Program-made: the position numbers and the translations under genes
The notes under the pieces: generated by a model
The model's input: the letters and a program-made list of their open reading frames with translations, nothing else
Database searches by the model: none
What the model was told of the DNA's origin: nothing
Shown: piece by piece, positions 1 through 64,000 of the stretch
How positions within the stretch are numbered: the stretch's first letter is position 1
How the letters are laid out: every line of letters begins with the position of its first letter
Assembly (NCBI RefSeq): GCF_001660705.2
Contig: NZ_LYBV02000007.1
Span: 124,001 to 188,000 of the forward strand
Direction of reading: 5' to 3'
DNA from: Saccharicrinis aurantiacus
GTDB lineage: Bacteria > Bacteroidota > Bacteroidia > Bacteroidales > Marinilabiliaceae
Length of the DNA stretch: 64,000 nt

Positions 1-1
1 T

Positions 2-892
2 ATGGAGATAAAACGAATAGTATTCGTCGTAGCTGTAGTTATAGGAACTTGCTTAACAAGCATTGCCCAAATACTTACAGTGCCTGAAATGGAACCTGAT
101 AAACCAGCTGCAGGAAAGCGGGTAAAGGTTATTCCGCCAGAATATGAAAATACCGATGTATACTATTCTATTTATCTACCGTCAATTTATAAAGTGGGAA
201 ATCAGTATCCTGTTATAGTTGAATATACAGGAAACTATTTTCCACCAACAGCTTCAACAGGCGAAGTAAAAGATGCCAATTTGGCTTATGCTCTCGCTGA
301 GGAGTTAGGTGCCATCTGGATAGTTTTACCTTATGTTGAGAAAGGTCAATCTATCCTAAAATGGTGGGGCAATGAAGAAGAAACTATTAATTATGCCCTA
401 ACAAATATACCACGTGTGTGTAAAGAATACGGTGGAAATGAGGATCAAATTTTTATTTGTGGGTTTTCACGTGGAGCTATAGCGGTTAACTACCTAGGTT
501 TATACAATGATGAAATCGCAGAATTATGGTGTGGTTTCTTTTCTCATGATCATTATGATGGACAGCAAGAGTGGCGGGGTAAAGAATGGGGATCTCCATT
601 AAAAGAATACCGTGCCCAAGCAAAAATGCGTATGAAGCGCATGAATGGACGCCCTGCTTTAATTAGTAGTAATGGTTTTGATAATGATACCCCATCTAAA
701 GAAGAGCAATACATTATTGAAAATAATTTAGATCAATATGGAACACTATCTTTTATAAAAGTGCCCATTCCTCAGCTTGTTGATGATTTTCCCAATGAAG
801 AAATTCCTCATGCTCATACCGATAAATGGATGCTTTATAATTCCTCTTATAAAGAGGAGGTTATTTCATGGTTTAAAAAGTATATCAAATAA
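2..892 (+). CDS. secreted alpha/beta-hydrolase (esterase-like)
   Basis: This is a 296-residue protein with an N-terminal signal peptide (hydrophobic residues 5-20, ending near SIAQ), so it is exported. The nucleophile elbow GFSRG places the catalytic serine at residue 156. A late HAHTDKW motif (about residue 270) can supply the histidine. This arrangement is that of polyhydroxybutyrate-depolymerase/feruloyl-esterase-like hydrolases, which in polysaccharide loci remove acyl groups from glycans. The start codon lies at the second base of the window and gives a good signal peptide, so it is probably the true start, although upstream sequence is not visible. It is followed after about 100 bases by the HTCS regulator on the same strand. 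The substrate cannot be told from the sequence. Confidence 0.75.
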   Translation: MEIKRIVFVVAVVIGTCLTSIAQILTVPEMEPDKPAAGKRVKVIPPEYENTDVYYSIYLPSIYKVGNQYPVIVEYTGNYFPPTASTGEVKDANLAYALAEELGAIWIVLPYVEKGQSILKWWGNEEETINYALTNIPRVCKEYGGNEDQIFICGFSRGAIAVNYLGLYNDEIAELWCGFFSHDHYDGQQEWRGKEWGSPLKEYRAQAKMRMKRMNGRPALISSNGFDNDTPSKEEQYIIENNLDQYGTLSFIKVPIPQLVDDFPNEEIPHAHTDKWMLYNSSYKEEVISWFKKYIK

Positions 893-995
893 GTCCTCTA
901 TATAGTTCACTAGCGTTATTAACATCCATTAAGAATTAGCCTAGATAATTAATATTCTTTCATTATGTTTGCGTTTCAACTCAATAAAAAATGCA

Positions 996-3900
996 ATGAG
1001 GGATAAGTATTTTCTAGCCGCCTTATTAATCCTATCTTTTTCAATTCAGCTTATTGCCAAAACTAAAGAGCTGGTTCCAACAACCCAGCTTACCATTAGT
1101 AATGGCTTGTCGCACAATGGCGTTTCTTCTTTACTTGAAGACTCACGTGGCTTTATTTGGATTGGAACCTTCGAAGGCCTAAATAAGTACGATGGCTATA
1201 AATTTACTACCTATAAAAACACCATACATAATAAGTTATTAACAAGTAACCGAGTTAGAACCTTAGCCGAAGATGAACAAGGCAACATATTAATAGGGAG
1301 CGATGAAGGTTTAATGATGTTTGATTACGATACAAGTTCCTTTAAAAATATTTATACAAACAAGAAGAAGGGGAACAAATTAAACGGACCTATAATTCGA
1401 AGGATCATAATTAATCCAAATTCCGATCATATAATATGCACTACTGAAAAATCGGGGATATTACTTTTCGATAAATCGTATAATTTCATCAAGCAATATA
1501 GCCCCTTAGGAGTTGAAGATACCAAACAAGCATTGTTTCATAGTGGTATAGCATTAGATGCGGATAATTACGTAATCACCTGTAACAAGGGCTTGTTTTT
1601 ATTTAATGTTAAAACCGAAAAGTTTACTCGAGTTCTAGGCGAGATTGTTCGGAATTCCTATGACTTAGTAAAATATGATAATAAGCTTATTGTAAGTTCA
1701 ATGAGTGGGGTTTTTATTATGTCGTTTATTGAGGAATCTGGTTCCTATCAATTTAAATTTAAATCAAAGGCGTTTTCAGATTATCAATTGAACTTTTTAT
1801 CTATTGATAAAGTTGGGAACTTATGGATGAGTGGATTAAGTCAGGGAATTATTCATGTTAAGAATTGCTCAAATTTCACGCAAGGCCTACCTTATCAGAT
1901 ATCACGCTTTAAGCCAAAAAATAGTTTGTTGCGGATGAGTCAAATATTGCCCAATACAAGTTATGGTTGTTGGGCTGCTTCGTATAATAAAGGATTGTAT
2001 CGTTTTAATTTACAAGAGAATCCATTTCACCTATACAATACCGAAGTAAAAGATAAGTATGGACTAAAGGCCAATAATGTTACTAGTGTTGCTAGGTTGG
2101 ATCAAAATAGAATCTTTTTAACAGCAAGTAGAGGAGGATTGGCCCTATTTAATGTAAAACGAAATCGTTTTGAACCATTACCTTTTGCCATTTCAGAAAA
2201 AGAAAGTAAAACCATAACCTCAGTTTACGTAGATTCAAGAAGGGATATTTGGCTTAAGTTTAACAATAAGCGAGGATTCTGCAGAGTAAGGCATAATAGT
2301 AAAGAATTAGAGCAAGTAAAGTGTAAAGATGGTAGTGTTATTCCATCAAGTTATAGGGTTTATGATTTTCAAGAGGACCGGAGAGGTCATATTTGGTTTG
2401 TATCAATGGAGGGTACTTTTCGAATATCAGTAAACCGAAAAGGAACCGTAATTGAGGTAGAAAGCATTAGTGATAATCCCGTATTTAAAGATGTAGATTT
2501 AGGCAGATCGCGTGCTTTATATATGGATCCGCATTATGATTTTTTATGGATAGGTACGCATACTAATGGAATTATTAGAGTGGATGTTTCTACACAGAGA
2601 AAGGTATCAAAACTGAAGATGAAGCAGTTTAAACCAGAGCCTAATAATCCAAATTCTTTAAGTAGTGCTTTTGTTTCTTCTTTTGTACGATTGCCCAACA
2701 AAGAATTTTGGGTAGGTACCGAAGGAGGTGGTGTTTGTAAAGTTATAGATAGTGAAACAGAGGCTACCTTTGTGCCTTACACCGAAAAAAATGGCTTATC
2801 AAACAACGTAGTAAAATCTATATTGTATGATGCCGAATACAACCTGTGGATTGCTACCAATATAGGCCTAAATAAGTTTGATACTAAAGATAGATACTTT
2901 CGCAAATTTAATGTTTCTGATGGATTGCCATTCGAAGATTTTTGGTATGCATCAGATGTACTTGATAACGGATTGATGTTATTCTCAGGTATGCAGGGTT
3001 TGTGTTATTTTAAGCCTTCCGAAATTCCGCAGGAAGATAATCTGCCCAAGCTAGAACTCACTAATATTAAAATATTAAACCAAGATATTCATCGTGGAGA
3101 TACAATTAACGATAGAGTTTTATTTGACCAGCCTTTAAACAAGCTAAATACGATAGAATTAAAAGATAATGAGAACTTTTTTTCATTTGAATTTACATCG
3201 TTACACTTCTCAAATTTTGAGAATTATCATATAAAATACCAATTATCACCTGTAAACGATGAGTGGGTGGAGGTTCCGTCTAATCAACGTCAGATATCTT
3301 ACAGTGCCTTGCCTGCTGGAGATTATATACTGCGAGTGTCTGCCTCAAATACAATGGGTTTATGGACAGATCCGATTGAATTAAATATAAAAGTATTGCC
3401 TCCGTTTTGGAAATCAAATTTGGCTTTAATGCTTTATTTTGTAGTGTTTACTTTAATATTTATTGTGGTTTTTGTTTATGCTAAAAGGCTTCAGTCGCTC
3501 AAACATAATCTTGAGCTAGAGCAGTTTGAAAAAGATAAGGTAAAAGAGGTGAATACCGCTAAATTGCAATTCTTCTCAAATATATCGCATGAAATTAAAA
3601 CACCGCTTACCTTAATTTCGGGGCCGATAGATATTTTGGTGAAACGATTTCAAGGCAAGCAAGATATTGCTGATAAACTAGTTTTAGTGCAGCGTCAGGC
3701 CAAAAAGATTTCGCAGTTGGTTGATCAGGTGCATGATTTTCAGCGTTCTGATGCCAATCAGCTAATTATGAACTCTAAGAAATTTGAGTTTAATACATTT
3801 ATCCATGGGGTGCTAAAAGACTTTGAGTTTATGGCCACAAGCAACCAAAAGGTGCTGAAAGCAAAAGGTCCTAAAAATGAAGTTACTGTATTTGCAGATC

Positions 3901-5144
3901 AGGATAAGCTGGAGAAAATTTTTAATAACCTACTAAATAACGCTTTTAAGTTTACTAAAAGCGAGGATGAAATAACCATCGAATATAGGGTAGAGGGTAA
4001 AAGATTAATAGTGGCGGTTACCGATACTGGTAAAGGAATACATGCGGATGATGTGCCATTTATTTTTGAGCGTTTTTTCCAATCTCGTAAAGAGAATTCT
4101 GAATATACCGGAGGCTCAGGTATAGGCTTAGCTTTTTCAAAGCGATTGGCAGCTATGCACTATGGCGATATCTCGGTAACCAGTACCTTAGGTGAAGGAA
4201 CCTCCTTTGTAGTTGACTTGCCTATTGTGAGTGATGCACTTGAGCAGGGCTATTTAGAGGCTGAGGAAGAAATTATTTATGAGGATAAACAAGCAGAACT
4301 CAAGGAAAGTAAACTTGATTTGGTAGATGTTTCAAACATAAAATTAGAAGCAGATTTATCTGATATTACAGTATTTTTTGCTGAAGATAATGTTGATATG
4401 CGCGACTTTGTTGTAGATGTGTTATCGCATTTCTTTATTGTAAAAGGTTTTGAAAATGGTCAGGCCTGTTTAGATGCCATGAAGAGCGAGTGGCCTGATA
4501 TTGTGGTTAGTGATGTGCTAATGCCCGAGATGAATGGTTTTGATTTATGTAAAAATATTAAGTCGGATATAAAAACGAGCCATATCCCGGTCATCCTGTT
4601 AACAGCAAGCACTGCCATGGAAGATCAAATAAAGGGGATTAAAAATGGAGCTGATTCGTACATTAAGAAACCATTTAATGCACAGCATTTAGTATCTCGC
4701 ATCGAATCGTTATTAAAAAATAGGAAACAACTACGTGAGCGTTTTCAAATTGATTTTCCGCTTACGCTTAAAAAAGAAGAAGGTACCGATTCAAATGATC
4801 AAATATTTCTTGAGAAACTCTATGGCCTATTTGAAAAGAACTTGGATAATCAAGATTTGGATTTGAATTCGTTTGCCAAGGAGCTTTATCTGAATAGAAC
4901 TCATTTTTACCAAAAGGTGAAGGCCTTAACAGATAGTACTCCGTTTGAGATGATGAAGAAATACAGGATTTCTAAAGCAGCAGAATTTTTGGTGCAACAA
5001 GGTTTATCGGTTAACGAGGTTTATATAATGACTGGCTTTAAAAGCCGTGCGCACTTTAGTAAATTATTTAAGGAACGTTATGGAGTAACTCCTGGTAAAT
5101 ATGCATCAGAAGCGGCTAAAAAGTATACTGATAATCCGGAGTAA
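996..5144 (+). CDS. hybrid two-component system regulator (HTCS)
   Basis: This is a one-polypeptide sensor and transcription factor of about 1382 residues. In order it has a signal peptide, a periplasmic two-component-regulator propeller (many repeats of the kind DSRGFIWIGT and DAEYNLWIAT, to about residue 690), a Y_Y_Y domain, one membrane helix (about 815-835), and a histidine kinase with H865 in SHEIKTP. The kinase ATPase motifs are NNLLNNAFKFT, DTGKGI and GGSGIGLAFS. It ends with a receiver domain whose phosphoacceptor is D1173 in SDVLMPEMNG, and an AraC-type helix-turn-helix. Known members sense oligosaccharides and activate polysaccharide loci. A TTG nine codons upstream (969) is in frame, but the ATG at 996 starts directly at the signal peptide and is preferred. 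It may control the neighbouring glycan genes. Confidence 0.95.
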   Translation: MRDKYFLAALLILSFSIQLIAKTKELVPTTQLTISNGLSHNGVSSLLEDSRGFIWIGTFEGLNKYDGYKFTTYKNTIHNKLLTSNRVRTLAEDEQGNILIGSDEGLMMFDYDTSSFKNIYTNKKKGNKLNGPIIRRIIINPNSDHIICTTEKSGILLFDKSYNFIKQYSPLGVEDTKQALFHSGIALDADNYVITCNKGLFLFNVKTEKFTRVLGEIVRNSYDLVKYDNKLIVSSMSGVFIMSFIEESGSYQFKFKSKAFSDYQLNFLSIDKVGNLWMSGLSQGIIHVKNCSNFTQGLPYQISRFKPKNSLLRMSQILPNTSYGCWAASYNKGLYRFNLQENPFHLYNTEVKDKYGLKANNVTSVARLDQNRIFLTASRGGLALFNVKRNRFEPLPFAISEKESKTITSVYVDSRRDIWLKFNNKRGFCRVRHNSKELEQVKCKDGSVIPSSYRVYDFQEDRRGHIWFVSMEGTFRISVNRKGTVIEVESISDNPVFKDVDLGRSRALYMDPHYDFLWIGTHTNGIIRVDVSTQRKVSKLKMKQFKPEPNNPNSLSSAFVSSFVRLPNKEFWVGTEGGGVCKVIDSETEATFVPYTEKNGLSNNVVKSILYDAEYNLWIATNIGLNKFDTKDRYFRKFNVSDGLPFEDFWYASDVLDNGLMLFSGMQGLCYFKPSEIPQEDNLPKLELTNIKILNQDIHRGDTINDRVLFDQPLNKLNTIELKDNENFFSFEFTSLHFSNFENYHIKYQLSPVNDEWVEVPSNQRQISYSALPAGDYILRVSASNTMGLWTDPIELNIKVLPPFWKSNLALMLYFVVFTLIFIVVFVYAKRLQSLKHNLELEQFEKDKVKEVNTAKLQFFSNISHEIKTPLTLISGPIDILVKRFQGKQDIADKLVLVQRQAKKISQLVDQVHDFQRSDANQLIMNSKKFEFNTFIHGVLKDFEFMATSNQKVLKAKGPKNEVTVFADQDKLEKIFNNLLNNAFKFTKSEDEITIEYRVEGKRLIVAVTDTGKGIHADDVPFIFERFFQSRKENSEYTGGSGIGLAFSKRLAAMHYGDISVTSTLGEGTSFVVDLPIVSDALEQGYLEAEEEIIYEDKQAELKESKLDLVDVSNIKLEADLSDITVFFAEDNVDMRDFVVDVLSHFFIVKGFENGQACLDAMKSEWPDIVVSDVLMPEMNGFDLCKNIKSDIKTSHIPVILLTASTAMEDQIKGIKNGADSYIKKPFNAQHLVSRIESLLKNRKQLRERFQIDFPLTLKKEEGTDSNDQIFLEKLYGLFEKNLDNQDLDLNSFAKELYLNRTHFYQKVKALTDSTPFEMMKKYRISKAAEFLVQQGLSVNEVYIMTGFKSRAHFSKLFKERYGVTPGKYASEAAKKYTDNPE

Positions 5145-5161
5145 AGAACAGTTTATCTTAT

Positions 5162-5202
5162 AAAAAAGGCAGAGAGACGCTTCAAGTCTTTCTGCCTTTT
5201 TT
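5162..5202. terminator. bidirectional rho-independent terminator
   Basis: An A-rich arm, a GC-containing stem (AAAAAGGCAGAGAGAC paired with GTCTTTCTGCCTTTTT) and a T-run lie between two convergent genes, so it can stop both. Confidence 0.9.
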
Positions 5203-5237
5203 GTTTAATTATAAGTTACTAACGCATCTCTGTATTA

Positions 5238-7691
5238 TTACTTCTTGATAAACTTAAAACGATAAGCCTCACCTTCGTTATCAATTTGTGCAAAATATAG
5301 TCCGGTGGCTAGTTGGCTCACATCTACTTGTAGCCCACCATTAGCATACTGGACTTGTTGGTTGATGCTTACTTTATTTCCTGACACAGAATAAATGTGA
5401 AGTGCTGAAGCATCAAAATTAACTAAGGCATTTTTTATGTATAAAACATCTGATACCGGGTTAGGGTAAACTACAGTATTATCTCTAATGATGGGATTAA
5501 CCGCATTGTCAGTATCGTCGTCTTCATCAGGTATAATTTCACTTACCTCTTTGTAGTTAGGTATTGTTAAAGTAGCACCTGCATTTAAAACACGATCGCC
5601 ACCTTCTAAGGCACCACAATCGGGTGTAGCCGAATTGGTATAGCCACTTAATTCAGTACCTGAGGCCTTAGCTGCAGAGCCTGCTTTTAAAGTGAAATCT
5701 CCATTGGCAGCATCTATAAAGTTATTGGCAGCATCGTCAGAATCAAAAAACTGGTTGGTTTCCGGATTAAAATGATAGCCCCACTCTGCGCAATGTTCTA
5801 CATATTCGTTAAAATCATGAGTTGATAAACTAGATCCGGCTGGAGCTTCTTCCCATGTTATTTTTCCTCCTGTACTGGTTAGTGTTTGTCTGTTGTACGA
5901 TATTTTATAGCCAGGACCATTCATAAATATATTATTCACAAAATGACCATCGTCTATCATTCCTGTGTTATCAGCTTCTGGTATCCCTAACTCTTCCCAA
6001 TTGGCAATTTCAATATTCCATATACCAATATTCTCATCCACATTCCAAATAGTATTGTTGTAATAGTTTACCGGAAGGTGCATGGCATTGTAACGCGGAC
6101 CTAAGTACAAAAACTCACCAACAGGTTCAATTTCAAAGTCGTGTTCTACCGTGTGTTTAATATTATAAACCAAGTTATGGTGCGCCGTGTAGTTTTCTAC
6201 ATCCTCCATATAAAAAGCCGTTGCTTTAACTCTTTTATAGTTAAAACTCGATACAGGAACGCCAACTACATCATGAACTTTGTTATAGGCAATTTCGCTA
6301 TCTTTTAGGTTGATGGTTGCTATTTTACCAGTGCTGGTAGCTTCTATTGGTCCGGCATCTTCCCCTAGTTTCATTGAGCCGTAAAAGTCGCAATCCATAA
6401 TATTAACTTGTGCATCACCTCCGTCAATTCGAATTTGGAATCTACAAGCATCGCCAAAAGTACAGTTGTTGATGTTGGTTTTATCGCTGGTATTAACATG
6501 AACGCCCGAAGTAAAAATACCTACCCATCCAAAATCTTCGATAATACAATTTTGGAAACTATTATTTTGTCCATCTTTTAACGAGAACATATTACCCCAC
6601 GAATGTGCTACATGTAAATCTTTGAAAGTATTGTTTGAGCTATTTCTAAGATAAATTCCTTTCGGGTCACTATCGCCCTGGCCGTAACCTTTGGGAATCC
6701 AAAGCGGATGTACATAACGGATGCTACCATTTTCGATAGTTGCACCTGTTACATTTTGTATATCCATATTACCTGCTACAAAATTTAGCCCTTTAATACT
6801 TACGCCTGATGTATTATTTAGTACCAAAACCTTCTCTCTTACCTGAATTTCAATACGCGTATCATCAAAGGATTCAGCATTACTAGGTAAATAGTATAGC
6901 TCATCACCATCAGCAAACCATTCTCCAGGGTAGTCAATTAGGTTTTTATGCATCACAAAACCCCAACTAAATTTGTGCTTGGTATTGTCGAAGCCAGCTT
7001 CAATTTTCCAATCACCATTATTCATTGCCTTAAAAGAAACCGTATTGCCATTCTTATTTGTAATGTCTCCGTATACATATTGACGCATTTTTCCGGTTAA
7101 ACCGCGAAAAATACCAGCACTTAAGTCCACATCTGGCAAAGTAGTATCTTCAAAAGTAGCATGACCTGTCGCATTTACTCCAGCATCTTTATAAACATTG
7201 CTCAATGGTGCATACCCACTTTTTATATTCATGGGGTCCATCATATCACCCGTTGTATTGTTAGGGTGTCTGGCCATCATTTGTTTATTACCATCGGCAA
7301 AAAGTTGAGTGTAGTCCGTTTCAATATTGAAACTAGAAATGTCGGCTACTTTAACACCTTCGTGCATGCCTGTAGCATCATCCCAACCTTCAACTACTTC
7401 TGCGCCTGTAACAAGTACGTAATCGTTCTCGAAGCTTTTAATGGCAAGGTTATTTTTATTAACCACCACTTTTTCTCGATATATTCCCTCATGTACCCAA
7501 ATAATATCTCCGGCACTTGCGGAGTTAATGGCTTCTGTAATAGAATATATCTTACCAGCCTCTTCAATGGGTGTTGTTTCGCTCCAAGGAATTTCGGTGG
7601 AATAAACATGGAGGTCTTGTTGTGCTAAGCTGCTTACCGTAATACTTAAAGCTAGTATTAGAAAGCTGAAGTGAATTGTAGATTTTTGCAT
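5238..7691 (-). CDS. T9SS-secreted right-handed beta-helix protein
   Basis: This 817-residue protein has a signal peptide ending near SSLAQQ. Its N-terminal part (about 30-130) carries a DUF1565-like pattern (SAGDIIWVHEGIYREKV). A long run of short Asn-rich parallel beta-helix turns follows (about 280-560, for example NNTFKDLHVAHSWGN and NINNCTFGDACRF). A Por/T9SS sorting domain ends it, starting at VVYPNPVSDVLYIKN and closing in RFKFIKK. This fold is shared by polysaccharide lyases (PL6-like) and several glycosidases, so a surface or secreted glycan-cleaving role is likely, but no catalytic residues are recognised. It faces the HTCS gene convergently and is divergent from the sulfatase-GH110 pair, which suggests shared use of the 450-base intergenic region for control. 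Confidence 0.8.
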   Translation of the reverse strand: MQKSTIHFSFLILALSITVSSLAQQDLHVYSTEIPWSETTPIEEAGKIYSITEAINSASAGDIIWVHEGIYREKVVVNKNNLAIKSFENDYVLVTGAEVVEGWDDATGMHEGVKVADISSFNIETDYTQLFADGNKQMMARHPNNTTGDMMDPMNIKSGYAPLSNVYKDAGVNATGHATFEDTTLPDVDLSAGIFRGLTGKMRQYVYGDITNKNGNTVSFKAMNNGDWKIEAGFDNTKHKFSWGFVMHKNLIDYPGEWFADGDELYYLPSNAESFDDTRIEIQVREKVLVLNNTSGVSIKGLNFVAGNMDIQNVTGATIENGSIRYVHPLWIPKGYGQGDSDPKGIYLRNSSNNTFKDLHVAHSWGNMFSLKDGQNNSFQNCIIEDFGWVGIFTSGVHVNTSDKTNINNCTFGDACRFQIRIDGGDAQVNIMDCDFYGSMKLGEDAGPIEATSTGKIATINLKDSEIAYNKVHDVVGVPVSSFNYKRVKATAFYMEDVENYTAHHNLVYNIKHTVEHDFEIEPVGEFLYLGPRYNAMHLPVNYYNNTIWNVDENIGIWNIEIANWEELGIPEADNTGMIDDGHFVNNIFMNGPGYKISYNRQTLTSTGGKITWEEAPAGSSLSTHDFNEYVEHCAEWGYHFNPETNQFFDSDDAANNFIDAANGDFTLKAGSAAKASGTELSGYTNSATPDCGALEGGDRVLNAGATLTIPNYKEVSEIIPDEDDDTDNAVNPIIRDNTVVYPNPVSDVLYIKNALVNFDASALHIYSVSGNKVSINQQVQYANGGLQVDVSQLATGLYFAQIDNEGEAYRFKFIKK

Positions 7692-8143
7692 ATGAGTTTA
7701 ATTAAACCTTATTAAGCTAATTGATGGTTTGAGTTTTAAAACACTCAAATTATAACATCCAATATTAGCCAATACCGAATGAATATAACATGTATGAATA
7801 ATAGCAATATGGTGGACGTTTTGTTATTGTTAGTTGTATAGTAATCGGATTTAAGTTGGTTTTAGCGCTTAACCTTGCAGTTGGAGTAATTTGTTAATGA
7901 TTATGATAGCTGAAAATGTATAAAATATTGCTCAGTACAAATAATCACACAAATGGATACTTATGAGCACATGTTATAAAAATACTCTTCAGTACTCTGT
8001 ATTTGTGTTTGAGTTATTTTACGCCAAAGTACATTACATGAACTCATGGGGATAGCTGAACCACATTCTTTTAGTTGTTTTGTTATTAGAAAAAAACGGA
8101 TCTTAGAGTTTTAACAATAAACTCACTAATTAAAAGAATAAAA
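7692..8143. other. divergent intergenic region
   Basis: This stretch of about 450 AT-rich bases lies between two divergent genes and must hold both promoters. No convincing TTG-N17/23-TANNTTTG promoter, hairpin or small gene was seen in it. Confidence 0.5.
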
Positions 8144-9601
8144 ATGAAGCAAATAGCAATAAAGGTATTGAGTGTTCTTAGCGTAGTTTTGTTGGTTCAA
8201 TGTGCACCTCAACCCAAAGCAAAAACAGATCAAGCAAACCAACCCAATGTGATCTTATTTGTATCGGATGATCATGGTAAAGATGCTTTGGGGTGTTATG
8301 GGAACGATATTATTCAAACGCCTAACCTTGATCAGTTGGCAAAGGATGGTGTAATGTTTAACCAAGCCTACTGTACTAGTGCTAGTTGTGCTGCCAGTCG
8401 TTCGGTTATTCTAACGGGTAAGTTTGGTCATGCCACAGGTTCGTACGGACATACGCACGATTACCACCACTTTAGTACTTTTGATACTGTAAAATCGCTT
8501 CCTGTTTTATTAGAAGCAAACGGATATTATACCGCTCGCATCGGGAAATACCATTTGGCACCCGAATCGGTATATCATTTTAATACTGTGCTTGAAGCTG
8601 ATGAACGCAATACCGTTGAAATGGCTGATAAGTGTGTTGATGTGATCAATTCAGAAGCCCCATTCTTTTTATATTTCTGTACTAGCGATCCGCACCGTGG
8701 TAATCCGTTTAAGCCTGAGCGTTGGGATATGCCTAATAATTTTGGTAATAAACCAGAGGGCTATCCGGGTGTTGAGACTGTGGTTTACGATCCTAAGGAT
8801 GTTTATGTGCCAGAGTATTTGCCAGACAATAAAGAAACCCGTGAAGAGATTGCACAATACTACCAAAGTATTTCTCGTATCGATCAAGGTTTTGGTAAGT
8901 TAATGACTTACTTAAAAGAATCGGGCAAAGCGGATAATACCATAGTAATATATATATCAGATAATGGAATGGCTTTCCCAGGTGCTAAAACCACAGTTTA
9001 TGAGCCGGGTATTTGCTTGCCATGTATTGTAAAAGATCCAACGCAAGATGCCAAGGGAATTGTGAACAATACCATGATATCGTGGGCCGATTTAACACCA
9101 ACGATTTTAGATATGGCAGGTGCTAAAACCAGCGAATCGTTCCATGGCAGATCGTTTAAAAACATATTAACAGATACTGAAGCTGAGGGTTGGAATGAGA
9201 TTTATGCTTCACATACCTTTCATGAAATTACCATGTATTACCCGATGCGTGCCTACCGTAAAGGCAATTTCAAATTAATTTGGAATACTGCGTGGCGTTT
9301 AGAATACCCATTTGCATCTGATTTATGGGCATCATCAACATGGCAATCAATCTATCGTAATGATATTGAGTATTTCGGAAAACGTAAAGTAGAAGATTAC
9401 CTATTTAGAGCTGAATTTGAGTTGTATAATTTAGATAACGATCCATTGGAATCTGTTAATCTAGCTGATAATAAAGAATATGCTTTAGTGCTAAAAGATA
9501 TGCAAGAATCACTAAAAGCATTTCAACTTAAAACACGCGATCCTTGGGTTATTATGTGGGATCACGATAATTCTATGCAAGGAACTGGAGTTAACCTATA
9601 G
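8144..9601 (+). CDS. S1-type sulfatase, lipoprotein
   Basis: This is a 485-residue sulfatase of the alkaline-phosphatase-like superfamily. The N-terminus carries a lipobox (LLVQC), so it is probably membrane anchored. NVILFVSDDHG supplies the metal-binding acids. The formylglycine site is C82 in CAASR, matching C-x-A/P-x-R, and is followed by SVILTGK. A second metal site is ISDNGMAFPGAKTTVYEPG. An anaerobic (anSME) or FGE maturase must exist elsewhere in the genome. It is separated by 82 bases from the GH110-like gene on the same strand, so the pair probably forms an operon. In that case the sulfatase would unmask galactose for the exo-alpha-galactosidase. The sulfate position cut cannot be assigned by reading. 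Confidence 0.93.
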   Translation: MKQIAIKVLSVLSVVLLVQCAPQPKAKTDQANQPNVILFVSDDHGKDALGCYGNDIIQTPNLDQLAKDGVMFNQAYCTSASCAASRSVILTGKFGHATGSYGHTHDYHHFSTFDTVKSLPVLLEANGYYTARIGKYHLAPESVYHFNTVLEADERNTVEMADKCVDVINSEAPFFLYFCTSDPHRGNPFKPERWDMPNNFGNKPEGYPGVETVVYDPKDVYVPEYLPDNKETREEIAQYYQSISRIDQGFGKLMTYLKESGKADNTIVIYISDNGMAFPGAKTTVYEPGICLPCIVKDPTQDAKGIVNNTMISWADLTPTILDMAGAKTSESFHGRSFKNILTDTEAEGWNEIYASHTFHEITMYYPMRAYRKGNFKLIWNTAWRLEYPFASDLWASSTWQSIYRNDIEYFGKRKVEDYLFRAEFELYNLDNDPLESVNLADNKEYALVLKDMQESLKAFQLKTRDPWVIMWDHDNSMQGTGVNL

Positions 9602-9683
9602 TGAGCTCCTAAAAAAAAAGGTTGAGCTACCTAAGCTGAAGGTATATCAACAGATTATTGAAGAAATAGAAAATAACAGACAA

Positions 9684-11495
9684 ATGAATAAATTGAAATT
9701 TTTAATAAGTGTGGCAGTAATGCTTACTGTATTTGGTTTTACATCGGTGATGGCTACCGAAGTAATTAATATCAAACATAGTACTAAGGATATGACTCCC
9801 ATAGTGCGTGCAGCCATAGAAAATGCCAAAGAGAAGGATATTAAATTGGTTTTCGAAAAGGGAGATTACAAATTTATGCCCGATTATGCATTCAGTAAAT
9901 ATTGTTTTATCACCAATCATGAGAACGGTTACAAACGTATTATTTTTCCGTTTTTTGATTTTAACTCTGTTGAGGTAGAAGGTAACGGATCAGAGTTTAT
10001 ATTTCACGGACAAGTTGCACCATTTGTATTTGAAAACTGCAATAGCGTTAAAGCACAAAACTTCACCATCGATTGGGATATCCCTTTCCTTTTTCAAGGG
10101 GAAGTAATGGCTGTTAATCCCAAAGAGGGTTGGAGAGATATTAAGCCTGCTACAGAAGGTTTTTCTTGGAAGTTACAACGTGGTAGAGTTACTTTTCCGA
10201 ATATAGATGAGTTTAAGTTTTCATCATTAGGAAGTAATTTAGAGTTTGAAAAAGATCCAAAACGAGTGGCACATGGTGCTTACGATTTTTCAAGCAGACC
10301 TAGTAAAGTAGAGAAACGCCCGAACGGAGTTCTTCGTATTTACGAGCATAAAAACCAATTTCCAACAGTTGGTAACATCGAGAATTTTAAAGGACCAAAA
10401 GGTGAAAATAGATATGCTCCAGCATTCCACTGTAGCTCAAGTAACAACATTCACTTCGACCACATAACAATTCACCATGCTTTAGGAATGGGCTTTTTGT
10501 TAGAGCGTTGTGATACCGGAACCATTTCTAATAGCGGAATTTATGTGCGCGAAGGTTCAGAGCGCGTGGTATCTATTATTGCAGATGCAACGCACTTTTG
10601 TAACTGTAAAGGACATATTCTGGTAGAGAATTGTCGTTTTGAGCAAATGCTCGATGACGGAACAAACGTACATGGTACCTATGTTGAGGTGAATAAAGTG
10701 ATAGACGAGTATACGCTTCGTTACCAGTTAAAGCACTTTCAGCAGTATGGGTTTAAATTTGCTGATAAAGGAGATGAGATGTGGTTTATTCACACGCCTA
10801 GTCCTGCTAAAAAGGAAGTAGACACAGTAGCATCAGTAAAAATTATCAACGACCATTTTGCTGATATTACTTTCGAGAATAAATTACCTGCGAACCTTAA
10901 AAAAGGCGATATCCTTGAGAATAAAACTTGGAACCCAACCTTCACATTAAAGGGTTGTACCATTCAAAACCACCGTGCGCGTAACATAGTACTTAAAACG
11001 CCATTGAAAACGGTGATTGAGGATAACTATTTTTCATCAATGATGTCGGCCATTTTATTCCGTGGCGAAACATTCTATTGGTACGAGTCGGGAATTGTAG
11101 AAGATGTTACCATCCGCAACAACCACTTTGATTATGTGGCCTATAGTGGAAGCGAGCATGCTGTAATGTACATTACACCGCGTTTGGGTAAGGCATTTGA
11201 TCAGACAGAGTGTTACGACAGAAATATTGTTTTTGAAGATAACATTATTGAAACATTTGATAACCGTATTGTGTGGGCCGATAGAGCTGAAGGCTTAATC
11301 ATCCGTAGCAACACCATTAAAAAGAATGGAACACAAGAGCAATTATACCCTGATGCACCCTTGTTTCAGTTAGATAATTGTAAAGATGTGCAAATCATCA
11401 AAAACAAGTACGAAGGCGATTACAAAGAAGCTGTTAAAGCAGATGAGAAATCGGCCAAAACCCTTAAAGTAAAGGGCAATAAAGGATTTAAGTAG
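9684..11495 (+). CDS. GH110 alpha-1,3-galactosidase-like enzyme
   Basis: This 603-residue exported protein (signal peptide MNKLKFLISVAVMLTVFGF, ending near VMA) is built as a right-handed parallel beta-helix with an inserted barrel around residues 110-200. The block DATHFCNCKG (D301), followed by MLDDGTNVHGTY (D324 and D325), is the conserved acidic core I know from family GH110. The overall length of about 600 also fits. GH110 enzymes are inverting exo-alpha-1,3-galactosidases, first known from blood-group B antigen; marine members act on alpha-1,3-linked galactose from lambda-type carrageenan. The upstream sulfatase is probably co-transcribed. No T9SS tail is present, so a periplasmic location is expected. 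Exact substrate is an inference. Confidence 0.82.
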   Translation: MNKLKFLISVAVMLTVFGFTSVMATEVINIKHSTKDMTPIVRAAIENAKEKDIKLVFEKGDYKFMPDYAFSKYCFITNHENGYKRIIFPFFDFNSVEVEGNGSEFIFHGQVAPFVFENCNSVKAQNFTIDWDIPFLFQGEVMAVNPKEGWRDIKPATEGFSWKLQRGRVTFPNIDEFKFSSLGSNLEFEKDPKRVAHGAYDFSSRPSKVEKRPNGVLRIYEHKNQFPTVGNIENFKGPKGENRYAPAFHCSSSNNIHFDHITIHHALGMGFLLERCDTGTISNSGIYVREGSERVVSIIADATHFCNCKGHILVENCRFEQMLDDGTNVHGTYVEVNKVIDEYTLRYQLKHFQQYGFKFADKGDEMWFIHTPSPAKKEVDTVASVKIINDHFADITFENKLPANLKKGDILENKTWNPTFTLKGCTIQNHRARNIVLKTPLKTVIEDNYFSSMMSAILFRGETFYWYESGIVEDVTIRNNHFDYVAYSGSEHAVMYITPRLGKAFDQTECYDRNIVFEDNIIETFDNRIVWADRAEGLIIRSNTIKKNGTQEQLYPDAPLFQLDNCKDVQIIKNKYEGDYKEAVKADEKSAKTLKVKGNKGFK

Positions 11496-11523
11496 AATCA
11501 AATCATAGTATTACACATTTTGT

Positions 11524-11556
11524 ACCCCAAGTGATTCTGTCGCTTGGGGTTTTTTG
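11524..11556 (+). terminator. rho-independent terminator after GH110
   Basis: The stem ACCCCAAG/CTTGGGGT has an 11-base loop and is followed by a run of T. It lies about 30 bases past the stop codon. Confidence 0.9.
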
Positions 11557-11889
11557 TTGCATACACCCTTCTTCAAGATTATATGATAAACGTTTTATCG
11601 TATCTAACTTATACTATTTTGAATGTTTTTGGCTTAGGCAATTAAAAAAAGATTAAGCTTATTCAGGGTAACATTTTTATTACTCGAAAAACAAATTAGC
11701 GTGGAGCTTGTTAAATTCGCTGAGATACTGCCTTTGACATCATCGGAAGAATCAGAAAGTAAATGGAAAATAGTATACGTTTAGGTATTGAGAAAAGATC
11801 ATCGAAGCTCAGCTATGTTGGCGTGTGATGCTCTCGGCTAAGCAAATCGTCTAGCGGCAGCTCAACTTCTCTTCAGTTGTTAGAATATA
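11557..11889. other. intergenic region with possible gene remnant
   Basis: No complete gene is seen. A stretch around 11642-11785 reads without stops on the plus strand and includes VKFAEILPLTSSEESESK, which looks protein-like but has no start or context and then ends. Bases 11790-11880 have locally higher GC and inverted fragments that weakly resemble the palindromic element at 13826. This could be decayed mobile DNA, but the evidence is thin. Confidence 0.3.
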
Positions 11890-13197
11890 TCAATTTGTAC
11901 TAAAAACAACTTTGTACGTTTTAACACTTCCATCAGAGAAAATTTCTTTTATAATGCAAACTTGATTAGGGATTAACTTTGTAATTCTTTTTCCATTCAA
12001 ATCAAATATTTGTTTAGAGGATATATATATATCTGAATTTGTATTTAAGTATTCTATTTCTGAAGATAAAATAGAGACTGCAGCGATTGTTCCTTTCCCA
12101 TCCCATATAAAAGGCTCTGTGTAGAGATTGCTCTCCATTGAAGGAATACTACCATCAGTTGTATAAAAAATATTTGAACTTTCATTTATTGAAATAATTT
12201 CAACATTTATTCCATCATAATTGATTTTGATACGTGGAAATTCATATGGTAATAAATCAGATATTTCTTTATAAACTAATATGCTATCTATGGAAACTTC
12301 TGAATTTGTATAACCACTCTTCATTGCGACTGCTTTTATAATTCTACTATAATCAACTTCAATAGGGCTTGAATATTTTGAACTTAATGAAGATGGTATT
12401 GAACCGTCTATTGTGTAAAATATATCAACATCTTTAATTAAGGATGTTATTTCAAATTGATTACCAGTAATTTTTATAATTGGGTTAGATAAAGTGCCAA
12501 TTTTGTTAGTTAAGTCTAATTTATTTATTATTTCACTGGCTATCATTATCATACCCAGATCTCCAGGATGACTAGCTACACCCCATGAAGATATTGTTGC
12601 AACTTCTCCATTGCTATCTATGTAAGTATTACCTATTGCACTTTGATACTGTTTACGACTATATTGAGATATATCAACTAATTTACACCCTTCTGTTTCT
12701 AATATTGCTGTTTTGATAAGTGGCATATTTGTCGACATTTGATACCATCCGTAAACCCAAATTATTTCAGCTTTTGGACACTTTGTAGCAAACCAATTAA
12801 TTAATTTTACAGCATCATCCTTCAATGTTTTTTTTCTTTCATCAGTATTGACATTATCTCCTAATTGAATTACAATAAGATCTTCATCACCTGTGATACG
12901 TTTTGACACTGTATTGTTTAAAAAACTTAATCTTGTTGTAGTATTCCCCGTTTCCCAAGTTGTGCCGCTAAACCTATTCATTGATAAGTCATTATTATTT
13001 ATTACTAGGGACTGTTGTACCCAATAATAATAATCAGTATTAATATCTGTTGATGCCATTCCATGTGTTCCAAAACCAAGAGTCAAGGAATTACCTAATA
13101 CAAAAACTTTCTTGTACGAATTAGATTCAACTTGAGAGAAGAGATGAGTTGCAATAAATAGATTAAATATTGTGATGGCTATTATAGTCTTTTTCAT
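11890..13197 (-). CDS. secreted SGNH-hydrolase-like protein with CHB_HEX_C repeats
   Basis: This 435-residue protein begins with a signal peptide (to about FSQVES). Residues 30-225 match the SGNH fold: block I GNSLTLGFG with the serine, the QLGDNVN block, and SHPGDLGM supplying the late histidine. Two chitobiase/hexosaminidase C-terminal-like modules follow, each with a DGSIPS motif (FYTIDGSIPS and FYTTDGSIPS). The tail (IFDLNGKRIT onward) looks like a shortened T9SS-type domain. SGNH proteins in glycan loci are often deacetylases. The gene is noticeably richer in A and T than its neighbours and sits alone between a decayed region and repeats, which hints at separate acquisition. It is convergent with the GH110 operon. 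Confidence 0.7.
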   Translation of the reverse strand: MKKTIIAITIFNLFIATHLFSQVESNSYKKVFVLGNSLTLGFGTHGMASTDINTDYYYWVQQSLVINNNDLSMNRFSGTTWETGNTTTRLSFLNNTVSKRITGDEDLIVIQLGDNVNTDERKKTLKDDAVKLINWFATKCPKAEIIWVYGWYQMSTNMPLIKTAILETEGCKLVDISQYSRKQYQSAIGNTYIDSNGEVATISSWGVASHPGDLGMIMIASEIINKLDLTNKIGTLSNPIIKITGNQFEITSLIKDVDIFYTIDGSIPSSLSSKYSSPIEVDYSRIIKAVAMKSGYTNSEVSIDSILVYKEISDLLPYEFPRIKINYDGINVEIISINESSNIFYTTDGSIPSMESNLYTEPFIWDGKGTIAAVSILSSEIEYLNTNSDIYISSKQIFDLNGKRITKLIPNQVCIIKEIFSDGSVKTYKVVFSTN

Positions 13198-13486
13198 TTT
13201 ATCTTGCCTTATTGTGGGTAACGATTCTGTATCTCATGTTTTGTGACGAGATATCTATATGGTTTCTTTACGGCCGTAAAAATACAAAAAAAATACTACT
13301 TATGATAATTTAAGAAGGCGCTTTCCTGATCGCTATATACTTAATTAAACTAAGTGGATATGTAAGTTATAATAACCTTGCTTTTGCCTAGTGTTATATG
13401 TAGTATAGTTTTATTATAACATAAAAAAACACGTCCTCTGTGTCTAGTATGAGAAGTTTTGTGCATGTAAATATTGGGCAACAATA
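13198..13486. other. upstream region of the SGNH gene
   Basis: AT-rich sequence without a recognisable gene. It must contain the promoter of the SGNH gene on the minus strand. Nothing else could be supported. Confidence 0.4.
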
Positions 13487-13800
13487 TTTTTTTATGCAAG
13501 CCAAATTAATCTTGGGAACAGGCACAATTTTTTATGCAAGCTCTATTTGAGCTCAGAGAAGGGATTATTTTTTTATGCAAGTCAAATTGGCGCTCAGAGG
13601 CGATCTGCTTTTTTTATGCAAGCTCTATTTGAGATCAGAGAGGGAATTATTTTTTTATGCAAGCCAAATTGGCGTTCAGAGGTGACCTGCTTTTTTTATG
13701 CAAGCTCTATTTGAGCTCAGAGGAGGGATTATTTTTTTATGCAAGTCAAATTGACGTTCAAAGGTGACCTGCTTTTTTTATGCAAGGGATTTGCCTGCTT
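13487..13800. repeat. 41-bp periodic repeat, eight copies
   Basis: The core TTTTTTATGCAAG occurs eight times. The TTTATGCAAG part ends at 13500, 13540, 13581, 13622, 13663, 13704, 13745 and 13786, which gives a spacing of 40 and then 41 bases every time. The intervening sequence alternates between two types: a CTCTATTTGAGCTCAGAG type and a YCAAATTGGCGTTCAGAG type. The true higher-order unit is therefore about 82 bases. The intervening sequences are related to each other, so this is not a CRISPR array. No open reading frame of note spans it. Confidence 0.95.
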
Positions 13801-13825
13801 TTATTCTGTTTTATATTTAGTTGTT

Positions 13826-13968
13826 TAGCGCCCTGATAGGAGTGGTAGCCCTTTGTGCTTTGGTTATAGTGAAGCTTAGCTAGCGGCTGCGACCATAGGA
13901 GCACACGCATGGCTTAGCTAAACTTAAACCAAAGCATAAAGGCTTTAACGGATAGCAGGACTAGCGCC
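13826..13968. repeat. long imperfect palindromic element (copy 1)
   Basis: The two ends are inverted copies. TGCTTTGGTT (13856-13865) pairs exactly with AACCAAAGCA (13927-13936), and the flanks TAGCGCC...CTGATAG pair imperfectly with GGATAGCAGGACTAGCGCC. The centre carries GCGACCATAGGAGCACACG. A related element with the same order of parts lies at 49557-49687 in the opposite orientation. It resembles REP-like elements dispersed in Bacteroidota intergenic regions; a structured RNA is the alternative. Confidence 0.75.
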
Positions 13969-14122
13969 ATATAAATTTGTAAATTGTTGCAATGGTTTAA
14001 AATTGAAAAAAACAGCAAACAATTAATTTATAGACCCACTATATTTACTATTAGGTACGTTGAATAGGCGCGAAATGAAAACATTTGCTTCTGAAAAAAA
14101 ATAATCATTTACACAACTATTT

Positions 14123-16405
14123 ATGAATTATATGAAAGTAAGTCTGTTTTTGTTAATTGGGATTTTGGCCTTTGGTTTTACCACCTTAGCACAAAATTTA
14201 GAGCAAGATGCAAAACAAAAAATCACCAAACTTGAGAAGCTTATAAAGAAAGCCGAAAAGAAGAAAATTGATGTGCAGAAAGAAAAAATGACGGTGCGTA
14301 CTGCCGAGCTTTTTCTGAAATATGCCAAGTGGGATGAGGCCCATCCTGAAGAAAATATTGAACTGTTTAAACAAACATCAATCTATGAAGATTCGGCAGC
14401 GCAGTGTGCTAAAATGATTCCTGATTTTGAGCGTAGTGAGGTAAATATTATGCTTGATGAGGCTACGGCTTATATTGAAAAATTAATTTCGGGTAAGGTA
14501 AAACGTACGCCTAGTCCGCTTGTTGATTGGAGCAAGGCGCATGTTGAGGGTGATCAGATTACTTTTAATAATCGTCCGGTGTTTCTGGCCGATTATACAT
14601 GGAAGCCGCGTACTCCGGAGTTAATGGAATACCATGGTCAGCAAGATGGTTATTTTTTAATGCCTCCGCATGTTGTTAAGGCCGATGGAACCATTCAGCC
14701 ACGTGTAATGAAAGAGCTGAATGCTAAGCCTGATGGACAATTGGGTTTTATTTTCTACAATCATAAAAACTCACCTAAGTGGGCGGCAAAAAAATATGGC
14801 GAAGGATTTGTAATGCGTGAGGATACGTATACGGCTTACGATATTGACAATCCGGGTGCCCGCGAAATGTATGGTTATATAATTGATGCTACCGTACCAA
14901 TAATGAAAGGTAAAAAGTATACAGAGCTGGGTTATATGCTTTGTAACGAGCCTCATTTTTATACTACGCGTACCGATAAAAAATTAGATTGGGCAAGTGG
15001 ACCTGTATCGGAGTATACTTTTGCAAAATTCAGAAAGTATTTGAGCGAGAAACATGCTTCTATTGAAGATTTAAATGCTTTGTGGGAAAGCAATTTTACG
15101 AGTTTTGATGATGTTACCATTGATATTCCTATCAATATTAAAAAGCAAGGTACTCCTATGTGGTTCGATTGGGTATCGTTTAACCAAGAGCGTGTTACCG
15201 ATTGGTATGCGTGGATGAAGGGTAGAATTCAACAACACGACCCGAATGCTAAAGTGCACTTGAAAATTATGCCAAATCTTTGGACTGAGAATAAGCGTGG
15301 ACATGGTATAAACCTTGAAGATTTAACCATGTTAAGTGGTATTATTGGTAATGATGCAGGGGCAGCTCATTCGCAAATGTGGGGTAAGCCAGGCGAGTGG
15401 ATGGAGCATTATGCTTTTGAATGGAGAGAAATGGCGATGAGCTTTGATTTTATGAAATCGGTTAGCCCGAATAAAATATCGTATAATACCGAGGCGCACT
15501 ACTTATCAACAGTTCGATCGCGCGATTTATACTTGCAGCCAGAATATGCAAGAGCTACGCAATGGTTAGCCACTACACAAGGTTTAGATGTGAGTCAGAT
15601 TTGGTATTGGCCACGTAAAGAGGACGGTTCGGTAAGTGTGAAAGCAGGTAAGGGTTATGCGGGTTCAAACATGCAACAGCCACGCATTGTAAACGAAGTA
15701 CACTCAACTGTTATTGACCTTAATTCTTTTTCTGAAGAGATAATGGCCATGCAACGTCAGGCTAAGCCAATACGTATATTCCAATCGGAAACTTCGGCCA
15801 TAAATAATGGTAAATACATGGATAAAGTATTTAGTGTTTACGAAAGCCTGTTCTTTAATGGTGTGCCTTTAGGTTTTGCCACTGAAAAAATTATTAAAAA
15901 TCAGGATAACAAATCGTGGGAGTGTATTTTAATTCAGAGTGCCGCAAGAGTTACTGAAGCCGAGATTGATGCTCTTCAGAGTTATATTGATAATGGTGGT
16001 GTGATTATTTCTGATTGGGCTAGTCTTAAATACAACCAGTATGGTCAGTTACATACTAAGAAATTAAAGGGGAAAGGCCGATTAATTAGAGTAAACTCAG
16101 TTAAAGAAATGGCAGATAAAGCCATGGATCTAGTTGAAGAAAAAGGTTTTGCACCTGAGGTTGCCATTACCGAAACTAACGAGCAGGGTATAAAAACCTG
16201 TACATGGAAGTGTGTGAAAAATGCCAAAGGAAATAATGTATTATCAATTATTAATGTTGGTAAAACGGATGCTACTTTAAATATTACATTGAAGAATGCT
16301 AAAAAAGGCACCAAGTGTTTTAATTTAATTGATGGTATTGATGCCAGCACCACGCCAACATTAAAGCCTAATGAGCTTTATTTTGTTGAGGTGTTAGATA
16401 AGTAA
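14123..16405 (+). CDS. GH42-like clan-A glycosidase (beta-galactosidase-like)
   Basis: This 760-residue protein has a signal peptide (to about TLAQ) and a helical, Lys/Glu-rich segment (25-120). A TIM-barrel catalytic part follows. The likely acid/base is E276 in LCNEPHF and the likely nucleophile is E457 in NTEAHYLST, the Asn-Glu and late Glu arrangement of clan GH-A (GH42 and relatives). A later domain (about 560-660) resembles the GH42 trimerisation/glutaminase-like fold (ALQSYIDNGGVII). It ends without a T9SS tail, so it is probably periplasmic. It is closely related to the 858-residue protein at 18696, and the two share almost the same motifs. Beta-galactose release from red-algal galactan is inferred. 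GH167-type exo-carrageenases are a remembered alternative. Confidence 0.78.
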   Translation: MNYMKVSLFLLIGILAFGFTTLAQNLEQDAKQKITKLEKLIKKAEKKKIDVQKEKMTVRTAELFLKYAKWDEAHPEENIELFKQTSIYEDSAAQCAKMIPDFERSEVNIMLDEATAYIEKLISGKVKRTPSPLVDWSKAHVEGDQITFNNRPVFLADYTWKPRTPELMEYHGQQDGYFLMPPHVVKADGTIQPRVMKELNAKPDGQLGFIFYNHKNSPKWAAKKYGEGFVMREDTYTAYDIDNPGAREMYGYIIDATVPIMKGKKYTELGYMLCNEPHFYTTRTDKKLDWASGPVSEYTFAKFRKYLSEKHASIEDLNALWESNFTSFDDVTIDIPINIKKQGTPMWFDWVSFNQERVTDWYAWMKGRIQQHDPNAKVHLKIMPNLWTENKRGHGINLEDLTMLSGIIGNDAGAAHSQMWGKPGEWMEHYAFEWREMAMSFDFMKSVSPNKISYNTEAHYLSTVRSRDLYLQPEYARATQWLATTQGLDVSQIWYWPRKEDGSVSVKAGKGYAGSNMQQPRIVNEVHSTVIDLNSFSEEIMAMQRQAKPIRIFQSETSAINNGKYMDKVFSVYESLFFNGVPLGFATEKIIKNQDNKSWECILIQSAARVTEAEIDALQSYIDNGGVIISDWASLKYNQYGQLHTKKLKGKGRLIRVNSVKEMADKAMDLVEEKGFAPEVAITETNEQGIKTCTWKCVKNAKGNNVLSIINVGKTDATLNITLKNAKKGTKCFNLIDGIDASTTPTLKPNELYFVEVLDK

Positions 16406-16434
16406 TTCGTAAGGATAAATTATAGTTGATATAA

Positions 16435-16464
16435 GCGGGATGAAGTGATTCATCCCGCTTTTTT
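16435..16464. terminator. bidirectional terminator
   Basis: The perfect stem GCGGGATGAA/TTCATCCCGC has a 4-base loop and a T-run, and lies between convergent genes. Confidence 0.93.
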
Positions 16465-16475
16465 ATTTCCTGAAT

Positions 16476-18518
16476 TTATTTTTGGATGATCACTTTTTGC
16501 GTGTGCGATTGAAGATTAACAGTAATTTCTACTAAATAAACTCCTGCTTTATAATCAGAACAATTAATGCGCATGCTATTTGCATTTGATTTAGTGGAGA
16601 ATATTTTTGTACCATTGGCTGTGTAAATAGTAATGTTAGAGTCGGGTTTTATTCCTTTAATTGTAAAGAAATCTTGATATACAGGGTTAGGGAATATGCT
16701 TACAAAAGATTCCGATTCATCAGCCGATTTAGTAGAGTTATTCTCTTCAAGAATGAACTCCGAAATTTTAATAGCCCTATCGGTAAGTTGGTTTTGACCC
16801 GTAATGGTTAGTTTAGCATACCTTCCTAATGTGGTATTAAAATGGTCTATATTTAAATTATCAGAGTTTGACCTACGATCAACAGTGAAATTGCTATCAG
16901 AAAAATCAGGGGTAGTAGAGAGTTCAACGGTGTAATTATATGATCGGTTTTCGTAAGGGATCAATTGCGAGGTGTTAAAGTATTTTTGCTCACCATAATC
17001 AATGATTACATTTTGTGGGAAGTATATGGCTTTCCATCCTGAATTAACTTTATCATTATCAAGAATCTTAAGTGATGGCGAATTTAACTCAGAATTACTT
17101 TCGCTATAAATTTGAGGATAGCTTTCTTCTATATCCTCGATAGGAATCGGAGTTTGAAAATTGTCTTCTGATTCATAGGGCATCTGATAAACATCGCCAA
17201 ATTTATTAGTGTAATACAAGCACGATTTTGAAAAAGCCTTTGTATTTCCATCTGCCCAAAAGGCATAGAAATCAGGGTCGGTAAAAAAAGGTCGCCTTGC
17301 ATAGGTGTGGTTACGAGCACTGCTGTTGGTTATGTCAAAAAACTTTGTCCAGGTAATCCCTTTGTCAAAACTCTCCCATATTGCCATTTCGCCGCCTGTT
17401 CCCCACTCTTGAGGGCCTACCTCCGTAGGGGCTACAATTCTATAGCTACCATCGTCTTCAATATATAAACTGCCCATATCATAGTTATGATAGGCTTTTG
17501 TAATTTCAGAATGTACCCAATCGGTGCCGTTCCATTGTGTAATTAACCATTTTCGGTCAGGATTTGAAGGACCTGAAATGTGTATTGGCGAGGTAATGTA
17601 CAGTATCATCGGATAACCCTCTTCGTTATATCTAATGTCTTTTAAGTATACGTTTAAACCTAAAGCATTATAATCTTTAACAAGCGAAGAGTTGCTTACT
17701 GAGCTTAAGGGAATAGTTAGTGGATTATTATTGATATCAACCCATGTTTTACCCATGTCATATGATTCCATGTAGTATAAGTTAGTTCTATTATCAACAT
17801 TTTTGTTTTTATGCCAATTGTAGAAAAAACCTATTTTATCATCCGTATTAGCTGATATTTGATAATGGCCATCAAAGTCAACTAATTTGGTATCAGCCGA
17901 CCATGTATATCCATCATTACTTGTACGTATAAATAACTTTCGGCCACCAATGTAGTTAGTCAATAATAAAGCAAAACCTTTATCCTTTATAAATTTTGGT
18001 TGCGGATAATTAAATGAACTTTCGTCTATTTTAGTGAAGTTAGAGATATTATATGGCATATCACTTCGGTATATATAGCCGTTTCTATAAGAATACCTGC
18101 CGCTAATGAAAACCCAAATAAATCCATCCGAATCTATCTGAATAGTTGAGTTATCGTGCGCATCAGTGATTCCTAGTTTATTATGAACTACAGTTGGTTT
18201 TGCTAATAGTCCGGTTTTATGATCGAAGTAAGAAATCATAATGAGCAGATTAGATTCTGATTCTGCAGTTGTACCTGCATAGGTGAAGAAAGTTCTATCA
18301 GCCACCTCTGAGTATATAGCCAGTGGAATGTGCTTGGCAGTATAAGTTCCTAAACCACCCGAATATTTATCACCGTATGGTCCATACTGCCCCAGTGCAT
18401 ACCATAAACCTTTAAAGCCATTTGCCGTTTCTTGCGATTTAACATTGAAAGAGGAGAAAAAGTTAATGGATAGGAGGAGGTAGAAATAGAGTGTGCGATT
18501 AGTTAAAAGTTTAATCAT
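16476..18518 (-). CDS. T9SS-secreted BNR_4 beta-propeller protein with discoidin-like domain
   Basis: This is a 680-residue exported protein. Residues about 30-440 form a BNR_4-type propeller with the hallmark TDAHDNSTIQIDSDGFIWVF and several S-x-D-x-G-x-T-W Asp-box-like turns (SNDGYTWSAD, SYDMGKTWVD, SFDKGITWTK). Residues about 465-590 look like an F5/8C (CBM32-like) domain. A T9SS sorting domain follows (SIFPNPVYQDFF... to VIIQK). BNR_4 proteins include PL24/PL25-type ulvan lyases and other uncharacterised lyases, so a secreted lyase or glycan-binding role is possible. It lies between the two GH42-like paralogues and is transcribed against them, divergently from the second. Confidence 0.75.
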   Translation of the reverse strand: MIKLLTNRTLYFYLLLSINFFSSFNVKSQETANGFKGLWYALGQYGPYGDKYSGGLGTYTAKHIPLAIYSEVADRTFFTYAGTTAESESNLLIMISYFDHKTGLLAKPTVVHNKLGITDAHDNSTIQIDSDGFIWVFISGRYSYRNGYIYRSDMPYNISNFTKIDESSFNYPQPKFIKDKGFALLLTNYIGGRKLFIRTSNDGYTWSADTKLVDFDGHYQISANTDDKIGFFYNWHKNKNVDNRTNLYYMESYDMGKTWVDINNNPLTIPLSSVSNSSLVKDYNALGLNVYLKDIRYNEEGYPMILYITSPIHISGPSNPDRKWLITQWNGTDWVHSEITKAYHNYDMGSLYIEDDGSYRIVAPTEVGPQEWGTGGEMAIWESFDKGITWTKFFDITNSSARNHTYARRPFFTDPDFYAFWADGNTKAFSKSCLYYTNKFGDVYQMPYESEDNFQTPIPIEDIEESYPQIYSESNSELNSPSLKILDNDKVNSGWKAIYFPQNVIIDYGEQKYFNTSQLIPYENRSYNYTVELSTTPDFSDSNFTVDRRSNSDNLNIDHFNTTLGRYAKLTITGQNQLTDRAIKISEFILEENNSTKSADESESFVSIFPNPVYQDFFTIKGIKPDSNITIYTANGTKIFSTKSNANSMRINCSDYKAGVYLVEITVNLQSHTQKVIIQK

Positions 18519-18695
18519 AATTGAGGTTTAAAATGAGGGGAGCAAAACTAACCCTAATTATATTAAATACATAAAGAGTCGTACTGATTTATTTTAATTG
18601 GAACGTAATTTTTACGAGTAAGTATACACAATAAACTAATGAGTATAAATGCATGTAAGGCATCCTATATATTTGACACAAACTAAATTATAGTC

Positions 18696-21272
18696 ATGCA
18701 AAAAACTACACATCACAAAACACTTTTAATTCTATTTATGGTATTGCCTTTTACTATGGCTGCTCAAACACTTACCGAGCAAATACAAAGTAAAATTCAA
18801 GAATTACAAACTCTAATTACGCAAGGAGAATCCAAAGGCTTGGATATGCACAAAGAGAAACTAGCCATTCGAACTTCAGAGGTTTTTCTTTTTTATTCCG
18901 ATTGGGACGAAGCGAATGTGGCGATTAATAAAAACATGTTTGAGCTTGTTGCTGCATACCAAGATAATGCCCAGCAAATGGCCGATGATTTGCCAGATTG
19001 GGAGCGAGGCGATATTATAAAACTGTTAGATAACGGAATAGCTTATGCTGAGGATTTAATAAATGGCGAAGTCACACGCAAAGAATTTGTCGATTTCGAT
19101 TGGTCAACAGCCGAACACAATGGCGATGAAATAAACTACAATGGGCAACCTGTATTTTTATCGGATTACACCTGGAAGCTAGCAACAGCAGGCGAGCACA
19201 ATTTGCGCGACTACTATGGTCAGTTAGATGGCTTCTTCATTTCACCAGCACATGTTGAAGATGAGGAAGGAACCATTAAAAAATGGATTTTAAACGATCT
19301 TACAAGCAAAGAGAGTGGTACTTTAGGTTTTAATTTTATCAACCATAAAAATGTGCCTCAATGGGCAGTTGATAAATATGGCGATGATTTTAATCTGGGT
19401 AAGGATGTTCGTTATACCGAATACGATATTGATAACCCGGGTGCCAAAGAAATGATGGGAATGTTATTTGACGGAACAGTTCCTTACATGGCTGGGCAAA
19501 AATACTCCGAGTTGGGTTACTTACTGTGTAACGAACCTCATTTTTATACTACTAAAACTGGCGATAAATACGATTGGGCTAGTTCTACAGTTACGCAGTA
19601 TACCATAGATAAGTTCAGAACATGGTTGAGTAATAAACATGCTAGTATTGCCGATTTAAATGCATTATGGGGGAGTAGTTTTACTAGTTTTAATGATGTT
19701 ACAATTGAGATTCCTATTGATAATTCGGAACAAGGAACTGCGAAGTGGTTCGATTGGGTAAGTTTTAACCAATACCGTGTTACCGATTGGTATACTTGGA
19801 TGAAGAACGAAATTCGCAAAAGCGATGCCGATGCCAAGGTGCATATTAAAATTATGCCAAATCTTTGGAGCGAGAACAAACGTGGGCACGGCATAAACTT
19901 GGAACAATTAACTGAGTTGAGCGAGTTTTGCGGTAACGATGCAGGTGCTGCTTACAACCAAATGTGGGGTTCAACACCTGAGTGGCAAGAGCATTATGCT
20001 TTTGAGTGGCGCGAAATGAGTATGAGTTATGATTTTATGAAATCCGTCAGTCCCGAGAAGGGAGTAATTAATTCAGAATCGCACTACTTATCAACCGTTA
20101 AATCGCGCGATTTATATATGAACCCGATGTATGCACGAGCATGCTATTGGTTGGCTTACACGCAAGGGTTAACAGTAAGTCAAACTTGGTTTTGGTGTCG
20201 CCGCGAGGATGGATCGCCCAAATCAGAAACTGAAAAAGGTTATGGCGGATCTAACAATCAGCAGCCGAGAGTTACCAACGAACTAGAATCAACCGTACTC
20301 GATTTAAATAGTTATGGTGAAGAGGTTATGGCCTATCAACGCCAGCGTAAACCACTTCGTATTTTTCATTCAGAAACATCGGCCTTAAATAAACCGGCTC
20401 ATATGGATGATGTTTTTGAGTTGTATGAGGATATGGTTTTTGAAGGTGTACCCATCGGTTTTGCTACAGAAAACATCATCACCAAGCAAAATAATAGTTT
20501 GTGGGATGCTATTTTAGTGTACAAAACGGAGTTTGTTAAACAATCGGAATTCGATGCTCTACAAAGCTATCTGAATAATGGAGGTACGGTTATTATTGAT
20601 GAGGTATCCTTTAAAAAGGATGAGTATAAACGAGATTTGGCATCGAGCTTAAGTAGCGGATTGGGTAAACTTATTTACAAAAGTACAGTAGAGGCCATAC
20701 ATACTGCTGCCATGGATCAGCTAGATGCGGATAGTAAGCCAGAAATTACTGTAGAGGAGACCAATACTGGCGGGCATAAAGGATGTATATGGAAGGTCAT
20801 TAAAAACGATGCCGGAAACAATTTACTTTCTGTTGTAAATGTGGGTAAAAGCAACGCTGAACTAAACATTACGCTAAAAAATGCTTCAGTCGGAACAGCT
20901 TGTAAAGATGCACTCAGTGGGGTTTATGTTTCGCATAATCCTACGCTTGAGCCTTACGAAGTATTTTTTGTGGAGGTAATGGATGAGGAAGATCTCACAA
21001 CTATTGGAGATGGTGTAAGAGGAAAAGGAGAAACTAAGGTATCGCTTCATCCTAATCCAACTTCAGGACAGTTTTATTTAGAATTCTCAGATATGCAGCG
21101 CAATACCTCTGTGTGTATTTACAATATGAGTGGATCACTTATCGAAAGTAAAAACTACACTTCTGTAAATCAAATTACCTACAGTTTGCCAAGTTATCTC
21201 GCACACGGAAATTACATTGTAAAAGTGAACAATGGCAATTGGGTAAAAAGTTTTAAGTTATTGAAGAAGTAA
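18696..21272 (+). CDS. GH42-like clan-A glycosidase with T9SS tail
   Basis: This 858-residue paralogue of the protein at 14123 has a signal peptide (to about MAAQ), the same N-terminal helical segment, and the TIM barrel with acid/base E280 in LLCNEPHF and likely nucleophile E461 in NSESHYLS. Shared blocks include HASIADLNALW, KIMPNLWSENKRGHGIN and WFDWVSFNQYRVTDWY. It differs by about 85 extra C-terminal residues that form a T9SS sorting domain (SLHPNPTSGQFYLEF... to FKLLKK). This copy is probably secreted or surface-bound while its sister stays periplasmic, which suggests division of labour on long and short chains. TATATTTG at 18668 could be a -7 box, but it lies very close to the start codon. 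Confidence 0.8.
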   Translation: MQKTTHHKTLLILFMVLPFTMAAQTLTEQIQSKIQELQTLITQGESKGLDMHKEKLAIRTSEVFLFYSDWDEANVAINKNMFELVAAYQDNAQQMADDLPDWERGDIIKLLDNGIAYAEDLINGEVTRKEFVDFDWSTAEHNGDEINYNGQPVFLSDYTWKLATAGEHNLRDYYGQLDGFFISPAHVEDEEGTIKKWILNDLTSKESGTLGFNFINHKNVPQWAVDKYGDDFNLGKDVRYTEYDIDNPGAKEMMGMLFDGTVPYMAGQKYSELGYLLCNEPHFYTTKTGDKYDWASSTVTQYTIDKFRTWLSNKHASIADLNALWGSSFTSFNDVTIEIPIDNSEQGTAKWFDWVSFNQYRVTDWYTWMKNEIRKSDADAKVHIKIMPNLWSENKRGHGINLEQLTELSEFCGNDAGAAYNQMWGSTPEWQEHYAFEWREMSMSYDFMKSVSPEKGVINSESHYLSTVKSRDLYMNPMYARACYWLAYTQGLTVSQTWFWCRREDGSPKSETEKGYGGSNNQQPRVTNELESTVLDLNSYGEEVMAYQRQRKPLRIFHSETSALNKPAHMDDVFELYEDMVFEGVPIGFATENIITKQNNSLWDAILVYKTEFVKQSEFDALQSYLNNGGTVIIDEVSFKKDEYKRDLASSLSSGLGKLIYKSTVEAIHTAAMDQLDADSKPEITVEETNTGGHKGCIWKVIKNDAGNNLLSVVNVGKSNAELNITLKNASVGTACKDALSGVYVSHNPTLEPYEVFFVEVMDEEDLTTIGDGVRGKGETKVSLHPNPTSGQFYLEFSDMQRNTSVCIYNMSGSLIESKNYTSVNQITYSLPSYLAHGNYIVKVNNGNWVKSFKLLKK

Positions 21273-21522
21273 TCTCTTAGGTACTGTGTTATCGCGTTGC
21301 AAAATGCGATTTCAAGGTATGTTCCACAATAATGTACTTTGTAGTCAAATACAGAACTGAGTAATCCTATTGCTTAAAACGGAAGAGCTAGTCGAATACC
21401 TATACTCATCCGTAATTTTACTCGGGAGTAAATGCTATAAACGCTTAGGATATTAATTATTAACTTAAAGTATAACCTTTGCTTTAAATAAGGAATAATG
21501 TTATCAACATAAATTTATAACG

Positions 21523-24318
21523 ATGAAGAAGCTTGTGTTTTTAGCTGTTATATTAATGCTAAGTGCAATAAATACCTTTGCCATAAAAAGCATTACAACA
21601 GACTATACCATTACAAAAGTAAGAATTGCCAACAGTGGCAATAAAGAGTTTATTGTAGCCAGTGCTTACGATGGGCAAGTACTTGCCTACGATTATAAAG
21701 GCAAAATGCTATGGGAAAATGAGCTTTCGGGTTATATGAATCACGAGCTTTGGGCCGAAGATATTACAGGCGATGGTAAAGATGAAGTTTTTGCCGCTAA
21801 TGCCGATGGAAACTTGTATTGTTTAGATGCCAAAGGAAAGGTATTGTGGCAATTTAAAAACTCAGAAACACCTATGTACGCCATTGCAGTGGTGCATAAA
21901 GAGGGTACACCTTATGTGGTTTGTGGAGATTATTCAAATTCTATTTTCTATTTAGATGTTAAAGGGAAAAAAATAAAGGAAGTTAAGTCATCAACATACT
22001 CAAAAGAGAAAACCTTTGGCGATGTTACTGAAATTAAGATGCCGCCAAAAAACACGCATATTGCAAACTTTTTACGCAAGGTTAAATTGGCCGATGGTTC
22101 AGAGAAATTGGCTGTTTTAGGTACCAACAACAGTATGCAAACTACAGGTAGCTTGTATATGTTCGATGTATTGGCAGATAAACCCTACAGTACAAAAAAG
22201 ATAAAGTCAAAAAAAGCTCAAGGTTACATGGAGCCATATGATGTTAGCGGAGATGGAAATCAAGAGTTGATATTGGGTCCTTCTAGTATGATTCAAGATG
22301 CCGGTTATACAGTTTATAATACGGTTGATAACACGCAAAAATACTTCAACTTTAAACCTTTACATAAGCAATTCGATCGTTTTGGCTACCGTGTGGTTCA
22401 AACAGCAGCAGTTAAGTTAGGTGGAGAAACTAAGTTTTTATCACTTTTTGGAACACGCATCATTCTTATGGATACAAACATGAAACCTGGCAGTGCAGAG
22501 GTACTATCTAGTAAATGTTCGTATAACGATATGTGGTATAATGCCAATAGCAATCAATTAGTATTGGCTAGTGCGCAGAGTGGTGGTAATGGAATTCACA
22601 TTATCGATTTAAACTCAAAGTCATGGAAGAATGAATACAAGAAACTTGTTCCAGCCGGTAATGTACAAGCTATGCTTGATAATCATGCAACGGCGCGTAA
22701 GCAATTAAGTAAATATAAAAAGCCAAGTAGTGAACGTGATCCACTACCCGTTTACATGCTATCTGATAGTAAATTTGATGGAGCAGAAAAAATAGTGGCT
22801 GATATCAAGAAAAATTATGAATCACCCATCTTTTTAAATTATTACTTTTCGCCATTTGCTCAAGATCCTAAGGATTGGAATCGCGAGCAATTAGGGAATG
22901 CCAAATATGTTGAGAAACGCGATAAGCGCAAAAAGTACACAAAAACACAAGAAGAACTGGTTTCACAGATTACTAAAAAATATGATGGAATGCCAGGTAT
23001 TGCTATGTGGGGAGGGCACGGAAACGATCCTTACTTCTATAGTTTAGAAACGCTAAAGGAGATTATTGATGCTGCCCATGGTAAAAAGACAGTGTTTATT
23101 TTCCCTGAGTTAGAGAAGCACGATGAGGATTTTAAATGGGTATTAAATAACCATATCTATCCGCTTGCTGAGTATGCACAAGGTAGAAATACAAATATTT
23201 ATATCAGAACAAAGCACACTTTTTGGCAGGGACCGGCATATATGCCACAATGGAACAGAATGCTATCTGGTGAGTTTGCCGATGTATTTGTACCAAGTAT
23301 GGAAGAAACCACCGATAAAAGTATGGAGCTGAGCGTTGCAGCGCGTATGGGATATTGGATGAGTGGTGCTGTTGACTCTTGGGGAGCTCGTTGTGCGCGT
23401 GATAATACTAGTTTTGATCGTATGCGTCAGCACTCACATCAAGATATTCCCAACCACTTCCTGCGTCAGATGGTATATAATGTGGCCAGCGGATCTCGTT
23501 ACCTGAACAATTTTGTAGTTGATCAAGAATATATGAGTTTGTTTTGGGAACTAATCGCCAAAGGTGTTTTATATGTACCTGAGCGTAACGAATTATTGAG
23601 TTTATCGCCAGTACATTTAGGTATGTTACCGCCCGATGAACATATGCTTGAAGAAGGACATAATGTAAAATGGCTTACCTTTTACGATGAAAAAAAGGAG
23701 AAAGCCAATCCAATGGTGTTTAGTCATCTGAATGGATCATGGCCCGGAGCTCCTGTTACAGAGTGGGATTTCTCTAACTATGCAGCAGGGGTTAAAGATC
23801 GCCGATTAAACTTTTTACCAAACTACAAAAATGGTATGGTATTAATGACGCCGGTGCAAGAAGGTAAGTTTGCCATGAAAGATGCAAAACGCGAAGCTTT
23901 AGTAAATCAGTTACACCCAATTTATAAGAATATTACCAAGGAGTACATTACCGATGGTGCCAAATATTATTCTGCCGATGGTTCTAAGACTTATTCTGCC
24001 AACGAATATTATAAAGTTATTCAGAAGGATATTGAAGAGGGTGCACAAAAATTACCGTTAACAGTTGAAGGTGATGTAGCATGGGTAGTTGCTCAAACAG
24101 GTCCTAAAAACTTGCGATTAACGATAATTGATGGTGGTTATATAAACCCTAAGGATAGAGAAGCAAAAATCACTTTTAATACAGTAAAGCCAGTTAAAAT
24201 GGTTGATTTGTTAGATGGAAAATCTTTTAAAGTTTCTAATCCGAGCAATGTAACTGTAGATGTTCCATGCGGGTTATTTCGTTTTATTGATATCGAATTA
24301 AGTGAAGAATTAAAATAA
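21523..24318 (+). CDS. PQQ-like propeller plus hydrolase, GH150 lambda-carrageenase-like
   Basis: This 931-residue exported protein has two parts. Residues about 25-380 are PQQ-like propeller blades (VASAYDGQVLAYDYKGKMLW, ANADGNLYCLDAKGKVLWQF). After a linker near 400, a second region (about 410-700) has barrel-like conserved blocks: WGGHGNDPYFY, FPELE (E529) and ADVFVPSMEET (E594/E595). A C-terminal beta domain ends in IPCGLFRFIDIELSE-like sequence. Propeller plus separate catalytic part and a length of about 940 match, from memory, the lambda-carrageenase CglA that founded GH150. Two further paralogues lie at 33511 and 55967. The conserved glutamates are candidate catalytic residues by comparison of the three. 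Endo-cleavage of a sulfated galactan is inferred. No T9SS tail is present. Confidence 0.68.
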   Translation: MKKLVFLAVILMLSAINTFAIKSITTDYTITKVRIANSGNKEFIVASAYDGQVLAYDYKGKMLWENELSGYMNHELWAEDITGDGKDEVFAANADGNLYCLDAKGKVLWQFKNSETPMYAIAVVHKEGTPYVVCGDYSNSIFYLDVKGKKIKEVKSSTYSKEKTFGDVTEIKMPPKNTHIANFLRKVKLADGSEKLAVLGTNNSMQTTGSLYMFDVLADKPYSTKKIKSKKAQGYMEPYDVSGDGNQELILGPSSMIQDAGYTVYNTVDNTQKYFNFKPLHKQFDRFGYRVVQTAAVKLGGETKFLSLFGTRIILMDTNMKPGSAEVLSSKCSYNDMWYNANSNQLVLASAQSGGNGIHIIDLNSKSWKNEYKKLVPAGNVQAMLDNHATARKQLSKYKKPSSERDPLPVYMLSDSKFDGAEKIVADIKKNYESPIFLNYYFSPFAQDPKDWNREQLGNAKYVEKRDKRKKYTKTQEELVSQITKKYDGMPGIAMWGGHGNDPYFYSLETLKEIIDAAHGKKTVFIFPELEKHDEDFKWVLNNHIYPLAEYAQGRNTNIYIRTKHTFWQGPAYMPQWNRMLSGEFADVFVPSMEETTDKSMELSVAARMGYWMSGAVDSWGARCARDNTSFDRMRQHSHQDIPNHFLRQMVYNVASGSRYLNNFVVDQEYMSLFWELIAKGVLYVPERNELLSLSPVHLGMLPPDEHMLEEGHNVKWLTFYDEKKEKANPMVFSHLNGSWPGAPVTEWDFSNYAAGVKDRRLNFLPNYKNGMVLMTPVQEGKFAMKDAKREALVNQLHPIYKNITKEYITDGAKYYSADGSKTYSANEYYKVIQKDIEEGAQKLPLTVEGDVAWVVAQTGPKNLRLTIIDGGYINPKDREAKITFNTVKPVKMVDLLDGKSFKVSNPSNVTVDVPCGLFRFIDIELSEELK

Positions 24319-24349
24319 CAATTTGTAATAAATCCCTAATAAATATGCG

Positions 24350-24388
24350 AATGCGCAATGTCTTTTTTTAGGCATTGCGCATTTTTTA
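24350..24388 (+). terminator. rho-independent terminator
   Basis: The stem AATGCGCAATG/CATTGCGCATT has a 12-base loop and is followed by T-rich sequence, about 30 bases after the propeller-hydrolase gene. Confidence 0.9.
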
Positions 24389-24559
24389 TTGCATTCGTAA
24401 AGCCTTCTGAATTTCAATTATATTAGGCTAATAAGCTAGTTTTAACCTCCACTCGAACAGTAAAGAACATTAATTGTACCCTTGTGTACTCCTTGGTTTT
24501 CTGAATCACTTACCTTAGCCTTAGTGAAAATCCAATTATTGATAAACAATATAAACAGC

Positions 24560-26083
24560 ATGAAGTGTACATTTTTAAGAGTAGCCATTGTGTTACTCGT
24601 AAGCAGTTTTTCATTTGCATCGAGCACAGCTCAAAACCGTAAACCCAATATCCTATGGATTATTGCCGAAGATTTAAATCCGAATATGGGTTGCTATGGC
24701 GATACCATTAACATTGGTCATACACCTGTTATCGACAAGATGGCAAGTGATGGTGTATTGTTTAAAAGAGCCTACGCAACGGCACCAGTTTGTTCTGCTA
24801 GCCGTTCTGCATTTATTACGGGTAAATATTCAACAACCATAGGTACACACGAGCATCGTTCAAGCAGATATACTGATGGTGAAATTGTGCCAGAAGAATT
24901 AAGAATTCATTTGCCAGATTATATCACTACTGTACCTGAGTTAATGCGCGAAGCGGGTTACTTTACTTTTAATGGTGGAAAAGACGATTACAATTTTGAC
25001 TACGACCGCCGTGCTTTATACACAGTTGGCACTAAGCCCGATTACAAGCATCATATGAATGGCTGGCAAGGAAATCACCCTGAGCATTTTTTATCGTGGA
25101 CAGAAGATGTATGGTCGGCACGTAAGGACAAAGACCAACCTTGGTTCGGACAAGTTCAGATTATGGGAGGTAAAAAAGATTACAAATATGTACGCGATGG
25201 CGAGCGTTTAGCTCCTAATGCGGTTCCTCTTCCTCCGTATTACCCAAATATTCCATCTCAGCAAAAACCATGGACAGATCATTATAATGCATCACGTGGA
25301 TCTGATGCCAGAATAGAATTGATTTTAAATCAGCTTGAGGCTGATGGCGAATTAGAAAATACAATTGTATTCTTCTTTTCTGATCATGGTAGTCCAACAT
25401 CATTGCGTCATAAGCAGTTTTGTTACGAAGGCGGTTTACACGTGCCTCTAATGGTATTTGGTAACCATCCTTCAATTAAAGCAGGAACAGTTATCGACGA
25501 TATGGTTACTTTAATTGATGTTTCGGCAACCACTCTTGGTTTAGCAGGACTAGAAGTGCCAAAATATTTCGATGGACAGGATGTATTTGCCAAAGATTAC
25601 AAAGCTGCTAAGGAAGTATTTGGAGCACGCGACCGTTGCGATTTTACCATCGATAGAATTAGAACCGTACGTACTGAAAAATACCGTTATATCCGTAACC
25701 TAAAAAATGAGCGCACCATGATGCAACCTAGCTATCGCGATGGAAAATCTATTGTTGAAGGATTGAGAGCAGAGCATGAAGCGGGCCGTTTAACACAATA
25801 CCAAGAGCAACATTGGTTTCATGAAAGACCAGTAGAAGAATTATATGATATTGCAGCTGATCCTAATCAAATGGATAATTTGGCATTAAATCCAGAATAT
25901 CAAAGTGTACTTAAAAAGCATCGTAAAATGATGGATAAATGGATTAAATCTACCGACGATAAAGGTCAGTATCCTGAAGATCCAAATCAACTAAAAGCTA
26001 CTTACGAACTTTGGAAAGATCGTAAACAATTTAAAGGTGCCGATGTAAACGAAGAGTACCACCAATTTATGGGCGAGGACTAA
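24560..26083 (+). CDS. S1-type sulfatase
   Basis: This sulfatase has about 507 residues from the ATG at 24560, which begins a good signal peptide (MKCTFLRVAIVLLVSSFSF). The upstream in-frame ATG at 24482 adds 26 non-signal residues and is not preferred. The metal site is ILWIIAEDLNPNMGCYG, and formylglycine C78 lies in VCSASRSAFITGKY. A later metal or substrate site is FFFSDHGSP...HKQFCYEGG. It is exported without lipobox or T9SS tail and so is periplasmic. It lies between the GH150-like gene and a GH2 gene, an order repeated at 56-64 kb. It probably removes sulfate from galactose units before GH2 action; the position is unknown. Confidence 0.92.
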   Translation: MKCTFLRVAIVLLVSSFSFASSTAQNRKPNILWIIAEDLNPNMGCYGDTINIGHTPVIDKMASDGVLFKRAYATAPVCSASRSAFITGKYSTTIGTHEHRSSRYTDGEIVPEELRIHLPDYITTVPELMREAGYFTFNGGKDDYNFDYDRRALYTVGTKPDYKHHMNGWQGNHPEHFLSWTEDVWSARKDKDQPWFGQVQIMGGKKDYKYVRDGERLAPNAVPLPPYYPNIPSQQKPWTDHYNASRGSDARIELILNQLEADGELENTIVFFFSDHGSPTSLRHKQFCYEGGLHVPLMVFGNHPSIKAGTVIDDMVTLIDVSATTLGLAGLEVPKYFDGQDVFAKDYKAAKEVFGARDRCDFTIDRIRTVRTEKYRYIRNLKNERTMMQPSYRDGKSIVEGLRAEHEAGRLTQYQEQHWFHERPVEELYDIAADPNQMDNLALNPEYQSVLKKHRKMMDKWIKSTDDKGQYPEDPNQLKATYELWKDRKQFKGADVNEEYHQFMGED

Positions 26084-26175
26084 TCAAATTGTGCGCCTCA
26101 TTTAATTGGCCTCTTTTTAAAAGAGATTTTTACAAATAAGAAAGGTTTTTAAAAAGCAGCCTTGAATTTCTTTGC

Positions 26176-26207
26176 TTTCGTTTCTTGTTTCAAGACAAGA
26201 AATGAAA
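26176..26207. repeat. short palindromic hairpin in GH2 leader
   Basis: TTTCGTTTCTTGT pairs with ACAAGAAATGAAA over 13 positions (one G-T) around the 6-base loop TTCAAG. A GGGCGAAGCGCC-like small palindrome follows at once. The block resembles short hairpin repeats scattered through Bacteroidota genomes. It lies about 70 bases before the chosen start of the GH2 gene. Confidence 0.6.
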
Positions 26208-26275
26208 TCGGGTTTGGGCGAAGCGCCAATAAACCAGGCTATTATTCAATGGAATACAGATTACAATCATACAAA

Positions 26276-28726
26276 ATGAAAAAATTAATATTATCACTTA
26301 TCGCTATTACGCTTGTACTATCTAGTGCATCAGCTCGCGATATTAAAAAATTTAATGCCAATTGGAAGTTTGCACGCTTTGGTGCAATGCCTGATGGATC
26401 AGTAAAGGCAGAACCCAAAAATATGGATGAAGCCGATTACGACGATTCTGATTGGCGTCAATTAAACCTGCCGCACGATTGGGGTATTGAAGGGCCTTTC
26501 CGTTACGATTTACCTAACCGTACAGGTAAATTACCTTGGGCTGGGATTGGTTGGTACCGTAAATCATTTATGGTGGATGCCGCAGCAGCTGATAAACGAA
26601 CGTTTATTGAGTTCGACGGCTCTATGTCTGGAACCCAAGTATGGGTTAATGGCGGATATGTTGGCGAGTGGCCTTATGGTTATTCTTCTTTTCAATTGGA
26701 GCTTACACATTACCTAAAACCAGGCGAAGAAAATACCATTGCTGTTCGTTTGGATAATAAGGAAGAATCATCGCGTTGGTATCCTGGTGGTGGAATCTAC
26801 CGTAACGTAAAATTAATTACAACTGAGAAAACTTATATCGAGCATTGGGGTGTATTTGTTACTACTCCAGAAGTAAATGCTGCCAATGCAACAGTTAATA
26901 TTAAAACAGAAGTAAACGGAAAAGGTAATAATTTACAATTGGCTTACGAGGTTTTTGATGGTGACAATAAAGTGGCCAGTGCAAAAGTAAAAGCAGATAG
27001 CGATTGTAACATTACATTGGCAAATCCTACTTTATGGGATTTAGATAATCCGCATTTATATACTTTAAAAACCACTCTTTTAGAGGATGGAAAAGTAATT
27101 GACAATAACGAAAGTACTTTTGGTGTTAGAACCATCAAATATACCAAAGATGGTTTCTTTTTAAACGGAAAGAAAACTAAGATGAATGGTGTTTGTCAGC
27201 ACCACGATTTAGGACCATTGGGAGCTGCTATTAATGTGCGAGCCATGGAGCGCCAAATTGAAATTTTAAAAGAATTTGGAACCAATGCCATTCGTACAGC
27301 ACATAACCCACCGGCACCAGAGTTTTTAGATTTGTGTGATAGAATGGGTGTAATGGTGCAAGTTGAGGCCTTTGATGTATGGCAAAAGAAGAAAGCAGAT
27401 AACGATTATGCGCATCTTTTTGGAGCTTGGCACGAGCGTGATTTACGCAATATGGTACGCCGCGATCGTAATCACCCTTGTGTGGTGATGTGGAGTACAG
27501 GTAACGAAATGATTGAACTTCAAAAAATACAAGATGCACCATTAGCATTGCATTTGCGTGATATTGTTTTATCAGAAGATGATACACGCCCAACTAGTTT
27601 TGGTTTAAGCCGTCCTGAAGCGCTTTTCAGCGGATGGGCTAAAATGGCCGATGTGGTTGGTATAAATTACAAACCACATGCATATGCTGAGTTAAGAGAG
27701 AAGTATCCTGACTTACCTATATATGCAAGTGAAACTACATCGAGCATTAGCTCGCGTGGCGAATATTTCTTCCCTGTTTCAGATGTTCAACGCGAGGGTG
27801 TAGGCGGTCAGTTTCATGTAAGTGATTATGGATTATATGCATCGCCAAACGGCTATCCTGCCGATAAAGAGTTTCAAGCACAAGATGAGCACGATTTTAT
27901 AATTGGTGAGTTTGTTTGGACTGGCTTTGATTATATTGGAGAGCCAACTCCATTTAATAAAGATAAAACCAACCTTTTAAATTATGCCGATCCAAAGGAG
28001 CGTGCACGTGTTAAAGAGGAAATGAAGAAGTTGGGGAACAAAATTCCTCCACGTAGTTCCTATTTTGGTATTGTTGATTTGTGTGGATTCCCAAAGGACA
28101 GATACTATTTGTACCAAGCCAAATGGCGTCCAGAATTACCGATGGCGCATATTTTACCACATTGGAATTGGGAAGGTCGCGAAGGCGAAGTAACACCTGT
28201 TTTTGTGTATACCTCTGGCGATGAGGCCGAGTTATTCTTAAACGGAAAATCATTAGGTCGTAAAAAGAAAGCGCAGTATGAGTACCGTATGCGTTGGAAT
28301 GATGTTACCTATCAACCTGGTGAGTTAAAAGTGGTTTCATATAAAAATGGAAAAGAGTGGGCTACAGATGTAGTTAAAACTACGGGAGTAGCTGCTAAAA
28401 TTGCATTAGAGGCTGACAGAGCTACCATTGATGCCGATGGTGAAGATGTATCATTTATTACCGTTAAAGTCTGCGATAAAAAAGGATTAATGGTTCCAAA
28501 AACACATAATAATATTAAGTTTTCTATTAGCGGACCTGCTGAGATATTAGCTGTAGGTAATGGCGACCCAACAAGTTTTGAGCCTTATCAAGCTTCAGAG
28601 CGAAAAGTTTTTAATGGTATGGCTTTGGTAATTGTTCGTTCTAAAAAAGGCGAAATGGGTAAAGTAAAACTTACTGCTGAATCTGAAGGTTTAAAAGCGA
28701 CTTCGATATCGTTAAAAACAGAATAA
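26276..28726 (+). CDS. GH2 beta-galactosidase-like enzyme
   Basis: This protein has about 816 residues from the ATG at 26276, which opens a signal peptide (MKKLILSLIAITLVLSSASA). The in-frame extension upstream to 26162 runs through a palindrome and is rejected. The jelly-roll starts NLPHDWGIEGPF and is followed by the immunoglobulin-like domain and TIM barrel. The acid/base is E411 in STGNEM and the nucleophile is probably E486 in YASETTSS. A DUF4982-like domain (FVYTSGDEAELFLNGKSLG) and a final Ig-like domain (about 710-816) follow. GH2 enzymes in agar/carrageenan loci remove terminal beta-galactose in the periplasm. It follows the sulfatase and probably acts after it. Confidence 0.9.
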   Translation: MKKLILSLIAITLVLSSASARDIKKFNANWKFARFGAMPDGSVKAEPKNMDEADYDDSDWRQLNLPHDWGIEGPFRYDLPNRTGKLPWAGIGWYRKSFMVDAAAADKRTFIEFDGSMSGTQVWVNGGYVGEWPYGYSSFQLELTHYLKPGEENTIAVRLDNKEESSRWYPGGGIYRNVKLITTEKTYIEHWGVFVTTPEVNAANATVNIKTEVNGKGNNLQLAYEVFDGDNKVASAKVKADSDCNITLANPTLWDLDNPHLYTLKTTLLEDGKVIDNNESTFGVRTIKYTKDGFFLNGKKTKMNGVCQHHDLGPLGAAINVRAMERQIEILKEFGTNAIRTAHNPPAPEFLDLCDRMGVMVQVEAFDVWQKKKADNDYAHLFGAWHERDLRNMVRRDRNHPCVVMWSTGNEMIELQKIQDAPLALHLRDIVLSEDDTRPTSFGLSRPEALFSGWAKMADVVGINYKPHAYAELREKYPDLPIYASETTSSISSRGEYFFPVSDVQREGVGGQFHVSDYGLYASPNGYPADKEFQAQDEHDFIIGEFVWTGFDYIGEPTPFNKDKTNLLNYADPKERARVKEEMKKLGNKIPPRSSYFGIVDLCGFPKDRYYLYQAKWRPELPMAHILPHWNWEGREGEVTPVFVYTSGDEAELFLNGKSLGRKKKAQYEYRMRWNDVTYQPGELKVVSYKNGKEWATDVVKTTGVAAKIALEADRATIDADGEDVSFITVKVCDKKGLMVPKTHNNIKFSISGPAEILAVGNGDPTSFEPYQASERKVFNGMALVIVRSKKGEMGKVKLTAESEGLKATSISLKTE

Positions 28727-28801
28727 TCTTTAGAATTTTACAATAACTTGATAGTATATTAAGTTATATATAATGAGTTAATAATTTGTTGATGCTGATT
28801 T

Positions 28802-28841
28802 CAAAGGGGGTTTCTGGTAACGGATATCCCCTTTGTTTTGT
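28802..28841 (+). terminator. rho-independent terminator after GH2
   Basis: AAAGGGG pairs with CCCCTTT across an 18-base loop, followed by GTTTTG. It is moderately strong. Confidence 0.7.
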
Positions 28842-29336
28842 ATAAAGTTGTTATTACTAATGTGAAATTCTGTGTGCAAAGTCAATTCAATTATGCCCTA
28901 TATAATGTAAATCGCGAATAAAAAGCTAAGCCAATACCTTCCTCGTTAAAACTAATATGAAGCGATTAGTTCGTAGTCTCCTGAATAAATATGTTAAATC
29001 AAAAACTAGCCACGTTTTATAATTGCTTTTATTTTTTAATTTTCAGGTGATGATATAATATCCTGTTGTATAGTTATTGATGGTATTTTATGGGTCTGAA
29101 AATGAGAAAGTACTCTCGTGAAAATTTTTAATAGATCTAATTTTACCGCTGTATTTTATAAAATTTATCCACTGTTTTTATTACAGTTTAGTTAGTCTAT
29201 GCAGCTTCTTTCGTCTAGTTTTACAAAAGTTAAAAAACATTAATGAGTGCTTTGGAAAAGCAAAGCAATGTTAAATAAGATTTTTACCGCATAGTTTATT
29301 AGACGCATGAAATTATTTAAAATTAAAATTAGATTT
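28842..29336. other. intergenic region, about 500 bases
   Basis: AT-rich sequence with no open frame of note, repeat or RNA motif that could be recognised. It presumably holds the promoter of the next gene. Confidence 0.5.
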
Positions 29337-30500
29337 ATGAAAAAAATTTACAACGTATTACAATTAGTCTTAGTGGTTACTTTATTCAATGTATACGCAA
29401 ATGTAAATGCACAGTATGTAAGTTTATACGAAGCTGATTTTACAACAGATTTGCCGGCCTACGATTCTGATTTAGCAAATTCAGAACTAGCTAGTATAAA
29501 GAGTTTAGAAAAAATTAGTAGTGGTACACCAGATTGGATTGGAGCGAATCAAGTTATACAGGGAGTAAATAATTGGTATTTAGAACCAAATGGTAAGGGG
29601 CTATGGCCAGGAAACTGGAGAGGTGCTAACTTAAAGGAAGTACCATTAAACTGGACAGTAGGAGAAGCACTTAGGTTTACTATTGATTTAAATGTACACC
29701 AATTATCCAAAAATATGCTAACTGAGCCAGAAGAAGATTATGTGGCCGTAGCAAATCAGATGATCTACGGCTTTACCATACGAAGAATAGGCGAAGGAGC
29801 CAATAATAATGGGGCAGATGGAGCAGTCAGTGATTTAGCGTATACAATGGGTATAGGAGTTGATGCTACAGTAAACATAGGCCAATTAAAAATTTACATA
29901 ATTAACGATAAAGCTAACCTAACTATGAATGTGTCAGATTTACAGTTAGATGATAAATTAAGAATTATTTGTACAGCGATTAAGAGCACTACAGCTAACG
30001 AACTTGATATTGCGTTTGAAGTATATAAAGCTGCCGGTGAAGATTTTAATATGGTAGGTTCAACCGTTCAAGGAACTGTTACCCATGCTGATATTTATGC
30101 TGCGGATGCTTCGGTTTTAGCATTTACAGGGTATAGTAAGTTAAATAGAATTAAGTATGATTTTAATGGTGATGGAAATGCAACCAATGACTCTGAGGAT
30201 ACAAGTACAACAGTATGGAGTTATTTGAATCTTGAGAAAAATGATTCACCAACTTCAATTGGTGGAGTTGAAAAATCGCCATTACAAGAAATAAGTGTAT
30301 ATCCTAACCCGGTATTAGATATACTATCAGTGAGAAACTTGGAGAATAATGAGGTAGTAAATGTGTATAATGCAACTGGTATTCTAGTGGCATCAGTTCC
30401 TGCTTCAGCTAATGTAGTTTCTATAGATATGAAACCTTTACCAAGCGGTATATATATTGTAAAAGCAGGTAAACAAACAACAAGAGTACTTAAAAAGTAA
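29337..30500 (+). CDS. T9SS-secreted protein of unknown function
   Basis: This protein has about 387 residues from the ATG at 29337, chosen because it starts the signal peptide (MKKIYNVLQLVLVVTLF, ending near NVNAQ). An ATG ten codons upstream only adds a Lys-rich prefix. The middle (about 30-290) is a single predicted beta-rich domain with no motif I recognise, and includes an EF-hand-like DFNGDGNATND near 275. The end is a clear T9SS sorting domain (ISVYPNPVLDILSVRN... to TTRVLKK). A secreted glycan-binding or laminin-G-like lectin role fits, but no catalytic residues can be named. It stands between the GH2 and sulfatase genes. Confidence 0.65.
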   Translation: MKKIYNVLQLVLVVTLFNVYANVNAQYVSLYEADFTTDLPAYDSDLANSELASIKSLEKISSGTPDWIGANQVIQGVNNWYLEPNGKGLWPGNWRGANLKEVPLNWTVGEALRFTIDLNVHQLSKNMLTEPEEDYVAVANQMIYGFTIRRIGEGANNNGADGAVSDLAYTMGIGVDATVNIGQLKIYIINDKANLTMNVSDLQLDDKLRIICTAIKSTTANELDIAFEVYKAAGEDFNMVGSTVQGTVTHADIYAADASVLAFTGYSKLNRIKYDFNGDGNATNDSEDTSTTVWSYLNLEKNDSPTSIGGVEKSPLQEISVYPNPVLDILSVRNLENNEVVNVYNATGILVASVPASANVVSIDMKPLPSGIYIVKAGKQTTRVLKK

Positions 30501-30523
30501 AAAAACAAAGTAATTAAAATCGA

Positions 30524-30551
30524 GGGGCAGTGAAAATTGCCCCTTTTTTTG
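30524..30551 (+). terminator. rho-independent terminator
   Basis: GGGGCA pairs with TGCCCC around an 8-base loop, followed by seven T, just after the small T9SS protein. Confidence 0.9.
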
Positions 30552-30720
30552 TTTTCAACATAAGACAAGGCTATGTACTTTTCAGTTTAATAATTTATGA
30601 GCATTTAATTTAAACTGACGAAAACAAACCTCAGAGTAATTGTATTGATATTGTATTCGAAATCATAACACTATATGAATGTGTGAGCTATATAGAAAGC
30701 TTACACCTAAATTTATTTAT

Positions 30721-32181
30721 ATGAAATTTAATACAATAGTATTTGTAGCTCTTACCTTGTTGGGAGGTAATGCTTACGCAAAAAAGAAGCAAGAAAAACC
30801 CAACCTAATAGTTATTCATACCGATGAACATAGCTTCAGAACATTAAGTTGTTACCAAGAGCTAATGCCCGAAGATCAAGCCTTTGTTTGGGGTAAGGGA
30901 AATAACTCAAAAACACCAAACATTGATAGAATTGCGCACGAAGGAGCTATTGCAATGAACTACTATGCATCATCGCCAGTTTGTACCCCTTCTCGTGCAT
31001 CAATGGTAACTGGCCTTTATCCACAATCAACAGGAGCACCAAAAAATGGGATGAGTATTCGTGAGGATATTCCAACATTTGCTACCATCCTGCAAGATCA
31101 AGGTTATGCAACTTCGTATGTAGGGAAATGGCATTTAGCTGGCCATAAGAAATATGCTTTTGATATTAAGTACAAAGCGGGCTTTGCCGATAATCGTTAT
31201 ATGATGACTGGTGGGCATGCGCCTTATTTTAGAATTACCAATGGTGAAATTAAAGCTTTAGGTCAGCGCGAAGGCGAAAAAGCAATTAAAGACGGTGCTG
31301 ATAATATTGAATATGTAACAGATTTCTTTACCGATAGAACATTAGAAATTTTAGAGCGCGATAAGGATAAACCTTTTGCTTTGATGCTTTCTATTCCAGA
31401 TCCACATACACCAGATGCTGCTCGCGAACCATACAAAAGCATGTATAAAGATATGCCCGTAGAAGCACCTTTTACTATGGCTCCTGAATATGTATCGCAA
31501 AAGCCAAGCTGGGGAAAAAGCACTAATAAAGATGATAAAAATGAGGCCAAAGAATTCGATAAACGTTCCCTTCGAGAATACTTCGGGATGGTAAGTTGTA
31601 TTGATGATAATGTAGGGCGCATTTTAAAGTTTTTAGATGATAATGACCTTACAGATAATACCATTATAGTATTTACAGCTGACCATGGCGATATGTTCTT
31701 TGAGCACAACAGAAAGAATAAAGGTGTGCCTTATGAGGCTTCCGCTCGTATCCCTTATGTAATGCGATATCCAAAAGCTATTCCTGCCGGAAAGATTATT
31801 CGTAAAGCTTATACTAATGTTGATTTTACTCCTACCGTATTAGGTTTAATGGGTGCAGAAAATAAAGTTTTCTTTGAGGGTATTGATGCATCTACTGATT
31901 TTACTAGCAAAACTAAAGAGGTTGAGGATGATAGAATCACCTACTTTGCCAAAAATGGCGGATGGTGGGTTTGTGCGGTTAACAATCGCTACAAATTGGT
32001 TATTGATAAAAAAGAGAAACCTTGGTTAATTGATCTTGAGAAAGATCCTTTTGAGACCAAAAATTTTTATAACAATCCTGAATACAAAGAAATTGCAACT
32101 AAAATGCAAAAAGAGTTGTTTGTTCAGCTAGAGCAATACAAAGAACCTGGCTTAAAAACACAACCATACAAAATTAAATAG
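30721..32181 (+). CDS. S1-type sulfatase (DEH subgroup)
   Basis: This sulfatase has about 486 residues from the ATG at 30721, which opens the signal peptide (MKFNTIVFVALTLLGGNAYA). The frame extends upstream to 30679, but those residues are not signal-like. The metal site is unusual in reading VIHTDEHSFRTLSCY. Formylglycine C88 lies in VCTPSRASMVTGLY, and FTADHGDMFFEHNRKNKG supplies the second site. It is strikingly like the sulfatase at 60885: both carry the same QAxVWGKG insert, PDPHTPD and RKAYTNxDFxPT. It is periplasmic. It follows a terminator, so it has its own promoter, and it is convergent with the GT14-like gene. The target sulfate is unknown. Confidence 0.92.
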   Translation: MKFNTIVFVALTLLGGNAYAKKKQEKPNLIVIHTDEHSFRTLSCYQELMPEDQAFVWGKGNNSKTPNIDRIAHEGAIAMNYYASSPVCTPSRASMVTGLYPQSTGAPKNGMSIREDIPTFATILQDQGYATSYVGKWHLAGHKKYAFDIKYKAGFADNRYMMTGGHAPYFRITNGEIKALGQREGEKAIKDGADNIEYVTDFFTDRTLEILERDKDKPFALMLSIPDPHTPDAAREPYKSMYKDMPVEAPFTMAPEYVSQKPSWGKSTNKDDKNEAKEFDKRSLREYFGMVSCIDDNVGRILKFLDDNDLTDNTIIVFTADHGDMFFEHNRKNKGVPYEASARIPYVMRYPKAIPAGKIIRKAYTNVDFTPTVLGLMGAENKVFFEGIDASTDFTSKTKEVEDDRITYFAKNGGWWVCAVNNRYKLVIDKKEKPWLIDLEKDPFETKNFYNNPEYKEIATKMQKELFVQLEQYKEPGLKTQPYKIK

Positions 32182-32212
32182 CATAATATTTTATCCCTAA
32201 ATAGTAATTGTA

Positions 32213-32253
32213 GAGGTGCCTATTTTGGAAATCCAGAATAGGCATCTTTTTTT
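32213..32253. terminator. terminator between convergent genes
   Basis: GGTGCCTATTTTGG pairs with CCAGAATAGGCATC (one G-T and one mismatch) around a short AAAT loop, followed by seven T. Confidence 0.88.
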
Positions 32254-32254
32254 A

Positions 32255-33220
32255 TCATCTCATTTTTTTATGTTTTGCTCGTGAATCAATTAAATCAAGA
32301 ATTGGAGATTCCGGAACAAACTTGCGACTAAAAATATAACCTTTGTCTGCAGCATCCATAACTTCTTCTAAATCTACGTCAGGAGTTTCAAAAGTAACCG
32401 GTAAATTGCAACCTTTCCGATCCCAATTGACATAGGTTAAGGTAGGTTTTGTAATAATATCAGAATGTTGTTGTTTCAATTCCATCAGTATGGTTTGAAA
32501 GAACATTTCGTCAGGACAAACGGAATAGGTATGGTATTCTGAGTATTCAGGATGATTTATAATGTAATCGTTAATACGTTTAATTGTATCGCCTTTAAAG
32601 GCCCACCACTGATGGCCAGCATACGTTTTTATTACTGGATTTTTTCGTTTTCTAAAGGTTTTAAAAAAGTGCTTAATTGGCGCTAATTCTCCATATCGTA
32701 CTGCAGTATAAGCGAGAATGCAATACTTTGCAAAAGTTTTAAAAGGGTTTCTGTTAAAATTAAAAATGTAGGGAACTACCATATTATCCCCTCGTTTTTG
32801 GCTTAAAATAAATTTGTAATCTTCAATGCGTTTAAAGTACGATGTAGGCCACTTCTTTTCTATAGGTTCAATGGTTATATAATCATTTTCATCTCCTTCA
32901 AAAAGTGTATTTATTGCTTCTTTATTTTTTATGGGATAGCACTGACCACTAAATAATATAGTTCTGTATAATCGCTTGTCTTTCACAATTTGTTTAATAC
33001 AATTTACAGTACCCTGCACCAACGAAAAATCGGCCCAATAGCAATGTACACGTTCCTCAATTATAGTAACACAAGGAAGATTTAAAAGAGTAAATTCACT
33101 TAAGGGTTTTCTTTTATCAATATGTACGTAAAAGTGCGATTCTCCATCATCAAGAATATCAATAATTCGTCTGATGTGCTCCTGATTTTTATGGGTTAAA
33201 ACAATATAATTTTTCTTCAT
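32255..33220 (-). CDS. GT14-like (core-2/I-branching) glycosyltransferase
   Basis: This 321-residue protein has no signal peptide and is probably cytoplasmic. The start KKNYIVLTHKNQEHIRRII, the HFYVHIDKR block, YWADFSLVQGTVNCIK, the LFSGQCYPIK motif and HQWWAF followed by CPDEMFFQTIL are typical of the Branch/GT14 family. That family transfers N-acetylglucosamine or xylose onto sugars or proteins. In bacteria such genes usually sit in capsule, exopolysaccharide or protein-glycosylation loci. Here it stands alone on the minus strand between a sulfatase and a GH150-like gene, which is out of keeping with a degradation locus. It may modify secreted proteins or be an unrelated passenger. Confidence 0.82.
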   Translation of the reverse strand: MKKNYIVLTHKNQEHIRRIIDILDDGESHFYVHIDKRKPLSEFTLLNLPCVTIIEERVHCYWADFSLVQGTVNCIKQIVKDKRLYRTILFSGQCYPIKNKEAINTLFEGDENDYITIEPIEKKWPTSYFKRIEDYKFILSQKRGDNMVVPYIFNFNRNPFKTFAKYCILAYTAVRYGELAPIKHFFKTFRKRKNPVIKTYAGHQWWAFKGDTIKRINDYIINHPEYSEYHTYSVCPDEMFFQTILMELKQQHSDIITKPTLTYVNWDRKGCNLPVTFETPDVDLEEVMDAADKGYIFSRKFVPESPILDLIDSRAKHKKMR

Positions 33221-33510
33221 GGTTATTATATTTAAGCAACTTCAACAGAAAGGTATTTAAATTAAGCACATTAGCTTTGTTTTATTTATGAGTTGCTATA
33301 ATTTTTTTACTAACGTTTTTACAATAAGTACATGTAACCGTGTTTAACCTGTGAAGTTATTGTATAAGGTGTTGTTAATTAAATTATTGTATGGTAATTG
33401 TTTCTAGTGGTAAATGTAAGTGATTTACCGACAAGAACATTATTATAGCCTCGAAAGTCGACCTTAGTGATTGTAAATTAATTGCAAAAGCAAAAGTAAT
33501 AGAATACATC

Positions 33511-36147
33511 ATGAGAAAAATTTTCACAATAGTAATTGCGCTATTTTCATTAGTAGTTAGTGCAAAAAGCTTTGTTACTGATGGTAATGGTATTAGAAAT
33601 ACGGTTACGGCTACGGTAAAAGGTAAATCAGTTTTATACATATCTGAACTTGATGGGGCAATAGCTGCCTATAGCATTGATGGAAAGAAGATATGGGAGG
33701 TAGCTACTGATAAAAAGGCCCTCGTGTTTAAATTGAAGGCTTCAGATATCAATGGCGATGGAAATGACGATTTATTAGTCGCTTCAGCCGATGGTAATAT
33801 TTACTGTTGGAGTAGTAAAGGGCAGTTATTATGGAAATATAGTCCTAAATCTCCCGTGAGTTTTACAGAAGTTGCTGTAGTTAAGAATAATGGCAAATCC
33901 CAAGTATTTGCTGGAGGTAACGATTCTAAACTTTACGAGCTCGATACAGAAGGGAAAGAAGTAAGTACAACTAAAATAAATGGTGTATTTCGTTTAATGG
34001 ACTCGGGGAACTTTTTATCAGCTGATAGGGAAGACCTGTTCGTAATGACCTATGGACACGATAAATACCGTTGGGAAGTTTTCGGAATTATTGATACTGA
34101 AACCAAAGCGTTTAAAAAACAATTGCCAAAAAATAAGAAGCTCAAAATGCTATCTAAAATGATGATCACTGATTTTGAGGTAGCTGATATTACCAAAGAT
34201 GGATTAGATGATCTTTTGTTCTACGGTACTAATACAGCAGGCGTGTTTATTGGTTTAGATGGCCAAATTAATCAGGTAGCCGAGTATATTGGTAAAAACA
34301 AAGAGAAACAGCGTTATGCACATTCACAGGGTGCTTGCTTATTGCCAGTGCGTGATGAAATTGCTTTTCAGCATGGTGGTTTTATGCACCGTTTAAGTTT
34401 AAAAGGTGAAGATTTAGAAGTAACAGGATCGCGTTATGGCGAAATTATATTTAATCAATTAGCCTTTGATGCGGCATCAAAACAATTATTTGCTGGTGGT
34501 CAAGTAGGAGGTGGAAATAAAATGTACACTTATCCTGTTAACAAAGCATCGTGGTTAACAACTCCTCAAACAAAAGAAGGAAGAATGATAGAGGTGCAAA
34601 AAAATATTGAAAAGCTTTATCAGCAAGCTTTAAAGTTTACACCACCATCATACCAAACTAAATCAGAAAAAGAATGGGTGATGATAACTCCGTTTCAGCC
34701 GGAAGCTAAGGTGATGAAGAAAAAGGGAGGTGATCTTAAATTAGTAGTTCAAGAAAGTTGGAAAGAAAATACTTCGCGTGAAGAATTAGTTGCTGCCATT
34801 GGTAAGGATGCTTTAAAGAAGGACAAGCGTGGTAAGTATAATTTATCAAGAGCTGAGATTATTAAAATGGCTAAGGCCTACGAATCAAAGGGCGAGCCAT
34901 TTACCATATGGGCAGGTCATGTAACCGATCCATTTTATTTACATATCGAAACCTTAGAAGAAATTTTAAGAGTAGCTCCTAATACTTGTTATGGTTTTGT
35001 TTATGCTGAGATGCACGATCCTAATGATCCACGTGTGGTTCACTTTGTAAACGAATATATGCCACGTTTGGCCACAGCACTTCGTAAAAACGGTAAAGCA
35101 AAATTATATTTCCGATATAAAAACATGTTCTGGGGAGCTAGTTCGCACCAGGGAATTTGGAAAGATATGTTTTACAGCGGAAAGTATGCCGATATCTTAG
35201 TTCCGGCAGCCGAGGATACATCATCACGTACACAGGATGTAAATTTTTCCGGTCGTGTGGGAATGCTAATGGGTGGTTTTGTTGATGATTATGCCATGCG
35301 TTTGGTCGATGATAATCCAACCAGTTGGAGACCATATACACCAGGAGGTCAGCGTTCAGTTTCGCCATATTTACGTAATGGTATTATGATGGCAGCTTAT
35401 GGTGGTCATTACGGAATCATCTTCAATAATAGTTATTTAGAAGATCCAGGTTTAAATTCTTTATTTGCATTGATGACATCGGGAGCAATTCCTTTAGTTG
35501 AGAAGGAAGATATTGAATCGGTAAGCTCTTGGATGTTAATAAAGGATGTTAATGCAGATCTAATTCACTCAGTAGATGATCATCATAACATGAAGCAGTT
35601 TAAAACGGATGATACCAATGCTGTAATTGCGAATAGCCAAATGCATTGGGCAGGAAGTACAATTAATGATTACGATTATTCTAAAGCATTAGGCTCGGAT
35701 TATCGTTGGATGAATTATATGCCTGAAATGCCAAACGGAATGATACCTGTTGGTCCGGTTGAAATGGAAAAAGATTTGAAAGGTGCAGGTATTCCATATT
35801 TTGTTACAGACCTTAAGACTGGTTTTATCGATGGAGAAGACGTTGGTGCAAAAGAGTTTGGTAAAACAATTTCTTCCGAAGTAAGTAAAGGAGCTGCTCA
35901 AATGCGCATCAATGTAAAAGGAGCTTCGTGGTGTGCCATTAGAATTGATGAAACACATATTCGTGTTATTATGGTAGATCAAGGGTATATTAATCCTCAA
36001 GATCGTGAAGTTGCCATTACATTTAATGGCTCGAAGCCTAGTAAGGCTGTTGATATCTTAAGTAAAGAAAATATTAAAGTAAGTGATGCGATAAAAACAA
36101 TTGTTCCTGCGGGTTCTGCCAAATTCATCGACTTTACTTTTGAATAA
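33511..36147 (+). CDS. PQQ-like propeller plus hydrolase, GH150-like (divergent copy)
   Basis: This 878-residue exported protein (signal peptide to about VSAKS) is the most divergent of three paralogues. Propeller blades (SELDGAIAAYSIDGKKIWEV, ASADGNIYCWSSKGQLLWKY) fill about 20-360. The catalytic-like region keeps the pattern WAGHVTDPFYLH, VYAEMHD (E500), and YADILVPAAEDT (E568), matching E529 and E594 of the 931-residue copy. The C-terminal block GYINPQDREVAITFN is also shared. Replacement of EET by EDT, and of WPEI/FPEL by YAEM, suggests a changed subsite or specificity. It starts about 290 bases from the divergent GT14-like gene and is convergent with the 1032-residue T9SS protein. Function by analogy to lambda-carrageenase is inferred. 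Confidence 0.62.
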   Translation: MRKIFTIVIALFSLVVSAKSFVTDGNGIRNTVTATVKGKSVLYISELDGAIAAYSIDGKKIWEVATDKKALVFKLKASDINGDGNDDLLVASADGNIYCWSSKGQLLWKYSPKSPVSFTEVAVVKNNGKSQVFAGGNDSKLYELDTEGKEVSTTKINGVFRLMDSGNFLSADREDLFVMTYGHDKYRWEVFGIIDTETKAFKKQLPKNKKLKMLSKMMITDFEVADITKDGLDDLLFYGTNTAGVFIGLDGQINQVAEYIGKNKEKQRYAHSQGACLLPVRDEIAFQHGGFMHRLSLKGEDLEVTGSRYGEIIFNQLAFDAASKQLFAGGQVGGGNKMYTYPVNKASWLTTPQTKEGRMIEVQKNIEKLYQQALKFTPPSYQTKSEKEWVMITPFQPEAKVMKKKGGDLKLVVQESWKENTSREELVAAIGKDALKKDKRGKYNLSRAEIIKMAKAYESKGEPFTIWAGHVTDPFYLHIETLEEILRVAPNTCYGFVYAEMHDPNDPRVVHFVNEYMPRLATALRKNGKAKLYFRYKNMFWGASSHQGIWKDMFYSGKYADILVPAAEDTSSRTQDVNFSGRVGMLMGGFVDDYAMRLVDDNPTSWRPYTPGGQRSVSPYLRNGIMMAAYGGHYGIIFNNSYLEDPGLNSLFALMTSGAIPLVEKEDIESVSSWMLIKDVNADLIHSVDDHHNMKQFKTDDTNAVIANSQMHWAGSTINDYDYSKALGSDYRWMNYMPEMPNGMIPVGPVEMEKDLKGAGIPYFVTDLKTGFIDGEDVGAKEFGKTISSEVSKGAAQMRINVKGASWCAIRIDETHIRVIMVDQGYINPQDREVAITFNGSKPSKAVDILSKENIKVSDAIKTIVPAGSAKFIDFTFE

Positions 36148-36180
36148 TTAGTTTAAAATAGCAAAGTATTAGTACTGATA

Positions 36181-36209
36181 AAAAAGGCCGCTCAAGTATT
36201 TGAGTGGCC
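36181..36209 (-). terminator. terminator for the minus-strand T9SS gene
   Basis: GGCCGCTCAA pairs with TTGAGTGGCC (one G-T) around a 4-base loop. The A-run at 36181 becomes a T-run on the minus strand, so it mainly serves the 1032-residue gene. Confidence 0.85.
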
Positions 36210-36234
36210 ACTAATTTCGATGAGAATTCATCAA

Positions 36235-39200
36235 TTAGTTCTTTATAATTTTCATTATTCTTTGAGATTGATCAATACATTTAAACTTAAGTACAAAAAT
36301 ACCCTTATCGTATTTTTCAAGTGATAATTTATTTAATCCATTATTAACCTTCTCTGATAATAATATTTGACCGTTTATATTATATAAATCAACAGATTCA
36401 ATTTCTCCGTTGTTTTCATAATTTACCCAGTTGTTACAAGGGTTTGGAAATACGTTAAGCTCTTTGTCGATTATTGGTTTAATGGTAGTTGCAATTGCTT
36501 CTGATATATCGATTTTAATATTTGTAAAGTTTTTAGTATGCTTAAAAGTAATAACATTACCTCCGCTTGTACCTCTTAATTGAATCATGTAACCGGTACC
36601 AGAACCTGTGTCTAATTTTGAGCCAATTGGGGTTGTAGGATTAATAATTAAAGATCCTGAAATATTTCCCAAAGCATCGGCCGTAGCCTCATATGTACCA
36701 TAAATAGTAGCACCTGCATTACTCCATCCTGTCCAGGGAGTTAATGTACCAGTCACCACATCACCTGCAGTATAACCTGTTCCAGTTATTTCTAATGATG
36801 AACCAGCAGCAGCAGACCCTGCGTCAATATAACCCCATTCATTAGGTTCTGTACCATTAAAAACAATAGTTGGAGGCCCTGCCGAAGCTCCATAAGTCCA
36901 GTTAATATCCGTTGGGGTTGGTTCAAACTGATCATTGAATGTTCCTCCAGAAGGCATAAACCAACGCACAATTTTATACTCTGTATTCAGCACCAAAGCT
37001 GTTTTGAGATTTAGTTCTAAATCAGTAGAATGCGTTCCTGCTTCAATTCCGTTTATACGACCAAAAGCAAATTCTTCGGAATCATCCATACTTTTTATCG
37101 CATAGGCTAAATCGCAAATTGCAGAAGCTGTATATGTAATTCCGATAGTGATGTTTTTATTATCTGCCTCAGTTGTGTTTACAACCGCTTTTACTTTACT
37201 GCTCGAAATTAAATATCTATCCTGAATGGGGCCATCTCCAACACAAACTTCCAAAGCATACCAGCGTCCGCGAGCTGTTGCAGTTGTATTTTCTTCGGGT
37301 ACTTTTCCGTTTGTTACTTGGTTTGATGTAACCCTAATAATATCACCAGTTATGATTGTTGCCTGCGTTTCTATTTCCAATATCTCAATGGCATTTCTTA
37401 ATCCCTCATCTTCAATATCATGTGTTACATCATAAGAAGAAGAAATTTGTTTCTCGCCAACCTTTATGCCATTAACAAAAACTTCGTAAGTACATTCCCC
37501 ATCAGGCTCCTGCATGGCATGAACCTTAAATGTAGCATTACCCTGTGGAGTACCGCTATAAACTACCTCAGCAGCAATTGGCCTGTTTATTCCATTTGTT
37601 CCATTACATTTAATCAATTCCTTAGCACCTCCATCCCAAGTAACGCTTTTTCTCCATTCAACTGTAGCTGGGTCATAATCATCTACATTAAGATTGGTAA
37701 AATCTTTTGCTAATATTGTTTCGCAACCTCTTACTGGCCTAACACAATCTGGGTCCGGCGTTCCAGTCTCCGACCAGTATTTGCGAGCCTGGGCCTCGGT
37801 TTTTTCAGTATACGAACCCCAATTAGAGAGTCCTTTAGCCATAACAATTTTATCGATTTGATAACCGTGCGAACGCCCTGCTATCTCCATAGTATAGGTA
37901 CCTGCCGCAGGAATTTTTACATTTACCCATTTGTGTGAATGATTATATTCTCCAACACCATGCAACCAGAAACCAGGGTCGCTACGTCCGTAAAACTTAA
38001 TAAAATCCGTAACCTGATCCTCACCAAAATAGCCTATACCGTCAGAAAATTTTATCCATGCATCATTACTTAGGTCAGTACCTTGTTGTCCTTCAACTTT
38101 ACCGCGTTCTTCTTCATTTTGGCGAACAAACCACTTAAATGTGTAGGTGCCTGGGGTATTTATGTCAAAACTATAAGATAATGTATTAGCAGGGTTTTGA
38201 GCTTGATAATTGTTTGGACCGTCGTAATAAATATATTTACCGCCCGACGCGTTAGCATCATCTGTACCTAATTTCCAATCTCCTTTTAATTCAATTCTTT
38301 CTGCTTCAAATACTAAAAGACCATCGGTTTCATAAGAATCTAATGCGGGGCAATACCCATCAGGTTGGGGAGTACTGCCTGCTTTTATGCCATCAATAAA
38401 CTGTGTTTTTAATTTACTCGGATTACCATCCTGATCGTTGTATAAAAGAAACCAAATCATACCAGCATCAGAAATATCTGGTTTACTAAGGCTTGCATCC
38501 ACATTTAGCATATCCCACAAGAAATTACAATCTGGATCAAAATGATCTCTCAAAAAGTTGTACGGATACCACGTTTTACTGCCATTTACTTTTGAAGAAC
38601 TCCATCCATTATTAAGGTTCGAAGACTGATTTTGATCTTTAATTCGTTTGAAATTTACACCCTCAGTAACAGGGAAATCATTTAAAATATGCTCAACTCT
38701 GCGGTGATCTACTCTTCGGATATGATTGTCATTATAATTACTATGCGACAGAATATATAAATGACTGATAGAAGATTCATTGCCATCGGCCTTTACTTTT
38801 TCTAAAGCTCTGTAAAGAAACTCAGAAGGTCCCATCGACACAAAGTATAGAGGATCGCTTCCTGTTGATATTTTAATTTGTTCAGCCAAATGATTGATTG
38901 CTGCGGTATTATCTGCAGAAACATCGTAAAATACAGAAGCATCAAAATCCGTCCATCGTAGCAATGCTCCGTCTACTCCTTCTTTCATTATATTTCTTGC
39001 GGTAGTATGAGCAGGAGATCCAATGAAATTATTATACGAATAATGTACAAGATTACCCTCTAATCCAGCATTTGCAAGCATGGCCAAAGCGGCAGGAGTT
39101 GCACTCCAATCATCTTCATCGCCTCTTTGCCAAGCTGAATTATAAGTAAATGTATTACCAACATCAGCAGCAGGAGCATTAGGTGAAACCGAACCACCCC

Positions 39201-39333
39201 ATGTATCTGGGTCGGGTTGATTGTTTCCATCTGCACTAACAGCAATTCGGTGATTGTTATACCCCCATCCAGATGCTGATAAAATGGGTATTGCAATGAG
39301 TGCCATTGCGAGGCACAAAATCATTTTTTTCAT
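36235..39333 (-). CDS. large T9SS-secreted protein, uncharacterised N-terminal catalytic-like domain plus CBM
   Basis: This is a 1032-residue exported protein. Residues 22-320 form a conserved-looking globular domain (GWGYNNHRIAVSADGNNQPD, FVSMGPSEFLYRAL, YILSHSNYNDNHIRRVDHRR) with several Asp and His residues. The layout loosely recalls nucleoside-hydrolase/DUF1593 proteins, but I cannot assign a family. Residues about 340-510 look like a CBM35/CBM6-type module opening with LVFEAERIEL and closing in GYQIDKIVMAKG. Further beta-rich segments follow, then a T9SS sorting domain (LNVFPNPCNNWVNY... to RIMKIIKN). Secretion plus a CBM in this context points to a surface enzyme acting on algal galactan, with the activity open. 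It is convergent with the GH150-like gene at 33511. Confidence 0.65.
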   Translation of the reverse strand: MKKMILCLAMALIAIPILSASGWGYNNHRIAVSADGNNQPDPDTWGGSVSPNAPAADVGNTFTYNSAWQRGDEDDWSATPAALAMLANAGLEGNLVHYSYNNFIGSPAHTTARNIMKEGVDGALLRWTDFDASVFYDVSADNTAAINHLAEQIKISTGSDPLYFVSMGPSEFLYRALEKVKADGNESSISHLYILSHSNYNDNHIRRVDHRRVEHILNDFPVTEGVNFKRIKDQNQSSNLNNGWSSSKVNGSKTWYPYNFLRDHFDPDCNFLWDMLNVDASLSKPDISDAGMIWFLLYNDQDGNPSKLKTQFIDGIKAGSTPQPDGYCPALDSYETDGLLVFEAERIELKGDWKLGTDDANASGGKYIYYDGPNNYQAQNPANTLSYSFDINTPGTYTFKWFVRQNEEERGKVEGQQGTDLSNDAWIKFSDGIGYFGEDQVTDFIKFYGRSDPGFWLHGVGEYNHSHKWVNVKIPAAGTYTMEIAGRSHGYQIDKIVMAKGLSNWGSYTEKTEAQARKYWSETGTPDPDCVRPVRGCETILAKDFTNLNVDDYDPATVEWRKSVTWDGGAKELIKCNGTNGINRPIAAEVVYSGTPQGNATFKVHAMQEPDGECTYEVFVNGIKVGEKQISSSYDVTHDIEDEGLRNAIEILEIETQATIITGDIIRVTSNQVTNGKVPEENTTATARGRWYALEVCVGDGPIQDRYLISSSKVKAVVNTTEADNKNITIGITYTASAICDLAYAIKSMDDSEEFAFGRINGIEAGTHSTDLELNLKTALVLNTEYKIVRWFMPSGGTFNDQFEPTPTDINWTYGASAGPPTIVFNGTEPNEWGYIDAGSAAAGSSLEITGTGYTAGDVVTGTLTPWTGWSNAGATIYGTYEATADALGNISGSLIINPTTPIGSKLDTGSGTGYMIQLRGTSGGNVITFKHTKNFTNIKIDISEAIATTIKPIIDKELNVFPNPCNNWVNYENNGEIESVDLYNINGQILLSEKVNNGLNKLSLEKYDKGIFVLKFKCIDQSQRIMKIIKN

Positions 39334-39842
39334 GATTGTAGATTTATAAATATGAGATTAAAAATTATATGGATTTTTGTTGTTTTCTTTTATTGAAGGC
39401 GATGGTTCTTAACATATTCGAAATATACTCTTTGATTAATGCTTGCAGCATAGAAAGCTATTAGCTATATATTTACATGTAGTGATTTTAGTATGTATTT
39501 TATATTTACTTTTGAAGTTTAAGAGGAGGGGTGGAACAAAAATTTTATATGAATTTTTATAAAGGAGAATCTGTAAAAAGTTAGTCTCTAAAAAGGCTGT
39601 CGAAATTTTGTGTATAGTTTTTGATATGTTTACCTGTCTAATAATGTGATTTTTGTAATATTGGTTGTTGAGTTTGTGTTTTAGAAATAGTTTAGATGTG
39701 CAGCCGCTTGTGCTTGATAAAACGAAAGTAGACTGGAATGCTCTCCCAAATGAAAACGCATATTTACAATTGTTGCTTTTGAGGAGGTAAGTATATTTAC
39801 TTTTTATTACCTAGCTTTGGACTACCTACATATCCATTACAC
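39334..39842. other. divergent intergenic region, about 500 bases
   Basis: This region lies between the divergent 1032-residue gene and the TPR/LuxR regulator. It is AT-rich and must carry both promoters. No convincing promoter pair, hairpin or small gene was found. Confidence 0.5.
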
Positions 39843-41462
39843 ATGAAATTCCGATCCTATATTTTCATCATCCGCGTTCTAATTACAATTCTATTTGTAA
39901 ACACATTATCAGTTTCTGAAAATTACGCACAAACTAGCCAAGATAATGAGTATACAAAAGCATTATTAATTGCAAATCAATACTTAGACATAAACGCAGA
40001 TAGCGCCATTGTTTTATTTAAGCAATTATTTGTCACTTTTGAGAATCAAAAAGACACAACTAACATCATTAAATGCCATATTGGTATAGCAGATGCTCGT
40101 AAAACCAAAGGACAATACGGCTTGGCGTATGATCATTTATGGGATGCCTTATTTTTGGCTGAAGATATACAGGATTCCCTTGAAATGATTGATATTTATT
40201 ATGATCTGGGAACACTTTACAATATTTACGGAAAAACTGAGCAAGCCGAGTATCATTTTAATACTGCTTTAAGTCTGGCCAAAAGGCAGAATTCATTACA
40301 TAAATTCCCCGAAGATGGCTTGTCAGGGATTTATTATTCTATTGCGATAACCAAACGAAGTATGGAAAAGTATCAAATTGCCCTCAACTATCTAGACTCG
40401 TGCGAAATGGTTAAAGTCAATAAAACCCCTAATAACTATAATACTCCATATACCGATGCCGAGCGCGGAATTATTTATATGAAGTTAGGGCAAGAGAAAA
40501 GAGCGAAAAACTTATTAGAAAAGGCACATAAACATTTTGTATTAAAGGAAAGTAATTATGCTATAATTACAGGATTAAATTTGGGAGATTTATCAGCTGG
40601 TCAGGAAGATTGGGAAAAAGCAAATACATACTATTTAAGTAGTTTAGATAGATTAAACAAAACAAACTCACATACTAATTTGGAGGGAGAGTTATTAAAA
40701 AAGACTTCGATCATTTATAATAAAATTGGGAATTCGTCTAAGGCATATTCTTACATCTATATGGCTAATGCACTAACAGATAGTTTGTATAATGCAAAAA
40801 CATCTAAAAATAACGAGCTATTTAAGATTAAAAATAAACATGAAGAAACCATTCGTATAAAGGATGAGTATATTAGAAATCAAAACATTGTACTTGAAAA
40901 GACTAAGCTAGTTCAATTGCGATTGAAGCTTTTTATAGCCTTTATTATTTGTGCAATTATTGTGTCAGCTATATTCTTACAGATGCGTTCGCGTATAAAA
41001 AGGTATAATATTGAAAAAAAGCAAGCTCAATTGGATCGAGATAAAGCAGAGGCCATCATGCAAATTAAGAACAAGGAGCTTACATCATATACCCTACAAA
41101 TAATTGAAAAGGATAAAATACTTGACACCTTGCTGCAAAAACTAAAAAACCTTTCGTATGCTGATTATAAGTCTATTAAAGTGGTTATGGCAAAAGGTAA
41201 TAAAGTAATGTGGGAGCAATTTGATAAACGTTTTACTGAAGTAAATTCAGAATTCTACCTTCGCTTAAGAAAGAAACACCCAGATCTAACTCCTACCGAA
41301 CAAAAGTATTGCGCCTTACTAAAATTAAATTTCGATAGTAAAGAAATGGTTCGTTTACTTAATATTTCGTTGAATACCGTAAATATTTCTAGGCATAGGA
41401 TTAGAAAAAAGATGGGTTTAAAACGCGAGGAGAACTTAAGTAATTATATTGCTGATATTTAA
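39843..41462 (+). CDS. TPR-containing membrane regulator with LuxR-type HTH
   Basis: This 539-residue protein has a signal peptide (to about NYAQ), then tetratricopeptide repeats over about 45-320 (for example YDLGTLYNIYGKTEQAEYHF and GDLSAGQEDWEKANTYYLSS). A membrane helix follows at about 358-378 (FIAFIICAIIVSAIFL), then a charged coiled coil (385-440) and a C-terminal LuxR-like helix-turn-helix (LTPTEQKYCALLKLNFDSKE, then NTVNISRHRIRKKMG). The topology puts TPRs outside the cytoplasm and the DNA-binding domain inside, a one-component sensor layout common in Bacteroidota. It heads the block of agar-type genes (SASA esterase, GH86, GH16) on the same strand and is a good candidate for their activator. 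The ligand is unknown. Confidence 0.85.
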   Translation: MKFRSYIFIIRVLITILFVNTLSVSENYAQTSQDNEYTKALLIANQYLDINADSAIVLFKQLFVTFENQKDTTNIIKCHIGIADARKTKGQYGLAYDHLWDALFLAEDIQDSLEMIDIYYDLGTLYNIYGKTEQAEYHFNTALSLAKRQNSLHKFPEDGLSGIYYSIAITKRSMEKYQIALNYLDSCEMVKVNKTPNNYNTPYTDAERGIIYMKLGQEKRAKNLLEKAHKHFVLKESNYAIITGLNLGDLSAGQEDWEKANTYYLSSLDRLNKTNSHTNLEGELLKKTSIIYNKIGNSSKAYSYIYMANALTDSLYNAKTSKNNELFKIKNKHEETIRIKDEYIRNQNIVLEKTKLVQLRLKLFIAFIICAIIVSAIFLQMRSRIKRYNIEKKQAQLDRDKAEAIMQIKNKELTSYTLQIIEKDKILDTLLQKLKNLSYADYKSIKVVMAKGNKVMWEQFDKRFTEVNSEFYLRLRKKHPDLTPTEQKYCALLKLNFDSKEMVRLLNISLNTVNISRHRIRKKMGLKREENLSNYIADI

Positions 41463-41637
41463 GTTTGCATCAGAGACTTTAGTTACAATGCTATTTTATA
41501 GTAGAGCTTCAGACTAAGCAGTAGTTCTTCTGATCTTTCAGCGCATATTGTTTCTCACACCACTAATAATTACTGATTAGTACATTGTTTAATTCCACAA
41601 TTACTTCATTTGAGTATAACAAATAACCATCAGTAAA

Positions 41638-42534
41638 ATGAATAAACGTACATTTCTCAAAAACACTCTGCTTATTGTAAGTATAGTTCTAAGCATTAAT
41701 TTATTTGCAACATCACCAAAAAAGCCTGTATATGTTGTATTATTAGCCGGACAATCAAATATGGCCGGATCGGGTTGTTTTGATAATATCGATGCTGAAA
41801 ATATGCAGAAGATAGAGAACTTGCAGTCAAAAGTAGCAATGGCCACAAAAAACAAACTTGCGCCAGTAGGTCCACATTTATCAAAAGGTAAAAGTGAAAA
41901 ATTTAAATGTGCTTCTTTCTTTGGGCCTGAAATGGGTATTGCCATCAGCTTATGCGAAAAATTTCCCGATAGAGAATTCTTGTTTATTAAACATTCCATG
42001 GGCGGAACCGCATTATACGGCGCTTGGAGTCCGGAGTGGAGCCTCGAAAAATCGAAAGCCGTTGAAAAAGGAGAACAAAAACAAAACGTAAAGTTATACG
42101 ATGAGCATATTACTTTAATTAAAGAACAATTGGCCCGTTTAAAAAAGGAAGGCACACCCTATGTAATTCTGGGTATGGCCTGGATGCAAGGCGAAAATGA
42201 TGCAGCCAAGGAAGTATCGGCTCGTAGCTATGAGGCTAATTTAAAACAGCTGATTAATTGTTACCGTACCGAGTTTAATGCACCCAACATGCCTTTTGTA
42301 TTCGGACAAATTAACTCTAACTACGGTAGGTTCAAAGAAGGGCCAGCCATGGTTCGTAAGGCCTTTGTTGATGTAGCTGAAATAGTACCAAATACTGCAG
42401 TAATTAAAACCGTTAACGATGGTACTAAAACTTGGAATGATTACCCAAAGCATTTTGATAACGTGCATTATAATGCCGAAGGCCAAATTAAGCTTGGCAA
42501 AGCAATGGGCTCTCAATTGATACTGTTGCAATAA
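41638..42534 (+). CDS. SASA-type SGNH acetylesterase
   Basis: This 298-residue exported protein carries the SGNH signature of the sialate O-acetylesterase (SASA)/CE6-like family. It has VVLLAGQSNMAG with catalytic S40, the oxyanion-hole region GMAWMQGENDA (Gly and Glu/Asn), and a final FDNVHYNAEGQIKLG with the Asp and His. The signal peptide (MNKRTFLKNTLLIVSIVLSINLFA) sends it to the periplasm. Relatives in glycan loci remove acetyl groups from xylan, pectin or sialic acid. Here acetylated or methylated galactan decoration is possible. It lies between the TPR/LuxR regulator and the GH86 gene, and a terminator follows. Confidence 0.87.
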   Translation: MNKRTFLKNTLLIVSIVLSINLFATSPKKPVYVVLLAGQSNMAGSGCFDNIDAENMQKIENLQSKVAMATKNKLAPVGPHLSKGKSEKFKCASFFGPEMGIAISLCEKFPDREFLFIKHSMGGTALYGAWSPEWSLEKSKAVEKGEQKQNVKLYDEHITLIKEQLARLKKEGTPYVILGMAWMQGENDAAKEVSARSYEANLKQLINCYRTEFNAPNMPFVFGQINSNYGRFKEGPAMVRKAFVDVAEIVPNTAVIKTVNDGTKTWNDYPKHFDNVHYNAEGQIKLGKAMGSQLILLQ

Positions 42535-42558
42535 TTACATTTTTCTTTCATAATTTTT

Positions 42559-42600
42559 TAAAAGCGTGTCACTTATTATAAATGATACGCTTTTCTTTTA
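42559..42600 (+). terminator. rho-independent terminator after SASA gene
   Basis: AAAAGCGTGTCA pairs with TGATACGCTTTT (one G-T) around an 11-base loop, followed by T-rich sequence. Confidence 0.85.
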
Positions 42601-42876
42601 CTTGTATTTTAATAGCGTTAGTTATAATCCCTAGTTTTTAAACTGTTCTAGTGAATTAATTTTAAATAACGCCAGGCTCTACTCCTTTAATATAAAGGCA
42701 TAGAGGTACCTGTGTTATCAACTAACCCTCATCATTCTTCATTTTAGCATCTGTTAATTAGTACTAGTAAATCTACTTTTGATTTAGGCCCAACCGTGAG
42801 TTGCTGCTGATTAGTAGTTCACGGTTTTAGTTTTGTTGCAACAGATATAACATTACTAATTAATCAAATACGAAAA
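42601..42876. other. leader region of the GH86-GH16 pair
   Basis: About 275 AT-rich bases. TACTTTTG at 42774-42781 fits the Bacteroidota -7 box (TANNTTTG) and would leave a leader of roughly 90 bases before the GH86 gene. No clear -33 TTG at the expected distance was found, so the promoter call is weak. Confidence 0.35.
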
Positions 42877-45800
42877 ATGAATAAGAACAAATTTGTATTA
42901 CTATCTGCTTTGGCATTTTTTTGTCTATTAGCAGAAGCTCAAGAGGTTGATGTTAGCGTTAACCTCGACATAAAACACTCTGTTAAGGGTGTGTCCGATT
43001 TTGGACGAGAGCGGCATATTACTTTACATTCTTCATTAGTTGAAACCGATTGGTTTGGTGAGGAAACTAAAGCGGAGTATTTATTAAATGATCTTGATGT
43101 TTACTTAGGTAGAGATAACGGGTCTGCAACTTGGAAATTTCAATACTCAGCACAAGATCAAAATAGACCTGGATTTGCTGATATTGATAGTCTTAAGTCC
43201 TTTAGTGGATGGTGGAAGGAAGAGTATGAAAATATCCTTACACGTAATAATACAAAACCCTATATAGAACGCTCTAGAGGGATGATTTGTGGTACAAACC
43301 CTCATCCTACCTTTCCTACCTTATCATATTGGCATATGTGTGGTACCGAAACAGAAAGAGCAAATGGAAAAGCTTGGCTTCCTCTTAGTATAGAATCATC
43401 AGCAGAATGGATGGTGGAATATCTCGATAATTTCTTTGCGAATTCTATAGAAGAAGAAGGCGAGTTGCTTCCAAAGTATTGGGAGGTTATTAATGAACCT
43501 GATATGCTTATGAATACTGGTGCTTTTATGGCTTCTAGTTGGGAAGAATTATGGGAGTATCATAGTTTAGTTGCAAAAGGCATAAAAGCAAGATTAGGTA
43601 ATAAAGCTCCTCAAATAGGCGGGATGACCTGGGGATTGCATGATCTGGCAGGTGATGATCTAAATAGAGGTAGAACTGTTAATTTTCATGATGGCTATTG
43701 GGGAAATACAGAAGGTGATGAAGTAATGAGACAGTTAGCGCAGCAAAAAATGGAATCGGAGTATTTAACACAAACTGGTCCATGGACTCAGTGGGATGTA
43801 CTTTGGAAAGGTTTTATGAATACTGCAGGATCGGATATGGATTTTTATTCATTACACTTTTACGACTGGCCGACATATGATGCTACTGGCGGAACAATAA
43901 GAAGTGGATCAGCGGTTGAAGCAACACTTGAAATGGTAGAATGGTATGATGTTTATAAAAATGGAATTGAAAATCGTAAACCCGTTGTTGTTTCTGAGTA
44001 TGGAGCTGTTCAAGGGGCATGGGAATATAAGCCGCACGATAGGCGTTACGATTGGGAGTGTTTGAAACCATTTAGCTCTATGTTGATGCAGTTTTTGCAG
44101 AGGCCAGATTATATACCTCTAACAATGCCATTTACGCCAATTAAAGCACAATGGGGCGACATCAAGAATGCAGATGGTAGTTTGCAATATCCATATCAAT
44201 ATAAAATGATGCGCGATGATGATGATGATGGTGTTTTTGAATGGAGTGATTATATCAAATGGTTTGAATTGTGGTCTGAAGTAAAAGGTACACGTGTGTA
44301 TACAAAATCAACAGATCCTGATGTTCAAGTAGATTGTTATATTGACAATAAAAATGTGTACTTGATATTAAATAATCTAGAGGAAACAGAAGCGAATGTT
44401 AGTTTGGGAATATTAGGTTCCTCCCTTATTCCACAAAATGTTAATATTAAGCATCTTTACTTACAAGGCGAAGATAATATCATACTCAATAAATCAAATT
44501 TTTCAGAAGCTCCATCCTCTGTTTCTTTAGCTGCTGAAGGTACTATGATTATAAAATATACTTATTCTCAAAGTATAGATATTGAACATGTAGTGAATGA
44601 GTATAAGTTTTATGGTGAACCTGTTAGTGATGATCAACGAGTGAGTATTCAAGCAGGGTTAAATACATTTTATGTTAATAATGTAACGGTACCTACTGAT
44701 TCTAATAAATCTCAAGCTCTTTTAAAAATAACAGCAAATTTATTTGATGCAAAGGATGACCAAGTTGGCTTCTTATCAATAGATAAGTTATTAATTAATG
44801 GTACAGAAGTAGAAACTCCGTTAGATTGGAAAGGAAAAAGTCAGGGGCGTAGTAGATACTTCGGAACTCTTGATATTCCTATTCCTGTCAGTGTATTGAA
44901 GGCTAATAATAAAATAGAAGTCGATTTTCATCATAGTGGAGAGGTAAACGTGGTTAATATTGTGACTTGGGAAACTACAAAGGATATTTATATTCCTGTA
45001 AGCGATGTTAACTTAGTTACTGGGTCGTTAAGTCTTAGTGCAGGTTCAACTAGTTCATTAACGGCAAATGTTTTGCCAACTTCAGCCTCAAATAAAGGGC
45101 TTGTTTGGAGTACATCTAATGCATTAGTTGCAAGTGTATCCCAAACTGGAGTAGTAAGTGCAATAACTACTGGGGATGCCATTATTACGGTATCATCAGC
45201 TGATGATGAATCAATTTCAGACCAGTGTTCTGTATCTGTTTCTAATAATGTAATTAATCCAACATCGATTACATTGAGCGAAACAACTCTTGATTTATCG
45301 GTTGGTAATTCAATTACTTTAGAAGCTATAATTACACCAAATAATGCAACGGATAAAACAGTAAGTTGGAAAAGTAGTGATACCTCAGTTGCAACTGTTG
45401 ATGCTTTGGGTAAGGTAAATGCTATTGCGGAAGGTTCTGCAATTATAACCGCAACAACCAATACAGGTAATAAGTCAGTAACTTGTGATATTACAGTAAA
45501 CAATGTACCTATTGTGTCTGAATTTATAATTCAAGCTGAGGATTTTGTTCAAACAGGTGGAACATACAATGATGCTGAATACGGAGGTCCTGGCTATGGG
45601 GTTAATAAAAGTAATATTGGGATCAATTATGTAAATTCAAATGATTGGGCAGAATATAACTTGAATGTACAAACCGCAGGTACATATAAAATTACTTATT
45701 ACATTTCAACCCCTTCTGATGCAGCTCAAATTCAGTTTTATATTGATGATAGTTTAATCAGTACTGATAACGTGAGTAATAACAATAATTGGGACTCTTA

Positions 45801-46200
45801 CAATGCACTGCAGGCATCAAGCGAAGTTGTTTTACCTGTAGGAAGCCATGTGGTGAAAATATTAGCATCGGGTACAAGTTTGTGGCAGTGGAATTTAGAT
45901 AAGATTGTATTGTCAAATGATTTATTAAAGCAATCAAGTTCAAACTATACGTCTTTGAATAACCTTAAAGTTGAGTTATTTCCTAATCCAGTTTCTAATA
46001 AGTTAGGTATTCAAGTTGAGGGAATAACAGATTCTTTAGTCGAAATAATGGTATTTAGTTCGATGGGTAATCTATTAAAATCAGAGTTTATATCAGAAGG
46101 AAGTAATACAATTGATGTTAGTGATTTAGTTGCAGGCATGTACATTGTAAAAATCCGTAATGGTAATATCAATTCCGTTAAACGCTTTATCAAAAAGTAA
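42877..46200 (+). CDS. GH86 beta-agarase/porphyranase-like, with Big_2, CBM6 and T9SS domains
   Basis: This is a 1107-residue secreted enzyme. After the signal peptide (to about LAEAQ), residues 25-500 form the GH86-like TIM barrel with acid/base E207 in WEVINEPDM and nucleophile E374 in VVSEYGA. The block YIERSRGMICGTNPHP is in keeping with GH86. A beta domain reaches about 700. Two Big_2 immunoglobulin-like repeats follow (LVWSTSNALVASVSQTGVVS and VSWKSSDTSVATVDALGKVN), then a CBM6-type module (FIIQAEDFVQTGGTYND... WNLDKIVLS), then the T9SS tail (ELFPNPVSNKLGI to VKRFIKK). GH86 enzymes cut agarose or porphyran internally. It is 58 bases upstream of the GH16 gene, whose CBM6 module is closely related, and the two are likely co-transcribed in part. 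Confidence 0.88.
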   Translation: MNKNKFVLLSALAFFCLLAEAQEVDVSVNLDIKHSVKGVSDFGRERHITLHSSLVETDWFGEETKAEYLLNDLDVYLGRDNGSATWKFQYSAQDQNRPGFADIDSLKSFSGWWKEEYENILTRNNTKPYIERSRGMICGTNPHPTFPTLSYWHMCGTETERANGKAWLPLSIESSAEWMVEYLDNFFANSIEEEGELLPKYWEVINEPDMLMNTGAFMASSWEELWEYHSLVAKGIKARLGNKAPQIGGMTWGLHDLAGDDLNRGRTVNFHDGYWGNTEGDEVMRQLAQQKMESEYLTQTGPWTQWDVLWKGFMNTAGSDMDFYSLHFYDWPTYDATGGTIRSGSAVEATLEMVEWYDVYKNGIENRKPVVVSEYGAVQGAWEYKPHDRRYDWECLKPFSSMLMQFLQRPDYIPLTMPFTPIKAQWGDIKNADGSLQYPYQYKMMRDDDDDGVFEWSDYIKWFELWSEVKGTRVYTKSTDPDVQVDCYIDNKNVYLILNNLEETEANVSLGILGSSLIPQNVNIKHLYLQGEDNIILNKSNFSEAPSSVSLAAEGTMIIKYTYSQSIDIEHVVNEYKFYGEPVSDDQRVSIQAGLNTFYVNNVTVPTDSNKSQALLKITANLFDAKDDQVGFLSIDKLLINGTEVETPLDWKGKSQGRSRYFGTLDIPIPVSVLKANNKIEVDFHHSGEVNVVNIVTWETTKDIYIPVSDVNLVTGSLSLSAGSTSSLTANVLPTSASNKGLVWSTSNALVASVSQTGVVSAITTGDAIITVSSADDESISDQCSVSVSNNVINPTSITLSETTLDLSVGNSITLEAIITPNNATDKTVSWKSSDTSVATVDALGKVNAIAEGSAIITATTNTGNKSVTCDITVNNVPIVSEFIIQAEDFVQTGGTYNDAEYGGPGYGVNKSNIGINYVNSNDWAEYNLNVQTAGTYKITYYISTPSDAAQIQFYIDDSLISTDNVSNNNNWDSYNALQASSEVVLPVGSHVVKILASGTSLWQWNLDKIVLSNDLLKQSSSNYTSLNNLKVELFPNPVSNKLGIQVEGITDSLVEIMVFSSMGNLLKSEFISEGSNTIDVSDLVAGMYIVKIRNGNINSVKRFIKK

Positions 46201-46209
46201 TAAATTTCC

Positions 46210-46237
46210 GAAAGGGTGCACACGCCCTTTCATTTTT
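46210..46237 (+). terminator. rho-independent terminator between GH86 and GH16
   Basis: GAAAGGG pairs with CCCTTTC, followed by ATTTTT, in the 58-base gap. It may only attenuate read-through to the GH16 gene. Confidence 0.75.
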
Positions 46238-46258
46238 ACTCTTAATTAAATACGAAAA

Positions 46259-48115
46259 ATGAAAAAAAGTACAAGTCTATTATTAATAGTATTCATCTTT
46301 TCGATGATGCTTAATGCCCAAGATTGGAGTAATATTCCAATTCCTGCTGATGCAGGAGAAGGCAAAGTTTGGGAACTTCAGGATAATGTTTCCGACGATT
46401 TTAACTACACCAAATCCTTTGGTTCAGGAGCATATGCTAACAAAACAAATTTTGGTAGTGGTAAGTGGTATAACTTTTATCACAATGCATGGGATGGTCC
46501 TGGTTATACTTACTGGAATAATTCTCAGGTTTCAGTTGATGGCGATAACTTGGTAATTACAGCAGGTTATACTTCTAGCAATAGCAAGGGTGGCTCGTAT
46601 GGAGTGGCATCTGGTTGTGTTACCTCAAACAACAAAGTAAAGTATCCGGTTTATATTGAAGCCTCATTAAGTGTTGCTAATATTTCTTTGGCTTCTTGTT
46701 TTTGGTTATTAAGTCCTGATGATACTGAAGAAATCGATATAATCGAAAATTATGGTGGTGTTAATTGGTATAAAAACTTTACACACATTAGTCACCATTC
46801 ATTTGTCAGAAGTCCCTTTACCGATTACCAACCGCGCGATTGGAATAGTTGGTACCCTATTGCAGAAGTTACAGCTGCAGGTGGTTGGGGAGAATATTGT
46901 TGGAATGGCGGAAATAGAAAATACATGCGCATGGGGGTTAATTGGATTGGCCCTAAACATTGGGAATATTATATCGATGGTGAATTGGTTCGTGTAATGT
47001 ATTACAATGCCATGGCTACCAATATTAACGGAACGTGGCAGTATACCTATTACAATTCGGTAACTCAAGATAGTAATGGATATTATATGCCTACCAATAA
47101 CAGTTCAGGATATTCCGATGTTACTACGCATACCACAAGTACTTCGTATAGCTTGGCAACTTTAAAAGCCGCAAGCAATGCTTCAAAAGGTTACAGTGTA
47201 ATTGATCCGGGTTGGTTTCAAGGTGGCGATGGTAGTGATGTTGATGGCAATGGCGTTACAAACGAACCCAAAGGTTTTACCAAGGAGCTTGAAATTATTA
47301 TCAATATTGAATCGCAAAGTTGGTTAACAGGTTCAACACCTTCAGCAAGCGATTTGGGTAATGCCACAAAAAATCAAATGAAAGTAGATTGGGTACGAGC
47401 CTACAAACCCGTTAATGATGATGGAGGAAACTCTGGTGGAACCGACGAAGTAATTACCATACAAGCAGAAAGTTTTACCAATACCGGAGGTACTTTTAAC
47501 GATGGTTATGTAAGTTATGGTGTGAATAATGGAGGAACAATTATTAACTATGTAAATAAAGAGGATTGGGCAGAGTATACTGTTTCTATTCCCAGCGATG
47601 GTGCATACGAAATAAAGTATTACATATCATCTCCTTCAACAGGATCAACCGTTGATTTTAGTGTGAGTGGTACAAAATTTAATACTACTACAGTTCCTAA
47701 TAATGGGAGTTGGAGCAACTTTCAGGCATTAACGGCAAGTAAAACCGCCAATTTTACCGCCGGAAATCATCAAATAAGGTTAACCGCTGGCGGACCTAAT
47801 TGGGCATGGAATCTCGATAAATTTACACTGCAAAGAGTATCCGATCTCAAAGTAGCCACAGCTTCATCGCTTACTGAGCAAGAGGCCGAGTTGTCAATTT
47901 ATCCCAATCCAGCACAGGACCAAGTTAATATTAAGGTAAAAGATCCTATTAACGCTAGTGTTTTTGTTGAGCTTGTAAGCATTGGGGGCGTTCGCCAAAT
48001 AGTTGAGCAAATACCAACCAATAGTACATATCAGTTAAATATTTCAAGTTTACCTAAAGGGATATACCTTATTAAAGTAGGCAATAATGCCCAACAACGA
48101 TTAGTGGTTAAATAG
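46259..48115 (+). CDS. GH16 beta-agarase-like enzyme with CBM6 and T9SS tail
   Basis: This 618-residue enzyme has a signal peptide (to about LNAQ) and a GH16 jelly-roll at 20-380. The catalytic motif EIDIIE gives nucleophile E158, D160 and acid/base E163. The opening IPIPADAGEGKVWELQDNVS and the run HISHHSFVRSPFTDYQPRDW closely resemble, from memory, the agarases AgaA/AgaB of Zobellia (GH16_16), which cut beta-1,4 bonds in agarose. An insert around 240-310 is rich in Ser, Thr and Asn. A CBM6-type module (about 398-525, ITIQAESFTNTGGTFNDG to WNLDKFTLQ) and a T9SS domain (SIYPNPAQDQVNIKV... to QRLVVK) follow. Secreted endo-agarase is the best call; porphyranase is the alternative. Confidence 0.88.
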   Translation: MKKSTSLLLIVFIFSMMLNAQDWSNIPIPADAGEGKVWELQDNVSDDFNYTKSFGSGAYANKTNFGSGKWYNFYHNAWDGPGYTYWNNSQVSVDGDNLVITAGYTSSNSKGGSYGVASGCVTSNNKVKYPVYIEASLSVANISLASCFWLLSPDDTEEIDIIENYGGVNWYKNFTHISHHSFVRSPFTDYQPRDWNSWYPIAEVTAAGGWGEYCWNGGNRKYMRMGVNWIGPKHWEYYIDGELVRVMYYNAMATNINGTWQYTYYNSVTQDSNGYYMPTNNSSGYSDVTTHTTSTSYSLATLKAASNASKGYSVIDPGWFQGGDGSDVDGNGVTNEPKGFTKELEIIINIESQSWLTGSTPSASDLGNATKNQMKVDWVRAYKPVNDDGGNSGGTDEVITIQAESFTNTGGTFNDGYVSYGVNNGGTIINYVNKEDWAEYTVSIPSDGAYEIKYYISSPSTGSTVDFSVSGTKFNTTTVPNNGSWSNFQALTASKTANFTAGNHQIRLTAGGPNWAWNLDKFTLQRVSDLKVATASSLTEQEAELSIYPNPAQDQVNIKVKDPINASVFVELVSIGGVRQIVEQIPTNSTYQLNISSLPKGIYLIKVGNNAQQRLVVK

Positions 48116-48133
48116 TTGTTAATTCATAGTTTA

Positions 48134-48164
48134 GAGGCGCAGCATTACGTTGCGCCTTTTTTAT
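48134..48164 (+). terminator. rho-independent terminator after GH16
   Basis: GGCGCA pairs with TGCGCC around a short loop, followed by six T. Confidence 0.9.
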
Positions 48165-48274
48165 TTCGTCAATGTACTTCAGCTACAATATTGTGTCAAG
48201 TACAAAAACAAAACTAAGCCGCACAATTAACTCATAAATACGGTGCATCTTTATTCAAAATAAAACCAAGTTAT

Positions 48275-49543
48275 ATGAATGAAGAATACATAAACACTTG
48301 CAAACAATGGCTTTTAATGCTGTCATTAATCGTATCAATAAATGGCGTTGCACAAAGCACCAACGAAGCCGATTATTTCAAAGCGCCAAGCGAGTTTACA
48401 CTCAATAAAAACCTAAAAAAGGATTACAAAGCTAGCGGTAAGTTTTCGCAAAACATTAGCGAAATATTTCAAGCGGCCATCAACGAAGTATCCAGCCTGG
48501 GCGGCGGACAAATATTTATCCCCAAAGGAGAGTATACCTTTGCTGAAATACAAATGAAATCCAATGTACATATCCTTGTGGATAAAAATGCAAGCATCCG
48601 ACCGCCTATCGATGTAAATAAAACCAAAAAAGGGTATCGATCTTTTGTACTATTTCATTTAACTAGTAATACCACCGACCCCATTAAAAACGTTAGCATT
48701 CAGGGCAAGGGGGGCATGTTTACCATCGATATGCAACAGGTAAACAACCATCTGAATAGGGTATTCAACCTAAAAAATGTACAAAACTTCAAGCTCAGTA
48801 ATATTAAGGTTTTAGACAATTATTCTAAATATTCGGCCTTTGTTTTCAATAGCCTCCAAATAGATTCGTACCTCTACGGACCCGTAAATGGCGTTGTTAG
48901 TGATGTATCTATTTACAATTCCGATTACGGTTACGGTTTGGTGCAAATGCAGTTGGGCGAAAACATCCTATTTAAAAACTTATACGGTTTAGGAGGTTGC
49001 ACGCTGCGTCTCGAAACGCACAATTCAACCATGCACGACCCCTCTAAATTTAAGCCCCTCAATAATATTGTGGCCCGCAATGTGGTATCCGAAAAAGGCA
49101 ACTCGGCACTTATGGTATCGCCACACTTTGTCGATAATGGCAAAATAGACGTACGCGATATAACAGCCATCGGAAGCGGTTGGGCCGTTCGTGTAGCAGC
49201 AGGTTTTACCAGTAAAAAGAAGGAAGAAGAGCGTCATCTTACGCCCGGAACTTTCAGCAGCGAATCTGTTATAGCCAATATAAAAGCGACTTATTCGCCC
49301 ACTACCGCTCAAAACAAAAAGAAGCATTACCGATATATTCCTTGCGATATGCGTTCCCTTTGTGCTACAGCGCCCATCCGTGAGGGTGGCGATAGCTTCA
49401 ATGGGCCATCCATAGGAGTGGTTCTGAATACTGCGCAATACAAAATAAACATCCGCCCCAGCGAAATAAAAAATGCCGAAGGATTTTTACCATCGCAGCA
49501 CTACGTACAAGCCAAAGATGCAGTAGTAAAATGTCCGAATTAG
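48275..49543 (+). CDS. secreted right-handed beta-helix protein (GH82/GH28-like fold)
   Basis: This 422-residue exported protein has a signal peptide (to about INGVAQ). The block GGGQIFIPKGEYTFAEIQMK followed by SNVHILVDKNASIRPPID is the N-terminal cap of a right-handed parallel beta-helix, as in GH28 polygalacturonases and GH82 iota-carrageenases. Later turns include NVSIQGKGGMFTIDMQQ and FKNLYGLGGCTLRLETHNS, with candidate polar pairs such as R and E in the latter. No T9SS tail is present. The position after agarase genes suggests a galactan-active enzyme. I cannot choose between a hydrolase and a lyase. The gene uses more G and C than its neighbours, which may point to transfer. Confidence 0.68.
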   Translation: MNEEYINTCKQWLLMLSLIVSINGVAQSTNEADYFKAPSEFTLNKNLKKDYKASGKFSQNISEIFQAAINEVSSLGGGQIFIPKGEYTFAEIQMKSNVHILVDKNASIRPPIDVNKTKKGYRSFVLFHLTSNTTDPIKNVSIQGKGGMFTIDMQQVNNHLNRVFNLKNVQNFKLSNIKVLDNYSKYSAFVFNSLQIDSYLYGPVNGVVSDVSIYNSDYGYGLVQMQLGENILFKNLYGLGGCTLRLETHNSTMHDPSKFKPLNNIVARNVVSEKGNSALMVSPHFVDNGKIDVRDITAIGSGWAVRVAAGFTSKKKEEERHLTPGTFSSESVIANIKATYSPTTAQNKKKHYRYIPCDMRSLCATAPIREGGDSFNGPSIGVVLNTAQYKINIRPSEIKNAEGFLPSQHYVQAKDAVVKCPN

Positions 49544-49556
49544 TTGGGCAGCTTAA

Positions 49557-49687
49557 GCAGCTATCCACTATAACAAAAGCCTTGGTTTGCACATGCTGCA
49601 TGGTCGGTACGTGGGCTCCTAAAGTCGCCTCCGTTCTCCCTGCATCATGGCAAACCAAGGCCTTTGTTGCCGTTTCTATCTGCGCTG
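49557..49687. repeat. long imperfect palindromic element (copy 2)
   Basis: GCCTTGGTTTGC (49579-49590) pairs exactly with GCAAACCAAGGC (49650-49661). Outer parts (AGCAGCTATCCACTATAAC and CGTTTCTATCTGCGC) also pair loosely. Read on the minus strand the central part is GCGACTTTAGGAGCCCACG, nearly the same as the centre of copy 1 (GCGACCATAGGAGCACACG). The order of parts matches copy 1 throughout. It lies just after the beta-helix gene. An 86-codon open frame covers it but looks accidental. Confidence 0.75.
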
Positions 49688-49819
49688 CGTGTGAGGCATC
49701 AAACCATAAAAAAGAGTGCTCATTCGTACCCGTAAGTACACATCATAAATTAACAACTACCACTTATATTATGTATGCTAGTATTTTGTGAAGCGTAAAT
49801 AATAATCAATTCTCAATCA

Positions 49820-51859
49820 ATGAAACATTTATATTTTATACTGCTTATCGGTATTTTAACTTCATGTACTGCATCTGAAGAAAATACAAAGCCCCAAAAA
49901 ACATTAATCGATTTCTTTTTACCATTACCCAATCAAGCACCTTTGGTTAGTGAAGGTACATGGGGAGCTGAAGTAATTTTGCCGCGCGACACAGCAAATG
50001 GCCTCGAAGATGCTACACTTAAAAATTGGTGCTACTGGGATGGCAGCATTGTAAAAGACGATGCCGGCAAATACCACATGTACGCCAGTAGGTGGACTCA
50101 AGAGTTAAGCCATAGTAAGGGTTGGAATAAGGGTTCAAAGGGAATGCATTCTGTATCCGATCATTTATTTGGGCCCTATAAAGATTTAGGAGAAGCATGG
50201 CCCAATTGGAACAATGGCATGGGACATAATGTAATTGGTTTACGTATGCACGATGGAAGATATGCATTGGTAAATAGTGAGGTGGTTCCGGGCGAAGTAT
50301 TCGTATCCGATAGTCCAGAAGGTCCGTTTGAGCGCTTGGGTAATTTTACAATTGATCCGAATGGATATTATCCTGGTTGGGGACGCTATAACGAACTTGA
50401 TGATGGAGCCATGAAAGCAGGTGTTGTTGGCCACCTATCTAATGTAATGATTATTCTTCGCCCCGATGGCCGATATATGATGGTAGCACGTCACTGTGTT
50501 CCAATGATTAGTGATAACGGAATATTAGGGCCCTATAAAATGCTTGCCGATAAAGCTTGGTTGGGCGTAAAAGGACTGCCGCAGTTTAAAATGGAAGACC
50601 CTACGGTTTGGTATAGCGATAATATGTATCACATTGCCGTTAACTTCCATGGTGCCGATTCAACTTTTCACCTGACCTCAGCCGATGGTATCCATAACTG
50701 GAAAAACCGAGGTTTGGTGTATCATAACTCTCGCAATGTATTTAAACATACCGATGGAACTGTTGAAAACTGGTTTACGGTGCAACGCCCAACAGTTTAT
50801 GTTGAAGATGAGGAAGTAAAAGCCTTTAACTTTTCGGTTATTGATGTGCATAAAGGAAAAGATAAAGCCAACGATAATCATGGTAGTAAAGTAATTGTAG
50901 TTCCGTTCGATGGCAAGGCATTTCGCAAGCATATTAACCAAATTGTAGAAGCAGAAAATAACTTAAGCGATGCTACGCCTGCACCGGCGCCATGGCAAAG
51001 TACCGATATTGGAACCGTAAAAACCAATGGTAATACGGGTTACGATGCGGAGGTAAATACTATCCGCGTAAAAGCAAGTGGAAATAAAATTGATGCTACA
51101 CAAGATGCATTCCGATATGTATATCAAGAAGTGAGTGGCGATATTGCTTCGCAAGTATTGGTGCTGTCGCACGATGTATCTGAAAATCCGGTTAAATCCG
51201 GATTAATGATTAGAAGTAGCTTAGAGGATGATGCTCCTTTTATTTACGCAGCTATTGATAAGGAAACTGGGTTTACCTTAACAAAGCGCGATAAAAAAGC
51301 CAGAAGAGTATCGATAGTTCACAAAACAAAAATGGAAGCTCCCTATTATTTACGAATGGTAAAGAAAGATAATTGGGTGAGTTGTTATATCTCATCGAGC
51401 AACCGCCTAAATTGGAAAATGGTGGGTAAACTTAAAATAGATTTAAACGAGACCTTTTATATGGGTTTAGCAAGTACATCTAATAACTCGGCAGAAACAG
51501 GTTTTGCGCGTTATAAAAATGCTGAGATACATACTTTAGGCAAACCAAAGCAGGATGGTATTGTAAACCATACCTTCCCTGATACCATTTCGGCATCAGG
51601 TATTGTCGACTTCGAAATAGAAATGGAATCGATTAAAGCCAATGATATTTGGGTGGAACTACAAAACGTGCAAACCCTCGAAAAATATAAAGTTTTACGC
51701 AAGCGTTGTTGGAAAAGCGGCACCTACAAACTGACCTACGATGCCGGAAAACCGCTTGACCCCAATGCTACTTATTGGTTTGTTATAAAAACAGTACCCA
51801 TGCATTTTCACGACAGTGAACACATTCAATCGGCCTTTAAAAAAGTATTTGTGCAATAA
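49820..51859 (+). CDS. GH43-like five-bladed propeller lipoprotein with C-terminal beta-sandwich
   Basis: This 679-residue protein begins with a lipobox (MKHLYFILLIGILTSC), so it is anchored to a membrane. Residues about 55-380 carry propeller blades of the GH43/GH117 kind (WCYWDGSIVKDDAGKYHMYA, FKMEDPTVWYSDNMYHIAVN, FTVQRPTVYVEDEEVKAFNF). The aspartates WDGS and EDPT and later QRP motifs are in the usual places for this fold. Residues about 430-580 look like a DUF1349/concanavalin-like domain (SQVLVLSHDVSENPVKSGLM), and the last 90 residues form another beta domain. GH117 enzymes remove anhydro-galactose from agar oligosaccharides, but this protein is longer and only fold-level similarity is claimed. 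It closes the agar-type gene block. Confidence 0.72.
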   Translation: MKHLYFILLIGILTSCTASEENTKPQKTLIDFFLPLPNQAPLVSEGTWGAEVILPRDTANGLEDATLKNWCYWDGSIVKDDAGKYHMYASRWTQELSHSKGWNKGSKGMHSVSDHLFGPYKDLGEAWPNWNNGMGHNVIGLRMHDGRYALVNSEVVPGEVFVSDSPEGPFERLGNFTIDPNGYYPGWGRYNELDDGAMKAGVVGHLSNVMIILRPDGRYMMVARHCVPMISDNGILGPYKMLADKAWLGVKGLPQFKMEDPTVWYSDNMYHIAVNFHGADSTFHLTSADGIHNWKNRGLVYHNSRNVFKHTDGTVENWFTVQRPTVYVEDEEVKAFNFSVIDVHKGKDKANDNHGSKVIVVPFDGKAFRKHINQIVEAENNLSDATPAPAPWQSTDIGTVKTNGNTGYDAEVNTIRVKASGNKIDATQDAFRYVYQEVSGDIASQVLVLSHDVSENPVKSGLMIRSSLEDDAPFIYAAIDKETGFTLTKRDKKARRVSIVHKTKMEAPYYLRMVKKDNWVSCYISSSNRLNWKMVGKLKIDLNETFYMGLASTSNNSAETGFARYKNAEIHTLGKPKQDGIVNHTFPDTISASGIVDFEIEMESIKANDIWVELQNVQTLEKYKVLRKRCWKSGTYKLTYDAGKPLDPNATYWFVIKTVPMHFHDSEHIQSAFKKVFVQ

Positions 51860-51890
51860 GGGTAATAACGGATAGGATTTAAATATAAGA

Positions 51891-51920
51891 TGGGCGAATT
51901 CAACTGTATTCGCCCATTTA
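51891..51920. terminator. bidirectional terminator
   Basis: TGGGCGAAT pairs with ATTCGCCCA around an 8-base loop, between the propeller lipoprotein and the convergent nrdB gene. Confidence 0.9.
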
Positions 51921-51941
51921 TTGTTTTATCTAATTCAGATA

Positions 51942-53054
51942 TTAAATATCAAAATCTGTATCTGTAACATCCATATTTATGCCGCCAACTACATACGAGC
52001 TAATCTCAGTTTCCTGAGGTAAAACTTCAACTTCATCATTGCGCAACCAATGATTCATCCACGATAAAGGGTTGGATGTTTCGTTATATATAGGCTTTAA
52101 ACCTATTCCCTTTAAACGTTTGTCGGTTAGGTATTTCATGTATTTACCCAATAGTTTAGCATTCAACCCTATTATAGAACCCTTCTCAAATAAATACTCT
52201 GCCCAGCGCATTTCTTGCTCCGTTGCATCACGATAAAGGGCATATACTTCATTGTCGAGCTCATTAATAATATCGGCAAAGCCTTCATTTTTGTTTTGGC
52301 GTAAATCACGAATCATTTTCTGTGTTATGGCTAAGTGCTCATTTTCATCGCGTGCAATGAATTTAATAATCTTAGCATTTCCTTCCATTTTTTTATTCTC
52401 GGCAAAGGCAAAAGAACAAGCAAACGAAACGTAAAAACGAACCCCTTCAAGGATATTAACAGATACCAAAGCCAGGTAGAGCTTCTTTTTTAATTCCTTC
52501 AACGAAATGGTTTCTTTACCTTTCATACCTAATTGTTGGGCCTGATATTTAATTAGGTAATGGTAAAAACTATTGTATTGGTCGGTTACTGATCCTGCGC
52601 GTTCCACAATCATGTTGTTACTCATAATATCGTCAAAAATCTTTTCAGAATCGGCATATACATTTTTAATAATGTACGAGTAACTCATAGAGTGTATGGT
52701 CTCAAAAAAATCCCATATAATAATGGCTTCTTCTACTTCAGGCAATGTTACCACTTGTCCGAAGGTTAAGAACGGAGAACGTCCCTGTACACTATCGAGC
52801 AAAATCTGGTATTTAAGGTTTTCTGTAAATATAAATTTCTCTTGTTCAGTGAGGGTATTAAAATCGTTGATATCTTTTATTAATGAAATCTCTTCAGGAC
52901 GCCAGAAAAAACTTAACATTCGTTGCGATAAGTGTTCGTAAAACGGATATTTCTGAATGTCGTACCGTTGTACATTCTTGCCTTCACCAAAGAACATTTT
53001 TTCGTTTAAAAAATCAATTTTCTTATCACTATATAAACTTGGTATTTGTGTCAT
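51942..53054 (-). CDS. nrdB: class I ribonucleotide reductase, beta subunit
   Basis: This is the 370-residue NrdB/R2 protein, which holds the di-iron tyrosyl-radical cofactor that starts nucleotide reduction in NrdA. Iron ligands and radical are all in place: D87 in LLDSVQGRSP, E118 and H121 in FFETIHSMSY, radical Y125 in the same motif, and the second E-x-x-H in ARDENEHLAITQ. The start at 53054 (MTQIPSLYSD) lies 19 bases after the nrdA stop. A longer frame adds 17 residues overlapping nrdA and is not preferred. It is co-transcribed with nrdA, so it falls under the same cobalamin riboswitch. It is cytoplasmic and unrelated to the glycan genes. Confidence 0.97.
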   Translation of the reverse strand: MTQIPSLYSDKKIDFLNEKMFFGEGKNVQRYDIQKYPFYEHLSQRMLSFFWRPEEISLIKDINDFNTLTEQEKFIFTENLKYQILLDSVQGRSPFLTFGQVVTLPEVEEAIIIWDFFETIHSMSYSYIIKNVYADSEKIFDDIMSNNMIVERAGSVTDQYNSFYHYLIKYQAQQLGMKGKETISLKELKKKLYLALVSVNILEGVRFYVSFACSFAFAENKKMEGNAKIIKFIARDENEHLAITQKMIRDLRQNKNEGFADIINELDNEVYALYRDATEQEMRWAEYLFEKGSIIGLNAKLLGKYMKYLTDKRLKGIGLKPIYNETSNPLSWMNHWLRNDEVEVLPQETEISSYVVGGINMDVTDTDFDI

Positions 53055-53073
53055 TGTAATAATTTTTAAAGGG

Positions 53074-55389
53074 TTAAACAGAACATGACCCACCTTCACA
53101 TGCATCTAATTCTAAGGCTAGTTCTTTATTGATATGCTTTTCGTTTGAAGTGTTCTCTTTTTGCGCAAGTTCTTGCGATGCTTCGCCCGAATTATCATTA
53201 CTATTTAAGTAGTAAAGTGTTTTTAATCCATACTTATAAGCACTCCCCTCGTGCTTAATTAAATCACGAATAGGCACCTTGTTGTTATCGTATTTAGCAA
53301 TGTCGTAATACAAATTAGTACTAATACTTTGGTCGATAAACTTTTGAAAAATGGCAACAAACTTTACATATTCTTCATTGTCAATATCCCATGCCAATGG
53401 ATAGTTTTCTTTATATTTTTCGAAACCAGGTACCAATTGTTTTAAAGGGCCATATTTGCTCATTTTAGTAATAAGTAATTTGCGAACAGGGTCAATTCCT
53501 GCAGTTGAGTTTGATACAATAGAACTTGAAGCTGCTGGTGGTATTGCGCTTAATGCAGAGTTGCGTATACCATATTGCTTTACCAATTCTCTCAGTTCTT
53601 CCCAATTGCAATGCAGGGTATTGGGGCATATTTCATCAACTGTTTTAGCGTAGGTATCAATGGGGAAAATATTATCGGCATACTTTGTTCTTGTGTAATA
53701 TTTACAGGCTCCTTTCTCTTTAGCTAAATGCGCAGATGCTTTTATCAGTCCATATTGAAATCTTTCCATATGGGTATGCATAAGTTTTTTGCCTTCGGTT
53801 GAATTAAATTGCACCTTATTTTTCGCTAAAAAATGAAATACATCAGATACACCAATCCCCAAACTACGCCTATTTTTTGTTGATTTTTCAGATGCTTTAA
53901 CCGGATATTCTTGGTAATCGATTAATTCATCAAGAAAACGAACCAATAAATCAGTAAGTTCATCAAGCTCATTAATATCATTTACTTTGCCTAGGTTTAT
54001 ATTACTTAAAATGCACATGGCAATTTCGCCATCACTTTTATTAATATCAGTGAGTGGGGTAGTTGGTAATGTGATTTCCTGACAAAGATTACTCATGTAA
54101 ATATTATCTTTAAATGAGCTGTGTGTATTTACATGATCGGCATTTAATATGTAAATCCGCCCAGTTTCGTAACGCTCTTTAAGTAAAGCCATATAAAACT
54201 CACGTGCACTTATTTGCTTTTTTCTAACCGTATAATCTTTCTCGTATTTTAAATAAAGTTCCTCAAACCCATTGTAGTCTGAACTGTAAAAAGCATGGTA
54301 TAGGTTTCGGGTTTCCTCGCTCGAAAAAAGGGTAATATTCTGATTGTGCTTAACCCTATCTCTAAAAAGTTTATTTAATGCAATGGAGTAATCCATGCGG
54401 CGAACCCTGTTTTCATCATTACCCTTATTATTCTTCAATTGAATAAAAGTCTCAACTTCCCAATGAAAAAATGGCATTGTTGAGGTGGATCCCCCGCCCC
54501 TAATCGAATTTTGCGTAAAACTTTTAGTAGATGCTTCAAACATTTTTAAAAAAGGAACCAAGCCAGTATGTATAACTTCTCCATTTCTAATGGTTGCATC
54601 TATCCCTCTTATTCTGCCAAAGTTTAAGCCAATACCGGCTCTTTGTGCTGTATAATATCCAACTGCAGTATTCGAATTCATAATGGACTCAATAGAGTCG
54701 TCAACATCAATAAGGCAGCAAGAACTAAACTGCCGAAGCGGTGTGCGAACTCCCGACATAATTGGGGTTGGTAGGCTTATTTTAAAGAGGGAGAGCGCAT
54801 TATAGAAGTTGATTACGTATTTCTTTCGTTGTTCAGGTTTGTAATCCATAAACATAAACATACCAATAAGCATAAAGGCTTCCTGTGGCGTTTCGTAAAG
54901 CTCACCCGATGCTCTATCTTGCAATAGGTATTTATCTACCATTTGGCTTAGGCCCGCAAAAGTAAAATTGTAATCTCGTTCATAATCTATGTACTTACTA
55001 AAATATACCAACTCCTGTGGCGTATACTTTTCCAGAAGAACATTATCGTAAATTCCTTTGTAAATATTATTACGTACCAAATATTCAAACGGAATAGGTT
55101 CAGCCTGCTTGTATACCTGCTTTCGCAAGTCCATTAATAATAGGCGCGCGGCTACATACTGGTAGTTAGGATTTTTTTCACTAACCAAATCGGCTGCCGA
55201 CCTGATCATTACCTTTTGAATTTCAGCACTTGTTATGCCTTCATAAAACTGAAGTTTTGAGTTAATCTCGATATCAGAAACCGAAACATTTTCGTACCCA
55301 TTGCAAGCCCATTCTACGGCTTCATGAATCATGGTTAAATCAATAGGAGAACGCGTTCCGTCGCGTTTTACTACATGTATTTGTTCCAT
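53074..55389 (-). CDS. nrdA: class I ribonucleotide reductase, alpha subunit
   Basis: This is the 771-residue NrdA/R1 catalytic subunit, which reduces ribonucleoside diphosphates. Residues 1-90 are an ATP-cone activity-control domain (IHVVKRDGTRSPIDLTMIHE). The catalytic cysteines lie in SSCCLIDVD, NLCQEITLP (with the thiyl-radical cysteine) and CILSNINLG. The swinging redox pair is at the end in CEGGSCSV. It leads the nrdA-nrdB operon. The leader (55390-55652) carries a promoter and a cobalamin riboswitch, so expression should fall when B12 is plentiful. That makes sense only if a B12-dependent class II reductase exists elsewhere in the genome. Confidence 0.97.
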   Translation of the reverse strand: MEQIHVVKRDGTRSPIDLTMIHEAVEWACNGYENVSVSDIEINSKLQFYEGITSAEIQKVMIRSAADLVSEKNPNYQYVAARLLLMDLRKQVYKQAEPIPFEYLVRNNIYKGIYDNVLLEKYTPQELVYFSKYIDYERDYNFTFAGLSQMVDKYLLQDRASGELYETPQEAFMLIGMFMFMDYKPEQRKKYVINFYNALSLFKISLPTPIMSGVRTPLRQFSSCCLIDVDDSIESIMNSNTAVGYYTAQRAGIGLNFGRIRGIDATIRNGEVIHTGLVPFLKMFEASTKSFTQNSIRGGGSTSTMPFFHWEVETFIQLKNNKGNDENRVRRMDYSIALNKLFRDRVKHNQNITLFSSEETRNLYHAFYSSDYNGFEELYLKYEKDYTVRKKQISAREFYMALLKERYETGRIYILNADHVNTHSSFKDNIYMSNLCQEITLPTTPLTDINKSDGEIAMCILSNINLGKVNDINELDELTDLLVRFLDELIDYQEYPVKASEKSTKNRRSLGIGVSDVFHFLAKNKVQFNSTEGKKLMHTHMERFQYGLIKASAHLAKEKGACKYYTRTKYADNIFPIDTYAKTVDEICPNTLHCNWEELRELVKQYGIRNSALSAIPPAASSSIVSNSTAGIDPVRKLLITKMSKYGPLKQLVPGFEKYKENYPLAWDIDNEEYVKFVAIFQKFIDQSISTNLYYDIAKYDNNKVPIRDLIKHEGSAYKYGLKTLYYLNSNDNSGEASQELAQKENTSNEKHINKELALELDACEGGSCSV

Positions 55390-55494
55390 TTGTTTATTAT
55401 TAAAAAATTAAACAATGGTAGCAAATAGGGTAAAATATAAGAAAGGCAGTACCTGCGGTTTTCCTAAGCTCTTTTTCCCGAAAGCTACGAATTA

Positions 55495-55644
55495 GAAAAA
55501 TTGATAGGTCTTCCGACTTAGTGCATTTTGGCTTGCCTTCCCATCCATTAAAGAACAGTGGCTTTGCAGTGCCAAAATATTTAGCGCAAATTACGGCTGC
55601 GGGTACAGTTACTGAATTAAACAGTATTCCCTTACATCAATTTT
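55495..55644 (-). promoter_or_regulatory. cobalamin (B12) riboswitch upstream of nrdAB
   Basis: Read on the minus strand, the leader shows the cobalamin aptamer parts in order: GGGAATACTG, CTGTACCCGCAGCCGTAA (the CCCGC..CxGTAA block), GCCACTG, GGGAAGGC with AAGCC, and GTCGGAAGACC. Stem P1 closes it: ATCAATTTT (55636-55644) and AAAATTGAT (55497-55505) are perfect complements over nine pairs. About 105 bases separate it from the nrdA start; a small GCAG-GTA-CTGC hairpin sits there as possible expression platform. In this class B12 binding usually lowers expression. A 64-codon plus-strand open frame across it is accidental. Confidence 0.93.
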
Positions 55645-55672
55645 CAAATGTAAAAGTAGAATGTTTTTCCAA
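55645..55672 (-). promoter_or_regulatory. nrdAB promoter
   Basis: On the minus strand TTG (55670-55672) is followed after 17 bases by TACATTTG (55645-55652), which matches the Bacteroidota pattern TTG-N17/23-TANNTTTG. The transcript would begin almost exactly at the first base of riboswitch stem P1, which supports both calls. Confidence 0.75.
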
Positions 55673-55966
55673 TAAAGACTTCAAGGTCTTAAATAAAGTT
55701 ATTAAGAAGATATAAACAGGTTAAATGATTTGAAAATTGATAACACGTTTTTTTATGAGCATACTTATTGAAGTGTGTAAAATAATAATGTGGCACAGTA
55801 TTATAGTTGTATTCTTAGCTAAGTGTCACATAAACAGAGTTTATGGGTTTATGTGTTAATCAAATGTAATATTGTTTGTGTGCATAAAATAACGCTTAAG
55901 TACAAAGCCAAGTTTGGTTACAGGTAAATTTGAGCATTAATAATTGGCAATACTAAAACTCATAAT
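55673..55966. other. divergent intergenic region
   Basis: AT-rich sequence upstream of both nrdAB and the third GH150-like gene. TAAATTTG at 55925-55932 fits a -7 box for the plus-strand gene, but a TTG at the proper distance is not clear. Confidence 0.4.
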
Positions 55967-58834
55967 ATGAATAGATTTTATAAAATTATAATGCTACTTT
56001 TTTTTCAGGGAGCTATTCTCAGTTCTGCTCTATCTACCATTTCAGCATCAAAAACTGCAACTGCTCCTAAAATGAAAAGTGCTCTGCTAAGTTTTGATAC
56101 CGGCTTAACCATATCAAAAGTGGCTATGGCTAAAAATGGGAATACAGATGTAATTGTTACCTCAAGTTATAAGGGTATTATAACAGCACTTGATTACTCA
56201 GGTAAAATACTTTGGACAAATGATATTGGCAAAGGCATCATGAATTATGATATTTGGTGCGACGATATCACCGCTAATGGAAAAACTGAAATTCTCTTGG
56301 CTGCTGCCGATGGAAATGTACATTGTTTGAGTATAGATGGTACGCTACAATGGAGTTTTCATCCTACAGATATGCCTATGGTTTCGGTTTGTAGCATAAC
56401 AAAGAGTGATGGTTCAAAATATATTGCCTGCGGAGGTAACGATTTAAATTTGTATTACATCAATAGCAAGGGGGAGTTGCTAAATACGATCCCATCTAAC
56501 ACTTACCCAACGCCTCTTAAAATGACAAAAAAATGGCAAGGCGATGCCATTGTAATGCCCAATGCGCATAGTGTTAATTTTTTGCGCCCCCTGCCACAAG
56601 CTGACGGAACAGATGTTTTACTAATGAATGCCATTGTTGGTCATGCCGATCAAAAATCATTATGCTATTACTTTAAGCCAATGGCAGCAAAACCTCATAA
56701 AACATTTCAAATAGGTTATGGACACGGACCCATTGGAGATTTTAGGGTACGTAGAGCAAACGAAAATGCCGATTACGAAATATTAATAGGAACCTCAGGT
56801 ATTGGAAAAACTTTAAATTTCACACAGTATATACCTACACAGCATAAAAATAACAAGCAGCTTAAAACATTTAATATTGAGAAGGCTTTGGGCCGATCGT
56901 TTGGTTATAAGGTAGTGCAAACGGAGATGATAGAGAATGGGAATACCCATCAGTATTTTATAAAATGCGGAGCAGATATTTTTATCACAGATGCTGATAT
57001 GAATGAAAAAAGTGCCGAGCATATACAAAATACCTATTCTTATAACGATATGTGTTTAGATAAGGCTAACCAACGCATTATTTTGGCAAGTGCACAAAGT
57101 GGGGGTAGTTGTGTACATGTTATCGACCTTAAAAATAAAGCTTGGAAAAAGCAGTTTAAGAGTATTGCTCCTCCAGGAAAAATACAGCAAATTGTTGATA
57201 ACTCAGCTCATCTGAAAAAGCAACTCAACAAATTTAAAGCGCCTACTTGGGAGCGCGATCCTTTAAATGTTTATTTAATGTCGCCGCCAAAAGAGCCCAA
57301 AGCTGCTATTGATAACATAAAGAATAATTACAATAGTCCGGTTTTTATGGGCTACGCTTTTACCAAACAGGTGAGCACTTGGGATCGATCGGCATTAACG
57401 AATGAATCATTTAAAAACGCCCGTGATAGTCGTAAAAGTTACTCAATTTCGGCAACGCAGCTCGAGAATAAATTGATAAAAGGATACAACGAAAATGGTT
57501 TAACCACATGGGGAGGGCATGGTGTAGATCCTTTTTATTATGGTACCGAATCCATAAAAAGAGTAATTGATGCCGGTAATGGGAAAAAATCTATTTGGGT
57601 GTGGCCCGAAATTACCATCCTGTATAAAGACCAGTACGATTATGTAACTAAAAACCTTTTGTATCCGCTTGCCGAATACGGGCAGGAGAATAATGCAATG
57701 ATCTACCTACGTAGCAAGCATCTGTTTTGGCAGTCGATTATTTATAAGCCAGAGTGGAAAAGGTTTTTATCAGGCGAGTTTGCCGATGCCTTTTTACCCG
57801 GAATGGAAGAAACGCAGGATATGACCATGGAGCTCAGCTTGGCAAGTCGCTTGGGTTTATGGACTAGTGGTGTTTCTAATAGTTGGGTAACGCGTTGCGC
57901 ACGCGATAATCCTAGTTACCTAAGAACACGTCAGTTTTCAAACCAAAATCTGCCCAACCATTTTCTGCGAAATGCAGTTTATCATGCATCATATGGAGCC
58001 GAGTATGTAAACAACTTTGCACTAAAAGGAGAGGGTTCAGAGTATATGTCTATATTTTGGGAACTAATTGCCAAAGGAGCTATTTATGTTCCTAAGCGAT
58101 CAGAGATATTAAGCTTTTCGCCTGTTCACCTGAGTATCACAAATCCTGATAAAAGGTACATGAGTGAGGGAAATGGTTCAACAGCTCTCACTAGGTACGA
58201 TAAAGATTTTCACCCGTACAACCCTTATGTATTTACTAATTTAACGGGCGACTGGGCAGGAGCACGATTGAAAGAATACGATTTCTCACGATATGCTGCT
58301 GGAGTGGTCGATCATCGATTACATTTCTTAGCGCCTTACAATAATGGAATGGTGTTAATAACTCCGGTTCAGAATGGGGCTTTCGCCGATGAGGATGCAC
58401 CACGAGGGAAGATGGTGGATAATCTTCATCCTTTTTATAAGGATAAAATGGTAGAGTACGTTACCAACGGGCGTAATTATATTTCCGCGGATGGTAAAGA
58501 AACGCTTGCGGCTGACGAATACTATAAAAACGTTGAAAATAGTATTAAGGATGGTGCTAAAACATTGCCCATAATAGTTGAGGGAGAAGTTGCTTGGGTA
58601 GTAGCTCAAACTTCGCCTATGCATTTACGATTAACACTTATTGATGGCGGTTATATTAACCCTGACGACAGAAATGCCACAGTTACTTTTAATACTATTA
58701 CTCCAGTAAAAATTACCGATGTTGTAGATGGTAAAACCTATAAAGTAAATAAAGCAGGTAAAACGATTATTGATATCCCCTGTGGTTTATTCCGCTTTAT
58801 AGATGTTGAGCTCTCGGAGCCATTTATAGAGTAG
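55967..58834 (+). CDS. PQQ-like propeller plus hydrolase, GH150 lambda-carrageenase-like
   Basis: This 955-residue exported protein is the closest sister of the one at 21523. Signal peptide at 1-30. Propeller blades (TSSYKGIITALDYSGKILW, AAADGNVHCLSIDGTLQWSF) span about 45-400. The catalytic-like region holds WGGHGVDPFYYG, VWPEI (E548) and ADAFLPGMEET (E614/E615). The end VVAQTSPMHLRLTLIDGGYI and IPCGLFRFIDVELSE is almost the same as in the 931-residue copy. No T9SS tail. Architecture and length fit GH150 lambda-carrageenases as I remember them. It begins the second cassette of propeller-hydrolase, sulfatases and GH2 and is divergent from nrdAB. Confidence 0.68.
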   Translation: MNRFYKIIMLLFFQGAILSSALSTISASKTATAPKMKSALLSFDTGLTISKVAMAKNGNTDVIVTSSYKGIITALDYSGKILWTNDIGKGIMNYDIWCDDITANGKTEILLAAADGNVHCLSIDGTLQWSFHPTDMPMVSVCSITKSDGSKYIACGGNDLNLYYINSKGELLNTIPSNTYPTPLKMTKKWQGDAIVMPNAHSVNFLRPLPQADGTDVLLMNAIVGHADQKSLCYYFKPMAAKPHKTFQIGYGHGPIGDFRVRRANENADYEILIGTSGIGKTLNFTQYIPTQHKNNKQLKTFNIEKALGRSFGYKVVQTEMIENGNTHQYFIKCGADIFITDADMNEKSAEHIQNTYSYNDMCLDKANQRIILASAQSGGSCVHVIDLKNKAWKKQFKSIAPPGKIQQIVDNSAHLKKQLNKFKAPTWERDPLNVYLMSPPKEPKAAIDNIKNNYNSPVFMGYAFTKQVSTWDRSALTNESFKNARDSRKSYSISATQLENKLIKGYNENGLTTWGGHGVDPFYYGTESIKRVIDAGNGKKSIWVWPEITILYKDQYDYVTKNLLYPLAEYGQENNAMIYLRSKHLFWQSIIYKPEWKRFLSGEFADAFLPGMEETQDMTMELSLASRLGLWTSGVSNSWVTRCARDNPSYLRTRQFSNQNLPNHFLRNAVYHASYGAEYVNNFALKGEGSEYMSIFWELIAKGAIYVPKRSEILSFSPVHLSITNPDKRYMSEGNGSTALTRYDKDFHPYNPYVFTNLTGDWAGARLKEYDFSRYAAGVVDHRLHFLAPYNNGMVLITPVQNGAFADEDAPRGKMVDNLHPFYKDKMVEYVTNGRNYISADGKETLAADEYYKNVENSIKDGAKTLPIIVEGEVAWVVAQTSPMHLRLTLIDGGYINPDDRNATVTFNTITPVKITDVVDGKTYKVNKAGKTIIDIPCGLFRFIDVELSEPFIE

Positions 58835-58857
58835 TTTGAATTACTAGTAATAATAAC

Positions 58858-58902
58858 AATCAGCCTTTTATCTTATTTATAGATGAAAGGCTGATTTTGT
58901 TT
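58858..58902. terminator. bidirectional terminator
   Basis: AATCAGCCTTTTATC pairs with GATGAAAGGCTGATT (one G-T) around a 9-base loop, with short T-runs, between convergent genes. Confidence 0.85.
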
Positions 58903-58954
58903 ACACTTTTAAGATACACAAGCTCATTAAGAACCTAACGTTTTGTAATTTTCA

Positions 58955-60541
58955 TTAATCCACAGTCTGCATACTTTCCCACCAGTCTTTATTAGGCTGC
59001 CAATCTTCTTTAAGCATGTCAGCTCTACTTTTTTCAAGCCAATTTTTAAGCTTGGTTTTGTTACGCGTTACCCATTGCATATGCTTTACTTCATCATAGT
59101 CAGTATCCACTGTTGGGTATTGTGCATTAACGCTTTTTAGCCAGGTGAGCAATTGCGTATCCATCTGTTGTGCTTTGTCGCTTAATTCTGTAGATAGGTC
59201 TTTATCTTCATGTATATCCTCCTTAAGGTTATATAATTCAAAGTGGCCATCCTCCCAATAATGAATCACCTTCCAATCGCCTTGGCGCATAATAGAAACT
59301 GGTCTGCCCCCTTGATTACCGTAATGCGGGTAATGCCAATATAAAGGACGTTCTTCAAATTCATTTCCTATAATAATTGGTTTAATACTTTTTCCATCTA
59401 AGTGGGCATCCTCCTGCAAAGGAAGTCCTGCTAAATCCAATAATGTTGGATAAAGATCCGTAGCCATTACAGGAATATTTGAAGTGTTCACTTGGTTCTT
59501 TATCCAAGGTACACTCATTAGAAGGGGCACTCTTATGCCGCCTTCCCACTGTTGACCTTTTCCACCCTTTAGTGGAGCAAGATTCGTAGCATATCCATCG
59601 CCAGAAACCACACCTCCATTATCCGAGGTAAAAACAACAATTGTATTCTGATCTAGGCCTGTTTCTTTTAAGGCATTTAAAACAATACCCACTGCATCAT
59701 CCATGGTTTCAACCAAACCGCCATATACCGGATGATCTTGATGCAAACGCATGGGCAGTAAATCGCCATTCATAAAGCCCGAATCGGCAATGCCCATTGC
59801 TTCTGATTTGGCTCTATACTTTTCCCATTTCTGCTTCGAACTTTGTATTGGACCATGTACCGCATAAAACGATAGGTAGGCCAGGAAAGGTTCATCGTGG
59901 TCTGCTTTAATAAATTGTGCTGTTTCGTTTGCCAAGCGTATACTAAGGTTCTCAGTAGGTGTTGTATCCTCCAGTTTAGGATTTTTAAAAGGCGAAAAGT
60001 AGCCTCCTTTTCCTGGACTACCAGCATGGTAACCTCCAATGTTAGTATCAAAACCATGATCTTCAGGTAATGAACCTTCGCCACCAATATGCCATTTGCC
60101 AGCAAAAAAAGTAGCATAACCTTCAGCTTTTAAAGCTTTGGGTAGGGTTAGGTATGAGGTGCTTAATTGATGTTTGTATGCTGCAGGTAATAATTTATTA
60201 TAGCGTTTTCTGGTACGCCATTCTTCACCCGATTTAGCACCAATCCAATCTGTTATGCCGTGTCGTGCAGTAAACTGACCAGTTAGTATACTTGCCCTTG
60301 ATGGACTACAAACTTGGCAAGCAGCATAGGCATCAGTAAATAAAGTTCCTTCAGCTGCAATCTTATCTATATTTGGGGTTTCGTAATACTGACTTCCCAT
60401 GCAGCCAAGATCAGTATAACCCAAATCATCCACTAAAATAAATAAGATATTTGGTTTAGTATGGCCTACGTTATTCTTTGATTCTAAGCATGAATACGCA
60501 CAAAGGGTAACTATTGTAAATAGAGCTAACTTGACTTTCAT
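58955..60541 (-). CDS. S1-type sulfatase, lipoprotein
   Basis: This 528-residue sulfatase is probably membrane anchored (lipobox-like LCAYSC in the signal peptide). ILFILVDDLGYTDLGCMGS supplies the metal-binding aspartates. Formylglycine C78 lies in VCSPSRASILTGQF, followed by ARHGITDW. TSDNGGVVSGDG and WEGGIRVPLL complete the site. It is of the arylsulfatase-A-like type, in contrast to the DEH-type neighbours at 30721 and 60885; S1_16, which includes galactose-4-sulfatases, is a guess. It is divergent from the sulfatase at 60885 and convergent with the GH150-like gene. It likely trims sulfate from carrageenan- or agar-type oligosaccharides. Confidence 0.93.
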   Translation of the reverse strand: MKVKLALFTIVTLCAYSCLESKNNVGHTKPNILFILVDDLGYTDLGCMGSQYYETPNIDKIAAEGTLFTDAYAACQVCSPSRASILTGQFTARHGITDWIGAKSGEEWRTRKRYNKLLPAAYKHQLSTSYLTLPKALKAEGYATFFAGKWHIGGEGSLPEDHGFDTNIGGYHAGSPGKGGYFSPFKNPKLEDTTPTENLSIRLANETAQFIKADHDEPFLAYLSFYAVHGPIQSSKQKWEKYRAKSEAMGIADSGFMNGDLLPMRLHQDHPVYGGLVETMDDAVGIVLNALKETGLDQNTIVVFTSDNGGVVSGDGYATNLAPLKGGKGQQWEGGIRVPLLMSVPWIKNQVNTSNIPVMATDLYPTLLDLAGLPLQEDAHLDGKSIKPIIIGNEFEERPLYWHYPHYGNQGGRPVSIMRQGDWKVIHYWEDGHFELYNLKEDIHEDKDLSTELSDKAQQMDTQLLTWLKSVNAQYPTVDTDYDEVKHMQWVTRNKTKLKNWLEKSRADMLKEDWQPNKDWWESMQTVD

Positions 60542-60884
60542 AGGTGTTGTTTGTAAATAATTAAGGCATCAAAATAAATATATATAATTGAAACTATAGG
60601 GTGGTTATGTAATGTAAATAAGGCTGTAATATTTTTTTGAAGAAAAATAGGCTTAATGCTTTTGAACTTCTCAGTATACTGCTTTAATAAGTATAGCAAT
60701 TTACGGTATTTAACCCCTTGGTGTTTTATAGTTGTGTGCTTGTAAGTGTTTGAAATATAGGCTTTATTATTTAAAATAATTGAGCACATTAATAAAACGG
60801 GGAGACACAGGTAACTAGCTAGTTTTGTATTTCTTTAAATTAAAATTAGAATCATTTAAATTCAGAAACCCAAAATTATAAAAC
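60542..60884. other. divergent intergenic region between two sulfatases
   Basis: About 340 strongly AT-rich bases with no reliable gene, repeat or promoter pair. Both sulfatase promoters must lie here. An 83-codon frame on the minus strand has no protein-like features. Confidence 0.5.
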
Positions 60885-62318
60885 ATGAATCTCTTAAAAC
60901 TACAATTCGTTTTACTACTATTAGTTTGTGCTGTTGTACTTAGGGCACAAAAACCAAATATTGTTATTATTCACACCGATGAGCATAACTTTAGAACCTT
61001 AAGTTGTTATCGTGAGCAAATGAGCCAAGATCAGGCTTACGTGTGGGGTAAAGGTTTGGGAGTAGAAACTCCTAATATTGACCGTATTGCAAATGAAGGT
61101 GCTATTTGTATGAATTATTATGCGACATCTCCAGTATGTGGTCCATCGCGCGCTTCAATGATGACAGGCTTATATCGTCAGGGAACTGGTGTAATTAAAA
61201 ATGGAATGGATTTACGGCATGATGTACCTACATTTTCGCAAATACTCAAAGAGAATGGTTACGCTACTTCTTATTTAGGAAAATGGCATTTAGAGGAAGC
61301 CCCTAAATATACCTTTAATATACAGTATAAAGCCGGTTGGGAAGATAATACTTACATGATGAGTGGAGGGCACAACCCATATTTCCATGTAACTGCTGAT
61401 GGAGTAAAAGCATTAAATGCAAAACGATATAAAGATTTCCCTCAAGATGAAGTGGTGCATTTAACGGATTACTTTGTTGATAAAACCCTGGATGTATTAG
61501 AACGCGATAAAGACAAACCATTTTGTGTAATGGTTTCAATTCCTGATCCGCATACACCCGATTATGCCAAACCTCCTTACCATACCATGTATGATGATAT
61601 GGATTTACAGATGCCTAAAACTATGACTCCTGAGTATGCAGATATACGCCCTATTTGGGCATTGGGAGAGAAAACTGAAGCTAAGGGTTTTAACGTAAAA
61701 GCACTTCGCCAATATTTTGGAATGGTAAAACATATTGATGATAGAGTGGGGGATATTTTACAATTTTTGGATGATAATAATTTAGTTGATAATACCATAG
61801 TGGTATTTACTTCAGATCATGGCGATATGTTTTTTGAACATAAAAAGATAAACAAAGGTATCTCGTATGAGGGGTCAACTAAAATACCCTATGTAGTGCG
61901 TTATCCAAATAAAATCCCTGCCGGAAAAGTGATTCGAAAAGCTTATACCAATGCCGATTTTGCTCCTACCTTAATTGAAATGGCAGGCCTTAAAACCCAA
62001 GCTAAATTTGATGGGGAGGCTACTGCTAAAGACTTCTTTAATAAAGAACAATTGGTGGTTGATGATAGGATTGTGCACATGGCCGAAGCAAACCAAATAT
62101 GGGTTGGTGCGGTGAGTCGTAAATATAAGTTAATATTGACACGCAAAACCGAGCCTTGGTTATTCGACTTGCAGCGCGACCCAGATGAGGTAGTTAATTA
62201 CTACAAACATCCCGAATATAAAGCTGCAGCCAAAGAAATGATGTCAGTATTAAAAGCTCGAATGAAGCAGTTTGATGAGCCTATACTAGATCCTAAATAC
62301 AAGTTGATTTACGAGTAA
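60885..62318 (+). CDS. S1-type sulfatase (DEH subgroup)
   Basis: This 477-residue periplasmic sulfatase has a signal peptide MNLLKLQFVLLLLVCAVVL. Its N-terminal site IVIIHTDEHNFRTLSCY, formylglycine C85 in VCGPSRASMMTGLY, and TSDHGDMFFEHKKINKG are close counterparts of the protein at 30721. The QAYVWGKG insert, PDPHTPDYA and RKAYTNADFAPT blocks are shared with it. The two are clearly paralogues. The proline-type site is read CGPSR, in contrast to CTPSR in its sister. Next on the same strand come a broken small gene 20 bases away and a GH2 gene, so they may be one transcript. Confidence 0.92.
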   Translation: MNLLKLQFVLLLLVCAVVLRAQKPNIVIIHTDEHNFRTLSCYREQMSQDQAYVWGKGLGVETPNIDRIANEGAICMNYYATSPVCGPSRASMMTGLYRQGTGVIKNGMDLRHDVPTFSQILKENGYATSYLGKWHLEEAPKYTFNIQYKAGWEDNTYMMSGGHNPYFHVTADGVKALNAKRYKDFPQDEVVHLTDYFVDKTLDVLERDKDKPFCVMVSIPDPHTPDYAKPPYHTMYDDMDLQMPKTMTPEYADIRPIWALGEKTEAKGFNVKALRQYFGMVKHIDDRVGDILQFLDDNNLVDNTIVVFTSDHGDMFFEHKKINKGISYEGSTKIPYVVRYPNKIPAGKVIRKAYTNADFAPTLIEMAGLKTQAKFDGEATAKDFFNKEQLVVDDRIVHMAEANQIWVGAVSRKYKLILTRKTEPWLFDLQRDPDEVVNYYKHPEYKAAAKEMMSVLKARMKQFDEPILDPKYKLIYE

Positions 62319-62337
62319 AATATTAATAAGTAAGGAT

Positions 62338-62622
62338 ATGAAAAAAATAAAAACTTTTGTAATAGCAATGTTTCTATGTTGTTTAATACTGCCAAGCCAA
62401 GCGCAATTTGTAGATATCATGCAAAAGAATGGATTGTCTTTTAACTTGCAAAAGGATTATAAGCTTAAGAATGATAATGCTCATAAAACAAATTATGCAG
62501 CAGTAATCACTGAATATACAATTCCCGAAAAAACCTTTGCTGATGACTATAAATGGTAATTTTTAGAAGATGCTAATGGTATTTTAATACAATATGAAGT
62601 AGCTTCAGAAAATCAGAGATAA
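62338..62622 (+). pseudogene. small exported protein interrupted by an in-frame stop
   Basis: A 73-codon frame starts with a clear signal peptide (MKKIKTFVIAMFLCCLILP, ending near SQAQ) and stops at TAA 62557-62559 directly after FADDYKW. The same frame then stays open for 20 more codons (FLEDANGILIQYEVASENQR) until TAA at 62620. The residues on both sides read as one protein, so a single change such as CAA to TAA is likely. Family not recognised. It lies 20 bases after the sulfatase, so it was probably co-transcribed with it. A sequencing error or a short functional protein are alternatives. Confidence 0.6.
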
Positions 62623-62633
62623 ATAAAAGAATA

Positions 62634-62666
62634 AGCCAGTTGGATTTAATTATCCAACTGGCTTTC
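62634..62666 (+). terminator. rho-independent terminator
   Basis: AGCCAGTTGGAT pairs with ATCCAACTGGCT around a 6-base loop, followed by a weak T-run, after the broken small gene. Confidence 0.82.
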
Positions 62667-62891
62667 ATGTATCTAATTGCTACGTTTTTTACCGTTAATA
62701 AACTCAATAAAGGCGATATCTAAAAAAGTTTATAGAGCCTTAGATATATGATATACGCACAGAAACAACTGCAACACAAGTAAGCACAGATGATTCTTCC
62801 TCTTGAGTTATTTTTGAGAAAGAAAGTGACGGTCAATTATCATAAATAGATCGTTTTATTAAAAAATGATTGAATAAAAGATACCTACAGA

Positions 62892-64000
62892 ATGAGACAA
62901 TTATTATTTTTTGCGGCTTTATGTTTATGTATAAATATCAGCGCCCAGCACATTAATTTTAATGAGGATTGGCGTTTTAGTTTAGGCGATGAAAACGGAT
63001 GGGAACAAAGCAACTATAACGATGCCTCGTGGCGCCAACTTGATTTACCTCACGATTGGAGCATAGAGGGCGAATACAGCAAAGATAATCCGATGGCACA
63101 TTTTTGTGGTTATTTACCTGCTGGTATTGGTTGGTACCGTAAAACCATTACAGTTCCGCAAGAGTGGAAAGGCAAACATATTGAAATTGCCTTTGATGGT
63201 GTATTCATGAATAGTACCGTGTGGGCTAACGGCCGAAAGCTTGGTGACCGCCCTTACGGATGGGTTTCCTTTGCTTACGATATCTCTGAGGAGGTAGCAA
63301 AATCAAACACCATCAGTTTTGCAGTTAGGGTTGATAATGATAAACAACCTTCGGCACGTTGGTATACCGGTTCTGGTATTTATGCCAATACTTGGATTAA
63401 TGTGAAAGAGAATATATACGTGCCTAAATCGGGTATTTGCATTCGCACAGAGGGTAATGTGGTTAGTATAGATACCGAACTTTTTAATAAAACAGAAAAA
63501 GGCAGCAAAATAACATTGGTTTCGAGCATTAAGGATGCCAACGGAAAAGTGGTAGCATCAGCCAATGCAAAACTAAAATTAGAAAGCAAGCAACAGAGTG
63601 TTGAAAAACAAGTGCTGACTATTGAAAACCCAATGCTTTGGGATACCGATAATCCGTATTTATACACCTTGCAAACCGAAGTAAAACAAGGTAAGCAAGT
63701 TCTTGATGTGGTGAATACGCCTTTTGGAGTGCGCGATATTAAATGGATACCCGAAACAGGCATGTGGTTGAATGGCAAAAATGTTAAACTGCAGGGTGTT
63801 TGTAATCATGCCGATGCTGGTGCATTGGGTGTGGCAGTTCCGGATAAAATTCGTCGCTTCCGCATTCAACAGATGAAAGATATGGGGGTAAACTCCATTC
63901 GTACTTCGCACTATCCGCGTCCTCCAGAGTTTTACGACTTGTGTGATGAGATGGGAATGTTAGTGATGGATGAAATTTTTGATGGCTGGCACCGAAAAGC
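62892..64000 (+). CDS. GH2 beta-galactosidase-like enzyme, cut by window end
   Basis: The first 369 codons of a GH2 protein are visible, and the frame is still open at the last base. The signal peptide MRQLLFFAALCLCINISAQ precedes the jelly-roll (WRFSLGDENGWEQSNYND, LPHDWSIEGEY, PAGIGWYRKTI). Then come the Ig-like domain (PMLWDTDNPYLYTLQ) and the start of the TIM barrel (LQGVCNHADAG, NSIRTSHYPRPPEFYDLCDE). The catalytic glutamates would lie beyond the edge. It is a homologue of the GH2 enzyme at 26276 but clearly a different member (SHYPRPP in place of AHNPPAP). As in the first cassette it follows a sulfatase. Confidence 0.9.
   Translation, partial: MRQLLFFAALCLCINISAQHINFNEDWRFSLGDENGWEQSNYNDASWRQLDLPHDWSIEGEYSKDNPMAHFCGYLPAGIGWYRKTITVPQEWKGKHIEIAFDGVFMNSTVWANGRKLGDRPYGWVSFAYDISEEVAKSNTISFAVRVDNDKQPSARWYTGSGIYANTWINVKENIYVPKSGICIRTEGNVVSIDTELFNKTEKGSKITLVSSIKDANGKVVASANAKLKLESKQQSVEKQVLTIENPMLWDTDNPYLYTLQTEVKQGKQVLDVVNTPFGVRDIKWIPETGMWLNGKNVKLQGVCNHADAGALGVAVPDKIRRFRIQQMKDMGVNSIRTSHYPRPPEFYDLCDEMGMLVMDEIFDGWHRK

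Follow-up and report, generated by a model that had tools for sequence, protein, structure and literature searches.

GH150 lambda-carrageenases act with inversion of the anomeric configuration. The accessible part of a carrageenase review gives inversion for iota-carrageenases only. Among enzymes of the canonical type (GH150A), CglA of Pseudoalteromonas carrageenovora contains three CGLA domains, with five invariant acidic residues in the middle domain. A second type, GH150B, has been described from P. distincta U2A, and the available sections of that study (PMC12549532) report that GH150A and GH150B are active on lambda-carrageenan but not on kappa- or iota-carrageenan, and that tetrasaccharides lacking full sulfation occur among the products of GH150B, where the fully sulfated form is predominant (about 70%). 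According to the same sections, crystallization of GH150A and GH150B failed, and the conserved residues of the one deep cleft seen in AlphaFold models presumably include the catalytic machinery. The U2A genes are arranged in the order GH110A-GH110B-GH150B (EU511_08545, 08540 and 08535), and the P. distincta and P. carrageenovora loci are stated to be syntenic (PMC12549532, available sections). The P. carrageenovora B-type gene, whose annotation reads hypothetical protein, is accompanied by a pair of GH110 genes, a GH2 gene and sulfatase genes, a setting also described in the part of PMC6262041 at hand; the locus follows the U2A gene order, with its GH110 genes named from BLAST and PMC6262041. 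Its product, WP_104644241.1, is treated here as the counterpart of U2A GH150B on the basis of gene order and the published statement of synteny, rather than of the U2A sequence itself.

The stretch of DNA analysed here, referred to as the window, comprises 64,000 nucleotides of a contig of the marine bacterium Saccharicrinis aurantiacus and encodes three proteins, A (21523..24318, plus strand, 931 aa), B (33511..36147, plus strand, 878 aa) and C (55967..58834, plus strand, 955 aa), whose assignment to GH150 is supported by profiles, tree and genomic context. A and C are, with high probability, canonical GH150 endo-lambda-carrageenases, as indicated by Pfam matches and identity to CglA, and B is an enzyme of the GH150B type, as indicated by the CGLA models, identity and clade; the same high probability extends to the roles proposed below for neighbouring genes and for individual residues. 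By analogy with the described homologues, the three enzymes would cut beta-1,4 bonds of lambda-carrageenan, a highly sulfated polysaccharide of red seaweeds, to release even-numbered oligosaccharides, the canonical type yielding fully sulfated products and GH150B also incompletely sulfated ones, as printed for the homologues. The find is largely an ordinary one, a known enzyme family represented by two known types in a new host, because A and C look like the usual type and B like the recently described second type; its main interest lies in the candidate active-site residues and in a group of distant homologues.

The domain layout of A consists of a propeller (residues 43–361), a middle domain (residues 451–820) and a C-terminal domain (residues 847–925), which match PF25292, PF25290 and PF25291 with 430, 654 and 127 bits, respectively. 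The corresponding Pfam scores for the propeller, middle and C-terminal domains are 95, 170 and 63 bits in B and 350, 544 and 122 bits in C. All three CGLA models exceed their cut-offs in A, B and C, as they do in both P. carrageenovora proteins, and matches to the lambda-carrageenase middle-domain model CGLA_M lie far beyond chance (E-values of 1.4e-196 for A, 1.2e-49 for B and 3.2e-163 for C). The profile comparison thus bears out the GH150 likeness proposed in the preliminary description from the sequence alone, as well as the propeller and second conserved region said to be common to these three open reading frames, each of which carries the three CGLA domains. The general PQQ_2 model passes its cut-off in A only among the three. 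Identity to P. carrageenovora CglA, which comes from a different phylum than A and C, is 49% for A, 42% for C and 24% for B. No clear relative of the middle domain was found among solved structures, with either A alone or a 48-row profile as the query; the solved-structure matches of the GH150 profile fall in the propeller region, except for AsbF (E 0.4, profile positions 493–567). Neither a secretion tail (Pfam) nor a lipobox (by eye) was found in A, B or C, which are therefore likely to be periplasmic.

The genes surrounding A, B and C encode relatives of GH110A, S1_8B and GH2, which belong to the published lambda-carrageenan cascade. Directly downstream of A, in a setting that differs from CglA, are an S1_8B-like sulfatase (24482..26083, plus strand; PDB 9BBD S1_8B, 376 bits) and a GH2 beta-galactosidase (26162..28726, plus strand; Pfam, PDB 5T98 with 744 bits and 9BEY ‘GH2 beta-galactosidase’ with 681 bits). 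A GH110A-like alpha-1,3-galactosidase (9684..11495, plus strand) matches PDB 9BEH GH110A with 751 bits and is 55.5% identical to a P. carrageenovora GH110. Judging from homology, the S1_8B-like sulfatase, the GH110A-like enzyme and the GH2 enzyme would then trim the released oligosaccharides, starting at the non-reducing end. Further sulfatases are S1_30-like (30679..32181, plus strand; PDB 9IHK Sulfatase_S1_30A, 513 bits; and a second one at 60885..62318, plus strand, 443 bits to 9IHK), SGSH-like (8144..9601, plus strand; PDB 4MHX, 282 bits) and S1_16-like (58955..60541, minus strand; PDB 6UST, 386 bits, and 9FO1 ‘k-carrageenan sulfatase S1_16’, 374 bits); at strict thresholds, none of the five window sulfatases matched an S1_15 structure. 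Relatives with 65–67% identity to the sulfatase next to A stand beside B-type genes in three of seven loci (L037, L038 and L039), and relatives at 65–67% to the S1_30-like sulfatase encoded at 30679..32181 occur near B-type genes in five of the seven other loci (L037, L038, L040, L041 and L042). A hybrid two-component regulator with an AraC-type output is encoded at 969..5144 (plus strand; Pfam), and a 49% identical relative occurs close to the L058 B-type gene. SusC and SusD were not found among the 28 window proteins that were compared with Pfam.

The region, earlier described as an island, is not purely catabolic, because genes for the large and small chains of ribonucleotide reductase (51942–55389) lie within it. 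The window also encodes a GH86 porphyranase-like protein with a CBM6 and a secretion tail (42877–46200; the GH86 label is taken from porphyranase domain names), and two GH42-like proteins (14123–16405 and 18696–21272), with identities of 40% and 37% to a protein from P. carrageenovora that carries a family 42 annotation. Owing to these genes, other red-algal galactans may also be targeted, and the GH86-like protein suggests porphyran or agar as possible further targets of the region. In L038, a 58% identical relative of the first GH42-like protein is encoded in one gene run with GH110, sulfatases and a B-type gene. A GH2-like frame cut by the window end (62892–63998) is 38% identical to a P. 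carrageenovora GH2, and a 679-residue protein (49820–51859) is without a Pfam match at E 0.001.

Residue conservation was assessed in 73 proteins (57 canonical, 12 B-type and 4 distant) kept from 102 GH150 hits, of which 29 were left out as duplicates or short fragments. Two invariant acidic positions had been singled out beforehand, and both are aligned glutamates: E529/E548/E500 and E594/E614/E568, in the order A/C/B. Their codons, computed for A from the start of the frame, are at 23107..23109 and 23302..23304 in A, 57608..57610 and 57806..57808 in C and 35008..35010 and 35212..35214 in B, all on the plus strand. Two was an undercount, however: A, B and C share 15 identical acids, and within the middle domain D502, E529, E594, D627 and D749 (A numbering) are all five invariant in 69/69 canonical and B-type proteins, so that A, B and C all carry the acids conserved family-wide. 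H499, K564, R608 and R648 are likewise invariant in all 69. The four distant homologues all retain E594, D627, D749, H499, K564, R608 and R648; none retains D502, and position 529, in a weakly aligned stretch, is E in three and P in one.

Catalysis would take place in the middle domain and rely on a pair of carboxylates, most likely those of Glu529 and Glu594 or, alternatively, of Glu594 and one of Asp502, Asp627 and Asp749. The accessible parts of PMC12549532, PMC11202985, PMC13168452, PMC11748540, PMC6262041, PMC4919138 and PMC7939477 do not name a catalytic carboxylate for GH150. Docking of the canonical OUC-CglA of Maribacter vaceletii yielded a list of eight arginines, and a figure legend calls the pocket residues ‘catalytic’ (PMC11202985, available portion). 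An offset of 118 puts all eight on arginines in the M. vaceletii canonical protein encoded at L042:12682-15486, the next best offset placing only two; from these arginines and its size (934 aa, 106.1 kDa with the leader), this protein, which is 54.5% identical to A, is inferred to be OUC-CglA. Four of the docked arginines correspond to R469, R562, R623 and R633 of A, which are kept in 54–57 of the 57 canonical and in all 12 B-type proteins and would bind sulfates; the remaining four are variable. By sequence, the offset match puts E529, E594 and D627 in the neighbourhood of the published groove, a proximity along the chain rather than a measured distance.

The same residues allow a different assignment, possible though somewhat doubtful, in which E594 would pair with D627, D502 or D749 and E529 would be a structural or binding residue. 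D627 and D749, like E594, combine invariance in the 69 canonical and B-type proteins with retention in all four distant ones, where E529 is kept in three and its alignment is weak, and D627 lies in sequence between the docked groove arginines R623 and R633. E529 is nevertheless itself invariant in 69/69, and a crude propensity profile shows strand-like sequence just before it, as it does just before E594, a signal too weak to serve as fold evidence; D502, for its part, is lost in all four distant homologues, whose chemistry may differ. The ranking of the five invariant acids by their survival in distant homologues makes the question of the GH150 catalytic residues a testable one.

The B-type proteins form a single clade of 12 rows with a support of 100 in a quick tree, for which the program warns of long branches, and within it B and the second P. 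carrageenovora GH150 are sisters (support 98, 49% identity). Two columns mark the clade (A numbering): position 595 is E in 56 of 57 canonical proteins (Q in one) and D in 12/12 B-type proteins, and position 528 is P in 56 of 57 canonical proteins (A in one) and A in 12/12 B-type proteins. B, like WP_104644241.1, carries both A528 and D595. The EDT in place of EET noted earlier in the divergent copy is therefore present as described, with Glu568 of B as its first residue, and in the present alignment it is a mark of the clade and not a quirk of a single copy. The suggestion of a new subfamily holds as far as the separate clade is concerned; the subfamily is not new, because B falls in the clade of the published, already characterized GH150B. 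The related proposal that the divergent copy would serve differently sulfated stretches of the polymer agrees, by analogy, with the available account of GH150B (PMC12549532).

The B type differs from the canonical type in lacking several basic residues. R635 is present in 57/57 canonical proteins and is L or Y in 12/12 B-type proteins; H645 is present in 55/57 and is P in 12/12; and the docked R626, an arginine in 30/57 canonical proteins, is D in 12/12. Basic residues of the B type are conserved at other sites, for example R447, R508 and R519 of B. A smaller number of sulfate contacts near the groove would, hypothetically, be in keeping with B-type enzymes tolerating substrate that is less sulfated. 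These losses, together with the identity of about 22–25% between B and the canonical copies, could also mean that the substrate of B is not lambda-carrageenan but another polymer (a hybrid or less sulfated galactan, for instance), or that B is no longer active. This is improbable, given that B retains all five of the acids that are invariant in the middle domain, that lambda-carrageenan, unlike the kappa and iota forms, is a substrate of P. distincta GH150B (PMC12549532, accessible text), that the P. carrageenovora B-type gene lies in a lambda-type locus, and that genes of the B type stand beside canonical ones at L041, L042 and L058.

The three genes were previously regarded as a threefold set, a count that did not hold, since middle-domain matches reveal six GH150 copies in the S. 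aurantiacus genome. The fourth (L020) shares the contig with the window and lies approximately 11.6 kb upstream of it, and the fifth and sixth form a tandem pair on contig C36. A is 44% identical to C and 25% to B. In the tree all three are closer to proteins of other organisms than to one another: A shows 62% identity to a protein from a different Bacteroidales genome, the neighbours of C are a Verrucomicrobiota protein (50%) and the C36 pair, and B clusters with the second P. carrageenovora GH150. A recent local triplication giving rise to A, B and C, with later divergence in specificity, would accord with their location within about 37 kb but is extremely unlikely and was rejected on the tree and the identities, as each of them joins proteins of other organisms in the present tree and, judged by identity, the C36 pair (82%) is the only recent duplicate among the six copies. 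Contig C36 (L024 and L025) carries a second GH110 gene and SusC-like and SusD genes in addition to the two tandem canonical GH150 genes, one of which encodes a secretion tail, and looks like a second lambda-carrageenan locus; a 1,379-residue open reading frame lies upstream of its genes. Other genomes equal or exceed this copy number, with multiple GH150 matches in Wenyingzhuangia aestuarii (7; L051) and Pontiella sulfatireligans (11, including one weak and one below the cut-off; L046).

The GH150 family is rare in the class, in which an evenly drawn survey recorded it in 1 of 395 genomes, that of S. aurantiacus itself; up to four candidates were scored per genome (four of nine in the own genome), so weak copies may be missed. 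The 71 genomes of the window’s family include three with both types, two with the canonical type only and five with the distant group only. Seven of ten genomes picked by a canonical locus (L077, L055, L073, L044, L078, L051, L067, L045, L046 and L069) also hold a B-type copy, and all six picked by a B-type locus (L042, L037, L038, L039, L041 and L058) hold a canonical one. Altogether, a canonical copy is present in 16/16 checked genomes with a B-type copy, a figure that does not amount to a survey because most of the genomes were picked for a GH150 gene; B-type copies outside the tree were assigned by score (about 190–216 bits) and frame length. Canonical and B-type genes are immediate neighbours in L041 and in L042, the canonical gene of L042 being the putative OUC-CglA gene, and are separated by one open reading frame in L058. 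This pairing points to a common use, on lambda-carrageenan, of two endo-enzymes that differ in sulfation tolerance.

The four distant GH150-like proteins, 1,037–1,084 residues in length, are encoded at L027:8630-11743, L028:9688-12933 (minus strand), L029:8597-11851 and L030:8156-11398, with sulfatase-like genes around them, and a secretion tail is present in all three that were scanned (L027, L028 and L030). Profile comparison matched the canonical middle domain to that of the B type at 100% and to those of the distant proteins at 99.0% (L028 group) and 99.5% (L027); on this evidence the homology of the distant group to GH150 is real, because nine other window proteins gave 0.1–0.4%, the alignment in three of these nine controls being the protein itself without other homologues. 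A 96% match between the middle domain and the GH86 porphyranase-like protein of the window was rejected as an artefact, because a GH150 protein of L065, itself a phmmer match to the GH86 query, had entered the GH86 alignment; when the GH86 sequence was compared by itself, the value was 0.2%. The distant group is possibly a separate enzyme family. A tentative broader reading, a little short of evenly balanced, is that GH150 forms a larger superfamily, in which canonical and B-type enzymes would provide a paired endo-attack on one polymer in several phyla and a third group of about 1,040–1,090 residues, with a secretion tail, sulfatase genes nearby and the E594/H499/K564/R608 core in common with the other two, would act on another sulfated polymer. 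A whole-protein search for the distribution of the distant group, which matched 344 of 395 genomes, was set aside; among the matches listed, those outside the own genome, which has two, all fall in the C-terminal part (query from approximately 925), which is the secretion tail. Within the window’s family, the distant group occurs in 6 of 71 genomes.
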